The position numbers and the translations under genes are program-made. Below the pieces are notes generated by a model that saw only the letters and a program-made list of their open reading frames with translations, made no database searches and was not told where the DNA came from. A stretch of 44,700 nucleotides of DNA from Siminovitchia terrae (lineage in GTDB: Bacteria; Bacillota; Bacilli; Bacillales; Bacillaceae_C), in NCBI RefSeq assembly GCF_003605405.2, contig NZ_QYTW02000037.1:1-44700 (forward strand), in the 5' to 3' direction. The stretch's first letter is position 1, and each line of letters starts with the position of its first letter. This document shows, piece by piece, positions 1-44,700 of the stretch.

Positions 1-72
1 GCGGTTGCACTCGAACAGTCGGTCAATGGTTTCCTTGCTTGCGCGAAACAGAGTTTTCATGCAACGGAGCAT
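1..72 (-). CDS. tnpB: TnpB (IS200/IS605 OrfB) family protein, N-terminal fragment cut by window edge
   Basis: Reading leftwards from an ATG at 70-72, the first 24 codons run MLRCMKTLFRASKETIDRLF and onward, which I recognise as the usual beginning of Bacillus TnpB proteins, the transposon-associated RNA-guided nucleases that gave rise to Cas12. A GGGAGG ribosome site lies 7 bases upstream, and a good extended -10 promoter precedes it. The rest of the gene lies outside the window. Upstream, between here and the permease stop, sits a typical IS left end (hairpin, then TTTAAC), so the element carries tnpB right behind its left end. No tnpA is seen on this side. The family call rests on a short stretch. 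Confidence 0.72.
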   Translation of the reverse strand, partial: MLRCMKTLFRASKETIDRLFECNR

Positions 73-115
73 TTCGTTTCCTCCCACTCGTAAATAATGA
101 GGATACCTATGTCTC

Positions 116-146
116 ATTATAACACAAAAGGAACAAATGTTCCCGA
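116..146 (-). promoter_or_regulatory. Extended -10 promoter with a LexA/DinR-like palindrome in front of tnpB
   Basis: On the minus strand TGTTATAAT (116-124) is an extended -10 element (TGn-TATAAT). Just upstream, 131-142 reads GAACAAATGTTC, a palindrome that fits the Bacillus SOS box GAACRNRYGTTC at every position. It lies between the -10 and the place of the -35, where a repressor would block polymerase. The -35 itself is weak. The promoter and palindrome are seen in the sequence; LexA control is inferred. Confidence 0.5.
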
Positions 147-170
147 AAATTCCAACAAAGCAAGCATTCA

Positions 171-218
171 TCCCCCACCTACGCTTTGCGTTGAGGAAGG
201 GGACTTCTGCCCTAAGTT
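171..218 (-). mobile_element. Left end of the tnpB-bearing IS200/IS605-type element
   Basis: On the minus strand the order is TTTAAC (219-224), 8 bases, GCAGAA, an imperfect hairpin with CCCC and GGGGG arms (171-203), then GATGAATGC. The seven short repeats of the window have the same layout: TTTAAC, 8 bases, GCAGAA, hairpin, GATGAATGC. Family knowledge: IS200/IS605 elements have subterminal hairpins, no terminal inverted repeats, and insert 3' of a fixed short target; TTTAA/TTTAAC is the target reported for IS605. Confidence 0.65.
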
Positions 219-219
219 G

Positions 220-1689
220 TTAAAGTGCCTCTTCCTGACTTTCCACCCCATCCTGATCCGGCTGTATCTTTTTCCATACGAAATATACAGCGGTAATTAA
301 AATCAACCATGGGATCCCATAAATTAACGTTTCTTTGAAGTTTTCCGAGTACCAAGTAGAAATGACGACAGAGAAAACGAGAGCTGCCCCTAAAATAGAT
401 GTAAAAGGATATCCGATCATTTTAACCGGTAGTTTTCTACCTCCTATTTCATTCCAAGTTTTCCGGAACGCCAGGTGGGTAATAAAAATCATAAACCAAG
501 TAAACATCGCTCCAAAGCTGGAGATAGAAATCATTGTTGTAAATGCTGTTTCTGGCGAAACAACTGTGTAAACGGTCGCAATGGCGATACCGATAACGGA
601 CGTTGCTAGGGCCAATGTTGGCACAGATCTTTTACTTAATTTTCCAAATATCTTTGGTGCATAGCCGGCTCGCGATAATGAAAACATCATGCGTGTGGAT
701 GTATATAGCTGACTGTTCATTGCTGATAGTGCTGCGACCAGAACAACGAAGTTCACAATACCTGCAGCCCCAGGAATATTTAAAATTTCCATAACCTTTA
801 CAAAAGGACTTACTTCTATACCCGCTACACCCCACGGAACAATCATAAGCATAAGTGATAAAGATACAATATAGAACAATATTAATCTTACAACGGCAGA
901 TTTTAAAGCGATGGGAACTGCCCTTTCCGGCTCTTTCGCTTCCCCTGCACTAACCGCAATCATTTCAATACTCAGGTAACTAAAAAGTGAAATAAATATA
1001 GCGATCCACATACCCCAAAGCCCATTAGGGAAAAAACCACCATCGTTTGTATAATTTTGTACGCCAATTCCAGAAGAACTATCTGCTCCCACTATTACGT
1101 ATACTGCAAGGATAATAAATGCAGTAATCGCTACAATTTTGATTAGAGACAGCCAATATTCAACTGCCCCAAACATGTTCACACTCGTTGCATTTACATA
1201 AATAAGAAGGCCCGCAAAAAGAAGAATCCACACGATTCCAGGCACTGTTGGGAACCAATATTTCATATAAATGGCAATCGCTGTTACTTCCGTCCCTACC
1301 GCACACACAAGGCAAAACCAATATGAATATCGGACAGAGAAGCCTGACCATGTGTTTAAATATCGCTCGGCATAGGCGCCAAATGAACCGGAAGTCGGGT
1401 GCGCAACGGTCATTTCAGAAAGAGCTCCCATCAATAATAGAGCGATAAGTGCACCTATTGCATAGCTGATAATGACACTTGGCCCAGCTGTGCTGATGGC
1501 TAGTCCGCTTCCCAAAAACAATCCTGTTCCAATTGCACCGCCAATGGCAATCATGGTCAGCTGTTTCGTAGTCAATCCTTTGTTGAGTCCTTTTTCTCTT
1601 TCAATAATCTCTTTAATTCGATCATTTTGTTGCAAGTATCTCACCTCAAATTCCTTTTTTGTCATTTCGGTTTTTGAAGGCGTTTTCAT
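220..1689 (-). CDS. Amino acid permease, APC superfamily (AAT type)
   Basis: An integral membrane protein of up to 489 residues with about 12 hydrophobic segments. The N-terminal signature TMIAIGGAIGTGLFLGSG (residues 46-63) and the following GPSVIISYAIGAL stretch are typical of proton-coupled amino acid permeases of the AAT family. It lies downstream of the meta-cleavage operon, separated by about 260 bases, and could be read on its own. The substrate cannot be told; an aromatic amino acid or a pathway-related compound is possible. The start is uncertain, because no good ribosome site precedes the first ATG and a start about 12 to 22 codons inside is possible. Its TAA stop lies within the TTTAAC target of the neighbouring IS element. 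Confidence 0.85.
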   Translation of the reverse strand: MKTPSKTEMTKKEFEVRYLQQNDRIKEIIEREKGLNKGLTTKQLTMIAIGGAIGTGLFLGSGLAISTAGPSVIISYAIGALIALLLMGALSEMTVAHPTSGSFGAYAERYLNTWSGFSVRYSYWFCLVCAVGTEVTAIAIYMKYWFPTVPGIVWILLFAGLLIYVNATSVNMFGAVEYWLSLIKIVAITAFIILAVYVIVGADSSSGIGVQNYTNDGGFFPNGLWGMWIAIFISLFSYLSIEMIAVSAGEAKEPERAVPIALKSAVVRLILFYIVSLSLMLMIVPWGVAGIEVSPFVKVMEILNIPGAAGIVNFVVLVAALSAMNSQLYTSTRMMFSLSRAGYAPKIFGKLSKRSVPTLALATSVIGIAIATVYTVVSPETAFTTMISISSFGAMFTWFMIFITHLAFRKTWNEIGGRKLPVKMIGYPFTSILGAALVFSVVISTWYSENFKETLIYGIPWLILITAVYFVWKKIQPDQDGVESQEEAL

Positions 1690-1946
1690 TTTTTTAAAAA
1701 ATAATCTTTGTTATCCTTCAGATTGATCCCGTTCAAGATAATTATTATCGAAAAAATATTTTATTTATATGACTTTCTCAATCCCACGACAACGATGAAA
1801 CTTGATATGCTGTTCCGTACCATCCTGATCCCTCTCTATGCTTTGCTTTATCATGGTCTGCTGGAAACCTTATTTCAGAAAATAAATATACGTTCGAACA
1901 TCCGCAGAAAAAGACTCTTACCATAAGGCTTTCTATTATACTTAGT
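1690..1946. other. Gap between permease and tautomerase
   Basis: About 257 AT-rich bases with no convincing gene. An imperfect inverted repeat around 1905-1935 (AAAG and CTTA arms) may end the long catabolic operon. On the minus strand, TTGAGA and an AT-rich -10-like stretch near 1755-1785 could serve as a weak permease promoter. Neither is strong. Confidence 0.35.
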
Positions 1947-2147
1947 TTAATCCTTTTGCCTCCTTAGTTCTTCCATTGGGAGGCCACCAGCCCCCCAATG
2001 ACTATGTTCAATTTCCGTTACCAGCACCCTAACTTGCTCCGGCTTGACTGAAAGATTTTTTACTGCAGCTTGTGTTACATCCGCAATTAACCCCTTCACC
2101 TGTTCGCGACTCCTGCCTTTTAAAACTTGAACTTGAAAGATTGGCAT
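1947..2147 (-). CDS. dmpI: 4-oxalocrotonate tautomerase
   Basis: A small tautomerase of 66 residues. It interconverts the enol and keto forms of 4-oxalocrotonate (2-hydroxymuconate to 2-oxo-3-hexenedioate), the step before decarboxylation. I chose the ATG at 2145-2147 because the family needs proline as residue 1 of the mature chain; the product then starts MPIFQVQVLKGR, with a GGGGG ribosome site in front. Pro1, Arg11 and Arg39, known catalytic or binding residues, are all in place. Residue 50 is Trp in the motif HSHWGAGG, where the plasmid-encoded enzymes have Phe. It is the last gene of the operon, 19 bases after the decarboxylase, as in dmpH-dmpI. Confidence 0.92.
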   Translation of the reverse strand: MPIFQVQVLKGRSREQVKGLIADVTQAAVKNLSVKPEQVRVLVTEIEHSHWGAGGLPMEELRRQKD

Positions 2148-2166
2148 AACATCCCCCCATACACCT

Positions 2167-2958
2167 TCATTGGCAGTAGAAAGAGACACTGCCTAAGCCG
2201 TGAAACTGGGCTACGATCGTATCTCCGGAATCAAAAGAAATAGCTTCGGACATCGCTCCGCTAAGGATAATTTCACCCTTTTTAAACCCTCTGCCCCTTT
2301 TGCTTAACTGGCTGGCCGCCCATGCTATGGCTGTCGCAGGATGACCAAGAACAGCAGCACTTGAACCGGTCTGCTCTACTTTTCCATTCTTGGACATGAC
2401 CATACCGATATTTCCCAGATCCAATTCACGAGGACTGACCAACTGGCTGCCCACAACAAACTTGATAGATGAACAATTATCCGCAACAACATCTGTCAAT
2501 GTGAATCGGAAATCCTTATAACGGCTGTCGATTACTTCCAATGCAGGAGCTACATACTTGGTAGCTTCCATAACATCTTCTTCCGTTACATTTTCTCCTT
2601 CCAAATCCTTTTCCAAAAAAAAGGCGATTTCAGGTTCAGCTTTCGGATGGATAAGCTCCGACCTTTTCATCGGCTCCCATTCGTATGCCAGCATATCCGC
2701 ATGCAGGTAGCCATAAATAGCTTCATTGACTCCCATCATTTCCTGCTTAGCCTTGCTTGTCAATCCTAGTTTAATACCAACTGTTTTTGTTTGGTTGTCT
2801 TTCAGTCTGCGGGCAAGAAGTCCATCCTGAAGCTCATAAGCTTTTTCAATCGTCAAGTCAGGATATGTATCTGTAATTTTGACTACTTCACGAGCTTCAC
2901 GTTCGGCAGACAACAGATAGTTAATAATCTCTTGATCCTCATTTGTTTTTAATAACAT
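2167..2958 (-). CDS. dmpH: 4-oxalocrotonate (2-oxo-3-hexenedioate) decarboxylase
   Basis: A metal-dependent decarboxylase of the hydratase/decarboxylase (FAH-like) family. It turns 2-oxo-3-hexenedioate into 2-oxopent-4-enoate and CO2. The family has two close members in this operon. This one has the decarboxylase-type features: TDTYPDLT near the N-terminus, GIKLGLTSKAK, ELIHPKAEPEIAF, VIDSRYKDFRF and a C-terminal GLGSVS. Acidic metal ligands lie in the AEPEIAF and EVIDSR motifs. The aldolase stop overlaps an ATG at 2962-2964 as ATGA, but the GGAGG site suits the ATG at 2956-2958 better (7-base spacing), giving 263 residues. It neighbours the tautomerase, its usual partner. Confidence 0.88.
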   Translation of the reverse strand: MLLKTNEDQEIINYLLSAEREAREVVKITDTYPDLTIEKAYELQDGLLARRLKDNQTKTVGIKLGLTSKAKQEMMGVNEAIYGYLHADMLAYEWEPMKRSELIHPKAEPEIAFFLEKDLEGENVTEEDVMEATKYVAPALEVIDSRYKDFRFTLTDVVADNCSSIKFVVGSQLVSPRELDLGNIGMVMSKNGKVEQTGSSAAVLGHPATAIAWAASQLSKRGRGFKKGEIILSGAMSEAISFDSGDTIVAQFHGLGSVSFYCQ

Positions 2959-2960
2959 GA

Positions 2961-3986
2961 TCATGCCTCCACTGTTTGTTTTTTAGACAAATTGGCCGCC
3001 ACATCCAAGATCATATCTTCCTGCCCGCCGACAACCTTCATTTTGCCCAGCTCTATTAAAATATCACGTGGGTCGATTCCGAATTTGTTGCCAGCACGCT
3101 CTGCATGAAGTAAAAAACTTGAATATACCCCTGCATAACCAAGGGCCAAACTTCCTTTTTTAATTTCTTGGGAGCCAGGTATAATCGGTCCAACCACCTC
3201 TTCTGACAAATCCATCATTTTATATAAATCAATCCCGACATCATACCCCATCCGCTCCATCACCGCCAGCAGCACTTCCGTCTGTGTATTGCCTGCTCCT
3301 GCTCCGAGACAGCGTACACTGCCGTCAATCCGTGTAGCCCCTTCCTCAATGGCAGCAAGGGTATTAGCAACTGCTACAGACAAGTTGTTATGTCCATGAA
3401 ACCCGACTTCGATATCAAGGGATTCACGGAGGGCTCTTATTCTTTCCCGCACTTCATGCGGAAGTAAAGCTCCGGCAGAATCAGTGACATAGACTGCTTC
3501 AGCTCCATAGCTTTCCATTAATTTTGCCTGTTCCACTAGTTTTTCGACTGGTGCAGAGTGTGCCATCATCAAGAAGCCCAAAGCTTCCATTCCCAGTTCG
3601 CGAGCCATATGAATATGCTGAGCTGAGACATCTGCTTCCGTTACATGAGTTGCCACTCTGACTAGTTTCGCACCGCACTTGCTGGCTTCTTTTAGCTCAT
3701 GCACCGTACCGATGCCCGGCAGCAGCAAAACTGCTATTTTGGATTGCTTCACTTCCTCAACAGCTGCTGCAATCAATTTCAGTTCATTCACAAGAGACCG
3801 GCCGTATTGGATTGTAGATCCTCCAAGTCCGTCCCCATGGCTGACTTCTATATAATGCATACCTGCGTCATCCAATGCCCGAGTTACATCCCGCACTTGC
3901 TGCTCAGTAAACTGGTGAGCCACCGAGTGACTTCCGTCACGTAGACAAACTTCTGTAATTTTAATATCCTTTCCAGGTTTACTCAT
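2961..3986 (-). CDS. dmpG: 4-hydroxy-2-oxovalerate aldolase
   Basis: A Mn-dependent class II pyruvate aldolase that splits 4-hydroxy-2-oxopentanoate into pyruvate and acetaldehyde. It has 341 residues, the normal length, with an N-terminal TIM barrel carrying the catalytic RDGSHS motif (Arg16, Asp17, His20), the metal-binding GFHGHNN motif near residue 200, and a C-terminal domain that in the family contacts the acylating acetaldehyde dehydrogenase. Known enzymes channel acetaldehyde directly to that partner, which is encoded just upstream (39 bases). Its stop overlaps the first possible start of the decarboxylase. Confidence 0.95.
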   Translation of the reverse strand: MSKPGKDIKITEVCLRDGSHSVAHQFTEQQVRDVTRALDDAGMHYIEVSHGDGLGGSTIQYGRSLVNELKLIAAAVEEVKQSKIAVLLLPGIGTVHELKEASKCGAKLVRVATHVTEADVSAQHIHMARELGMEALGFLMMAHSAPVEKLVEQAKLMESYGAEAVYVTDSAGALLPHEVRERIRALRESLDIEVGFHGHNNLSVAVANTLAAIEEGATRIDGSVRCLGAGAGNTQTEVLLAVMERMGYDVGIDLYKMMDLSEEVVGPIIPGSQEIKKGSLALGYAGVYSSFLLHAERAGNKFGIDPRDILIELGKMKVVGGQEDMILDVAANLSKKQTVEA

Positions 3987-4025
3987 AAGGTGTACTCCTT
4001 TCTGATTCGATTATTAACTTCTGGC

Positions 4026-4901
4026 TTAAGAGACGACAACCATGTTGCGAGCAATATCTTCCCCTACTCTTGCAGCAGCAGCTGTCATAATATCAAGGTT
4101 TCCTGCATATGAAGGAAAATAGTCTCCAGCCCCTTCCACTTCTAGGAAGATTGTAACGATATTGCCGTCAATGAGAGGCTCCTGCTTTAATCGATAACCC
4201 GGCACGTATTCCTGTACTTTTTTGGCCATGGAATGAATTGAATCAAGAATCGCTTGTTCATCCATATTTTTCACTTCGCAATAAACCGTATTTCTCATTA
4301 AAATCGGTGGTTCCGCAGGATTTAATATGATGAGGGCTTTTCCCTTGTCCGCCCCGCCGATTTCCTCGATTCCACGTCGGGTTGTCAGTGTGAACTCGTC
4401 AATATTGGCGCGAGTGCCAGGTCCTGCACTTTTACTGGAAATAGTGGCTACAATCTCTGCATAAGCCACATCTGCTGCCTGATTCACTGCGTTCACCATC
4501 GGAATCGTTGCCTGACCGCCACAAGTAATCATGTTGACGTTATCTGCAGGGTCATCCCCAACCTTGGTGCCGACTGCCGGGCTAAAAAATGGCCCTACCG
4601 CTGCGGGTGTCAAGTCTACTACTTTCTTCCCCATCTCTTTTAAAATTCTCGCATGGTTCAGATGGGCTTTGGCTGATGTAGCATCAAATACAATATCGGC
4701 GAGGTTTGGATGATCAATAAGCGCCTGGATTCCATTAAAAAATGTCTGGTACCCTTTATTCTGTGCTCTTTTCAAACCTTCGGAATGCTCTTCTATGCCG
4801 ATCACAGCCGTCAATTCGATTACATCACTGTTTTCAAGCTTATACATCAGGTCTGTACCGATATTCCCCGAGCCGATAATAGCGGCCTTTACTTTTCCCA
4901 T
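4026..4901 (-). CDS. dmpF: Acetaldehyde dehydrogenase (acylating)
   Basis: It oxidises acetaldehyde with NAD+ and CoA to acetyl-CoA, the final step of the pathway. The N-terminal Rossmann motif is [11 protein letters not shown], and the catalytic cysteine sits in MITCGGQ (Cys127 from the chosen start). I took the ATG at 4899-4901 because AAGGAG lies 8 bases upstream; an ATG six codons earlier overlaps that ribosome site. The product then has 291 residues, a little below the usual 300 to 315. It lies directly before the aldolase, as in dmpF-dmpG. Confidence 0.94.
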
Positions 4902-4926
4902 AAAATATTCTCCTTTCATATCACTT

Positions 4927-5703
4927 CTATTTAAATGTCACACTGACGGACCCCAACGAGCCGAAGTCGGCTTTTACATAATCACCGGCCTTAACCGCAA
5001 TGGCAGCGGAGAGGGCCCCAGGTAAAATTAGTTCATCTTTTTTCAAAGTGATGCCGAATTCATGCAATTTATTAGCCAGCCAGGCAATGGCCTCCGCCGG
5101 ATGTCCAAGAGCAGCTGCTCCGGAACCGGTAGCTATTAGTTCCTCATTTTTATAAAGAGCCATTCCCGCTGCACGAAGGTCTGTGTTTTCCAAGCCAGTC
5201 TGCCGGTCTCCCAACACCACTTTTGCTGATGATCCGTTGTCTGCTACCGTATCGATCAGTTTAATTTTCCAATCGGCGATGCGACTGTCGATGATTTCCA
5301 AAGTAGGAATAACATATTTTGTAGCCATCAAAACATCCAAATAGGTTACGTTCGGACCGACTAGGTCCTCGCTTAACATGAAGCCGATTTCGGCTTCTAC
5401 CTTTGGAGCTATCATGTCAGCTGTATCAATTATGCTGCCATTTCTAATTTGCATATCATCAAACAGATGCCCGTAATCCGGTTCTTCAACATTGAGCATC
5501 TTCTGCATGGCCACACTCGTTAATCCTACCTTCTTACCGATCACTGTTCTTCCTTGTTCATTTTTTAATTTGACTGTCTCCAATTGAATTTGATAGGCGT
5601 CTTTTATCGTTAGTGACGGGTCACGTTCTGTCAAAGGAGACACTTCTTTTCGGGTTTCTTCAGCATTTAACAGCTCTTTGGCATAATCCGCTAATGTAGT
5701 CAA
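4927..5703 (-). CDS. dmpE: 2-oxopent-4-enoate (2-hydroxypenta-2,4-dienoate) hydratase
   Basis: A metal-dependent hydratase of 258 residues that adds water to 2-oxopent-4-enoate to give 4-hydroxy-2-oxopentanoate, the aldolase substrate. Hydratase-type features are [33 protein letters not shown], and [16 protein letters not shown] followed by DELILPGAL. It is a paralogue of the decarboxylase two genes downstream. The two are easily swapped, and I assigned them by the sequence differences and by the dmp-like gene order. The start ATG has a GGAGG-like site in front. Confidence 0.87.
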
Positions 5704-5734
5704 TTTTTCCCCTCCACAAGTAAGTAAAACAAAG

Positions 5735-5757
5735 GAAAGGTGATGGGATCACCTTTC
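5735..5757 (-). terminator. Hairpin inside the operon between dehydrogenase and hydratase
   Basis: GAAAGGTGA and TCACCTTTC arms with a 5-base loop lie in the 64-base space between two otherwise tightly packed genes. On the minus strand CCTTTGTTTT follows, a weak U-run. It could be a partial terminator or an mRNA processing site that adjusts the upper and lower parts of the operon. Confidence 0.45.
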
Positions 5758-5767
5758 TTTTGTCTTG

Positions 5768-7237
5768 TCATTTTTTAACTGTGATTGTTTTAGCCTCAGT
5801 ATAGAAATCAAAGCTGTGTCTTCCGCCCTCTCTTCCGATGCCACTGGCTTTGGAGCCTCCAAACGGTGTGCGCAGATCACGGACATACCAGCAATTGACC
5901 CACAATAGCCCAGAATTGATAGCAGACGAGACTCGCTGAGCTCTTCTCAAATCGTTTGTCCAGACCACACCAGCCAGGCCATAGATGGAGTCGTTGGCAA
6001 TAGCAACAGCCTCTTCTTCGGTTTTAAATGGAATAATCACCGGGACCGGCCCGAAGATTTCTTCCTGTGCCACTCGCATTTTGTTATTCACATCATATAA
6101 AACAGTCGGCATATAGAAGTTTCCTTCTTCAAGTCCTTCAACCCTCTTACCTCCATACGCCAGTTTGGCCCCCTCTTCAAGCCCAATCTGCACATACTTG
6201 TCAACCGTCTCCAAATGGCTTTGGGAGACAAGAGCACCCATATCAGTAGACTCATCCAATGGATCTCCCACCTCAATATCGCGGACTGCTTCTACAAATT
6301 TGTCCAGAAATTGGTCATAAACGCTTTCTTGCACTAGAATTCTAGATCCTGCTAAGCAGATTTCTCCCTGGTTACGGAATATCGCTTCGATCGAACCGGC
6401 TACTGCTTCATCTAAATCTGCATCTTCAAAAACGATATTAGCTGACTTTCCGCCTAGTTCCAGTGAAACAGGAATGAGGCTCTTCGACGCATTAGCCATG
6501 ACCGTCTTACCGGTTTCTGATTCGCCGACAAAAGATATACGGCGCACAGACGGTTCGGTAGCCATCACCTTACCTACCGTACTGCCCGGGCCGGTTACGA
6601 TGTTCAGCACACCCGCGGGCAATCCAGCTTCATTGGCAATTTCCCCAAGCATGACAGCACTTAGAGGTGTATAAGAGGCCGGTTTAACAACAATAGTGTT
6701 TCCCGCCGCTAGGGCAGCCGATGCTTTCCAAGTCATTTGCATAAACGGTAGATTCCAAGGAATAATCAGACTGGTGACCCCCGCTGGAGCATATTGGGTA
6801 TAGGACATATGGTTGCTCATATCATAGTGTTCATGGGCCATATACTTAGCCATTTCAGCAAAAAAACGGAAGTTTGCTGCTGCACGCGGAATGTCAAAAT
6901 CCCGGCTTTCTTTGATCGGCTTCCCAACATCCAACGTTTCCACAAAGCTGAGCTCATCTACTTTTTCTAAAATAAGGTCAGACATTTTGCATAAAATACG
7001 GGATCGCTCTTCAACCGGCATGCCGCTCCATACACCGCTGGTGAAGGTGCGCTGAGCGACATCGATGGCGCGTTTCGTATCAATTTCATCTGCACTTGCT
7101 ACAGAAGCTAGTCTTTGGTTGTTTGCCGGATTAAGGGAATCGAACGTGACTCCAGAATGGGCATCTACATATTGGCCATCTATAAAAAGCTTAGCATCTT
7201 GTATTCTTGCTTTTTCCAATATTTTCTGTTTCGTCAC
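5768..7237 (-). CDS. 2-aminomuconate / 2-hydroxymuconate 6-semialdehyde dehydrogenase
   Basis: An NAD-dependent aldehyde dehydrogenase of 489 residues. It carries the family motifs in order: IIPWNLPFMQ with Asn162, VVKPASYTP, SFVGESETGK, the general base in SLELGGKSAN (Glu260) and the catalytic cysteine in NQGEICLAGSR (Cys294). In this operon the expected substrate is 2-aminomuconate 6-semialdehyde, made by ACMS decarboxylase; the product is 2-aminomuconate. Closely related enzymes use the hydroxy analogue, so specificity is inferred from neighbours. The start is GTG in the overlap GTGA with the deaminase stop, with GAGGAGG upstream. Confidence 0.9.
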   Translation of the reverse strand: MTKQKILEKARIQDAKLFIDGQYVDAHSGVTFDSLNPANNQRLASVASADEIDTKRAIDVAQRTFTSGVWSGMPVEERSRILCKMSDLILEKVDELSFVETLDVGKPIKESRDFDIPRAAANFRFFAEMAKYMAHEHYDMSNHMSYTQYAPAGVTSLIIPWNLPFMQMTWKASAALAAGNTIVVKPASYTPLSAVMLGEIANEAGLPAGVLNIVTGPGSTVGKVMATEPSVRRISFVGESETGKTVMANASKSLIPVSLELGGKSANIVFEDADLDEAVAGSIEAIFRNQGEICLAGSRILVQESVYDQFLDKFVEAVRDIEVGDPLDESTDMGALVSQSHLETVDKYVQIGLEEGAKLAYGGKRVEGLEEGNFYMPTVLYDVNNKMRVAQEEIFGPVPVIIPFKTEEEAVAIANDSIYGLAGVVWTNDLRRAQRVSSAINSGLLWVNCWYVRDLRTPFGGSKASGIGREGGRHSFDFYTEAKTITVKK

Positions 7238-7731
7238 TTTGATTCCTCCTCGTCCTCCACTTCAAGAATCATTTCAATTTCAATTGCTGTATTGTTAGGT
7301 AGTTGCGCCATCCCAACAGCAGACCGGCCATGTTTACCTTTCTCACCGAAAACTTTTCCAAGGAGATCAGATGCTCCGTTCATGACAACCGGCTGCTCTG
7401 TGAAGTCTTCCGTACTGTTCACCATGCCCAACACTTTTACAATCCGTTTCACCTTGCTTAAATCACCTAATTCATTCTTGACTACGCTGAGCAAATTGAG
7501 CATTGACTGCTGGGCCGCCTTATATCCTTCATCTGTTGTCAAATCTCTGCCTAGCTTTCCATGGTACTCATCCACTCCCTGCCCTGCGGTAAACAAAAGA
7601 TTTCCTGTCCGTACGCAACTGACATAAGAGCCGACAGCTGGCCTTAGAGGTGGAAGCTCCAGTCCGAGCTGTTCCAATCTTTTTTCAGGAGTTTCAGCTA
7701 TATCTGCAACATTTGCTTTTGGATTCGTCAT
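7234..7731 (-). CDS. RidA/YjgF family protein, probable 2-aminomuconate deaminase
   Basis: It has 165 residues, somewhat longer than the usual 130 because of an N-terminal extension. RidA proteins are trimeric imine/enamine hydrolases; the conserved arginine that binds the carboxylate is in the GRSAVGMAQLP segment near residue 137, and the C-terminal AIEIEMILEV strand is typical. 2-aminomuconate deaminases of the YjgF family are known from 2-nitrobenzoate and related pathways. Here the gene sits exactly between ACMS decarboxylase and the semialdehyde dehydrogenase, with 4-base overlaps on both sides. That context supports conversion of 2-aminomuconate to 4-oxalocrotonate with release of ammonia. 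The role is inferred from context. Confidence 0.8.
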   Translation of the reverse strand: MTNPKANVADIAETPEKRLEQLGLELPPLRPAVGSYVSCVRTGNLLFTAGQGVDEYHGKLGRDLTTDEGYKAAQQSMLNLLSVVKNELGDLSKVKRIVKVLGMVNSTEDFTEQPVVMNGASDLLGKVFGEKGKHGRSAVGMAQLPNNTAIEIEMILEVEDEEESK

Positions 7732-8744
7732 TTTAACAATTCTTCCTTTACATTGATATTTAAGAAAGCTAGTGCGTTTTCACCAAGAATGGCTTTCTTT
7801 TGTTCTTCCGTTAGCCCGGAAGTGTCATCAATCACCTTCCCCGGTGGAATCTCCCGTAGCAAGAAAGGATAATCGGAGCCCATGACAATTCTCTCATGGC
7901 CGAAGCGGTCAACTAAATATTCCAGATTCATTGGGTCATAGTTCAATGAATCAAAGTAGAATTTTTTAGCATAAAAGCTCGGCGGCTTCTCGATTTTTCG
8001 GATGTCCGGCCAGACACTCCAGCCTTGATCCAGACGAGGCAGAATATAAGGGAACGATCCTCCGCCATGTGCAAAGCAGACTTTCAGGTTCGGATGTTTC
8101 TCCATAACAGCTCCGTTGATCAGGCTGGATGCCGCCAAAGCCGTCTCACTCGGCATTCCGACTGTATACATGAAGTTATGACGCGGAAAACGTTCCCTTC
8201 CAAGGGTCTCCCAGGGATGAACAAAGAGTGGGACGTTCCACTTTTCTGCCATCTCAAAAAAATCGGCAAAAGATGGATCATCCAAGTTTTGGCCATTAAC
8301 GTTTGTGCCAATTTCTATTCCCTTTAGACCAAGTTCAAAGATACAGCGTTTCATTTCACGTATAGCCGTATTCGCATCCTGCATGGGAACGGTTCCAAGA
8401 CCGATGAAGCGATCCGGATGATCTTTTACCGTTTCGGCGATAAAATCATTTTGTATCTTGGAAAAATCCTCGGCTTGAGCCGAATCCGCCCAGTAAGAAA
8501 AAGTGACCGGGATCGGAGACAATACCTGAATGTCGACGCCTTCTTTATCCATGTCTTCAATTCGCTTTTGTGGACTCCATACCTGATCAGTAACCTCACG
8601 GAAATTCCTGCCGGAAACCATAATATTGGCCCCGCACGAACAAGTTTTCTCCAATACGGGCCAGCGACCACCCCCATACTTTTCGACAAAATTCGGAATG
8701 TCTTCTGGAATAATATGTGTGTGGAAATCTACTCTCATTTCCAC
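7728..8744 (-). CDS. 2-amino-3-carboxymuconate-6-semialdehyde decarboxylase (ACMSD)
   Basis: A Zn-dependent amidohydrolase-fold decarboxylase of 338 residues that removes the 3-carboxyl group of ACMS and so steers the route away from quinolinate. Metal ligands are visible: HTH at residues 8 and 10, VHPWE (His176), CFAHGGGSFPY (His226) and MGSDYP (Asp291). The length matches known bacterial ACMSDs. The start may be GTG at 8742-8744 or an ATG two codons further that overlaps the HAAO stop as ATGA. Translational coupling with both neighbours is evident. Confidence 0.95.
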   Translation of the reverse strand: MEMRVDFHTHIIPEDIPNFVEKYGGGRWPVLEKTCSCGANIMVSGRNFREVTDQVWSPQKRIEDMDKEGVDIQVLSPIPVTFSYWADSAQAEDFSKIQNDFIAETVKDHPDRFIGLGTVPMQDANTAIREMKRCIFELGLKGIEIGTNVNGQNLDDPSFADFFEMAEKWNVPLFVHPWETLGRERFPRHNFMYTVGMPSETALAASSLINGAVMEKHPNLKVCFAHGGGSFPYILPRLDQGWSVWPDIRKIEKPPSFYAKKFYFDSLNYDPMNLEYLVDRFGHERIVMGSDYPFLLREIPPGKVIDDTSGLTEEQKKAILGENALAFLNINVKEELLK

Positions 8745-9280
8745 AAGCCTACTTCCTCAGGCATAGCATGGCCGCAATTGTCACACATGCGAAGATCCTC
8801 GCTGCTGTTAAATTCTTCAATGCCAGCTTTTAGTTGAGTTTCAATATTGGTCAGCTGCATGGTAATGCGATGCAATTCATGATCGCACTTGTCACAGAAC
8901 CAAACCATATCCTCTAATTGCCCGGGTCCACGCTTTTTCTCAATTACAAGCCCGTACGTGTCAGCAACACGATGAGGTGAATGCGGTACGTTGGCCGGAA
9001 GTAAGAACACTTCTCCTTCTTTGACTGTGACCACTTCCCGCTTCCCCTCGTCATTAATGATTTCAACATAACAGTCTCCTTCGACCTGATAAAAAAACTC
9101 TTCGGCTGGGCTAACGTGGAAATCGCGGCGTTTGTTAGGCCCACCTACCATCATGTAAATGAAATCAGAGTCTTGCCATAAAGCTTTATTGTTCACCGGC
9201 GGCTTCAACTGATCTTTGTTTTCCTCAATCCATCCCTTTAGGCTAAATGCTTTAAACGTTCTGATTGTGTCTTTTGACAT
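8735..9280 (-). CDS. 3-hydroxyanthranilate 3,4-dioxygenase
   Basis: A cupin-fold ring-cleaving dioxygenase that opens 3-hydroxyanthranilate to ACMS. With the ATG at 9278-9280 (GGAGG 9 bases upstream) it has 181 residues. The active-site iron ligands are His55 and Glu61 in DFHVSPAEEFFY and His100 in PANVPHSPHR. Like other bacterial members it has a second, rubredoxin-like iron site at the C-terminus: CDKC (129-132) and CDNC (166-169). It is the first gene of the nine-gene meta-cleavage operon. Confidence 0.96.
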   Translation of the reverse strand: MSKDTIRTFKAFSLKGWIEENKDQLKPPVNNKALWQDSDFIYMMVGGPNKRRDFHVSPAEEFFYQVEGDCYVEIINDEGKREVVTVKEGEVFLLPANVPHSPHRVADTYGLVIEKKRGPGQLEDMVWFCDKCDHELHRITMQLTNIETQLKAGIEEFNSSEDLRMCDNCGHAMPEEVGLWK

Positions 9281-9395
9281 AATCAATACCCTCCATTCTA
9301 AATTCTCCCTAAATAAAGCGCATTCATCGGCGAGTTTTCAGCGGGGCACGCTTTCTAGCTTAGGAGTTTTATATTTAAGATTAGTATAATGAAAG

Positions 9396-9436
9396 GGCAT
9401 TATTTATACGGCGGCATTATTTCATCATATGAAATA
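9396..9436 (-). promoter_or_regulatory. Candidate operator region of the meta-cleavage operon
   Basis: Upstream of the dioxygenase gene there are two direct copies of GGCATTATTT (9396-9405 and 9413-9422, 17 bases apart) and an 8-3-8 palindrome TATTTCAT-N3-ATGAAATA (9418-9436). No good -35 is seen, as expected for an activated promoter. The minus-strand word ATGATGAAAT of this palindrome recurs in the palindrome ahead of the flavin reductase. The IclR-family regulator at 16.5 kb is the nearest candidate to bind here; this is inference. Confidence 0.4.
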
Positions 9437-9503
9437 TACCAATATTTCTTTAAATTTTTTCCTTAATGTATTTTTGGGTAATTAGCAAATGCGCACATAA
9501 AAA

Positions 9504-9540
9504 GCTTGTAGAGAAAAAACTATTTTTCTCTACAAGCCAA
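9504..9540 (-). terminator. Rho-independent terminator after the isochorismatase-like gene
   Basis: A perfect stem with arms GCTTGTAGAGAAAAA and TTTTTCTCTACAAGC. On the minus strand it is followed by TTTTTATG. It closes the flavin reductase/monooxygenase unit, and may also work in the other direction. A similar stem closes the agmatine deiminase gene near 43.05 kb. Confidence 0.8.
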
Positions 9541-9574
9541 GCAGCACTTTTGGGTTAGTTATCTCAAATCAAGC

Positions 9575-10231
9575 CTACACCTGCTCAACCTCCTCCGTAC
9601 CTTCAACCTTCTGCATAAAGTCTTCCGCTTTCATCACGTGAGCAGTAGATCCTCCCAAAATCGTTAAACATACACGGTGAACTTCCTCCGCTGGAACCTT
9701 TCCGAAGCCAATGTCCCCATAATCATAGGTACCTGTCACATCTGATAGAAAAGCGACCTTATATCCTCTATACATCGCATCCCGCGCTGCCGCAAAACAA
9801 CAATCTTCTGTTGTCAGTCCTACAATCGCCACATTCTCAATCCCCTGATTCCGCAGGATCATATCCAAGTTAGTACCAAAAAAGGGACTGTATCGATGCT
9901 TTTTAATCACAATCTCATTTTCCAAAGGAGCGACTTCAGGATATATCTCTGTACCCAGTGTGCCATCAATTAAGCAGGCTCTATCAGCAACAGACGGATA
10001 AATCTCTTCGTACAATCCCATATCGGATCCGTCTTCGCGGTGGACATGGGCTGTATAGATCACCGAAATTCCTTTTGTCCTTGAAAACTCCAGAACATCT
10101 TTGAGTCTCGGTAGCATCTTTTGTCCCATCGCAGTCTCCAGCGGTGCTCCTGATGCGACGAAATCATTTTGCATGTCTATTACCAATAAAGCTGTTTTTT
10201 TCGGATCGATATGATTAATTTGTAACCCCAT
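9575..10231 (-). CDS. Isochorismatase-like cysteine hydrolase
   Basis: It has 218 residues. The family triad is visible: Asp in ALLVIDMQNDF (about residue 19), Lys in IVIKKHRYSPFFGT, and Cys in GLTTEDCCFAAARDA. Members hydrolyse amides (N-carbamoylsarcosine, maleamate, ureidoacrylate, nicotinamide) or isochorismate. The substrate here is unknown. It is the last gene of the anthranilate-hydroxylation unit, separated from the FAD synthetase gene by a mobile repeat (copy 1). A second, diverged relative is at 38.9 kb. GGAGG precedes the ATG. Confidence 0.85.
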   Translation of the reverse strand: MGLQINHIDPKKTALLVIDMQNDFVASGAPLETAMGQKMLPRLKDVLEFSRTKGISVIYTAHVHREDGSDMGLYEEIYPSVADRACLIDGTLGTEIYPEVAPLENEIVIKKHRYSPFFGTNLDMILRNQGIENVAIVGLTTEDCCFAAARDAMYRGYKVAFLSDVTGTYDYGDIGFGKVPAEEVHRVCLTILGGSTAHVMKAEDFMQKVEGTEEVEQV

Positions 10232-10244
10232 ACTTATCCCTCCT

Positions 10245-10421
10245 TATCAAATGCGCCTTGGCGTATTTGCGCCCAAATTTTATCGAGCTCCGCTCGATAA
10301 ATTCCTCTGAAAATCTGTGGCATCCGCCGGAGGCCTTAACTTTATTTAGCTGGGGTTTGACCAATAGGCTTTCATCTCACCATTTACAGATGTGGGAGAC
10401 TTCCGCTGAATGAAGTTAACT
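10245..10421 (-). repeat. Dispersed IS605-type non-autonomous repeat, copy 1 (degenerate)
   Basis: It carries the family features: GCGCCTTGGCG near one end, the ATCGAGC/GCTCGAT hairpin, and the CCACTT/AAGTGG-like hairpin at the other. It lacks about 20 bases of the middle CCCC/GGGG hairpin and has more changes than other copies. The flanking target reads GTTAAC on the minus strand instead of TTTAAC. It separates two genes of one transcription unit. Confidence 0.8.
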
Positions 10422-10431
10422 TACCTCATCA

Positions 10432-10959
10432 CTACCCCCACCCCAGCAACGGCAAGGCCTGATCCTGCTTCCCCTGTAAAATCAACTCTCTTATCCTAGT
10501 GGAAGAAATGCGCTCCCCATTTGCACAACAGATAGGACGAATCGGGTTGACGAGGAAATGTTTCTTTAAAAGGGAAACATCCCCACCACGCTTATGTCCA
10601 AACCTAAAATCATCTCCAACAGTAATTGACCTTGGATTCATCATAGATAACTCATTAATAAAATCATCCGGCGTCCGTTGCAAATAGTGTTCATCAAATT
10701 TTGCAAGCACGACATGGTCTACACCTAAATCCTTCAAAAGCTTTAGCTTTTCATTCGGGTTTGTCAGTATCTGAGCCCCCTGAAAGTACGCTCGGGGAGG
10801 CGGATCAAATGTATACACTACACTCGATACTCGCTTGGAATGGCTGTTCTTTACCATTTCACGAATGACGGTTTGATGTCCGCAATGCACCCCATCAAAA
10901 GCTCCGATAGCAACAACCGACCCGGATAGTATAAGACTTTCAGGCTCGTGAACTCGCAA
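10432..10959 (-). CDS. FAD synthetase-like protein (RibF nucleotidyltransferase domain only)
   Basis: It matches the N-terminal FMN adenylyltransferase domain of RibF: VVAIGAFDGVHCGHQTVIREM at the start (GxFDGVHxGH nucleotide-binding motif, quoted here for its pattern), YTFDPPPRAYF, VGDDFRFGHKRGGD and the ISSTRIR motif. At 175 residues it lacks the riboflavin kinase domain of normal RibF (about 310 residues). So it should make FAD from FMN but not FMN from riboflavin. It directly follows the FADH2-using monooxygenase gene, suggesting a dedicated FAD supply. The start is TTG with GAGGGAG 5 bases upstream. The chain ends cleanly after LLGWG, before the mobile repeat. Confidence 0.82.
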   Translation of the reverse strand: MRVHEPESLILSGSVVAIGAFDGVHCGHQTVIREMVKNSHSKRVSSVVYTFDPPPRAYFQGAQILTNPNEKLKLLKDLGVDHVVLAKFDEHYLQRTPDDFINELSMMNPRSITVGDDFRFGHKRGGDVSLLKKHFLVNPIRPICCANGERISSTRIRELILQGKQDQALPLLGWG

Positions 10960-10997
10960 CTGCTCTCCCTCTTTTCATCGAATATGAAATTGCAAAG

Positions 10998-12503
10998 CTA
11001 CTTAATTACTTCTTCGACACTGCTTTGATATTCCTCAGACATTAACAGCGACTCCTCCAATGCACGATCCACACGGGAATAAGAAGGATTGTTTCTCTTA
11101 TGCACATTGTAGAACATTCCCATTTTGCGAACAGGATCTCCTGAATAATAGCGCTCATATTGTAACAGCCTTTGACCAAACGCCTCTCCGCTCAGATCCC
11201 AGGCAAGCTTGAACAAACGCACTCTCTTTTCAGATGAGATACCTGAACGGCCAGCATAATACTTATTCATATCATCAGCTATTTCCGGATTATTAAAATC
11301 TGCTCCTGTCGGTGACATCAAGAGGCCGCCCGCTGCGATTGTCTGGAGAATCTCTATTGCTCTCGGATACATATTAGGCAGTAAGCCACGAACAGTTTCC
11401 AGCGGTACAATATTTGGAATTGCTTCTCCTTGTTCCGTGATAGTAAATTCCCGTTCAGCAGTGCGCACCAATGATCTAATGGTTTCCACGCCTTGAATCA
11501 GTTCAGACAATTGATTTTGAACGTTCAGGAACCCATCCACCCCAATGGAATCTGCTATGGCACACGTCACATCAGTTACAAAAGAGATTTTTGCCAATCC
11601 CCTTACAGCCGACTGATGAGAAGGCTGTAAATTGGCGCCCGTTTTCGGATACAATAAGTTCCCGGCCTCTACATTTTGATTGATAAATACACGATCCCAA
11701 GGAACTAGCACATCATCAAAAACTAATACCGCATCCATTTCTTCAAACCTTGAAGCAAGTGGGTGATCCCACGTTGAGCGTTTTCCATCCTGGGTTTCTT
11801 CACGGCAGTAGATTTTCAAACCAGGTGTGTCGATTGGCAGAGCAAACGAAAGGGCAAACTTTTCATCACCTGGCTTAAAGCTTGGATAAGAATAAATAAT
11901 CACTTCATCTGTAATAGGCGCAAGCGTTGCCAGCATTTTAGAACCGCGGACAATTAATCCATCTTCCGCTTCTCTTACCACCCCCAGGTGAGAGTATTCT
12001 GATTCTTGTTCATGCGAAGATTTACTTCGGTCATTTTGCGGATTCACAATCGCATGTGTGAGAAATAGATCGTTATCCCTTACGTATCTGTAATAATTAA
12101 TGATATTCTCGCCGAAGCGGTCTTCCCCATACTCCCTGAAGAACCAGTCATTTGTCGCAAAGGAAGTGAGGACTACATTCAAGAAATCCGGAGTTCTCCC
12201 CATCAACCCAAAAGTAGCTTCAGCCCATATTTCGAATACGCGTCTGCGCTTCTGCAGATCCTCTCCGTCCCTTGGAATCAAAAACGAATTATTGACTCTT
12301 TCTCCTGTCTCCTCACAAATATGAGTAATTTCTTCCTGGTACTCAGGGTCATGCTGCATATCATATAGCCTGGCCAACTCTTTAATCGGCTGCGTGAAAA
12401 CCGGATGATTATATACATCTGTTATTCTTTCGCCACGAAGCCATACCTCCGGTTGCCTTGATTTAACTCCTTTAATGTAATCTGCTCCTGTTCTAATCCC
12501 CAT
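10998..12503 (-). CDS. FADH2-dependent monooxygenase of the HpaB family, probable anthranilate 3-monooxygenase
   Basis: A two-component flavin monooxygenase (oxygenase part) of 501 residues. It resembles 4-hydroxyphenylacetate 3-hydroxylase Hpa[12 protein letters not shown] at the start, [13 protein letters not shown], the [16 protein letters not shown] segment, [11 protein letters not shown] and [17 protein letters not shown]. An anthranilate 3-monooxygenase of this family is known from Geobacillus thermodenitrificans. In this window kynureninase should yield anthranilate, the dioxygenase needs 3-hydroxyanthranilate, and no kynurenine 3-monooxygenase is seen. So hydroxylation of anthranilate is the likely job. 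The ATG at 12501-12503 has GGAGGG upstream. Confidence 0.85.
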
Positions 12504-12524
12504 TTTCTTTCCCTCCATTTGTTA

Positions 12525-13016
12525 TTAAAAAGATTTATTTCCTGCTAAAATAGCTTTATATTCCGTTTCGAAAAACCTACCTCTGTAAAAAATGAGCCCT
12601 TCACGGTCACTGTGGGAAAAACCCTCAATCTTACCTACAAACAACAGATGGTCCCCACCTTCATATTCCGCCCAAGGAGAACATTCAAAATGAGCCGAGG
12701 CCCCTTTTAGTCTGGGACCTCTTGTACTTTCTTCCCATTCCACAACTAAATCTTCTTGAGGGCGCCCTGCAAATTGCATAGCATAGGCTGACTGATCCGC
12801 AGATAAAACGTTGATTACAAATGGCCTGTTCCTTAATTCTTCAAAAGCTTTTGTCCTTTTATCAATTGAAACGAGCAAAAGTGCCGGGTCCAAAGATACT
12901 GAAGTAAAGGAATTAACAGTAATCCCTCTTCTTTGACCTTCATCATTCACCCATGTGACCACTGTGACACCGGTTGCAAAACAGCCAAAGGAATTTCTTA
13001 ACTCTCTAACATCCAT
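12525..13016 (-). CDS. Flavin reductase, partner of the monooxygenase
   Basis: A 163-residue protein of the flavin reductase-like (FMN/FAD-binding split-barrel) family, with typical RNSFGCFATGVTVVTW, GITVNSFTSVSLDPALLLVSI and PFVINVLSADQ segments. It should supply reduced flavin with NAD(P)H to the HpaB-like oxygenase, whose gene starts 21 bases downstream. GGAGG lies 9 bases before the ATG. It is the first gene of the monooxygenase / FAD synthetase / isochorismatase unit. Confidence 0.9.
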   Translation of the reverse strand: MDVRELRNSFGCFATGVTVVTWVNDEGQRRGITVNSFTSVSLDPALLLVSIDKRTKAFEELRNRPFVINVLSADQSAYAMQFAGRPQEDLVVEWEESTRGPRLKGASAHFECSPWAEYEGGDHLLFVGKIEGFSHSDREGLIFYRGRFFETEYKAILAGNKSF

Positions 13017-13096
13017 GTGCTTACTTCCTCCAATCTCGGCGTTTGTAATATCACTATATTGAAAACGCTAACAACGCTCAATCTCAGGATTCCTCA

Positions 13097-13110
13097 TGAT
13101 GAAATCATCA
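13097..13110. promoter_or_regulatory. Palindrome upstream of the flavin reductase operon
   Basis: TGATGAAATCATCA is a perfect 6-2-6 palindrome about 80 bases upstream of the gene. With the flanking base it contains ATGATGAAAT, a word also present in the palindrome ahead of the dioxygenase operon. It may be a shared operator; not proven. Confidence 0.35.
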
Positions 13111-13129
13111 AAATTTTTTTCAAATCCAC

Positions 13130-13300
13130 TCAGAACAAAAGCGCAAGCGCCTGTTCATCGACGTACAGACTGAGCTGAAATGCGGAAACGCCTTGGTCAG
13201 CCCCGACAAGCATAAGACGATTCCCGAGGAGGCAGTATTTCAGCCACCACAGGGAATTGGCTTATGACCTCGAGGGGCTAGGCGTTGGAGCTAGACAAGA
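13130..13300. repeat. Bacillus-type long imperfect palindromic intergenic repeat
   Basis: Nested inverted arms: AACGCC (13187-13192) with GGCGTT (13281-13286), AGCCCC with GGGGCT (13199-13279) and GCATAAG with CTTATG inside. I recognise this type (AGCCCCGACAAGCATAAGACG and onward) from intergenic regions of many Bacillaceae. It would fold into a long stem-loop if transcribed. Confidence 0.7.
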
Positions 13301-13339
13301 GTGACTCCAACTAGATAAAGGAAACACGGCGACGAAGGC

Positions 13340-13470
13340 CGCCTCAGACCCCCACATCCTGTGGCTTCGGTGGCACTAGGACGTCCTGTCCGTCGGCAGG
13401 CTCAATCGCGACATCCTGTCGCTTCGCTTGCACTAGCACTTCCTGTACGTCGGAGCCGATGTTGACTTAT
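13340..13470. repeat. Array of four small palindromes with TCCTGT centres
   Basis: TCCTGT occurs at 13357, 13384, 13414 and 13441 (spacing 27, 30, 27). The first three have clear complementary flanks: CCAC-A..GTGG, GGAC-G..GTCC and GCGAC-A..GTCGC; the fourth has weaker flanks (GCAC-T..GTACG). The stretch is visibly richer in G and C than the genes around it. It has no coding potential I can support. With the preceding palindromic repeat it fills most of the 610-base gap before the TRAP genes. Confidence 0.6.
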
Positions 13471-13628
13471 CGTAGGAGGAGGCGCGAAGTCTGCTAGTCG
13501 ATAGGCGCTGGAGCTGGATGCTGCACAATCTGATAAACAAGTTATACACAAGTATAGATTTTTATAATTTCCAAGACTTTAAAAAAGTGCCCCTGACGGA
13601 TCACTAAAAAAATATATGTAAGATATTT

Positions 13629-14912
13629 TTACTTGTAAAGACCAGGAAGCCATAATACAGCACTTTCCCAATATGTGATAATCATCAATATAATTACAGT
13701 TGTAATCAGGAATGGCATAATGGCTTTTACAAGAGATTCTATTTTGACTTTTGCGACAGAAGAAACAATAAATAAACCTGTACCCACCGGCGGAGTTAAT
13801 AAACCGATGGTTAAGTTAATCGTAACGATAACGCCGAAATGGACAGGATCGATTTGATAGGTTACGAGAAGTGGCGCCAAAACAGGAACGAGAATGATTA
13901 GAGCTGCAATTCCATCCAATACAGTTCCCAACAAAAGCAATAAAATGTTGACCAATAAAAGAAACACAAGTGGATTTTCTGAAATGCTTAACATGGATTC
14001 GGCCATTAATTGAGGGATTCTCTCATAAGCGATGATATACCCGAACAAATTGGCCGTCACAATCAAAAATGTAATCGTCGCCGTATTGACAACTGTATTC
14101 AGCAAAATCTCCGGAAGATACTTTGCTTTTAGCTGCTTATAGGAAAAGCCGATAATGACAGCTATAATACAGGCAACAGCAGCGGATTCAGTCGGTGTGA
14201 AAATTCCACTTAATATACCATATATAATAATGAAAGGGATTAGCAACGCTGGCAAAACATTCAAAAAGCTTTTGAAAATTTCCTTTAGTGTTCCGCGTTC
14301 GCTTCTGGGAAAATTCTCTTTGACATTCATGATGCCAATGACGATGATAAACCCAATCCCCAACAAACTCCCTGGAATGATCCCCGCTATAAACAGATCA
14401 CCGATAGAAGCACCTGTCAGGGTTCCATATATGATAAACAACATACTGGGTGGAATAACTGGAGCCACCACAGATGAAGCCAATGTCAGAGCCGAAGAAA
14501 ATTCACGTGAGTATCCTTCTTTTTCCATTTCAGGCACCATTACTTTACTCATCATCGCTGCTTGTGCATTTGCTGACCCAAGTATAGAAGCAAGAAACAT
14601 ATTCGCTATGATAGAAACATAGGCTAAACCGCCTTTAAAATGACCAATCAACACTTTCGCAAATTGTATGAGCCGAGTTGTAATACCGCCAAAGTTCATC
14701 AGTTCACCAGCCAGCATAAAAAGCGGAATCGCAAGCAGTCCGAAATTATCCATCCCGGAAAACATTTTTTGAGGGACTGTCGCTAGCAATGTGAGATTAT
14801 CAGTTAAAAATAGATAAGAAAGAGATGTAATGGCCAAAACGAGAGAAATCGGGATTCCAATAATCAACAGCAGAATAAAAACGATGATGGTTGATATCAA
14901 GCCAAATGTCAT
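13629..14912 (-). CDS. dctM: TRAP transporter large permease subunit (DctM family)
   Basis: A 427-residue integral membrane protein with about 12 hydrophobic segments, the ion-coupled translocation subunit of a tripartite ATP-independent transporter. Typical stretches are IPLFMLAGELMNFGGIT, SVVAPVIPPSMLFIIYG and GLLTPPVGTGLFI. Its start overlaps the stop of the small subunit by 4 bases. The substrate is not shown by sequence; the place between two parts of the tryptophan route suggests an organic acid such as anthranilate or kynurenine, which is only inference. Confidence 0.94.
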   Translation of the reverse strand: MTFGLISTIIVFILLLIIGIPISLVLAITSLSYLFLTDNLTLLATVPQKMFSGMDNFGLLAIPLFMLAGELMNFGGITTRLIQFAKVLIGHFKGGLAYVSIIANMFLASILGSANAQAAMMSKVMVPEMEKEGYSREFSSALTLASSVVAPVIPPSMLFIIYGTLTGASIGDLFIAGIIPGSLLGIGFIIVIGIMNVKENFPRSERGTLKEIFKSFLNVLPALLIPFIIIYGILSGIFTPTESAAVACIIAVIIGFSYKQLKAKYLPEILLNTVVNTATITFLIVTANLFGYIIAYERIPQLMAESMLSISENPLVFLLLVNILLLLLGTVLDGIAALIILVPVLAPLLVTYQIDPVHFGVIVTINLTIGLLTPPVGTGLFIVSSVAKVKIESLVKAIMPFLITTVIILMIITYWESAVLWLPGLYK

Positions 14913-15394
14913 AATACATCACTTCTCTTCGGTGTTTTTTTAATTAGGTCTACCATGTAATCCAATAGATGAATAAAGGCAAAAGTCAATCCCACCGGAA
15001 CAGACAAATATGGAATCCACATCGGAATACGCATGGAACTGGACTTCTGAGGTGACAAGGTTAAGACCCACTCATAGCTTAAATACAGTAATAAAGCAAG
15101 AGCGGCCAAAATAATGATATGGGTGATAATCAAGAGAATTCTTTTACCTTTTACAGAAAAACGGTCAACCAAGAAAGTAATAGAGGCTTGGGACTTATAT
15201 TTAAGTCCCAAACTTCCTCCTAGAAAAGTCAGCCAAGTCATCATAAAAATAGCCGCTTCATTCGCCCAGAAGAGGGGGGCGCTTAAAAAATATCGGTAAA
15301 CAACAGCAATAAACAACACTAGAGTGATAGCAGCCATCAATAAAATTGAGGCGGTTTTTTCAATCCTTTCAACCCAGTTGCTCAAGGTTTTCAT
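14909..15394 (-). CDS. dctQ: TRAP transporter small permease subunit (DctQ family)
   Basis: 161 residues with four hydrophobic segments, the membrane subunit that pairs with DctM. The FWANEAAIFMMTWLTFLGGSL stretch (described by pattern: W-ANE, then TWLTF-GGS) is characteristic. It lies 15 bases after the binding-protein gene and overlaps dctM. Order P-Q-M is standard. Confidence 0.92.
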   Translation of the reverse strand: MKTLSNWVERIEKTASILLMAAITLVLFIAVVYRYFLSAPLFWANEAAIFMMTWLTFLGGSLGLKYKSQASITFLVDRFSVKGKRILLIITHIIILAALALLLYLSYEWVLTLSPQKSSSMRIPMWIPYLSVPVGLTFAFIHLLDYMVDLIKKTPKRSDVL

Positions 15395-15409
15395 AATAAG
15401 CAGCCTCCC

Positions 15410-16429
15410 CTATTTGCGGAACGTATCAATAAACTCTGAAATCAAAGGATCTTTAGCCTTATATTTTTCATCGAATTCTTTAGTATATTTTTCGAACAAG
15501 GCGGAATCAATTTCGTAGATATCCATTCCTCTTTCCTTAAGAGTTTTGATAAATTCCTCTTCTTGGGACGATCGTTTCATAGTAGCGAATTCAGACGCAG
15601 CCGCCATGGACTCTTCAACGATCTTCTTGTCCCCATCGGACATTCCATCATACAGGGCTTTATTGATGAACATGACAGAAGGCCATACCATATGATTGGT
15701 TAGAGCCCCATAACCCGTTACTTCGTTATAATTGGAAGTGATTGCTGCATCCAGATCCATATCCATTCCGTCGATGACGCCCGTTTGGGCAGATTGATAG
15801 ACATCGGGCAATGAGATGGACTCAGGGCTGATTCCAAGTGAGCGATACCAGTCTTCCAATGCCGGGCTTGGTGTTACGCGCAGGGCTAGGCCGTCCATGT
15901 CTTTTGGCGTTTCCACTTTTTCTCGGAACATCATTGTACGGTTACCGGAGAAAAAGTAATCCAATGCTTTTAACCCTTGGTCATCCAGCGTAGCCAGGAT
16001 TTTTTTTGCTTGATCACTTTTACTTGCTTCCAATGCCTCTTCATAAGAATCAAAAAGATATGGCGCAAACCATGCGCTGAACGCATCAGATTTAGATGTT
16101 AAGAAAGCGTTTGTAATAAACGCAAAGTCTAAAGAGCCTGCTTCCAGTTGTTGAACCATATCAGAGTCGCTCCCTAGCTGTCCCCCAGGATACAGTTCCA
16201 TTTTCATTCTTCCATTGGAACGTTCCTCAAGTTCCTCCGCCAACTTCTCTGCTGCTTCATTCCAAATATGATCAGGCGGAGCAATATGGCCTAACTTAAA
16301 CTTGTATGTTTTTTCTCCACCTTCACCACTGGCGCTGGACGCTTTCTTAGATTCATCACTGCCGCATGCAGCTAAAAACATCAATACCACAATCAACATG
16401 CTCAGCAAACAGATTTTGTAGTTCTTCAA
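15410..16429 (-). CDS. dctP: TRAP transporter substrate-binding lipoprotein (DctP family)
   Basis: A 339-residue extracytoplasmic binding protein with a lipoprotein signal: hydrophobic LLSMLIVVLMFLAAC, lipobox LAAC with the acylated Cys at residue 22, then a Ser/Lys-rich linker. The mature part has DctP family motifs, such as YPGGQLGSDSDMVQQL, RVTPSPALEDW (the conserved Arg that binds the ligand carboxylate) and GVIDGMDMDL. Ligands of this family are usually carboxylates. First gene of the TRAP operon; the IclR-type regulator gene lies upstream. Confidence 0.94.
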   Translation of the reverse strand: MKNYKICLLSMLIVVLMFLAACGSDESKKASSASGEGGEKTYKFKLGHIAPPDHIWNEAAEKLAEELEERSNGRMKMELYPGGQLGSDSDMVQQLEAGSLDFAFITNAFLTSKSDAFSAWFAPYLFDSYEEALEASKSDQAKKILATLDDQGLKALDYFFSGNRTMMFREKVETPKDMDGLALRVTPSPALEDWYRSLGISPESISLPDVYQSAQTGVIDGMDMDLDAAITSNYNEVTGYGALTNHMVWPSVMFINKALYDGMSDGDKKIVEESMAAASEFATMKRSSQEEEFIKTLKERGMDIYEIDSALFEKYTKEFDEKYKAKDPLISEFIDTFRK

Positions 16430-16497
16430 AACAAAGTCCCCCTAATTTCGTATTTTTATGTAGATAAATCATTGATGCAGCAATCAAACTGACAATA

Positions 16498-17286
16498 TTA
16501 AGAGTATTTCAATTTATTCGAATATTCTTTGTCTGAACTTTTAACCTCTATATAACCCAATTCGCGAGAGATTGCCTTTGCCGTGTTTACTACACTTTGA
16601 ATAATATGCCTTCTGTGAAGGCTTTTCATATAGCCTGTCGGTCCTACTAAATTTACTGAAGCGATCGTTTCACCCGAATACGACATAATTGGAGCAGCAA
16701 TTGCATAAGTGCATGTATCGTTCTCATTATTGCTGACAGAATAGCCTTGTTGTCGTACGGTCCCCAAGTCTTTTTTAAGTATTCTGATATCTGTAATCGT
16801 ATTGGGGCCTTGCTGTGATAGCCCTTTATCAATCGTTTCATGAAGATAAGCATCATTATAAGCAAGTAAAGCTTTGCCTGCACTTGTACAATAAGCCGGT
16901 TTTCTTGCCCCTAGATAGGTTGGAACTGAGTCAGCATCCTCCGAAGAAATTCTTAAAACAAAAACGACATCGCCTTGATCGAACATACCAATATGGGCTG
17001 TACCTTTAAATCTATTAGTCAACTCTTTTACTAAGGGCATTGCTCTATTATAAAATTCCTGTTGAAACATAACACTATTATTCCATTCCAGCAGTTTCCA
17101 TCCTAATCTATATTTCCTATCGGCATCTCTCATTAATACACCTTCATTGCAAAGAGTTGTAATCAGATGGTGCGTAGTACTTCTGCTCAAACCGAGTTTT
17201 TCAGCTATCTCTGCATTTCCCATAACGGGCTCATCACTTGTAAAACAGCTTATTATAGCACAAGCCCTTCTAACTGAAGCAATCAT
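16498..17286 (-). CDS. IclR family transcriptional regulator
   Basis: An N-terminal winged helix-turn-helix (VRRACAIISCF, then NAEIAEKLGLSRSTTHHLI) and a C-terminal IclR effector domain (GARKPAYCTSAGKALLAY, then YSVSNNENDTCTYAIAAPI). I start it at the ATG 17284-17286 because GGAG lies 8 bases upstream, giving 262 residues, the usual size. It sits between the TRAP operon and the MFS gene, and is the only regulator close to the anthranilate and meta-cleavage operons, so it may control these and the transporters. IclR members act as repressors or activators, and the ligand is unknown. Confidence 0.9.
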   Translation of the reverse strand: MIASVRRACAIISCFTSDEPVMGNAEIAEKLGLSRSTTHHLITTLCNEGVLMRDADRKYRLGWKLLEWNNSVMFQQEFYNRAMPLVKELTNRFKGTAHIGMFDQGDVVFVLRISSEDADSVPTYLGARKPAYCTSAGKALLAYNDAYLHETIDKGLSQQGPNTITDIRILKKDLGTVRQQGYSVSNNENDTCTYAIAAPIMSYSGETIASVNLVGPTGYMKSLHRRHIIQSVVNTAKAISRELGYIEVKSSDKEYSNKLKYS

Positions 17287-17322
17287 AGTAATCACTCCTT
17301 TTTCTTTTAGGAATTCCAACAA

Positions 17323-17498
17323 TTGAATCCACTGTCAAAGTATATAGTTCTATGTCACCCCTTTTCTAGTAAGCGCTATCATTTGGAAAATGTTAAATAT
17401 TAAACATCAATATAATGACTAAACAGGTTAATAACAAGCAAGGAGTTTAAAATAGTGAAACTTTATGTTTTTTTTTATAATTTTTTGGAGAAAAAAAG
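17323..17498. other. Gap upstream of the IclR gene
   Basis: An AT-rich stretch of 176 bases between the MFS stop and the IclR gene; it should hold the IclR promoter. I see no clear terminator or operator in it. Confidence 0.3.
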
Positions 17499-18719
17499 TT
17501 ATGCTTGTCGTTTTCTTTTTTTCAAAACAGCCATGGCACTAAACAGGAAGACCATCACAACAAGCATTATAAAGGCCACAAAAAACCATCCAATCCTAAA
17601 GGATCCCGTAACATCCAAGATGAATCCGAACAAGGGCGGTCCTATGATTACTCCCCATGAACCGACAGTAATACTGAATCCCGTAGCAAGTCCAGACTGA
17701 TCAGATGGAACAAGTTCTGTTGTTGCATTCATCCAAATCCCATTAAATCCTGAGACACTCAAACCAAATACAAAAGCAATAGGAATCATCGTCCAGTAAG
17801 AAGTCCCCGCTGACAGAATCGCCACTAAAACAGATACACAAGCTGCCATTAAGGAAATCATGAATAGCACAATGATCCTTTCACCTTTGAATAGTCGGTC
17901 ACTGATCACTCCCCAGCCAATCCTGCCAAATGATCCGCCAATTTCAGACACCACCAGTAATGTACCTGACAGAAATAAACTAATGCCAAGCCTTTCATAT
18001 GAAAACAACACTAGATAAGTGTTTAAAATCATCTGCGAACCACTTAAAATTAGTGCCCCCAAAGTGACAAATAGCAAGGGCTTATTCTTCAACAAATTTT
18101 TAAAATTCTGCAAGGCATCGCTCTTCTTAGCTGGTGAATTAGTGCTTTTGTTCTCTTCGGGTTCTTTGTATGAAAAAAAAGTCAGTATCCCTACCGCTAT
18201 CAAAATGGTGCTTGCCATTAAAATGGTCGGACGCCATCCCCAGTGGCCTGCAATTGGTAATAACACCAAAGCAGCCATGGCAGAACCAAACGTGACACCC
18301 ATTTGCTTGATCCCCATAGCTGTCCCTCTTTTTTCAGCCGGAAACCAAAACATAATTCCTCGATTTGTGGCAGGGTGGGATGCACCATAGCCAATGCCTC
18401 CTGCCACTACAACCACAAGAAGTGGAATGAAAGAAGTGGTGAAGGACATTAGCAAAAAGCTCGCCCCCAGACAAATGGTCAACATCATAAGCAATCTTCT
18501 TGATCCCACTTTATCTGCCAGCAACCCTGCAGGTATTGAAACCAATGACTGCCCCAAGAATAAAGCTGCTGGCAGCATTCCTATTTGTGCTTTCGTTAAA
18601 GACAGATCCCCACCTATGACTAAACCTAATGGAGCAAGACTTCTTCCCACAAAAGCCACTAGAATTTGGATAAGCAACAGCCATCCTAGCATTTTCCAAG
18701 GTAATGTACTAGTATGCAT
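17499..18719 (-). CDS. MFS transporter
   Basis: A major facilitator superfamily protein of about 406 residues with 12 hydrophobic segments. The loop 2-3 signature GLLADKVGSRRLLM and the corresponding GRIGWGVISDRLF in the second half are present, as is GGIGYGASHPATNRGI. The ATG at 18717-18719 has GGAG 9 bases upstream, better than the ATG six codons earlier. Substrate unknown; nearby genes suggest an aromatic acid. Mobile repeat copy 2 lies directly upstream and could separate it from its original promoter. Confidence 0.88.
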   Translation of the reverse strand: MHTSTLPWKMLGWLLLIQILVAFVGRSLAPLGLVIGGDLSLTKAQIGMLPAALFLGQSLVSIPAGLLADKVGSRRLLMMLTICLGASFLLMSFTTSFIPLLVVVVAGGIGYGASHPATNRGIMFWFPAEKRGTAMGIKQMGVTFGSAMAALVLLPIAGHWGWRPTILMASTILIAVGILTFFSYKEPEENKSTNSPAKKSDALQNFKNLLKNKPLLFVTLGALILSGSQMILNTYLVLFSYERLGISLFLSGTLLVVSEIGGSFGRIGWGVISDRLFKGERIIVLFMISLMAACVSVLVAILSAGTSYWTMIPIAFVFGLSVSGFNGIWMNATTELVPSDQSGLATGFSITVGSWGVIIGPPLFGFILDVTGSFRIGWFFVAFIMLVVMVFLFSAMAVLKKRKRQA

Positions 18720-18764
18720 GTATAACAACTCCGTCATTCAATTCATTCTTTTTCAAGACTAAAT

Positions 18765-18960
18765 TATCAAATGCGCCTTGGCGTATTTGCGCCCAGATTT
18801 TATCGAGCTCTGCTCGATAAATTTCCTCTGAAAATCTGTGGTATCCGCCGGAGGCTTTGACTTTATTCAGCCGGGGTTTGAACCTCCACTGAATGGAATA
18901 CCAATAGGTATTCTTCTCACCACTTACAGAAGTGGGAAATTTCTGCTGAATGAAGTTAAA
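18765..18960 (-). repeat. Dispersed IS605-type non-autonomous repeat, copy 2
   Basis: A near full-length copy. All hairpins are present: CAAATGCGCCTTGGCGTATTTG end, ATCGAGC/GCTCGAT, ATTCAG-CCGGGG/CCTCC-CTGAAT, and CCACTTACAGAAGTGG. TTTAAC flanks it on the minus strand at 18955-18960. The open frame of 93 codons crossing it is a by-product. Confidence 0.88.
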
Positions 18961-19159
18961 TTGAAGCACTAATTTATTTAACTTTATCAACTTTTTTCAT
19001 TAAATAGCTAACTAAGTTTCATAAAGTGAAATCCAAGGAAATTTTTTCTTTACACATAGTGCTAGATAGCAGCGTCCAGGAATAGCTGACCACCTCTTTC
19101 CGAAAAAGTATAACATTGGGATGGTACGAAGGTAATTTTAAATATGAGACCCTGCAAAA
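18961..19159. other. Gap between repeat copy 2 and the kynB terminator
   Basis: About 200 bases, AT-rich, without a gene or structured element I can support. Confidence 0.3.
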
Positions 19160-19201
19160 AACAAACAGGAGGACACTTGCTCCTAAAAGCAATGTCCTCC
19201 A
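19159..19201 (-). terminator. Rho-independent terminator after kynB (first copy)
   Basis: On the minus strand GGAGGACATTGCT and AGCAAGTGTCCTCC form a strong stem, followed by TGTTTGTTTTTT. It lies a few bases after the kynB stop codon. Confidence 0.85.
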
Positions 19202-19204
19202 ATT

Positions 19205-19852
19205 TCAACCAATCGGCCTCAACACAGCCCTCACCGGGCTCCCATCCGCCCCTTCAATTGCAAGAGGTAAAGCAATTAATTCATAATCGCCAGGTTCCAC
19301 GTCGGTCAGCACGATGTTCTCCAAAATATAAACACCGTTGTCATTCAGCGAATGATGGGCATCCATCGTTTTGCTGTCAATCGCGTCAACAGACGGGCCG
19401 TCCGTTCCAAGCAGGCGAACGCCTTTTTCTTTAAGGAACGGGCCGATATTTTCGCGGAAAACTGTAAATTTTTCAGGAAAGCGGCCCAGATCCCTTCCAT
19501 CCGAAGTTTTGAGAAGTAGACGCTCTACACCCTCCAAGCTGAACTGCTCCAGCTCTTCTTTGCCAACCATCTCACAACCAGTTACATCGACAACCCTGGC
19601 TTGCCCGACATAGATATTGACGTCCAGTTCATGAACTTTCTCTCCATTCTCGTCAAAATGGTATGGAGCATCAATATGCGTACCGGTATGGGCACTTGTT
19701 GTGAATTGTCCGATGTTGACCGACCCCGTCTGCTCTTTCGTGAAACTCAGTTTGAAGTTAAACGGCGTATCACCGGGCCAAACGGCCATATCGTTGGTCA
19801 AGGGCTGCGAAATATCAATCCACGGTTTGTTCTTCATCTCGATCACCATCAT
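19205..19852 (-). CDS. kynB: Kynurenine formamidase, copy 1
   Basis: A cyclase-family hydrolase that removes formate from N-formylkynurenine. The metal-binding motif HTGTHIDAPYH (His55, His59, Asp61, His65 from the first ATG) and the later GTDGPSVD and HHSLNDNGVYILENI motifs are typical of KynB. It is nearly the same protein as copy 2 at 27.4 kb: by eye about 20 differences over roughly 205 aligned residues. The true start may be the ATG five codons inside (19837), matching copy 2. It follows the TauD-like gene by about 100 bases instead of lying in the kyn operon. Why two copies exist is unclear; a transfer or a side activity on a related amide are options. Confidence 0.92.
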   Translation of the reverse strand: MMVIEMKNKPWIDISQPLTNDMAVWPGDTPFNFKLSFTKEQTGSVNIGQFTTSAHTGTHIDAPYHFDENGEKVHELDVNIYVGQARVVDVTGCEMVGKEELEQFSLEGVERLLLKTSDGRDLGRFPEKFTVFRENIGPFLKEKGVRLLGTDGPSVDAIDSKTMDAHHSLNDNGVYILENIVLTDVEPGDYELIALPLAIEGADGSPVRAVLRPIG

Positions 19853-19950
19853 TCTAAAAAAATATGTATCCTTTATGTTCTATTTCTTCCATGTGGAAGA
19901 ACACCTTTCAAGAAATTTAAAAAGGTGCTCTCGCCTTGGTTTATTTTCTC

Positions 19951-20943
19951 TTACTTAACAGCGGCTGCTTCACTTTTCACAATACCGCTGCGTGTAGAGA
20001 AGTCCGGAGCAAGTTCCCGGCTATTTGGCATTGTGAGCCACAATCTTAATAAGTGCCGCCTGCGTTCAGGCTCTTCGTAGTCTTCAAACAAAGTCCGCGA
20101 ATGGAGGACAATGTTATTGTTTGCGAATTGGATATCCCCTGGTTCCAGCATCATATCCATACGGATATTTTCATCATGAAGAATGGAATCTATTAGATCA
20201 AATGCCTCCAGCTCCACTTTCGACAATGGAAAGCCCTGTTTTTCCTGTCCTGATTCGATATACTTCCGCATATATCTACAGCTTAATTTACCGTCGTAAT
20301 AACTAAAAAGCGGTGACAAGCCCTGTGATTTTTCAACCCCTAGGTGGTCAAAGTAGAATGGACGGTATAGAAGTCCAATATACTCCGGATGCTTTTCCAA
20401 TAATTCATTATATAGGGTAGCGGTGCTCGCGAGGCTGCTTAAACCACCTGATTTCGCCTTACGAAGTGACAACAGCCCGACAACATCAGATAAATCTGAG
20501 TGATAAGGAAGGTGTGAGTTTGTCTGGTAAACTCGTACTTTTTTGGTATCTAAGGCCCCTACATTTTTGACATGCCCCAAGAGGTCTCCCTTTGCATTTT
20601 GTGTTACAGGGATTCCCATGTGAAGTCCGAGTCCATAGTAAATGATGCTGGCTTCTTCATCAGTATACCTGTCAATCGGCAGTCCGCGAAGCAGCAAGAA
20701 ACCTCTTCCGTCTTCCAGCTCCTCCGCAAAGTAGGCGATTTCATCAGACAGATCTTCAATCGGAAAATCCTCTTTCGTAAAATCAGGCGATTTTAACCCT
20801 TTTCCCTGAACCTTCTCTAGGGCATTTTCAAGTGATGCAATTGTTTTTTCGGACAGATAGTAGATCCAAGAATCATCTTTGGACAACTCCGATCCTTTCC
20901 AAGCCGAAGGCCCTTGAATCTTTTCCTTTAAAACCATTCCCAT
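19951..20943 (-). CDS. TauD/TfdA-like Fe(II)/2-oxoglutarate dioxygenase
   Basis: It has 330 residues. The non-haem iron triad can be placed: His and Asp in LPYHSDLSDVVG (near residue 157-159), distal His in NNNIVLHSRTLF, and the 2-oxoglutarate arginine in RRRHLLRLWL. Members hydroxylate diverse small acids, taurine or amino-acid derivatives. Its neighbour is the second kynB, so a tryptophan- or kynurenine-derived substrate is possible, but I know of no established role in this pathway. GGGAGG precedes the ATG by 7 bases. It looks intact and expressed together with kynB. Confidence 0.82.
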   Translation of the reverse strand: MGMVLKEKIQGPSAWKGSELSKDDSWIYYLSEKTIASLENALEKVQGKGLKSPDFTKEDFPIEDLSDEIAYFAEELEDGRGFLLLRGLPIDRYTDEEASIIYYGLGLHMGIPVTQNAKGDLLGHVKNVGALDTKKVRVYQTNSHLPYHSDLSDVVGLLSLRKAKSGGLSSLASTATLYNELLEKHPEYIGLLYRPFYFDHLGVEKSQGLSPLFSYYDGKLSCRYMRKYIESGQEKQGFPLSKVELEAFDLIDSILHDENIRMDMMLEPGDIQFANNNIVLHSRTLFEDYEEPERRRHLLRLWLTMPNSRELAPDFSTRSGIVKSEAAAVK

Positions 20944-20999
20944 AATGAATCCTCCCTTTAAACAATTGATATTAACCTGAATTATGAAAGTAAAATTTA

Positions 21000-21345
21000 G
21001 TTTATAAATACAAAAAGGGCTCCAGCCTTTGGTATAATTGAGTTTGGGTAAAAAAAATACCCAAAGAAAGGAGCAACTTTAAGGTGAAGTTTACCAAGAA
21101 GCCATCCAGCCAATGATCAAATAGACAATAAGCTTGCGAAACAGAAACGTTGAATTTCCTTTTTTGATGGAATCAAAACAACGAAAAGTGCTTTCAATCT
21201 AGAATAGCTGTCCGTGTTGACAATTTTCTTAAGCATGCTAAAAATTCCATTTTCGTTTTGCTCGAGAAAATCATTGATACTCTTTTGTTGAACAAGCATC
21301 TGATAACCCCCCTAAGACCAATTTGTTTATAGTGAACTGCACATT
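21000..21345 (-). pseudogene. Remnant of an unrecognised gene, possibly an IS
   Basis: A minus-strand frame (21117-21299) begins MLVQQKSINDFLEQNENGIF with a GGGGGG ribosome site 7 bases upstream, but stops after 60 codons. Before it lies a perfect 11-base inverted repeat ATTATATCAGA/TCTGATATAAT (21346-21380) overlapping a possible -10 TATAAT. I cannot name the protein. The short, broken frame and the neighbouring debris suggest a decayed mobile element. Confidence 0.4.
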
Positions 21346-21380
21346 ATTATATCAGATTTTTATATTAATTCTGATATAAT
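21346..21380. promoter_or_regulatory. Inverted repeat with promoter-like core
   Basis: ATTATATCAGA and TCTGATATAAT are exact complements with a 13-base loop. The arm contains TATAAT on the minus strand, upstream of the broken gene. It is an operator-like arrangement of unknown use. Confidence 0.4.
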
Positions 21381-21399
21381 TTGCTTTTTTTGACCGAAT

Positions 21400-21960
21400 G
21401 GCTAATCAAAAAGAGACACTACTTAGAAAAATACGAAACAGAATGAACAACTGCAATTATTTCAGGAGAACAAGACGATTTTGAGGCGGTTCTTTTTCAA
21501 AAAGCTAAAAAATCGCTTAAAATTGTGTAAAATATGGCAAGTGTATGGGCATGAAAGGGTTCAGCAGGTTTTAAACAGTATGATCGGAAATAATAATGTC
21601 AAAAATCCCATTGGAAATATCACCCATATTTTAAAAGCAAAGGGTCATCGGGAGGCCGGCGCCACCGCCTTGGAGCAGCTTCTCCCCCAGTTTGCGAGTA
21701 CCCGCGAAAAATTTCCGGATTAGTATGTTGAAAAGAATTCCATTGAGCACTTACAGAAAGCCTTTCTCCTCAGTCAGGAAGAGGCATATGAAAACGTTTA
21801 TTGATATCAAGGATACATTGTATTGAACAGCTTGGAATAAAAGACAGTGTTCCCGAACGAAGAGATGGACAAAGGCTGAAAGAGCTGCTCGAGATTCAAA
21901 AGAAGTATAAAAAGAACGCAAAACTAAGGAATGATTAACAATAACATTTTTGGTGTGCGA
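21400..21960 (+). pseudogene. Decayed coding region of unknown function
   Basis: Plus-strand frames give protein-like pieces broken by stops and shifts. The best piece (21575-21723) reads MIGNNNVKNPIGNITHILKA, then an Ala/Gly-rich helix and ends ASTREKFPD. Further on, SIEHLQKAFLLSQEEAYE appears in another frame. The piece order is that of one gene. I do not recognise the family; a mobile-element or replication-type protein is possible. Confidence 0.4.
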
Positions 21961-22126
21961 ACCGTGATCAAAAAATCCTGATGACGGTTCTTTTGTTGTA
22001 TAGTACAGCAATAGGCGCTTTTTCGTAATTTAAATGAATGTTAAGAATCATAGCAAGTCCGCTAAGGCTTATTCCCATGGTTTGTTCCACTGATCCTAAA
22101 TCCCAACCATAAAGGAGAAGAATACA

Positions 22127-23536
22127 ATGAGTCGATTAGACAATTACGAGATTCTAAATCAATTGAAATATATTGATGGTATTACAATTGCAGACAACAA
22201 AGGGATCATCTTGTTTACAATCAAATTTAATCCGCAATTTCACTCAGACATTCTTGAACATGAGGAGATAGTAGGAGAAAGCTTATTTTCAGTATTTCCT
22301 ACTCTTAATGAAAAAACAAGTACATTAGTAAATGCGATGAAAACAGGTGGTCCTATTTTTAAAGATAAGCAAGAATTTGTTGATTTTAGGGGAAGAAAAA
22401 TTGAAACCACGAATATTTCTTTACCAATCAAAGCTCATGGGAAAGTTATTGGTGCAATTGAATTATCGAAAGAAATAAGTAAAGAAAATCCTAATCTAAA
22501 TAATGCAATCGAAATCAATTCAGAAATGTTTAAAGCGAATAAACGATTAGTCGAAAACATTCAACCTGAACGAGCAAAATATACGCTAAAAGACATCATT
22601 ACGAATAACGAACAGATGAAAAAATTAAAACGCTTAACCGAAAAAATTGCAAAAGGAAGCTCACCTGTATTTATATACGGTGAAACGGGAACAGGAAAAG
22701 AATTATTTGCTCAATCACTACATAATGCCAGTAATCGTGCAGAAAAGCCTTTCATCGCGCAAAACTGTGCAGCAATTCCAGAATCCTTAATCGAAAGTAT
22801 TTTGTTCGGTACAACAAAAGGTAGTTTTACCGGTGCGGAAAATAACCCTGGTTTATTTGAAATTGCGGAAGGGGGAACCATTTTTTTAGATGAGATTAAC
22901 TCAATGCCAATTAATCTACAGTCCAAGTTATTAAGAGTTTTACAGGACGGATATGTTCGAAGGTTAGGAGATAAAAATATTAGAAAAATTGATGTGAGAG
23001 TAATTACAGCGTCCAATAAACGCCCAGAAGATTGTGTAAAAGATGGAGATATGAGACTTGATTTATATTACAGGTTGTGCGTAATGACACTGAACATTCC
23101 ACCACTACGTGAGCGAAAAGATGATATTAAGCTTTTATTAGAATTTTTTATCTCTAAATATAATGATTTGCTACACAAGAAAGTGAACAGTATTTCGAAA
23201 ACGGTGTATGATTTTCTTTTGAAATACAGCTGGCCGGGAAATGTAAGGGAGCTGGAACATATTGTTGAATATGCAATCAATCAAATAGATGACTGGGAAG
23301 ATACACTTCAAATGAAAGATATTGAAGAGCGGATAAAAAACTTCATTCAACATAATGAAGAAGAGGTCCAAATTGAACCTTTGAAAGAAGCAGTTGCAAG
23401 ATTAGAAAGGAAAATGATTGAAAAGGCGATTCATCAAACGAAAAGCAATGTATCACAAGCAGCGAAATTACTCGGAATTCCCAGACAAACCTTACAAAAT
23501 AAAATCAAATTCTATGAAATTATGCCCAAAAGCTAA
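22127..23536 (+). CDS. Sigma-54-dependent activator, PAS-AAA-Fis (RocR-like)
   Basis: It has 469 residues. An N-terminal PAS-like sensor (about 1-115) resembles RocR, the B. subtilis arginine-catabolism activator. The AAA+ domain has Walker A GETGTGKE (185-192), a sigma-54 contact loop GSFTGA (232-237, Ser instead of the common Ala) and Walker B TIFLDEINS. The C-terminal Fis-type helix-turn-helix is NVSQAAKLLGIPRQTLQNKI. AAAGGAG precedes the ATG. No receiver domain is seen, so it should sense a small molecule. Its likely targets are the two genes downstream, behind a matching promoter with three repeated sites. Confidence 0.94.
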   Translation: MSRLDNYEILNQLKYIDGITIADNKGIILFTIKFNPQFHSDILEHEEIVGESLFSVFPTLNEKTSTLVNAMKTGGPIFKDKQEFVDFRGRKIETTNISLPIKAHGKVIGAIELSKEISKENPNLNNAIEINSEMFKANKRLVENIQPERAKYTLKDIITNNEQMKKLKRLTEKIAKGSSPVFIYGETGTGKELFAQSLHNASNRAEKPFIAQNCAAIPESLIESILFGTTKGSFTGAENNPGLFEIAEGGTIFLDEINSMPINLQSKLLRVLQDGYVRRLGDKNIRKIDVRVITASNKRPEDCVKDGDMRLDLYYRLCVMTLNIPPLRERKDDIKLLLEFFISKYNDLLHKKVNSISKTVYDFLLKYSWPGNVRELEHIVEYAINQIDDWEDTLQMKDIEERIKNFIQHNEEEVQIEPLKEAVARLERKMIEKAIHQTKSNVSQAAKLLGIPRQTLQNKIKFYEIMPKS

Positions 23537-23601
23537 CAATAAGGAAATAAACTCATGTCTACGGTGCCCAAATTATAACATTACCTGCCCAAAAGTTAAC
23601 A
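23523..23601 (+). promoter_or_regulatory. Three upstream activator sites
   Basis: TGCCCAAAAGCTAACA (23523), TGCCCAAATTATAACA (23565) and TGCCCAAAAGTTAACA (23586) are 16-base direct copies whose starts are 42 and 21 bases apart, exactly four and two helix turns. The first overlaps the activator's stop codon. They end about 80 bases before the -24 element, a normal enhancer distance. Binding by the activator encoded just upstream is inferred. Confidence 0.82.
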
Positions 23602-23679
23602 TCTTAATAAATTATTATAAAGAAAAGCTATCATTTCTTCTGTTTTTTCTACTTAAATCGACGAAATATGGTAATTTCT

Positions 23680-23696
23680 TTGGCATGCTTCTTGCT
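23680..23696 (+). promoter_or_regulatory. Sigma-54 (-24/-12) promoter
   Basis: TTGGCATGCTTCTTGCT matches the consensus TTGGCAYGN4TTGCW, with GG and GC ten bases apart. Transcription should start near 23708, about 170 bases before the dehydrogenase gene. Confidence 0.88.
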
Positions 23697-23877
23697 TTAA
23701 TAAAAATGAAACATAATAGAATTGCTTTTTTACAAATATGAAACTGTATAGAGGGGTGTAAGTTGGGTGTAAGTTGGATGTAAAAGAGTCTTACATGAAA
23801 TTAATTGTGACAAGGAAAGCACAGACGGTATTAACTTGCAGCATGCTTGAACATATTGAAACCGTGGAGGGAAGAAA

Positions 23878-25044
23878 ATGATATTTGGTGTATTGAAAGA
23901 CATTAAAGCGGGAGAGTCTCGAGTAATTGCCACTCCATTAGAAGTCGGAACTATTATAAGCGATGGTCATACAGTTCTTGTTCAAAAAGACGCTGGAATT
24001 CGGGCGGGATTCAGTAATGAAGATTATGAGGAGCAAGGTGCTGAAATAGTAGAGAAATTAGAGGAGATGTATGAAAGATCTGACCTTTTAGCAAAAGTGA
24101 AAGAAATTGAAGAGATTGAGTACAAACTACTTCGAGAGAATCAAATAATCTTCACCTGTATCCATCCAGCTGCTAATCCACAAGAAGTCCAAGCCATTCT
24201 TGACAGCAAGTGTATTGCATTTACAGCAGAAGATTCACATAGATTCGGCTCGGTGAACTGTGAAGCAGCAGGTAAACAAGGAGCTTTAATGGGCTTACAA
24301 TCGATGCTATCGATAAATGGGGGTAAAGGGAAATTTGTAAGCGGGCTAGCGGGAGCACCTGGCATTAAGGTCCTTATCCTCGGAGGAGGGCTGGTCGGAA
24401 AGTCTGCATTGCAAGTTCTACAGTCGTTAGGAGCTTGGTGTACTGTAATGGATGTAAACTTTGGTACTTTAAGAGAAATTGGAAAGGTTTACAACGAAAA
24501 AGTAAATACTCAATTATCAACTAAGGAAAATATCAAAAAAATACTTCCGGAAATTGATATGGTCATTAATTGTGTGAAATGGCCAAAAGGAAGTAAGGAT
24601 TATTTGATAGATAGAGACATGCTCAACCTTATGGAAAAAGGATCCGTCATTGTTGATATTAGCAATGATACCGAAGGGGCAATCGAGTCTTTCCGTGAAA
24701 CCACTCATGATAGTCCCACATATATTGAAAACGGTGTTGTTCACTATTGTGTGGGCAACATTCCTGGGGCTATTGCAAATTCCACATCCGTAGCATATGC
24801 CGCTTCTGTATTAGGCCATCTTAGATCTATTCTAAACTTAGGTGTCACAGAAGCTTGTATTAAAGATGGCTTTTTAAGACGGAGTCTGACGGCATATAAA
24901 GGGTATCTCACACATGAAGAAACAAGTGCTATTCAAAACAGATCATGGATAAAACCGGAAGATATTCTTGATATTACGGATAAGAAATTGGACATTGCAC
25001 CGCCCGCTACAGTTACAAGATCAAATAACTATCTAAAGCTATAA
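23878..25044 (+). CDS. Alanine dehydrogenase/PNT-family amino acid dehydrogenase
   Basis: A 388-residue protein with both domains of the alanine dehydrogenase / transhydrogenase family. The N-terminal part has GVLKDIKAGESRVIATP and KVKEIEEIEY; the NAD-binding part has KVLILGGGLVGKSALQ; and VVHYCVGNIPGAIANST is the conserved closing motif. Residues around the substrate differ from true alanine dehydrogenase: KVKEI instead of KVKEP, TCIHPAANP instead of TYLHLA, and HRFGSVNCEAAGKQG in the middle. So it may act on another amino acid. It is under a sigma-54 promoter and cotranscribed with a glutamate-type symporter. GGAGGG precedes the ATG. Confidence 0.8.
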   Translation: MIFGVLKDIKAGESRVIATPLEVGTIISDGHTVLVQKDAGIRAGFSNEDYEEQGAEIVEKLEEMYERSDLLAKVKEIEEIEYKLLRENQIIFTCIHPAANPQEVQAILDSKCIAFTAEDSHRFGSVNCEAAGKQGALMGLQSMLSINGGKGKFVSGLAGAPGIKVLILGGGLVGKSALQVLQSLGAWCTVMDVNFGTLREIGKVYNEKVNTQLSTKENIKKILPEIDMVINCVKWPKGSKDYLIDRDMLNLMEKGSVIVDISNDTEGAIESFRETTHDSPTYIENGVVHYCVGNIPGAIANSTSVAYAASVLGHLRSILNLGVTEACIKDGFLRRSLTAYKGYLTHEETSAIQNRSWIKPEDILDITDKKLDIAPPATVTRSNNYLKL

Positions 25045-25065
25045 TCTAAAAAGGGGGATACATTA

Positions 25066-26493
25066 ATGACGTTATATACGCTATTGGTAGACTTCACTCT
25101 CGCTAGCATACTTATATTACTAAGTATGCTAGCGCGTTCAAAAATCAAGTTCTTGCAAAAGAATTTTATTCCAGCAAGTTTATTGGCGGGTTTTTTGGGT
25201 TTAGCGTTAGGTCCCGGATTCCTGAATATCCTGCCTTTTTCAGGGGAAATCGGTTCGTATGCAGGAGTCATCATTATTTTTGTGTTTGCTTCGGTAGGAA
25301 TTAATGGATTCTCATTTTCCCCAGGGAATATGAAGAAAGACCTGAATAGAATGGGTGCATATGCTTCATACAAAATATTGATTATGTGTGTCATTATTTT
25401 TATTCCCATTGTATTTTCAATATTAGTCATTTCTAAATGGGTGCCGGAAATTAATTATGGTTTTGGATTACTCTTAGCAACGGGATTCTATGGTGGTCAC
25501 GGAACAGCAGCTGCAGTAGGGTCAACTTTTGAAAGTTTAGGTTTTACAAACGCAACAGATTTAGCCATGACCTCCGCTACCGTTGGTATTTTAGTAGGTA
25601 TTTTTGGTGGACTCATATTTATAAAAATGGCTACCAAAAAAGGATATACCCAATATGTTAAAGACTTCTCCCAAATATCAGAAGATATGAGGACAGGTTT
25701 AGTAAAGCCAGAGAATCGGCCTTCCATTGGGAAGGGGACGATTTCACCCATAGCGCTGGATCCAATAGCATTTCATTTGGGGCTTTTACTTATTCCATCC
25801 GGTTTAGGTTACTTGCTAAATACATATATTGCTGATACTTGGGGGCTCGACTTTCCAACATTTACAATAGCATTCATTGTTGCATTGGTCATGTATGCGC
25901 TTTTGGGTAAGGGACAAAAAGGTGTATATAAGTATGTAGACGAAGAAGTAGTAAATAGGTTAGGTAGTTCAGCGACCGATTACCTTGTATTTTTTGGAGT
26001 AGCCTCAATTAAGCTGCCTATCGTTCTTGAATATGCACTTCCACTTGGATTATTAATGCTTTCAGGCTTGATCATTGTTATTTTAATATTGTGGGTAGCT
26101 GGGCCTGCTATGAATTATGAAAGTTGGTTTGAACGTTCAATATTTGTTTATGGCTATGCAACAGGTGTCTTTGCGATCGGTCTGACCCTATTAAGGATAG
26201 TTGATCCAAGGAATAAATCTAAGACAATTACAGATACGGCTATTGTTGGTCCCCTTAATACGCCTATAGAGTTATTTGCATGGTCGGCTGGACCAGCCAT
26301 GCTACTAGGAGGGCAACATTGGGCGTTTGTTGGCATTTTCGCTGTAATTTCTATCTTATGTATTGTAATATCTATCAAGTTTAAATGGTGGTACTGGAAA
26401 ATACCTTTAGCGGGAAGACCGGATGCATCTGCACTTGATAGCGATGGAGTAAGCGTCAAATCCAATACTCAATCTATTCATAGATCATCATAA
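25066..26493 (+). CDS. gltS: Sodium/glutamate symporter family (GltS-like)
   Basis: A 475-residue membrane protein with the GltS hallmark GGHGTAAAVGSTF near residue 145 and many hydrophobic segments. Its usual role is Na+-driven glutamate uptake. It lies 21 bases behind the dehydrogenase, in the same sigma-54 unit, so it may bring in that enzyme's substrate. At about 475 residues it is longer than E. coli GltS (401). Codons 13-23 form a perfect 14-base inverted repeat (see the separate entry). Confidence 0.87.
   Translation: MTLYTLLVDFTLASILILLSMLARSKIKFLQKNFIPASLLAGFLGLALGPGFLNILPFSGEIGSYAGVIIIFVFASVGINGFSFSPGNMKKDLNRMGAYASYKILIMCVIIFIPIVFSILVISKWVPEINYGFGLLLATGFYGGHGTAAAVGSTFESLGFTNATDLAMTSATVGILVGIFGGLIFIKMATKKGYTQYVKDFSQISEDMRTGLVKPENRPSIGKGTISPIALDPIAFHLGLLLIPSGLGYLLNTYIADTWGLDFPTFTIAFIVALVMYALLGKGQKGVYKYVDEEVVNRLGSSATDYLVFFGVASIKLPIVLEYALPLGLLMLSGLIIVILILWVAGPAMNYESWFERSIFVYGYATGVFAIGLTLLRIVDPRNKSKTITDTAIVGPLNTPIELFAWSAGPAMLLGGQHWAFVGIFAVISILCIVISIKFKWWYWKIPLAGRPDASALDSDGVSVKSNTQSIHRSS
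25101..25134 (+). repeat. Perfect 14-base inverted repeat inside the start of gltS
   Basis: CGCTAGCATACTTA and TAAGTATGCTAGCG are exact complements around a 6-base loop, 35 bases after the start codon. As RNA this is a stable hairpin within the first codons; as DNA it is a dyad that a protein or recombinase could recognise. Confidence 0.85.
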
Positions 26494-26673
26494 ATCTAGT
26501 GAAATACGAAATAAGGGGAAATCGCTTGGCCAAGCCGATTTTGAAGGATTCCTATTGATGAAATTATAAATTTCCTAAAGCATTCTTTGACCTGATTTCG
26601 ATCGATTAGTACAAAATATGACCCTAGCATAATATTGAGTTTTTGAACAATTTTATTGTCACTCAACAAAATC
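26494..26673. other. Gap after gltS
   Basis: 180 bases of AT-rich sequence with no clear gene or terminator, ending at mobile repeat copy 3. Confidence 0.3.
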
Positions 26674-26869
26674 ATCAAATGCGCCTTGGCGTATTTGCGC
26701 CCAGATTTTATCGAGCCTCCGCTCGATAAATTCCCTCTGAAAATCTGTGGCATCCGCCGGAGGCTTTGACTTTATTCAGCCGGGGTTTGAATCCCCACTG
26801 AATGGATTACCAATATGCATTCATCTCACCACTTATAGAAGTGGGAGATTTCTGCTGAATGAAGTTAAA
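26674..26869 (-). repeat. Dispersed IS605-type non-autonomous repeat, copy 3
   Basis: A full-length copy with one extra C in the ATCGAGC/GCTCGAT loop and a CACTTATAG variant in the left-end hairpin. TTTAAC flanks on the minus strand. Confidence 0.88.
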
Positions 26870-26895
26870 AATTAGATGTAGCAACTACAAATAGA

Positions 26896-26921
26896 CTCCC
26901 CGCTATTTTTACAGCGGGGAG
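26896..26921. terminator. Strong hairpin, probable terminator
   Basis: CTCCCCGCT and AGCGGGGAG arms with an 8-base loop. CATTTATTTAG follows on the plus strand. It is the best candidate to end the gltS transcript, although about 400 bases behind it and beyond the repeat insertion. Confidence 0.6.
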
Positions 26922-26939
26922 CATTTATTTAGAGTACGA

Positions 26940-27330
26940 ACGCCTCTCAGTGTTAAATCATTCGCCACTATGGTTTTGTCGGAAAACTGCTGTACGGTTC
27001 CCTGTTCGCATGCGGGCCTATCAGCACACAAAGACAATGGAATTTCTTTTTTTCTTTCGTCAAATTCAAATTTTTGAGAATGCTGGCGAGAATGAAACTG
27101 GCCCCGTCAAAACAACGGATAATCTTTGGCTTTTGTTGAGACCTATTTAGAACTGAATGAAGTAGAGGAGGAAAGTATGATGGCAGAAGTCAGAAAACTG
27201 CAGAAGCTGATGAAATACTAGAGTTGCCTATTTCTTAAGAAAAGGTCAGAAAGAGAAAAAAAGAGATTAACACTGCAAATGCAAGGATTAACGGTTGATT
27301 TGATCGCTGAAATTACTCAATTGGAATAGA
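26940..27330 (+). pseudogene. Remnant resembling the C-terminal part of an Rpn/PD-(D/E)XK transposase-like protein
   Basis: Broken plus-strand frames. The last part reads LTLQMQGLTVDLIAEITQLE, which recalls the closing helices of Rpn-type recombination-promoting nucleases; before it come EADEILELP-like and EKGQKEREKE-like pieces in changing frames. Several stops and shifts show decay. The identification is from memory of the family pattern and is tentative. Confidence 0.4.
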
Positions 27331-27377
27331 GCGAAATTGAAAATCACTCCGTAACACGCTGTGAAGTTCCGCCATAC

Positions 27378-27421
27378 ATAAAAAAACAGGAGACACCGCC
27401 ACCTATGGCAATGCCCCCTTT
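27378..27421 (-). terminator. Rho-independent terminator of the kyn operon
   Basis: On the minus strand GGGGGCATTGCC and GGCGGTGTCTCC form a stem followed by TGTTTTTTT, directly behind the kynB stop. It resembles the terminator behind the other kynB, as expected if the genes were duplicated with their 3' ends. Confidence 0.82.
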
Positions 27422-27423
27422 AT

Positions 27424-28056
27424 TTATAGTTGTCTCAACACAGCCCTCACCGGACTCCCGTCCGCCCCTTTGATTGAAAGCGGCAAAGCGATCAATTCAT
27501 AGTCGTCAGGCTCCACTTCGTTCAGCACGATATTCTCCAAAATATATACGCCATTGTCATTCAGCGAATGGTGGGCATCCATCGTTTTGCTGTCGACTGC
27601 ATCAACAGACGGACCGTCCGTTCCAAGCAGACGGATGCCTTTTTCTTTCAAAAACAGGCCGATATTTTCTCGAAACACTGTAAACTTTTCCGGAAATCGG
27701 TTCAGGTCTCTCCCACCCGAAGTCTTAAGAAGCAACCGCTCTATGCCTTCCAAATCAATGTGCTCCAGTTCTTCTCTTCCAACCATTTCACAACCAGTCA
27801 CGTCAACAACCCGTGCAGGGCCCACATAAATATTGATATCCAGTTCGTGCACTTTCTTCCCTTGCTCATCAAAATGGTACGGTGCATCAATATGTGTTCC
27901 CGTATGAGCGCTTGTTGTGATTTGACCAATGTTAACGGAGCCGGTCTGCTCCTTAGTAAAACTCAATTTAAAATTAAATGGCGTATCGCCGGGCCATACT
28001 GCCATATCATTGGTCAGCGGCTGCGAAATATCGATCAATCTTTGTTTCATATCCAT
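27424..28056 (-). CDS. kynB: Kynurenine formamidase, copy 2 (in the kyn operon)
   Basis: 210 residues, with the same HTGTHIDAPYH metal motif and HHSLNDNGVYILENI segment as copy 1. It is the last gene of kynU-kynA-transporter-kynB, and so is the formamidase expected to work with the adjacent tryptophan dioxygenase. A GGTGGTGG stretch precedes two close ATGs; either can be the start, and the second matches the likely start of copy 1. Confidence 0.94.
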   Translation of the reverse strand: MDMKQRLIDISQPLTNDMAVWPGDTPFNFKLSFTKEQTGSVNIGQITTSAHTGTHIDAPYHFDEQGKKVHELDINIYVGPARVVDVTGCEMVGREELEHIDLEGIERLLLKTSGGRDLNRFPEKFTVFRENIGLFLKEKGIRLLGTDGPSVDAVDSKTMDAHHSLNDNGVYILENIVLNEVEPDDYELIALPLSIKGADGSPVRAVLRQL

Positions 28057-28113
28057 CCACCACCATTTTCGAATTAGCTATTGTTTCGACAAATTCCGAG
28101 GAGTACCAGGCAC

Positions 28114-29457
28114 CTAAATAACCCCTAGCATATTCAAGAACACTATGACAATCGTAATCGGCACCACCCATGTCATCAAAATACGCCAAAAGGAATACAA
28201 TCCGATTGAGCCCGATCCATTCAACTGAAACTCTTCTTTTACGAGCTCTTTATCCATGCGATGGATAATGAATAGTGCGATGAGCAGGCTACCAAACGGC
28301 AGCATGATGTTACTGACAAGGTAGTCAGTCGCATCGAAGATGCTTTTTTCAAAAATCGTAAATTCCGCCAGGCTGCTTGAAGAAAGTGCAGCGGGAATTG
28401 CCGCAAGGACGATAACTAATCCTGCAATCCAGGTGACTGGCTTTCGTGAACGTTTCCCGTTCGATGTAAACGCAGCTACAATGATTTCATACAAGCTGAA
28501 CGATGATGTCAATGTGGCAAATAAAAATAGGATTAGGAATAAACTCAGGAATAATTCGCCAAAAGGCATTTGTGCAAATACCGAAGGCAATACGATGAAC
28601 AGCAGGCCAGGCCCCTCGGCCGGCTCATAACCGAACGCAAAGACAACCGGAAAAATCGCAAGGCCTGCGAGCAGGGAAACAAAAATGTTCATTCCAACGA
28701 CAGAACCTGCAGAAGAAGTCAAACTCACATCTCTCTTTAAATAAGAGCTGTATGTCACCATACAAGAAAAGCCGACTGCAAGCGAGAAGAACGATTGCCC
28801 TAAAGCATATAGAAGAGATTTCCCAGTAATATTTGAGAAATCCGGCGCCAAGAAAAATTTTACTCCTTCCATCGCTCCGTCAAGTGTCAAAGCACGTACA
28901 ACCAATATGATAAAAAAGATAAACAAAAGCGGCATCATGTATTTGTTCGCTTTTTCAATTCCGTTTTGGACACCCATGGAGATGACCAAAATATTGATTA
29001 AAGAAAATAACAGCAAGCCTAACAGTGTCACTCCAGGACTCCCAACGACAGAGCCGAACAATTCCGGATAATTGGCCCCTTCACCAATCACCTTTCCAAC
29101 AACAGACCTTCCTGTATAAACCAACACCCAGCCGCCAACAACACTGTAAAATGAAAGCAGCAGGAAGCAACCAAGAACGCCTAGTCTTCCGACCCACACC
29201 CAAAAGCTGTCAGGAGCCAGCTTTTTATATGCACTGATGGCTTCAGCCCCAGACCCCCGGCCAATAATAAATTCAGAAACCAGCATCGGCAGTCCAATCA
29301 GCAAAGTAAATGCGACAAAGATAAGGAAAAAGGCTCCTCCACCGCTCATTCCAGTTACATAAGGAAATTTCCAAATTGCACCAAGCCCAATTGCGGCACC
29401 CGCCGAAGCCAAAATAAAGCCCAGTTTGGATGACCATTGATCTTTTCTCTCCTCCAT
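28114..29457 (-). CDS. Neurotransmitter:sodium symporter family transporter, probably for tryptophan
   Basis: A 447-residue membrane protein with about 11 or 12 hydrophobic segments. The first segment, GAAIGLGAIWKFPYVTGMSGG, matches the NSS/LeuT family pattern GxIWRFPY, where sodium and substrate bind. Bacterial members import tryptophan (TnaT), tyrosine or leucine. It lies in the tryptophan-degrading operon between kynA and kynB, so tryptophan or kynurenine is the most likely substrate. GGAGGGGG precedes the ATG. Confidence 0.88.
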   Translation of the reverse strand: MEERKDQWSSKLGFILASAGAAIGLGAIWKFPYVTGMSGGGAFFLIFVAFTLLIGLPMLVSEFIIGRGSGAEAISAYKKLAPDSFWVWVGRLGVLGCFLLLSFYSVVGGWVLVYTGRSVVGKVIGEGANYPELFGSVVGSPGVTLLGLLLFSLINILVISMGVQNGIEKANKYMMPLLFIFFIILVVRALTLDGAMEGVKFFLAPDFSNITGKSLLYALGQSFFSLAVGFSCMVTYSSYLKRDVSLTSSAGSVVGMNIFVSLLAGLAIFPVVFAFGYEPAEGPGLLFIVLPSVFAQMPFGELFLSLFLILFLFATLTSSFSLYEIIVAAFTSNGKRSRKPVTWIAGLVIVLAAIPAALSSSSLAEFTIFEKSIFDATDYLVSNIMLPFGSLLIALFIIHRMDKELVKEEFQLNGSGSIGLYSFWRILMTWVVPITIVIVFLNMLGVI

Positions 29458-29502
29458 TTGCTCTCCCCCTCCTCTAAACCTTCTGATTATTTTTGATCAA
29501 AA

Positions 29503-29532
29503 CCATCATTAGCGTATAAAGGCTAATGATGG
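29503..29532 (-). terminator. Hairpin between kynA and the transporter gene
   Basis: CCATCATTAGC and GCTAATGATGG form a perfect 11-base stem with an 8-base loop; on the minus strand TTTTGATC follows. It lies within the operon and could lower transport gene expression relative to kynUA or protect the upstream mRNA. Confidence 0.55.
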
Positions 29533-29545
29533 CGGCAAAACAACC

Positions 29546-30400
29546 CTACAGCTCAGTTCTCAAATCCCAAAGCTCAGGGAAAAATCGATGATCCAATACT
29601 TGCTTCAAGTAGTTGACTCCTGAAGATCCTCCAGTACCCATTTTAAACCCGATGATTCTCTCAACAGTTTTCATATGACGGAAACGCCATTGCTGAAGCC
29701 AATCTTCGATATCAACAAGCTTTTCCGCAAGTTCATACAAGCTCCAATATTTGTCTACATTGCGGTAAACCTCTCTCCAAGCTGCTGCCACGGTAGGATC
29801 ACCCGAATAGATTTGTGAAAAGTCGCGGTCCAACAGTTCCGGGTTAATATCGAATCCTGCGCGAGCCAAAGCCTTGATAGCTACATCGTAAATGCTTGGA
29901 GCCTTGTATGCCAGCATAAGGGCTTCGTGCACCTCAGGATCTTTCTCGTAGATTTTTAAAATATGGGTTGATTTATAACCAAGCGCAAATTCAATCAGCC
30001 TGTATTGATATGATTGAAAGCCTGAAGCCTGGCCAAGAGAATCGCGGAACTCCAAATATTCGGCTGGAGTCAATGTGGAGAGCACATCCCATGCCTGTAT
30101 GATCTGGGTCTGAGTTTTGGATACACGAGACAGCATTTTGAAAGCCGCGTGCAGCTCTCCTTCATCAATCGCTTTAATAGCAGCCGTCATCTCATGCAGA
30201 ATCAGCTTCATCCACAACTCACTCACCTGATGAATAATGATGAACAGCATTTCATCATGATGGTCTGACAGCCGTTTTTGACTTGATAAAACTTTGTCCA
30301 GGTTCAAATATTCCCCGTAAGTCATGTTATTTTTGAAATCAGTATGGATACCCTTTTCGCTTTCCAGTTTTTTATACAGCTCCGATATGGATTTTGACAA
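29546..30400 (-). CDS. kynA: Tryptophan 2,3-dioxygenase
   Basis: A haem dioxygenase that opens tryptophan to N-formylkynurenine. I start it at the TTG at 30398-30400 because AAAGGAGGAG lies directly upstream; the product then begins (M)SKSISELYK and has 284 residues, the family length. Upstream codons of the same frame have no ribosome site. The distal His57 ([10 protein letters not shown]) and the haem-iron ligand His242 ([11 protein letters not shown]) are present, as is the closing [12 protein letters not shown] motif. Confidence 0.96.
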
Positions 30401-30496
30401 TGTCTTCTCCTCCTTTTGGATGTATGTGAGCGCATTCAATAAATGAATGAATTTTAAAAGCAAGGGACGTCCGGCTTGGCCAGAGCCCCCTCCTGT

Positions 30497-31774
30497 TTAT
30501 GCAACAACGTCGCGTTGGTTCTCAAATTTCTTGTATTCTTCGTTTTTCATAATCTTTTTCAAAATCTGAACGACCTGCCATACTTCCTCAAATGTATTGT
30601 ATAGTGCGACCGGCGCCAGGCGGATTCCATTGGGCGTACGGAAATCCGGAATAATGTTATTTTCCTTAAGAGCTTTGCAAATCCTTGCAGCTTCTTGATG
30701 CTCTAGGAAAATATGGCCGCCTCTTTTTTTATCATCCCGAGGATTGGCCACGGTAAAATTAAACTCTTCTAATTCTGCATCAATCAATGTCATCATGTAT
30801 TCTGTCATTTTCAAAGACTTGTTCCGGATTCTCTCAATCCCTGCTTCTTCAAACATCGACAATGATCCCAACAGTGGAGCAGCACTAAGCAAGTGTGGGG
30901 TCCCCATTTGCATCGATCCAGCATCGGGTGCCGCCGTCAATTCATGCTCCATGTCAAATTGCTTATTTTTATCCGAGCTGAACCAGCCTGCCAACCCTGG
31001 GCTTGTGCCAAAATGTTTCTTGTTCACATACATGCCGGCAACCGAACCTGGTCCGCCGTTTAGATGCTTATACGTACACCAAAAAGCGAAATCCACATTC
31101 CATTCACTCAAAGAATGAGGAACAGAACCGATGGAATGGCATAGATCAAACGCAATCAATATGCCCCGCTCATGTGCCGCTTTAGTCAATCGTTCCATAT
31201 CTAAAATTTGTCCACTACGGTACAAAACTCCCGCAAGAATAATGATCGCCACTTCATCAGACATTGCCTTGATAATATCATCCTCATCGAGTGTCTGCCC
31301 ATCTCTGCTTTTCACCTGTATCAAATGCTCTTCAGGGTCTAGCCCATGAACTCGAAGCTGGCTTTTAATCGCATATATATCCGTTGGGAAGTTCAATTCA
31401 TCCGCTAAAATTTTCGTTCTTTTTCCATTCGGCTTATAAAAAGTCGATAAGATCTGATGCAAATTAGCCGTCGTGGATCCGGTTACAATAACTTCCTTAG
31501 GATCAGCTCCAATAAGTGAAGCGCTTTTTTCACCAAGCTTTTCTGAAAAATAAAACCATGGGTTTTCTCCCTTTAACCAGCCGTCAATTCCGAACTCCTT
31601 CCATGAATCAAGCATGGACAAAAGTGAATCTTCCGCTCTTTTTGACAACAGTCCTAAGGAATTCCCATCAAAGTAGATTGTTCCGGGCTGGATATAAAAC
31701 TCATCCCGAAACTTCTTCAAACTGTCCTCTCCGTCCAACTGACGGGCATACTCTCTTGATAATTTCTCAGCCAT
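30497..31774 (-). CDS. kynU: Kynureninase
   Basis: A PLP enzyme of 425 residues that cleaves kynurenine to anthranilate and alanine. The PLP lysine is Lys236 in [14 protein letters not shown], the pyridine-binding Asp is Asp210 in AFDLCHSIG, and the GNSLGLLS and TGSTTANLH segments are typical. GGAG precedes the ATG. First gene of the kyn operon, divergent from the TetR gene. Confidence 0.96.
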
Positions 31775-31817
31775 ATTACCTACTCCTTCACCCTTGAATT
31801 TTCAGTATAAATTTACT

Positions 31818-31865
31818 ATACCCGAATAGTTTATCATCAGTCAATGATATTGTGTCAATGACATT
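31818..31865 (-). promoter_or_regulatory. kynU promoter with tandem operator-like repeats
   Basis: On the minus strand TTGACT, 18 bases, TATAGT form a promoter before kynU. Over and just upstream of the -35, GTCAATGATATT (31840-31851) and GTCAATGACATT (31854-31865) are near-identical direct repeats 14 bases apart (plus-strand reading). They are likely sites for the divergent TetR-type regulator. Confidence 0.62.
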
Positions 31866-31880
31866 ATATCATCCATTTGA

Positions 31881-31909
31881 TTGCCTGTGGACATTGAACA
31901 AGGTAAAAT
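31881..31909 (+). promoter_or_regulatory. Promoter of the TetR gene
   Basis: TTGCCT, 17 bases, TAAAAT, followed after about 13 bases by the AAGGAAGGAG ribosome site. The operator-like repeats lie just upstream, so one regulator could control both directions. Confidence 0.55.
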
Positions 31910-31940
31910 AGGATAAAACACCAAGGAAGGAGCAAATAGA

Positions 31941-32555
31941 ATGGACGGTTCTGAGCACCTGTCCAAGCGACAGCTCCAAGCACTGCAGACGAGGGAAAAC
32001 TTGTTGAATGCGGGGCGTTCGGTATTTTTGGAAAAAGGGTTTCAAAAAGCAACCATGACGCAGATCAATAAGCTTGCACACACAGGCTATGGAACAGCAT
32101 ACGTCTATTTCAAAAACAAAGACGATCTGTTTACAGAATTGATGGAAACAATCATGCAGAAAATGTATGACGTTGCAGCACTTCCCTTTAAACCCAGTTC
32201 CAAAGAGGAAGCCTTCGCACAGATACTAGAGCAAACCCGTCTTTTCATGAAATCGTCATTGGAAGAAAAAGAAGTGATGAAGGTTGTAAAGGAAGCAATC
32301 GGAGTTTCTGCAATCGTTGAAGAAAAGTGGAATAATATCCGCGCCCGCTTTATCAGAGGAATTACAAAAGATATTTTATTTGTCCAGGAAGCCGGACTGG
32401 CCAATGAAAAATTCGATGCTTCCCTGATCGCAAAGGGATGGTTTTACATGAATGAGCAGGTCATGTGGGAGCTTGTCCTTGGAAAAATTGAAGATGATCT
32501 GAATGCAGTATCTGAAAACCTGACAAAGTTATATACGGGGGGACTGTATAAATAG
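31941..32555 (+). CDS. TetR family regulator of the kyn operon
   Basis: 204 residues. The N-terminal TetR helix-turn-helix is seen in TMTQINKLAHTGYGTAYVYF, preceded by a helix with NAGRSVFLEKGFQKA. The C-terminal ligand domain is not diagnostic. It is divergent from kynU with only 166 bases between, so it probably represses kynUA-transporter-kynB and itself; the inducer may be tryptophan or kynurenine. AAGGAAGGAG precedes the ATG. Confidence 0.88.
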   Translation: MDGSEHLSKRQLQALQTRENLLNAGRSVFLEKGFQKATMTQINKLAHTGYGTAYVYFKNKDDLFTELMETIMQKMYDVAALPFKPSSKEEAFAQILEQTRLFMKSSLEEKEVMKVVKEAIGVSAIVEEKWNNIRARFIRGITKDILFVQEAGLANEKFDASLIAKGWFYMNEQVMWELVLGKIEDDLNAVSENLTKLYTGGLYK

Positions 32556-32564
32556 CATTCCGAA

Positions 32565-32660
32565 AGAAGCGCAAGGGAAAATGCGTAGAGGTGTTTGGCT
32601 TGAATCCCCTCGATGAAAGCACCACGTCGGCATTCTGCCGCTTCACTTGACTAGAAGTAG
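32565..32660. repeat. Short GC-rich intergenic repeat-like stretch
   Basis: It contains AAGCGCAAGGGAAAATGCG, then CCCCTC and GTCGGCATTCTGCCGC, similar in style to the palindromic stretch at 13.1-13.5 kb. A degraded copy of the Bacillaceae intergenic repeat is likely. Confidence 0.4.
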
Positions 32661-32706
32661 TACAACTTGTTTGAATAGGGACTAATTTTTACTTTTTTCC
32701 TTTAAG

Positions 32707-32737
32707 AAAGCCTTTGAGCAAACTGCTCAAAGGCTTT
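32707..32737. terminator. Perfect hairpin after the TetR gene
   Basis: AAAGCCTTTGAGCA and TGCTCAAAGGCTTT are exact complements with a 3-base loop. U-runs on both sides are short, but the symmetric stem between converging genes (TetR and the AAA+ gene) suggests a two-way terminator. Confidence 0.68.
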
Positions 32738-32832
32738 AAAACCACAAACAAAATATCCTTGAAAATGAAAAGCTTTTTGCGCCCAGTATCATTCTCATGC
32801 ATTAGAGGGGCTTCATTCATTTGAAAAATAAG

Positions 32833-33029
32833 TTATCAAATGCGCCTTGGCGTATTTGCGCCCAGATTTTATCGAGCTCCGCTCGATAAATTTCCGCTGA
32901 AAATCTGTGGCATCCGCCGGAGGCTTTGACTTTATTCAGCCGGGGTTTGTACCCCCACTGAATGGAATACCAATAGGCATTCATCTCACCACTTACTGAA
33001 GTGGGAGATTTCAGCTGAATGAAGTTAAA
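32833..33029 (-). repeat. Dispersed IS605-type non-autonomous repeat, copy 4
   Basis: A full-length copy. Its TTTAAC flank (33024-33029) contains the TAA stop of the AAA+ ATPase gene, so the element sits directly behind that stop codon. Confidence 0.9.
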
Positions 33030-34296
33030 TGCCAAACCCCACTTTGGAATAATCCGCTTCTCCCCACTCCTGGGTACGGGTCTTCTCGTTCGCTGCTTCA
33101 AGATTTTTAATGATACCGTCAGTATCAACCGCTTGGTCGTAATGCCACTGAAGAGCCGCGGATGTGTACAGCTCGTTTAACTGGGCAATGGAGAACTTTT
33201 CGGTCTGCTCTGCAATATAAATAATATCCGATTTCGACATAAACCGCTCCATCTGTTTGATTTGAAGAAGATATTGAAGTCGAAGATCGAAATCCGGGCG
33301 CTTAATCTCGTAGGCACGATCAAATCGGCCAGCACGATTGATTAAAGCAGGATCGATTTTTTCCGGATAATTAGTTGTACCGATTAAGAAAATTCCCTCT
33401 TTCGAAGTAGCTCCATCTAAAGTATTCAAGAACACGGATCTCGAAGATTCCGGCATGGAGTCAATATCCTCAATCACCAAAACCATCGGCGCCATCTTCG
33501 CCACGATGGAAAAGACCTCTTTAATGGAATAACTCGTTGTATATTCCGTGATCTGCCAATAAGCAACAGGAGCATCAATACTGCCTGCAATGGATTTCAC
33601 GAGGGTCGTTTTCCCATTGCCTGGTTGCCCATAAAGCAGAATCCCCCGCTTATAAGGGATATTATAAGTTTTAAAAAAATCGCCACTTTCGTTGAAGAAC
33701 TCGTCAATGGAACGGTAGATTTCCGATTTCAGCCCCTCTTCCAGCAGTACGTCGTCCCTGAGAACAAGGGAAGTGACCTTCTCCTTTTCCCGTTCTACAC
33801 CTTCTTCAGTGTCGGTGAAGACGCTGACGGAATCCTTCATGATTTCCTTTTGGCGTCTGTAGACATATTGCAAAAATGCAAGCAGGCTCTCATCACTTTT
33901 GGCATAGATAAACTCATGCTGATAATCTGTAAAGCTTTGAAAAATGGGCAACTTGACCAATGCAATTTCAAAATCCGGGTAAAAATAAACGGCGTTATTA
34001 ATGGATGGTTTTATGACAAAGCCATTCTCGTTTTGCTCATAATCAATACATCCGGTTTCCACATGATCATAAATATATGAAAGTAGTTCTGCTTTACCAC
34101 AAGCTAAATCCTCTTCGAGGACATTCCAGATTTCCTCCACATTTTCATTGTCCAGATACATTTTCAGTATGAGGCCGGTCTGCTTTAAAATAAATCCATG
34201 AACTCGGTCCAGCGCCACACCGTAATCGTAATAGTTCGGCAAAATTTCGCGGTTATTTTCTGGTAATCGAATAATGAATGATTCTTTCAATGTCAT
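33025..34296 (-). CDS. AAA+ ATPase of unknown role
   Basis: 423 residues. The N-terminal 190 residues match no domain I know. The AAA+ module follows with Walker A LLYGQPGNGKTTLVKSIA (near 225), Walker B VLVIEDIDSMPE, the sensor GTTNYPEKID and the arginine finger region INRAGRFDRAYEI. The pattern is that of the classical (FtsH/Cdc48-like) AAA clade, without a protease domain. Stand-alone proteins of this kind are often chaperone-like or tied to mobile DNA. The stop lies in the target hexamer of repeat copy 4; the chain could be original or slightly altered at its end. Confidence 0.83.
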   Translation of the reverse strand: MTLKESFIIRLPENNREILPNYYDYGVALDRVHGFILKQTGLILKMYLDNENVEEIWNVLEEDLACGKAELLSYIYDHVETGCIDYEQNENGFVIKPSINNAVYFYPDFEIALVKLPIFQSFTDYQHEFIYAKSDESLLAFLQYVYRRQKEIMKDSVSVFTDTEEGVEREKEKVTSLVLRDDVLLEEGLKSEIYRSIDEFFNESGDFFKTYNIPYKRGILLYGQPGNGKTTLVKSIAGSIDAPVAYWQITEYTTSYSIKEVFSIVAKMAPMVLVIEDIDSMPESSRSVFLNTLDGATSKEGIFLIGTTNYPEKIDPALINRAGRFDRAYEIKRPDFDLRLQYLLQIKQMERFMSKSDIIYIAEQTEKFSIAQLNELYTSAALQWHYDQAVDTDGIIKNLEAANEKTRTQEWGEADYSKVGFGI

Positions 34297-34466
34297 TTCC
34301 TTCCGTCTATATAGGCTGTATTACACATTTTAGTTTACTGGAAAATGAACAAATTGAAAAGGCAATCCGATTTTCAAACTAGCGAATAATGCCAAGCCGA
34401 AAAAATTGTAATCTTAATTCTCCCAGAGACATGCTACGATTAGTAACCAGTTTTACGGGCAATTTA
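34297..34466. other. Gap upstream of the AAA+ gene
   Basis: Together with the terminator and the stretch to 34600 this makes about 300 bases without a gene. The AAA+ promoter should be here; I see no standout operator. Confidence 0.3.
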
Positions 34467-34503
34467 AAAACGGGCAACTTTACGCTCGAAAACTGCCCGT
34501 TTT
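34467..34503 (-). terminator. Rho-independent terminator after the repeat-protein gene
   Basis: AAAACGGGCA and TGCCCGTTTT arms; on the minus strand TTTTTAAATT follows. A further GGGCA copy just beyond allows an alternative stem. Confidence 0.72.
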
Positions 34504-34600
34504 CCAAGAAAGATCCTAATTACTTACCAAATTGAGCATTTCATAGAAAGACATTGAATCCGGTTCCTCAGTCACCAAAAGAAAACATTCTTTTAGCTTA

Positions 34601-35320
34601 TTACATACCGGGATGCCCTTTCGGAAATAATATGAGCTCTTCCTTAAATGGAAACAATTTCATCTCTCTCGCCTTTTCTCCGTGATTGATCATGATTTCG
34701 TGGAAGATCTCCTGATCGGTTTTTCCATCCGTGTTTACACCTAGCTTCTGAGCCGCATTGTGAATCATTGTTTTTCTTACATCCATAGCCACCTCACGAA
34801 GATCTCTGCCCTCCGTTTGAATGCCGTATTCTTTGGCATATTTCAGGATTTGAGCCTTACGCACCTCGTAAGTGAGCTCTTTCAAAGATTTTCCTTCACT
34901 GGAAATCCCCAGTTCAGCAGCTTCTTTTTTCACCTTTACTTCTTTAATTTCTTTCTTTAGGGTTTTGATGTCTTTTCCCTGCGTGCTTATTCCATATTGT
35001 TGTGCAATTTTTGTCACCCAAACCGTTTCAATCTCTTTCTCCAATTGTTCTGTACTTTTTCCTTCAGTTGAAATGCCCAATCCTTCCGCATGCTTTTTGA
35101 TGGAAACATCACGTATTTCCTTCTTGAGCGTTTCCATATCCTTGCCTTCCGTATCAATGCCCAGCATTTCTGCATATTTCTTCGTCATTTCCGGGTCGTT
35201 TTTAAATTGGCGTTCTCCCCATTTCGCGTCATGCATTTCCGCTGACACAGTTGATCCCATGCCACCAAGGACCCCCAGGGCGATAATCCCTGCAAAAAAA
35301 TATGTAGCCAGCCTCTTCAT
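34601..35320 (-). CDS. Secreted protein with six 28-residue tandem repeats
   Basis: 239 residues with an N-terminal signal peptide (KRLATYFFAGIIALGVLGG, cleavage likely after SAEM or VSA). From about residue 48 on there are six units of 28 residues of the pattern K-x-A-x-x-L/Y-GI-x-T-E-GK-x-x-x-x-L-x-x-E-I/V. The units are similar but not identical, so the array is old. Each unit looks like helix-turn-helix built on a G-I-x-T-x-G-K/R turn. I know no function for it. It is set between two terminators and so is probably a single gene. Confidence 0.8.
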   Translation of the reverse strand: MKRLATYFFAGIIALGVLGGMGSTVSAEMHDAKWGERQFKNDPEMTKKYAEMLGIDTEGKDMETLKKEIRDVSIKKHAEGLGISTEGKSTEQLEKEIETVWVTKIAQQYGISTQGKDIKTLKKEIKEVKVKKEAAELGISSEGKSLKELTYEVRKAQILKYAKEYGIQTEGRDLREVAMDVRKTMIHNAAQKLGVNTDGKTDQEIFHEIMINHGEKAREMKLFPFKEELILFPKGHPGM

Positions 35321-35403
35321 TCAAGCTTCCTCCTTTAAGTGAATATTTCACTTTTAGCATGCCCTTTCCCGGACAGAGCATGAATAATTAATATAAATTT
35401 TTC

Positions 35404-35437
35404 ATATAAAAAGACGATACACTTTGCGCATATCGCC
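35404..35437 (-). terminator. Terminator of the sigma-54 module 2 operon
   Basis: On the minus strand GGCGATA and TATCGTC pair (one G-U) with an inner CGC/GTG-rich part, followed by TTTTTATAT. It lies 50 bases after the permease stop. Confidence 0.6.
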
Positions 35438-35486
35438 TTTAAGTATTACAACATAAATCTGAATAGAGGAAATATTCCATGTGCGA

Positions 35487-36794
35487 TTAACCAACTTTAT
35501 CTTCAGTTACGATAACAGAACTAGAATTATTATTTTTTATTTTTTCAAATAGGATATAGAAAATTCCCGCGGACAGCAACCCCACAAGCGGCGAAATAAA
35601 GAAGTTTGTTTTCAATGAAATATAACTTAAAACTCCTCCAATTATCCATGCGAATAATGCTGTTTTATTAATCCAAGATTCATTTTTAGACTTTTTTATA
35701 AAAAACCCCTCAGCAATAATAATTCCAGGAATTGGCGGGATTAATATTGATAAGAATTGGATGATCGGCATGATGTACGCGAAGATACCTCCTGCCGCAA
35801 AAATCGCAGCGGCTGTTGCTACAATTGTAGCTGTATGTTTATGCTTCACTTTTCCATGGAGTTTTGTCTCTTTGATGATATTTTGAAGTGCCAAACTGCC
35901 TGTATAAATTTCTTTGTCTTCAGTTGTCCACAAACAGAATACTGCTGTGATAAATGCGACAAATCCAAGACCTGACTGAATCATTGCCTGGATAAAGTCT
36001 GTTTCTCCAGTACTAATAGCAACAATTGCCCCAGCAATTTGAAAGCCTAAGCACCCAATAGAAAAGGCAATAATTCCCGCAATGACAACATGGGTTTTCC
36101 TTTTGGCAAAACGAGTCACGTCCGCCGTTATTGTTGCACCATAAATCCATCCGCCTACTATCGCAGCAGTAGCCGCTGTAAATGTCAATGAGGTTTCTGG
36201 AACATAATTGACTACATTTGATAAACCGCCCTCTGAAAAAGCAACAAATACTACTCCAAATATTGATAATAATATTGCAGCCGGCACTCCGATATTACTC
36301 ATTAATGCTAAACCTTTATATCCTCTCATAGCTGATAAAAGCCATAAAAACACTACTATCGCAGCTGTCAATGGAATTGGTATGGGCCACCAAGAGAACA
36401 AAGAATTGACTAATCTTGAAAATATATCACCATTCATGGAAATCCATGTGAGCGCTGATAAAAATAACAACACAGAGAATATATACGAACCAATTTTCCC
36501 AAAGGCATTCCTTGACAAAAATGTACTAGAGAGACCTTCTTTGGAAGCCAGCATTCCCATAAATATTACAACTGCCATCAAAACGAGATTCCCTACTATC
36601 AATGCCAGCATAGCTTTAGCGAATGGTAATTGAGATGCTACCATTCCGCCTATGATAAAATTAGATAATGCAATTGGAAAGCCCGCTAAAACAACTGTTA
36701 AACTCAACAAATTCTTTCTCTTATCCTCTGGTACTCTCTCAAAAGCATATTCAAAGGCTGGATCCTGTGGGAATGATTCAACTTTCTCTTTCAT
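35487..36794 (-). CDS. NCS1-type permease (cytosine/purine/allantoin family)
   Basis: 435 residues with about 12 hydrophobic segments. The N-terminal FEYAFERVPEDKRKNLLSL stretch and GGMVASQLPF are like CodB/PurR-type NCS1 permeases, and GGWIYGATITADVTRFAKRK is the family's core motif. These import nucleobases, hydantoins, allantoin or other cyclic amides by ion symport. As the last gene of the sigma-54 operon it probably brings in the substrate of the hydrolases encoded upstream. GGAGG precedes the ATG. Confidence 0.9.
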   Translation of the reverse strand: MKEKVESFPQDPAFEYAFERVPEDKRKNLLSLTVVLAGFPIALSNFIIGGMVASQLPFAKAMLALIVGNLVLMAVVIFMGMLASKEGLSSTFLSRNAFGKIGSYIFSVLLFLSALTWISMNGDIFSRLVNSLFSWWPIPIPLTAAIVVFLWLLSAMRGYKGLALMSNIGVPAAILLSIFGVVFVAFSEGGLSNVVNYVPETSLTFTAATAAIVGGWIYGATITADVTRFAKRKTHVVIAGIIAFSIGCLGFQIAGAIVAISTGETDFIQAMIQSGLGFVAFITAVFCLWTTEDKEIYTGSLALQNIIKETKLHGKVKHKHTATIVATAAAIFAAGGIFAYIMPIIQFLSILIPPIPGIIIAEGFFIKKSKNESWINKTALFAWIIGGVLSYISLKTNFFISPLVGLLSAGIFYILFEKIKNNNSSSVIVTEDKVG

Positions 36795-36825
36795 AAACTA
36801 CACCTCCAATTAATTTGTAATACTG

Positions 36826-36864
36826 GCAGGCTACCTATCTAACAATTAGATATATGTAGCCTGC
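36826..36864 (-). repeat. Inverted repeat between DUF1185 gene and permease gene
   Basis: GCAGGCTAC and GTAGCCTGC with further pairing TAT/ATA inside. No U-run follows, so it is more likely an mRNA processing or protecting stem than a terminator. Confidence 0.55.
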
Positions 36865-36895
36865 ATCTAACATTCAAGTTACAAAATCAGATCAG

Positions 36896-37468
36896 TTATC
36901 TTAAGCCATCTTTGCCAACAATATCTTCTTTTAAAAGTCCACCCAGTCTTGAGTTAGGACGCCCCCCGTTAGCAATTACAGATATAATGGCTATTTCATC
37001 ATCCAAAGGTGCGTCGCTTAAAGTAAGAGTCATACCGTCTAGGTGGGAACGGACATACAACGCGTCTTTATGCGCCAGCGGCACATCAATCATTGTCCCT
37101 GCAGCGCCTTTCTTTTTCATAGATGGAATCCAAGCGACTCCACCACCTACTGCACTGCGCAACTCTTCACCAAATATATTTGTCAACATCGCTACACCAT
37201 GTTCCTGCTCGCCAGCAAGTCCTACTAAAGCACCTTTACCATAGCTTTCAACAGAATAATTCCCCATTGCTTCAACAGCCATCATGCTAATTTTTCTTCC
37301 TATTTCTTTGCTTTCTTCGATGAGATAGCTTAAATCCTCCTGATACACCCCTGCATACGGGTTTTTTACAACTGCCACCACTGCTACCTTTCTTAACGGA
37401 GTATTAACCTTTTGTCCTTGATCACTATATATTTCTTCAACCACAGTATATATTTTTCTTAATTCCAT
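36896..37468 (-). CDS. DUF1185 (amino acid synthesis family) protein
   Basis: 190 residues, near the family's usual length. I recognise the family by RKIYTVVEEIYSDQG, VVKNPYAGVYQEDLS, GKGALVGLAGEQEHGVAML and GGRPNSRLGGL. Its members are widespread beside amidohydrolases and permeases, but no biochemical activity is firmly known to me. Between an enamidase-like hydrolase and an NCS1 permease it should take part in the breakdown of the same cyclic amide, perhaps in ring opening. The ATG has an AAAGGGGATAAAGGA site. Confidence 0.8.
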   Translation of the reverse strand: MELRKIYTVVEEIYSDQGQKVNTPLRKVAVVAVVKNPYAGVYQEDLSYLIEESKEIGRKISMMAVEAMGNYSVESYGKGALVGLAGEQEHGVAMLTNIFGEELRSAVGGGVAWIPSMKKKGAAGTMIDVPLAHKDALYVRSHLDGMTLTLSDAPLDDEIAIISVIANGGRPNSRLGGLLKEDIVGKDGLR

Positions 37469-37511
37469 TTTCCTTTATCCCCTTTATAGTGAATTCCTGT
37501 TTCTTTAACGA

Positions 37512-38687
37512 TTAATACATTGTCCCTGATTCATAGATTGGCTGCCTTGCTGTTGGTGGAGTGTTCCTACTTTGGTTAACCCGGACTTTTCCATCAATCA
37601 TTACCATCGCAACCGCAGGGATATCTCCGCATTCAATCGCGGACAGTGCATCTTCTCCGGATGAACCGATCGGTGAGTCAATAACTACAAGATCTGCTTC
37701 TCTCCCAGCAGCAATCATTGAAGTATTCAATTCAAAAACCTTAGATGTGTTACCTGTAGCACATGCAATCACTTGCTCTGCAGGTATGTCTGACATTGCC
37801 GCTGTCTGAACGATCGTTCTTAACATACCCAGCGGCATGACTCCACTCCCTGAAGGGGAGTCTGTTCCCAAGATAAGACGTTCAAGCTGGCCATTCTCCT
37901 TTAGCCTCCGTGCAATATGATCCGCTGCTTTCATATTGCCACACTGAACAATTTCCAATGGTATGGCACTTTCATCAATCAGCTTGTCTATTTCTTTAAT
38001 AGAAATGGCTGTCGGACCGCCATTTGTATGCGACGACAACGTTGGTGCCACGTTCATAACCATTTCTGCTGTTACAATCGAACTTCCCGGAATTGAGATA
38101 CCGCCAGTATGCATGGCCACTTTCATGCCATATTTTTTAGCCCATTCAACCATTGGTGCAGCTTCCTCTGCCTCTTTTATACTTCCAAGGCCCACTTCTC
38201 CAACTAACCACAGTCCTTCATCAGCCAGCTCTTTAAAGTCTTCTTCAACTAAACCTTTTTCGAGTATTAAAGCACCTGCATACACCTTTATCCCTTTCGG
38301 TCGGAATTTTGCAAATGATTTATGTGCAAGAACTGCAAGAGCCTTTACGCCTGCAGGATCTGTCGGCCTTCCCGGTGTATGCACTTCACCAGCCGAAATA
38401 ATAGAAGTGACACCCCCATGAACTGAGCCCTCAAGAAAGTTGAAGCTGTTTTGTCTAGGCGTGTAATCACCAAGCACCGGGTGTGTATGACTATCTATTA
38501 AGCCTGGAATAACAGTCGCCCCCTGAACATCTATCCATACATCCACTCGATAGTTTTCTAATACGTTAGTTGTCCCAGCAGCCTCTATTACTCCCTCCTT
38601 GACAATAATTGTATTGCCTTCGATTATAGGATGATTAATATCACCGCTTACAATTGTGCCGATATTTGTTAAAGCCGTAATTGTCAT
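37512..38687 (-). CDS. Enamidase-like amidohydrolase
   Basis: A metal-dependent amidohydrolase of 391 residues from the ATG at 38685-38687 (GGAGG 10 bases upstream). The two-metal site is complete: IDSHTHP, the bridging glutamate in GEVGLGSIK, VAMHTGG, SSHTNGG and the catalytic Asp in ILGTDSPSGS. A glutamate bridge in GEVGLG is a feature of enamidase, which opens the ring of 6-oxotetrahydronicotinate in anaerobic nicotinate breakdown, rather than of dihydropyrimidinase with a carboxylated lysine. Substrate here unknown; a cyclic enamide is likely. Mobile repeat copy 5 separates it from the first gene of the operon. Confidence 0.85.
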   Translation of the reverse strand: MTITALTNIGTIVSGDINHPIIEGNTIIVKEGVIEAAGTTNVLENYRVDVWIDVQGATVIPGLIDSHTHPVLGDYTPRQNSFNFLEGSVHGGVTSIISAGEVHTPGRPTDPAGVKALAVLAHKSFAKFRPKGIKVYAGALILEKGLVEEDFKELADEGLWLVGEVGLGSIKEAEEAAPMVEWAKKYGMKVAMHTGGISIPGSSIVTAEMVMNVAPTLSSHTNGGPTAISIKEIDKLIDESAIPLEIVQCGNMKAADHIARRLKENGQLERLILGTDSPSGSGVMPLGMLRTIVQTAAMSDIPAEQVIACATGNTSKVFELNTSMIAAGREADLVVIDSPIGSSGEDALSAIECGDIPAVAMVMIDGKVRVNQSRNTPPTARQPIYESGTMY

Positions 38688-38721
38688 CAGGATGCTACCT
38701 CCGTTTTGCAATAATTAAAAG

Positions 38722-38916
38722 ATCAAATGCGCCTTGGCGTATTTGCGCCCAGATTTTATCGAGCTCCGCTCGATAAATTTCCTCTGAAAATCTATGGCAT
38801 CCGCCGGAGGCTGTGACTTTATTCAGCCGGGGTTTGCCCCCCACTGAATGGAATACCAATAGGCATTCATCTCACCATTTACAGAAGTAGGAGATTTCTG
38901 CTGAATGAAGTTAAAT
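38722..38916 (-). repeat. Dispersed IS605-type non-autonomous repeat, copy 5
   Basis: A full-length copy between two genes of the sigma-54 operon. The flanking TTTAAC (38910-38915) contains the TAA stop of the hydrolase gene, the second such case among the short repeats. Confidence 0.9.
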
Positions 38917-39588
38917 ATTCTTATCCTTCAGTTGATGAATGCTCTTCATTTCTTCGATAACGTCATCAGAAGCTACTACTCTGCCGAATGCCTCGGCAAT
39001 AAGATTAAGCTCCATTTTGCACCAATCTTCTGCAGTAGCTCCTGCATGGTCATAGGAACTGACGGCATCAGATATGACAGTGACATCATAGTGTTTGTGA
39101 TAAGCCGCCCGGACTGTACTATCAACACACCAATTCAAAACTGTCCCTGCCACAAGCAATTGGGATACATCCAAGCTTTTAAGAGTCGCATCCAAATCCG
39201 TCTCTGCAAAACAGTCATATCCAAATTTTTTGATAACCCTTTCATTAGGAAGCGGCTTTAACTCAGGATAAATTTCTGTTTCAAATTTTCCATCCCACAA
39301 CTCACAATATGGAGCTTCAACTCTCAAGCCTCTTTGTTCCGCGATTTTCCAATAAAACTTATAATGAAAATCGGGCCGTATACAAAATTCCGTATAAATG
39401 ATAGGAATACCCTTTCCTCGGCAATAGGAAAGCATTTTTTTTATAACAGGGACCTGCTCGCGAGCCATTGGCACTTCCAATGGAGATCCTTTCTCTAAAA
39501 AGGCATTTTGCATATCGATAACCAGTAAAGCACTTTTTATTGGATCCATCTGAAAAACAGGCTTCCATTCCCAATAATCTTTTGCCAT
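38911..39588 (-). CDS. Isochorismatase-like cysteine hydrolase (sigma-54 operon)
   Basis: 225 residues. Triad: Asp in LLVIDMQNAF, Lys in VIKKFGYDCF and Cys in AGTVLNWCVDSTVRAAYH, with the family's cis-peptide region before it. The NWCVDST motif resembles ureidoacrylate or biuret-type amidases, but specificity is open. It is the first gene behind the sigma-54 promoter; AAAGGAGGGG precedes the ATG. It could finish the opening of the ring by releasing ammonia or a carbamoyl group. Confidence 0.87.
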   Translation of the reverse strand: MAKDYWEWKPVFQMDPIKSALLVIDMQNAFLEKGSPLEVPMAREQVPVIKKMLSYCRGKGIPIIYTEFCIRPDFHYKFYWKIAEQRGLRVEAPYCELWDGKFETEIYPELKPLPNERVIKKFGYDCFAETDLDATLKSLDVSQLLVAGTVLNWCVDSTVRAAYHKHYDVTVISDAVSSYDHAGATAEDWCKMELNLIAEAFGRVVASDDVIEEMKSIHQLKDKNI

Positions 39589-39629
39589 TTTACTCCCCTC
39601 CTTTTTGTTCGTCTTACCTATTTGTTATT

Positions 39630-39646
39630 CGCAAGAATAATGCCAA
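39630..39646 (-). promoter_or_regulatory. Sigma-54 (-24/-12) promoter of module 2
   Basis: On the minus strand TTGGCATTATTCTTGCG has GG and GC ten bases apart and the TTGGCA and TTGC blocks intact. It lies about 42 bases before the hydrolase start codon. Confidence 0.85.
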
Positions 39647-39687
39647 CCATAATAAACGGTAAAATTCATTTTTTTTCATTATTTTTA

Positions 39688-39733
39688 TATCAGTTATGAC
39701 ATATACGTCAAAAATGACATGTCAAAAATGACA
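39688..39733 (-). promoter_or_regulatory. Three activator sites upstream of the sigma-54 promoter
   Basis: TGTCAAAAATGACA (39720-39733) is a perfect palindrome; CGTCAAAAATGACA (39706-39719) differs in one base, and TATCAGTTATGACA (39688-39701) is a weaker copy. They are 14 and 18 bases apart, between the activator's stop codon and the promoter. Binding by the Fis-type domain of the activator encoded just upstream is inferred. Confidence 0.82.
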
Positions 39734-39736
39734 TAT

Positions 39737-41539
39737 TTAATCAATGTTCAGCTTTTTCATTTTTCTAATTAAAGTACTTAGGCTAACCCCTATAAGGTCC
39801 GCTGCTTTAGCCTGTGTTTTTCCGATGTCCAATGCCCGGCTGATCAAATCAAATTCCATTTGATTGGTTGCTTGCTGGAGTGTGAACAGCGGTTGATTAT
39901 TTTCTTCCATAGGATAAAGCTTTAATTTATCAGCATGATGATTAGAATTATTCGGAAAGATTTCAGGAGTCAAAATGTCACCTACAGCTGTTACAACCAT
40001 CCGCTCGATTACGTTTGCCAATTCTCGAATATTTCCGGGCCACCTATATGTCAATAAAATATCCATTAATTCATTTGAAATTATTTTATTGAGTCCATAC
40101 TTTCTATTGTATAAATTTAGGTAATGTACCGAGAGCGGAAGTATATCTTCTTCTCTGGCCCGCAACGGAGGAAGCGAGAGAGGGACAACATTCAGACGAT
40201 AATATAAATCTTCCCTGAACTTTTCTTCATCAATTAATCTTAATAAATCTTTATTAGTCGCGGAAATGAGACGGACATTCAACTTGACCGGCTTTGTTCC
40301 TCCGACTCTCGTCACTTCTTTCTCCTGTATCACATGCAAAAGTTTAACCTGTAATTTAAGTGGAAGTTCAGCTATTTCATCTAAAAACAATGTCCCGCCT
40401 TCCGCCAACTCAAACATCCCCGGCTTTCCGTTCCTGTTGGCTCCAGTAAATGCCCCACCCACATAACCAAACAGCTCCGACTCTAATAATTCCTGTGGAA
40501 TGGCGCCGCAGTTTACTATAATAAAAGGCTGATCCTGCCCTCTTTGACTATTCTGATGAATAAACCTTGCAATTACCCCTTTACCTACGCCAGACTCACC
40601 TGTTAATAAAACAGTACTTTCCACTCTGGCTACACGAGAGGCCAAGTCCAGCAGATCTTCCATCACTTTGCTCTCAGCAATGATGCTGTCTTCGTTTGTC
40701 TGTTTCAATCTGATTTGAGAAATCTCATTATGATACCTTTCTGCAAGCTTTTCTTTGCGTTCAAGATTTTCTTTTAATTGATAAAGCTCTGTTACATCCC
40801 GAATATTAATGATGACTTGATATAATTCATTATTTTCATCGAATATAGGACTACCTGTCATCATCGCCTGCTTTCCGGACTTCATTTTTTGAATGATCGT
40901 CGTTGGTTTTTTCGTCTGAATCACTTTCATTGTCACTGAATCACTGAAGTACTTTTTTTCCACAAGATGCTCTAGCGGAATACCGATAACATCCTTCCGA
41001 TTCAATCCAGTAAGCCTGTCCCATGCTTTATTAACCCTAATCGTAATGCCCTCATTGTTTGTAATGGCAAACCCATCATAGGAATGCTCTAACATTTCAT
41101 TTAGTTCATTAAAACTTTTCTGCAAAAGCATCGCTTCTCCGTTTAGTTGACTTGCTTTATTCATCTCATAAGTCAAAAGAAAAGAGAGTTGTTCATTCAT
41201 ACTTTTTTCTGTAATGACGCCTAACAAAATATTGCTTTCCACTACGGGTAAAATAGGCAAAGCAAACTGCTGGAATTGAATTTTTTCAATCGAAGTAAAT
41301 GGGGATAATACTGGTAAGTCCGTATACATAAGATCCTCTATTATCTGAATTGACCTTGACTGGGCAACGGTCTTAGCTGTTATTGCAAACATCCCCACAT
41401 ATTGGTTTGCATCATTGATCACAGGTGCATAATCAATACCTTTTTCGGCCAGTAAACTAACAGCATCATTATACGTAAAATCAGCTTTTAACGTACATTC
41501 ATACTTTTCCATAAAATCCTTCACGACTCTGGTTTTCAT
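39737..41539 (-). CDS. Sigma-54-dependent activator with CBS-PAS-AAA-Fis layout
   Basis: 600 residues. Two N-terminal CBS domains (about 1-120, with DYAPVINDANQYVGMFAI and LPILPVVESNILLGVIT) can sense nucleotides or related ligands. A PAS domain follows (about 140-255, YDGFAITNNEGITIRVNKAW), then the AAA+ domain with GESGVGKG, the sigma-54 loop GAFTGAN and TLFLDEIAELP, and a C-terminal Fis-type helix-turn-helix (GKTQAKAADLIGVSLSTLIR). It should activate the operon to its left through the sites at 39.7 kb. No receiver domain is seen. Confidence 0.95.
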   Translation of the reverse strand: MKTRVVKDFMEKYECTLKADFTYNDAVSLLAEKGIDYAPVINDANQYVGMFAITAKTVAQSRSIQIIEDLMYTDLPVLSPFTSIEKIQFQQFALPILPVVESNILLGVITEKSMNEQLSFLLTYEMNKASQLNGEAMLLQKSFNELNEMLEHSYDGFAITNNEGITIRVNKAWDRLTGLNRKDVIGIPLEHLVEKKYFSDSVTMKVIQTKKPTTIIQKMKSGKQAMMTGSPIFDENNELYQVIINIRDVTELYQLKENLERKEKLAERYHNEISQIRLKQTNEDSIIAESKVMEDLLDLASRVARVESTVLLTGESGVGKGVIARFIHQNSQRGQDQPFIIVNCGAIPQELLESELFGYVGGAFTGANRNGKPGMFELAEGGTLFLDEIAELPLKLQVKLLHVIQEKEVTRVGGTKPVKLNVRLISATNKDLLRLIDEEKFREDLYYRLNVVPLSLPPLRAREEDILPLSVHYLNLYNRKYGLNKIISNELMDILLTYRWPGNIRELANVIERMVVTAVGDILTPEIFPNNSNHHADKLKLYPMEENNQPLFTLQQATNQMEFDLISRALDIGKTQAKAADLIGVSLSTLIRKMKKLNID

Positions 41540-41717
41540 AAAATTAAAAACCTCCCTTGTACCAAAATTAAGAATTAATCAAATATAAAAATCAATCATC
41601 AGTTTTTTCCAGCCATTTGATTCTCTTAAGCTTTTTTATTATAAATGAGATATTTCAAAAGAAAACAAAAAAATTCGAATACAGGACTCTTTTTGCAAGC
41701 CCATATTCGAAAACTGA
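41540..41717. other. Gap upstream of the activator gene
   Basis: 178 AT-rich bases that should hold the activator's promoter; no standout motif. It ends at mobile repeat copy 6. Confidence 0.3.
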
Positions 41718-41855
41718 ATCAAATGCGCCTTGGCGTATTTGCGCCCAGATTTTACTTAATTCAGCTGGGGTTTGAACCCCCACTGAATGGAATACCAATA
41801 GGCATTCATCTCACCACGTACAGAAGTGGGAGACTTCTGCTGAATGAAGTTAAAT
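41718..41855 (-). repeat. Dispersed IS605-type non-autonomous repeat, copy 6 (internal deletion)
   Basis: Both ends are intact, but about 58 bases with the ATCGAGC/GCTCGAT hairpin are missing, so the copy is about 138 bases. It shows that the ends and the two remaining hairpins can persist without the middle. TTTAAC flanks on the minus strand. Confidence 0.87.
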
Positions 41856-41916
41856 TTACTGGTTTTTGTCCCACTGCTTGTTGCACAAGCGAATGGCTAG
41901 CTCGGCATTTTCGTCA

Positions 41917-42675
41917 TCACTGATTCTGCTCTTCGCTTTCTTTTTGCTGCCCTTTTTGTTCAATCAGAAAAAGCTGCAATGGCTCCACGGAACCATTCAT
42001 AAGTTTGTAAATGTAAGAGGAAGTGAGATGGTAACTGTTCTCGATTTTTTCGGCGAGGTAGTTGGCTCTTTCAAACAAAATGGAACGGATATTTGTCACT
42101 TGCCTGAGGATTTTTTCAGTGATCGCTTCTTGGTTATCCAATCGGCTAATCACTTCTTGATGCCTTTCTTCCTGCTTCAAAACTTGTGCAGTCATCTCTT
42201 TTTGGAGTTCATACTGCTCATTTAATTTCGTTAAAAGCTCTTCATTGTCAACTTCTACTGATTTTAAACGCTGTTCAATTTCTGCATTCGTCCCACTCAC
42301 TTGCAGAAGCTGCTCCATTACTTCTTTTTTAAAGAGGATCTCCTGTTCAAGCATCTCCTCCAGTTTTTGGTTTTTCTCATCAATAGCCATTAACTGGCCC
42401 TTTACGTTTTCATGGTCTTCAGCATGATTCCTGTCATTTCTTCTTAACTCTTTCAGCTGATAATTCACTTTCTTCCATTGATTCTTTCGTATCTGTTCCT
42501 GATTTTTCATTACTTGATTCAAATCCCAAAAGGATTGCTGCAATATGGAGTTCGCTTTTTTCTGTGCCTCCATAAACTCGGACCATTCATCTATTTGAGC
42601 AACCGATTGGTTGGGTTCATCGATCTTTTCTTCAGTTTTATAAATATAGTGTTCTTCATTGAAATACAAACCCAT
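41917..42675 (-). CDS. Coiled-coil protein of unknown function
   Basis: 252 residues, soluble, without a signal peptide. From about residue 30 to 225 it is almost entirely predicted coiled coil, rich in Glu, Gln, Lys and Leu with heptad-like spacing (for example LKELRRNDRNHAEDHENVKG). The N-terminus MGLYFNEEHYIYKTEEKID could be a small separate part. I know no family. It stands alone between two mobile repeats (copies 6 and 7), and its start lies only 23 bases before copy 7, which may have displaced its promoter. Confidence 0.72.
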   Translation of the reverse strand: MGLYFNEEHYIYKTEEKIDEPNQSVAQIDEWSEFMEAQKKANSILQQSFWDLNQVMKNQEQIRKNQWKKVNYQLKELRRNDRNHAEDHENVKGQLMAIDEKNQKLEEMLEQEILFKKEVMEQLLQVSGTNAEIEQRLKSVEVDNEELLTKLNEQYELQKEMTAQVLKQEERHQEVISRLDNQEAITEKILRQVTNIRSILFERANYLAEKIENSYHLTSSYIYKLMNGSVEPLQLFLIEQKGQQKESEEQNQ

Positions 42676-42697
42676 GTTCCTTTACACCCTCCCTTGC

Positions 42698-42894
42698 TTA
42701 TCAAATTCGTCTTGGCGTATTTGCGTCCAGATTTTATCGAGCTCCACTCGATAAATTTCCGCTGAAAATCTGTGGCATCCGCCGGAGGCTTTGACTATAT
42801 TCAGCCGGGGTTGAACCCCCACTGAATGGAGCACCAATATGCATTCATCTCACCACTTACAGAAGTGGGATATTTCTGCGGAATAAAGTTAAAT
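42698..42894 (-). repeat. Dispersed IS605-type non-autonomous repeat, copy 7
   Basis: A full-length copy with more point changes (AAATTCGTCTTGG, GCGGAATAAAG). TTTAAC flanks on the minus strand. Confidence 0.87.
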
Positions 42895-43032
42895 CCATGC
42901 ATTAGCTTATGCAAAACAATTGCAAGGAGGGACGCAAAGTTCACCATACCAATTTTGACTTTTGCCAATATTTCATGGCTCAATAGTTCGGGCACAAATT
43001 CAGGTGGAAACAATCATGGTACAAAAATAGAA

Positions 43033-43072
43033 AAAGCTTGTAGAAACTATACTTTTCTCTACAAGCTTTTCT
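43033..43072 (-). terminator. Rho-independent terminator after agmatine deiminase
   Basis: AGCTTGTAGAAA and TTTTCTCTACAAGCT pair; on the minus strand TTTTTCTATTTTT follows. The stem closely resembles that at 9.5 kb. Confidence 0.82.
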
Positions 43073-43099
43073 CTCATTGGATATAATGTTTTGACAGAA

Positions 43100-44200
43100 T
43101 TATGGTCTAGGTTGAACCAACGTCATGCAATGTATATTGCCGCCGCTTAGAGACCACTCCTTAGTCGGAAGGCCAATCACTTTTCGGTCTGGCATCAATT
43201 CTTGAAGTATTTGAACAGCTTCCTGATCCCGAGGGTCATTAAATTGAGGAACTAGAAATCCTCCATTCACGAAATGTCCATTAATATAAGTCACTGCCAA
43301 CGGCTGATTTGGTTCACGGGGCGCCGCATCCGCAGCAATATCAAAGCCTTTATTTTCCTCTTCTGTTATATGGATGACCTCCGGTATATGAATTTTATGG
43401 ATTTCAAACTTTCTCCCTTTCGCATCCGTTTCTTTACTTAAAACATCATAAGCTTCTTTGAATACAGGATACTGCGGGTGATTTACATCATCAACCCATG
43501 AAAGAGCTATTACCCCTGGTTTGATGAAAAAACAAATATCATCCACATGACCGTCCGTTTCATCATATAACATACCTCTTTTTAGCCAAATCACTTTGTC
43601 CAAGCCTAGATATTCCTTGCAGTTCCTTTCCACTTCTTCTTTTGACATATCCCCGTTCCGATTCGGATTCAGGTTGCACTGTTCAGTCAAAATAATAGTG
43701 CCTTCTCCGTCATAATGTGTGGCTCCTCCTTCAAGAATAAAGTGTTTTGCATCATATGAATCTATATTTTCAAGTTCAAATAGCTTTTGTGCAAATTGCT
43801 GATCCAAATCCCACGGAAAATAAAGACCGTCTTTGAGCCCTCCATATGCATTAAAGCCAAATTGAACTCCTCTCATTTCACCTTCATCATTGATCACGTA
43901 AAATGCCCCTTTATCCTGAACCCATGATTCATTCGTCGATATTTCCACAACCCGGACTCTTTCAGATAATCTTGCTCTTGCATTTTCATACTGATCCGCA
44001 GAACAGATGACCGTCATTTCTTCAAATTCTGCAATGGTATTTGCAACGATGACTGCCACTTCCTGAGCCGGTTTTCCCCCATTCCTGAATGCAAAGCCTT
44101 TTTCTGGCCAGATAATGAATGATCCCTTATGCGGTTCGAATTCTCCCGGAATTCTAAATCCGTCTTTTTTTGGTGTGCTGTTTTTAATTGTTCTTGCCAT
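43100..44200 (-). CDS. aguA: Agmatine deiminase
   Basis: 366 residues from the ATG at 44198-44200 (GAGGAG 7 bases upstream). It hydrolyses agmatine to N-carbamoylputrescine and ammonia. Family motifs are clear: ESWVQDKGAFYV, LEGGATHYDGEGT, DETDGHVDDICFF with the catalytic His, and the C-terminal GGNIHCMT with the nucleophilic Cys. The gene looks single, flanked by its own terminator and an upstream gap. A putrescine route partner is not in the window. Confidence 0.93.
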   Translation of the reverse strand: MARTIKNSTPKKDGFRIPGEFEPHKGSFIIWPEKGFAFRNGGKPAQEVAVIVANTIAEFEEMTVICSADQYENARARLSERVRVVEISTNESWVQDKGAFYVINDEGEMRGVQFGFNAYGGLKDGLYFPWDLDQQFAQKLFELENIDSYDAKHFILEGGATHYDGEGTIILTEQCNLNPNRNGDMSKEEVERNCKEYLGLDKVIWLKRGMLYDETDGHVDDICFFIKPGVIALSWVDDVNHPQYPVFKEAYDVLSKETDAKGRKFEIHKIHIPEVIHITEEENKGFDIAADAAPREPNQPLAVTYINGHFVNGGFLVPQFNDPRDQEAVQILQELMPDRKVIGLPTKEWSLSGGNIHCMTLVQPRP

Positions 44201-44221
44201 AGTGATTCTCCTCTTTTTCAT

Positions 44222-44340
44222 ATGATGTGATTTTTTTATGTTTTAATGATCATTATTAAGTTCTTGCCGACTAACTTTAAAAAGTTTGGTCAAATATAAA
44301 AAATGAAAACAAGCAATGTTTGTCCAACACAAAACATATA
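44222..44340. other. Gap between agmatine deiminase and the right-edge IS end
   Basis: About 120 AT-rich bases expected to hold the aguA promoter. A TTGG...TTGC look-alike has the wrong spacing for sigma-54. Confidence 0.3.
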
Positions 44341-44427
44341 GTTTTTGAACCTCTCGCCACTTAACAACCTTACGGTCTGTTTGAAGTGGGAGATTCCTAA
44401 GAACACCTTCGTAACCGAAAGTTTTGA
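44341..44427 (-). mobile_element. Right end of the right-edge tnpB element, candidate omega-RNA 3' part
   Basis: On the minus strand, behind the tnpB stop, GAATCTCCCACTT pairs with AAGTGGCGAGAGGTTC around a 19-base loop. In IS200/IS605 elements the guide RNA of TnpB ends at this end of the element. The word AATCTCCCACTTC also occurs in the short repeats. Confidence 0.55.
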
Positions 44428-44700
44428 TTAGGCTATCCCCGTAGTTCCTACGGTTAGAAGTCTTATAGCTTCGTTTCTAAGGTTTTGTCCTGCGTTAATA
44501 TCTCTATCGTGATGTGTGCCACAAGATGGACAATCCCACTCACGAAGATTTAAATTCTTAACGTCTTTGTTTTGGTAACCACAACATGAACATAGTTGAG
44601 AACTTGCGAATGTCTTTGACACAGCCACTACTTGCTTGCCATACCATTTTGCTTTGTATTCCAGCATCGTTCTAAATTGTGACCACGATACTTCACTAAT
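44428..44700 (-). CDS. tnpB: TnpB (IS200/IS605 OrfB), C-terminal part cut by window edge
   Basis: 91 codons to the window edge, starting [20 protein letters not shown]. The zinc finger (CSCCGYQ and CPSCG) and the last RuvC motif ([11 protein letters not shown]) are typical of TnpB/OrfB. The gene begins outside the window. The end after TVGTTGIA looks natural, so the visible part seems intact. Confidence 0.92.

Follow-up and report, generated by a model that had tools for sequence, protein, structure and literature searches.

Copies of the repeat in the window

The window, by which we mean the whole analysed stretch of 44,700 nucleotides of the Siminovitchia terrae genome (contig NZ_QYTW02000037.1), contains seven copies of a structured repeat, one empty site of this repeat, and the 3' part of a tnpB gene at the contig end (Table 1). 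A first-pass annotation, made from the sequence alone, had reported seven copies in one orientation, and all of them were found where it placed them, on the minus strand. The hairpins and the lack of terminal inverted repeats were also as described, and GATGAATGC, which was said to be exact in most copies, was exact in 5/7 copies. The shared core of about 195 bases held for the full copies (194-196 bases), but the deletion of about 58 nt in copy 6 had gone unmentioned. Copy 1 was followed directly by AAGGAGG.

Table 1. Repeat copies and related features in the window. Copy spans were measured from TTTAAC through TTTGAT.
Feature	Position	Strand	Remarks
Copy 1	10246..10420	-	175 nt; GTTAAC at 5' edge; internal deletion of ~19 nt
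Copy 2	18766..18960	-	195 nt
Copy 3	26674..26869	-	196 nt; past the 3' end of plus-strand ORF 25066-26493
Copy 4	32835..33029	-	195 nt
Copy 5	38722..38915	-	194 nt
Copy 6	41718..41854	-	137 nt; internal deletion of ~58 nt, part of 3' domain gone
Copy 7	42700..42893	-	194 nt
Empty site TTTAA	12525..12529	-	G026 (contig C41) has a full copy at the orthologous site; none here
tnpB 3' part, IS605-type family	44479..44685	-	at contig end; kin by its ends, outside the repeat

Edges, copy number and target

Searched with up to 3 mismatches, a 27-base pattern taken from the 3' end matched the genome at 302 + 238 = 540 places, against 0 for the reversed control. These results indicate that the repeat is not a chance pattern. 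For the 5' end, a 40-base pattern matched 259 + 200 = 459 times in the whole genome. In an alignment of 148 full copies (195 nt), the edges were sharp (TTTAAC...TTTGAT, 195 bases): the first and last columns of the element carried 1.5 and 1.8 bits, and the adjoining outside columns carried 0.2 and 0.3 bits. Terminal inverted repeats were absent from this alignment, and the element is too short for a transposase. TTTAA stood directly 5' of 140/161 full copies, and TTTGAT formed the final six bases in 148/161. Of the target TTTAAC proposed earlier, TTTAA is fixed, but the C is the first base of the element or ambiguous. A protein-coding reading was rejected; the open frame of the consensus had no Pfam match, and the indels among copies were not multiples of three.

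Empty and filled sites in relatives

We aligned 36 orthologous sites in relatives, of which 23 were filled, 8 were empty, and 5 were classed as other. At the 8 empty sites, 4-7 bases stood where the element has 194-196. Target duplication, set beforehand as the finding that would speak against an IS605-type element, was seen in 0/8. These results demonstrated that about 190 bases were inserted 3' of TTTAA. TTTAA was exact in 3/8 empty sites; the other five read TGTAA, TGTAG, TTAAA, a stretch with TATAA, and TTCT. At these imperfect sites the flanks of the relatives were 78-97% alike, and the differences may be due to later mutation. Empty sites had been expected to carry TTTAAC. Since some were imperfect and others had TTTAA only, the literal TTTAAC is not required.

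Copy 7 was shared with Bacillus norwichensis (G026). Its site was empty with an exact TTTAA in S. fordii (G024) and in G025, and empty with TGTAA in G027. At the site of copy 4, five bases, TGTAG, replaced the element in G025. The G026 site of copy 2 (C31:18766) had neither the element nor a clean TTTAA, and the same was true of the G024 site of copy 3 (C31:26674), which differed by indels. For another copy of the own genome, C23:296949, the G027 site read TTTAA within a short tandem repeat and was classed as other; this site and that of copy 7 in G024 are TTTAA sites additional to the 8. At C23:40795, G026 had five bases, TTGTA, with weak flanks, and this site stands outside the stricter count. 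Sites with diverged or ambiguous flanks (C1:94080, 145193, 163220, 185916, and 194009; C12:84482 and 177876) were left out as target evidence.

Spread among genomes

Matches to the 3'-end pattern numbered 540 in the own genome (G000), 139 in G026, 50 in G027, and 11 in G024, and there were 0 in two congeners. G025 and G028 had 0 pattern matches and no match to a Y1 transposase. The element is patchily spread over Bacillaceae, and its structured 3' domain is common to several genera. No description of the repeat was found in the open-access literature, though one may have been published elsewhere; for repeats in Siminovitchia, the titles and abstract openings of open-access papers named no mobile repeat.

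Structure of the two ends

The left-end hairpin CAGAAG.CTCCCACTTC...AAGTGG.GAG.GAATG was common to the repeat and an IS605-type left end, which occurred at 19 loci in 5 genomes and was preceded by TTTATC in 19/19. The end hairpin of the tnpB family in the window, TCTCCCACTT/AAGTGG.GAGA, also matched the 5' hairpin of the repeat, and the left-end palindrome of the repeat was related to one of the own genome's IS605-type elements, which carries TnpB. This element (L058/L325 family) shared with the repeat a C after the target, CAGAAG, the hairpin CTCCCACTTC...AAGTGGGAG, and GATGAATG. However, its target was TTTAT rather than TTTAA, and its right end, GGAATCTCCCACTTC...GAGAGGTTCAA, was unlike the 3' end of the repeat.

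By eye, the 3' end of the repeat resembled no IS right end examined, and nothing similar was seen within 330 nt after 14/15 tnpB matches of the genome. The outermost 3' hairpin lies 2 bases from the edge of the element, unlike the right-end hairpins of IS608, which are spaced from the edge. Compensatory change was found in the helix CAGAUU/AAUCUG, with 14 double-change cells versus a mean of 2.2 and a maximum of 6 in shuffles. Overall, 2/7 helices exceeded the shuffled maximum, and RNAalifold on 59 copies gave three short helices only. A guided choice of target, by pairing of TTTAAC with an internal GTTAAA arm, was considered, as the two covary in some copies of other genera. It was not adopted because, in the own copies, the column pairing with the fourth target base was mixed (1.0 bit), whereas that target base was nearly fixed (1.7 bits). 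Arm correction in short hairpins would equally explain the TTTAAC/GTTAAA covariation.

The window had 0 Rfam matches at the gathering threshold. In other genomes, a simple pattern placed a Bacillaceae-1-type hairpin inside 12/72 listed copies. Rfam confirmed Bacillaceae-1 within copies at two loci, and at four loci of other genomes, searched up to E = 5, it was the sole strong match inside a copy. Bacillaceae-1 RNA (RF01690) is an insert in some copies and is missing from most, including those of the window.

Orientation and the replication fork

Over 1.60 Mb of the genome, 179/185 copies were oriented with the replication fork, whose direction was taken from gene strand and GC skew and not from a located origin. 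Copies flanked on each side by a gene running opposite to the fork still followed the fork in 12/12 cases and were antisense to both genes; the counts were 27/27 in divergent gaps and 26/28 in convergent gaps. When the ORF cut-off was raised to 600 nt, they became 11/11, 21/21, and 22/24, respectively. These results indicate that orientation tracks replication and not transcription. Equal numbers on both strands within a replichore had been named as contrary evidence; instead, the copies were aligned with the fork no matter which way their neighbouring genes pointed, as proposed for insertion into the lagging-strand template. In other genera, the element strand was the G-rich strand in 48/58 loci of 6-8 kb each, a sign test that was correct in 183/186 eight-kb windows of the own genome. 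According to a review, the orientation of IS200/IS605 family members follows host replication (PMC5371812). The TTTAA target and the fork-oriented copies together suggest that the element jumps as single-stranded DNA during chromosome replication.

A cis-regulatory RNA, such as a leader or riboswitch-like element conserved upstream of genes and only repeat-like, would account for the compensatory change in its conserved structure, for copies 1 and 7 stopping shortly 5' of a purine-rich stretch and a start codon, and for the next gene on the 3' side lying on the same strand in 136/182 cases. However, the copies that are antisense to both neighbours, the empty orthologous sites, the 540 matches in one genome versus none in two congeners, and the lack of Rfam matches at the gathering threshold in the window make this reading highly improbable.

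Some group II introns use the lagging-strand template as the DNA into which a copy, made of RNA or cDNA, is inserted. A retroelement of this kind would be expected to show the same fork bias, and the 3' domain of the repeat is structured and conserved. We nevertheless give this explanation very little credence, as it explains neither the target TTTAA nor the resemblance of the left hairpin to IS605, and Rfam returned nothing at the gathering threshold in the window and, up to E = 5, only Bacillaceae-1 as a strong match inside a copy at the four loci elsewhere.

Search for a mobilising enzyme

No transposase with ends matching the repeat was found in the own genome, nor at 48 loci of Y1 matches in 17 genomes (of 21 searched); 8 further Y1 matches without a locus lie outside these 48. 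End profiles over the 48 loci detected only weak matches and whole repeat copies at four loci (L052, L303, L306, and L350), which by our reading are separate copies. Four own Y1 genes were rejected as the parent. By eye, two look IS200-type with other ends, and a RAYT-like one has its own repeats; the fourth, which is broken, gave no matching ends in the end profile. An autonomous parent was sought, in the portion of the sequence covered, as a left and a right end profile separated by at most 4 kb. Seven pairs were more than 400 bases apart, and none of them was a parent: three were solo left ends with a separate full copy, and four involved weak matches. Across 15 genomes, the repeat did not consistently co-occur with TnpB. 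A TnpB match was absent in G024, G254, G206, and G297, and G156 had one below the cut-off.

The repeat may alternatively be a REPIN-like element moved by the own-genome Y1 protein at L053, which we take, by eye, to be RAYT-like. Unbroken RAYT-like genes were present in G000, G026, and G027 (540, 139, and 50 pattern matches), and G025 and G028, which had no Y1 match, also lacked the repeat. In REPIN systems, too, non-autonomous copies in the hundreds depend on a transposase encoded elsewhere in the genome (PMC3116915). REPINs, however, consist of short REP hairpins paired in inverted orientation, whereas the repeat is a directional 190-mer without an inverted pair. Moreover, the repeats that flank the L053 gene are of its own GGGGTCAGACCCC type and are not copies of the element, and in G026 and G027 a copy lies about 1 kb from a RAYT-like gene on one side only (L303 and L306). 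G006 and G020 have RAYT-like genes but only 2 and 1 pattern matches; G024 has 11 matches, and its Y1 matches are all broken or partial; and G156 and G276, which belong to another genus, carry 29 and 36 pattern matches with no Y1 match. Movement by this protein therefore seems quite unlikely.

Discussion

The data show insertion junctions that lack target duplications, TTTAA as the target, an orientation that depends on the fork, the copy number, and a 5' hairpin in common with an IS605-type element, and an IS200/IS605-like way of working is well supported. The earlier assignment to non-autonomous IS605-type elements agrees with this way of working; our verdict is limited to it, and strict membership in IS200/IS605 is tentative, because no Y1 transposase with these ends was found and the 3' end is unlike the IS right ends examined. 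We consider it probable that the repeat is a non-autonomous, PATE-like element of about 190 bases that moves by single-stranded peel-and-paste. A Y1 (HUH) transposase supplied in trans, presumably of IS200/IS605 type, would peel the element out as single-stranded DNA and paste it into the lagging-strand template on the 3' side of TTTAA, with the 5' hairpin and the 3' structure as putative binding sites of the transposase.

The PATEs (palindrome-associated transposable elements) of Haloquadratum (PMC3119063) are, like the repeat, too short for a transposase, lack terminal inverted repeats and target duplication, and have a near-terminal palindrome, with palindromes akin to IS605-type elements. 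They show strain-specific insertions even though nearly all IS200-type transposase genes are broken. PATEs differ in their haloarchaeal hosts and in number, with 177 and 194 copies for all six families in two strains, compared to 540 pattern matches for one family in a Bacillaceae host. The repeat, unlike PATEs, has a 3' end for which no IS counterpart was found and a 3' domain shared across genera. The bcr1 repeats of the Bacillus cereus group are also short, high-copy, mobile-like, and associated with a 5-base motif, TTTAT (PMC6542083). They differ in that the motif is not TTTAA, that a strain has at most 130 integral copies, and that they are described for that group only; this comparison is by description.

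Since two copy-rich genomes have no Y1 match, the repeat could instead form a class of its own, inserting as single-stranded DNA with an IS605-type left end, an unrelated, conserved structured 3' domain, and an enzyme other than a classical Y1 TnpA. We think this unlikely. If it were true, the 3' domain, which ends exactly at the host junction, could act as RNA or could be a DNA landing pad for its enzyme. A role as a TnpB guide RNA is a less likely form of this reading, because G254, with 50 pattern matches, gave no match to TnpB.

That two genomes hold dozens of copies but no Y1 match raises the question of which enzyme spread the repeats. The presence of Bacillaceae-1 nested within some copies points to a motif that may be mobile DNA and not a free-standing RNA gene. 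In the 5.3-Mb genome, 540 pattern matches would amount to as much as about 100 kb, or 2%, of such insertions. Each insertion would record the direction of the fork at its site, and together they form a record of lagging-strand-type insertion that is natural, statistically strong, and separable from the direction of transcription.

Results

The first-pass annotation had described seven repeats in one orientation. All seven were present as described, each on the minus strand. Internal deletions have shortened copies 1 (175 nt) and 6 (137 nt); the other five measure 194-196 nt. In the 5.30-Mb draft of this genome (68 contigs, the window being the entire contig C31), a pattern of the repeat's 3' end gave 540 matches; the two strands hold 302 and 238 of them, split very unevenly contig by contig, and the reversed pattern gave none. 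Within 1.60 Mb (the window, C1, C12, C23 and C45 whole, C4 and C6 in part), a detailed set of 185 copies was collected, including 161 full-length ones.

Alignment of 148 copies revealed a conserved block from TTTAAC to TTTGAT. The first 30 bases outside it on each side carried at most 0.3 bits; some columns about 45 bases downstream reached 0.6 bits, at the gapped alignment end. TTTGAT formed the 3' end of 148 of the 161 full copies. The 5' part consists of the TTTAA target, C plus 8-9 bases, CAGAA(A/G), the hairpin TCTC-CCACTT-CTGT-AAGTGG-T-GAGA and GATGAATGC. A hairpin around GGGGTTCAAACCCC follows, and then GCTGAATAAAGTTAAA, which is able to pair with the 5' edge TTTAACTTTATTCAGC. Further 3' lie GCC-TCC-GGC, a CAGATT/AATCTG stem enclosing TTATCGAGC/GCTCGATAA, and the end CAAAT-AC-GCC-AA-GGC-GC-ATTTG-AT. 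Covariation was counted against shuffles in an alignment of 59 copies from other genomes. Pairing-preserving double changes numbered 14 in CAGATT/AATCTG (shuffled mean 2.2, maximum 6) and 9 in the outer arm (mean 2.4, maximum 6); those in the other helices did not exceed the shuffled maximum. Among 35 copies outside the genus, mean pairwise identity was 0.86 in the 3' domain versus 0.73 in the 5' domain, the former biased upward because the last 28 bases of that domain had selected most of these loci.

Several genomes (loci L137, L158, L149, L120, L153 and L117) have a short, well-paired 5' hairpin whose sequence varies between copies, in some of them including the target position. Such hairpins could reflect arm correction or guided targeting. 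A hairpin resembling Bacillaceae-1 was found by a simple pattern inside 12 of 72 listed copies of other genomes, and Rfam Bacillaceae-1 scores were 72.3 bits in L158 and 71.7 bits in L149. Two Fredinandcohnia onubensis genomes share one orthologous copy, in which a 3' hairpin of this type (RF01690) was present in one genome (L108) and absent from the other (L105). This hairpin may itself be a mobile repeat nested within the copy. The main text of the Bacillaceae-1-defining paper contains neither 'transposon' nor 'repetitive element' (PMC2864571).

Fork direction was inferred for each contig from gene strand and GC skew, independently of the repeats. Rather than occupying both strands equally, 179 of 185 copies (156 of 161 full copies) were fork-oriented, as the first reading of the sequence had anticipated. 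This applied to 12/12 copies between two against-fork genes, antisense to both, to 27/27 in divergent, 26/28 in convergent and 106/110 in leading-strand tandem gaps; these counts exclude 6 copies at the ends of sequences and 2 inside ORFs. The result was unchanged when the ORF cut-off was set to 450 or 600 nt. Of 58 loci (6-8 kb each) in other genera, 48 had the element on the G-rich strand; this sign test was correct in 183 of 186 eight-kb windows of the own genome. ORFs of 100 aa or more contained only 2 of 185 copies, compared with 75% (2781/3707) of fork-directed TTTAA sites, and insertions in genes have therefore been removed or avoided.

Orthologous sites were compared in both directions between this genome and relatives, in the stricter version with both flank matches within 25 bases of the edge. 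The 160 full copies tested from the own genome yielded 24 aligned sites and the 18 tested from relatives yielded 12; of these 36 sites, 23 were filled, 8 empty and 5 other. At the empty sites, 4-7 bases stand opposite 194-196 in the other genome; these sites represent seven insertions, copy 7 being counted in two relatives. None of the eight showed target duplication. The proposed fixed target held for the copies themselves, TTTAA standing directly 5' of 140 of 161 full copies, but only in part for the empty sites, five of which were not exactly TTTAA (TGTAA, TGTAG, TTAAA, TTCT and a 7-base stretch containing TATAA). The least ambiguous case is copy 7 (Table). The five other sites include a partial element in one relative and unrelated right-hand sequence in one.

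Table. Positions of insertion sites and other features (Cn, contigs of the own genome)
Feature	Position	Strand	Observation
Copy 7	window 42700-42893	-	Flanks joined by TTTAA match congener G025 and S. fordii (G024) at the junction; TGTAA in Bacillus sp. HF117_J1_D (G027); filled in B. norwichensis (G026)
Empty site, TTTAA	window 12525-12529		Copy at the orthologous place in G026
Empty site, TTTAA	C1:116640		Filled in G026
Empty site, TTTTAA	C23:350252		Filled in G027
"Other" sites	C31:18766 and C31:26674		Small deletions or indels in the relative, no clean TTTAA
Similar 300-nt stretches	window 19218-19517 and 27434-27733	-	85% identity, in two ORFs (215, 210 aa)
Y1 gene L053	C13:34702-35028		RAYT-like
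Junction L067	C1:282161		Repeat start and tnpB part

The two ORFs sharing similar stretches are apparently paralogous genes.

Through identical loci, three relatives from the genus of this genome were identified as Siminovitchia fordii (G024), Bacillus norwichensis (G026) and Bacillus sp. HF117_J1_D (G027), and the host is therefore Siminovitchia-like. The 3'-end pattern was found in 6 of 34 family genomes: 540 matches here, 139, 50 and 11 in G026, G027 and G024, which belong to the same genus, 2 in G006 and 1 in G020; congeners G025 and G028 had none. A stricter pattern was found in 11 of 299 genomes sampled from the order (the own genome counted). Most of these belong to two other genera, g60 (86, 41 and 78 matches in three genomes, none in G093) and g82 (29, 50, 36 and 32 in four). 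At least 69 stretches of named genomes gave a match; those listed include Schinkia, Fredinandcohnia, Lederbergia, Cytobacillus, Peribacillus and Amphibacillus. The distribution is patchy. Since three IMG/VR viral contigs (L163, L164 and L165) have part of the 3'-end pattern, the repeat may also occur on phage or prophage DNA.

The own genome has 15 tnpB and 4 Y1 matches. The right end of one tnpB family (among L055-L067) includes the end hairpin TCTCCCACTT...AAGTGG.GAGA and finishes in TTCAA; the left end of this family is TTTAT-C...GACAGAAGACTCCCACTTC-loop-AAGTGGGAGATGAATG. Searching 299 genomes with this left-end hairpin returned 19 loci, which came from 5 of the genomes. TTTATC precedes every one of these loci, several continue into a tnpB-like frame, and no tnpA was noticed by eye beside the 19. 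The repeat's left end is of the same kind, with TTTAA in place of TTTAT; TTTAA is the predicted insertion site of the element in a published IS605-type TnpB study (PMC11043419). No counterpart of the repeat's 3' end was found among the IS605-type ends examined. In L067 the 3' part of a tnpB gene follows immediately after the repeat's first 15 bases (TTTAACTTCATTCAG), and this locus is possibly a recombinant of the two element types.

None of the Y1 loci examined had the repeat's ends as its own, and the copy-rich genomes G156 and G276 gave no Y1 match. The mobiliser would therefore have been lost or be something else. Haloquadratum likewise shows insertions despite having almost no intact IS200-type transposase genes (PMC3119063). 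By eye, L053 is a RAYT-like Y1 gene with GGGGTCAGACCCC-type repeats in its flanks. Its score and length are similar to those of Y1 genes in G026, G027, G006 and G020.

Discussion

The repeat has a TTTAA target, no target duplication and a fork orientation, and we consider it probable that it works like a non-autonomous IS200/IS605 element. Our confidence is slightly reduced by the five empty sites, out of eight, that deviate from an exact TTTAA. A single-stranded intermediate and an enzyme of this type would be expected by analogy with IS608 and ISDra2 (PMC5371812). Since no match was obtained for the right end or for a transposase, the likeness is one of working, which may or may not extend to strict IS200/IS605 membership. 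Compared with palindrome-associated transposable elements (PATEs) and bcr1, the repeat has more copies, a wider spread and a conserved 3' domain.
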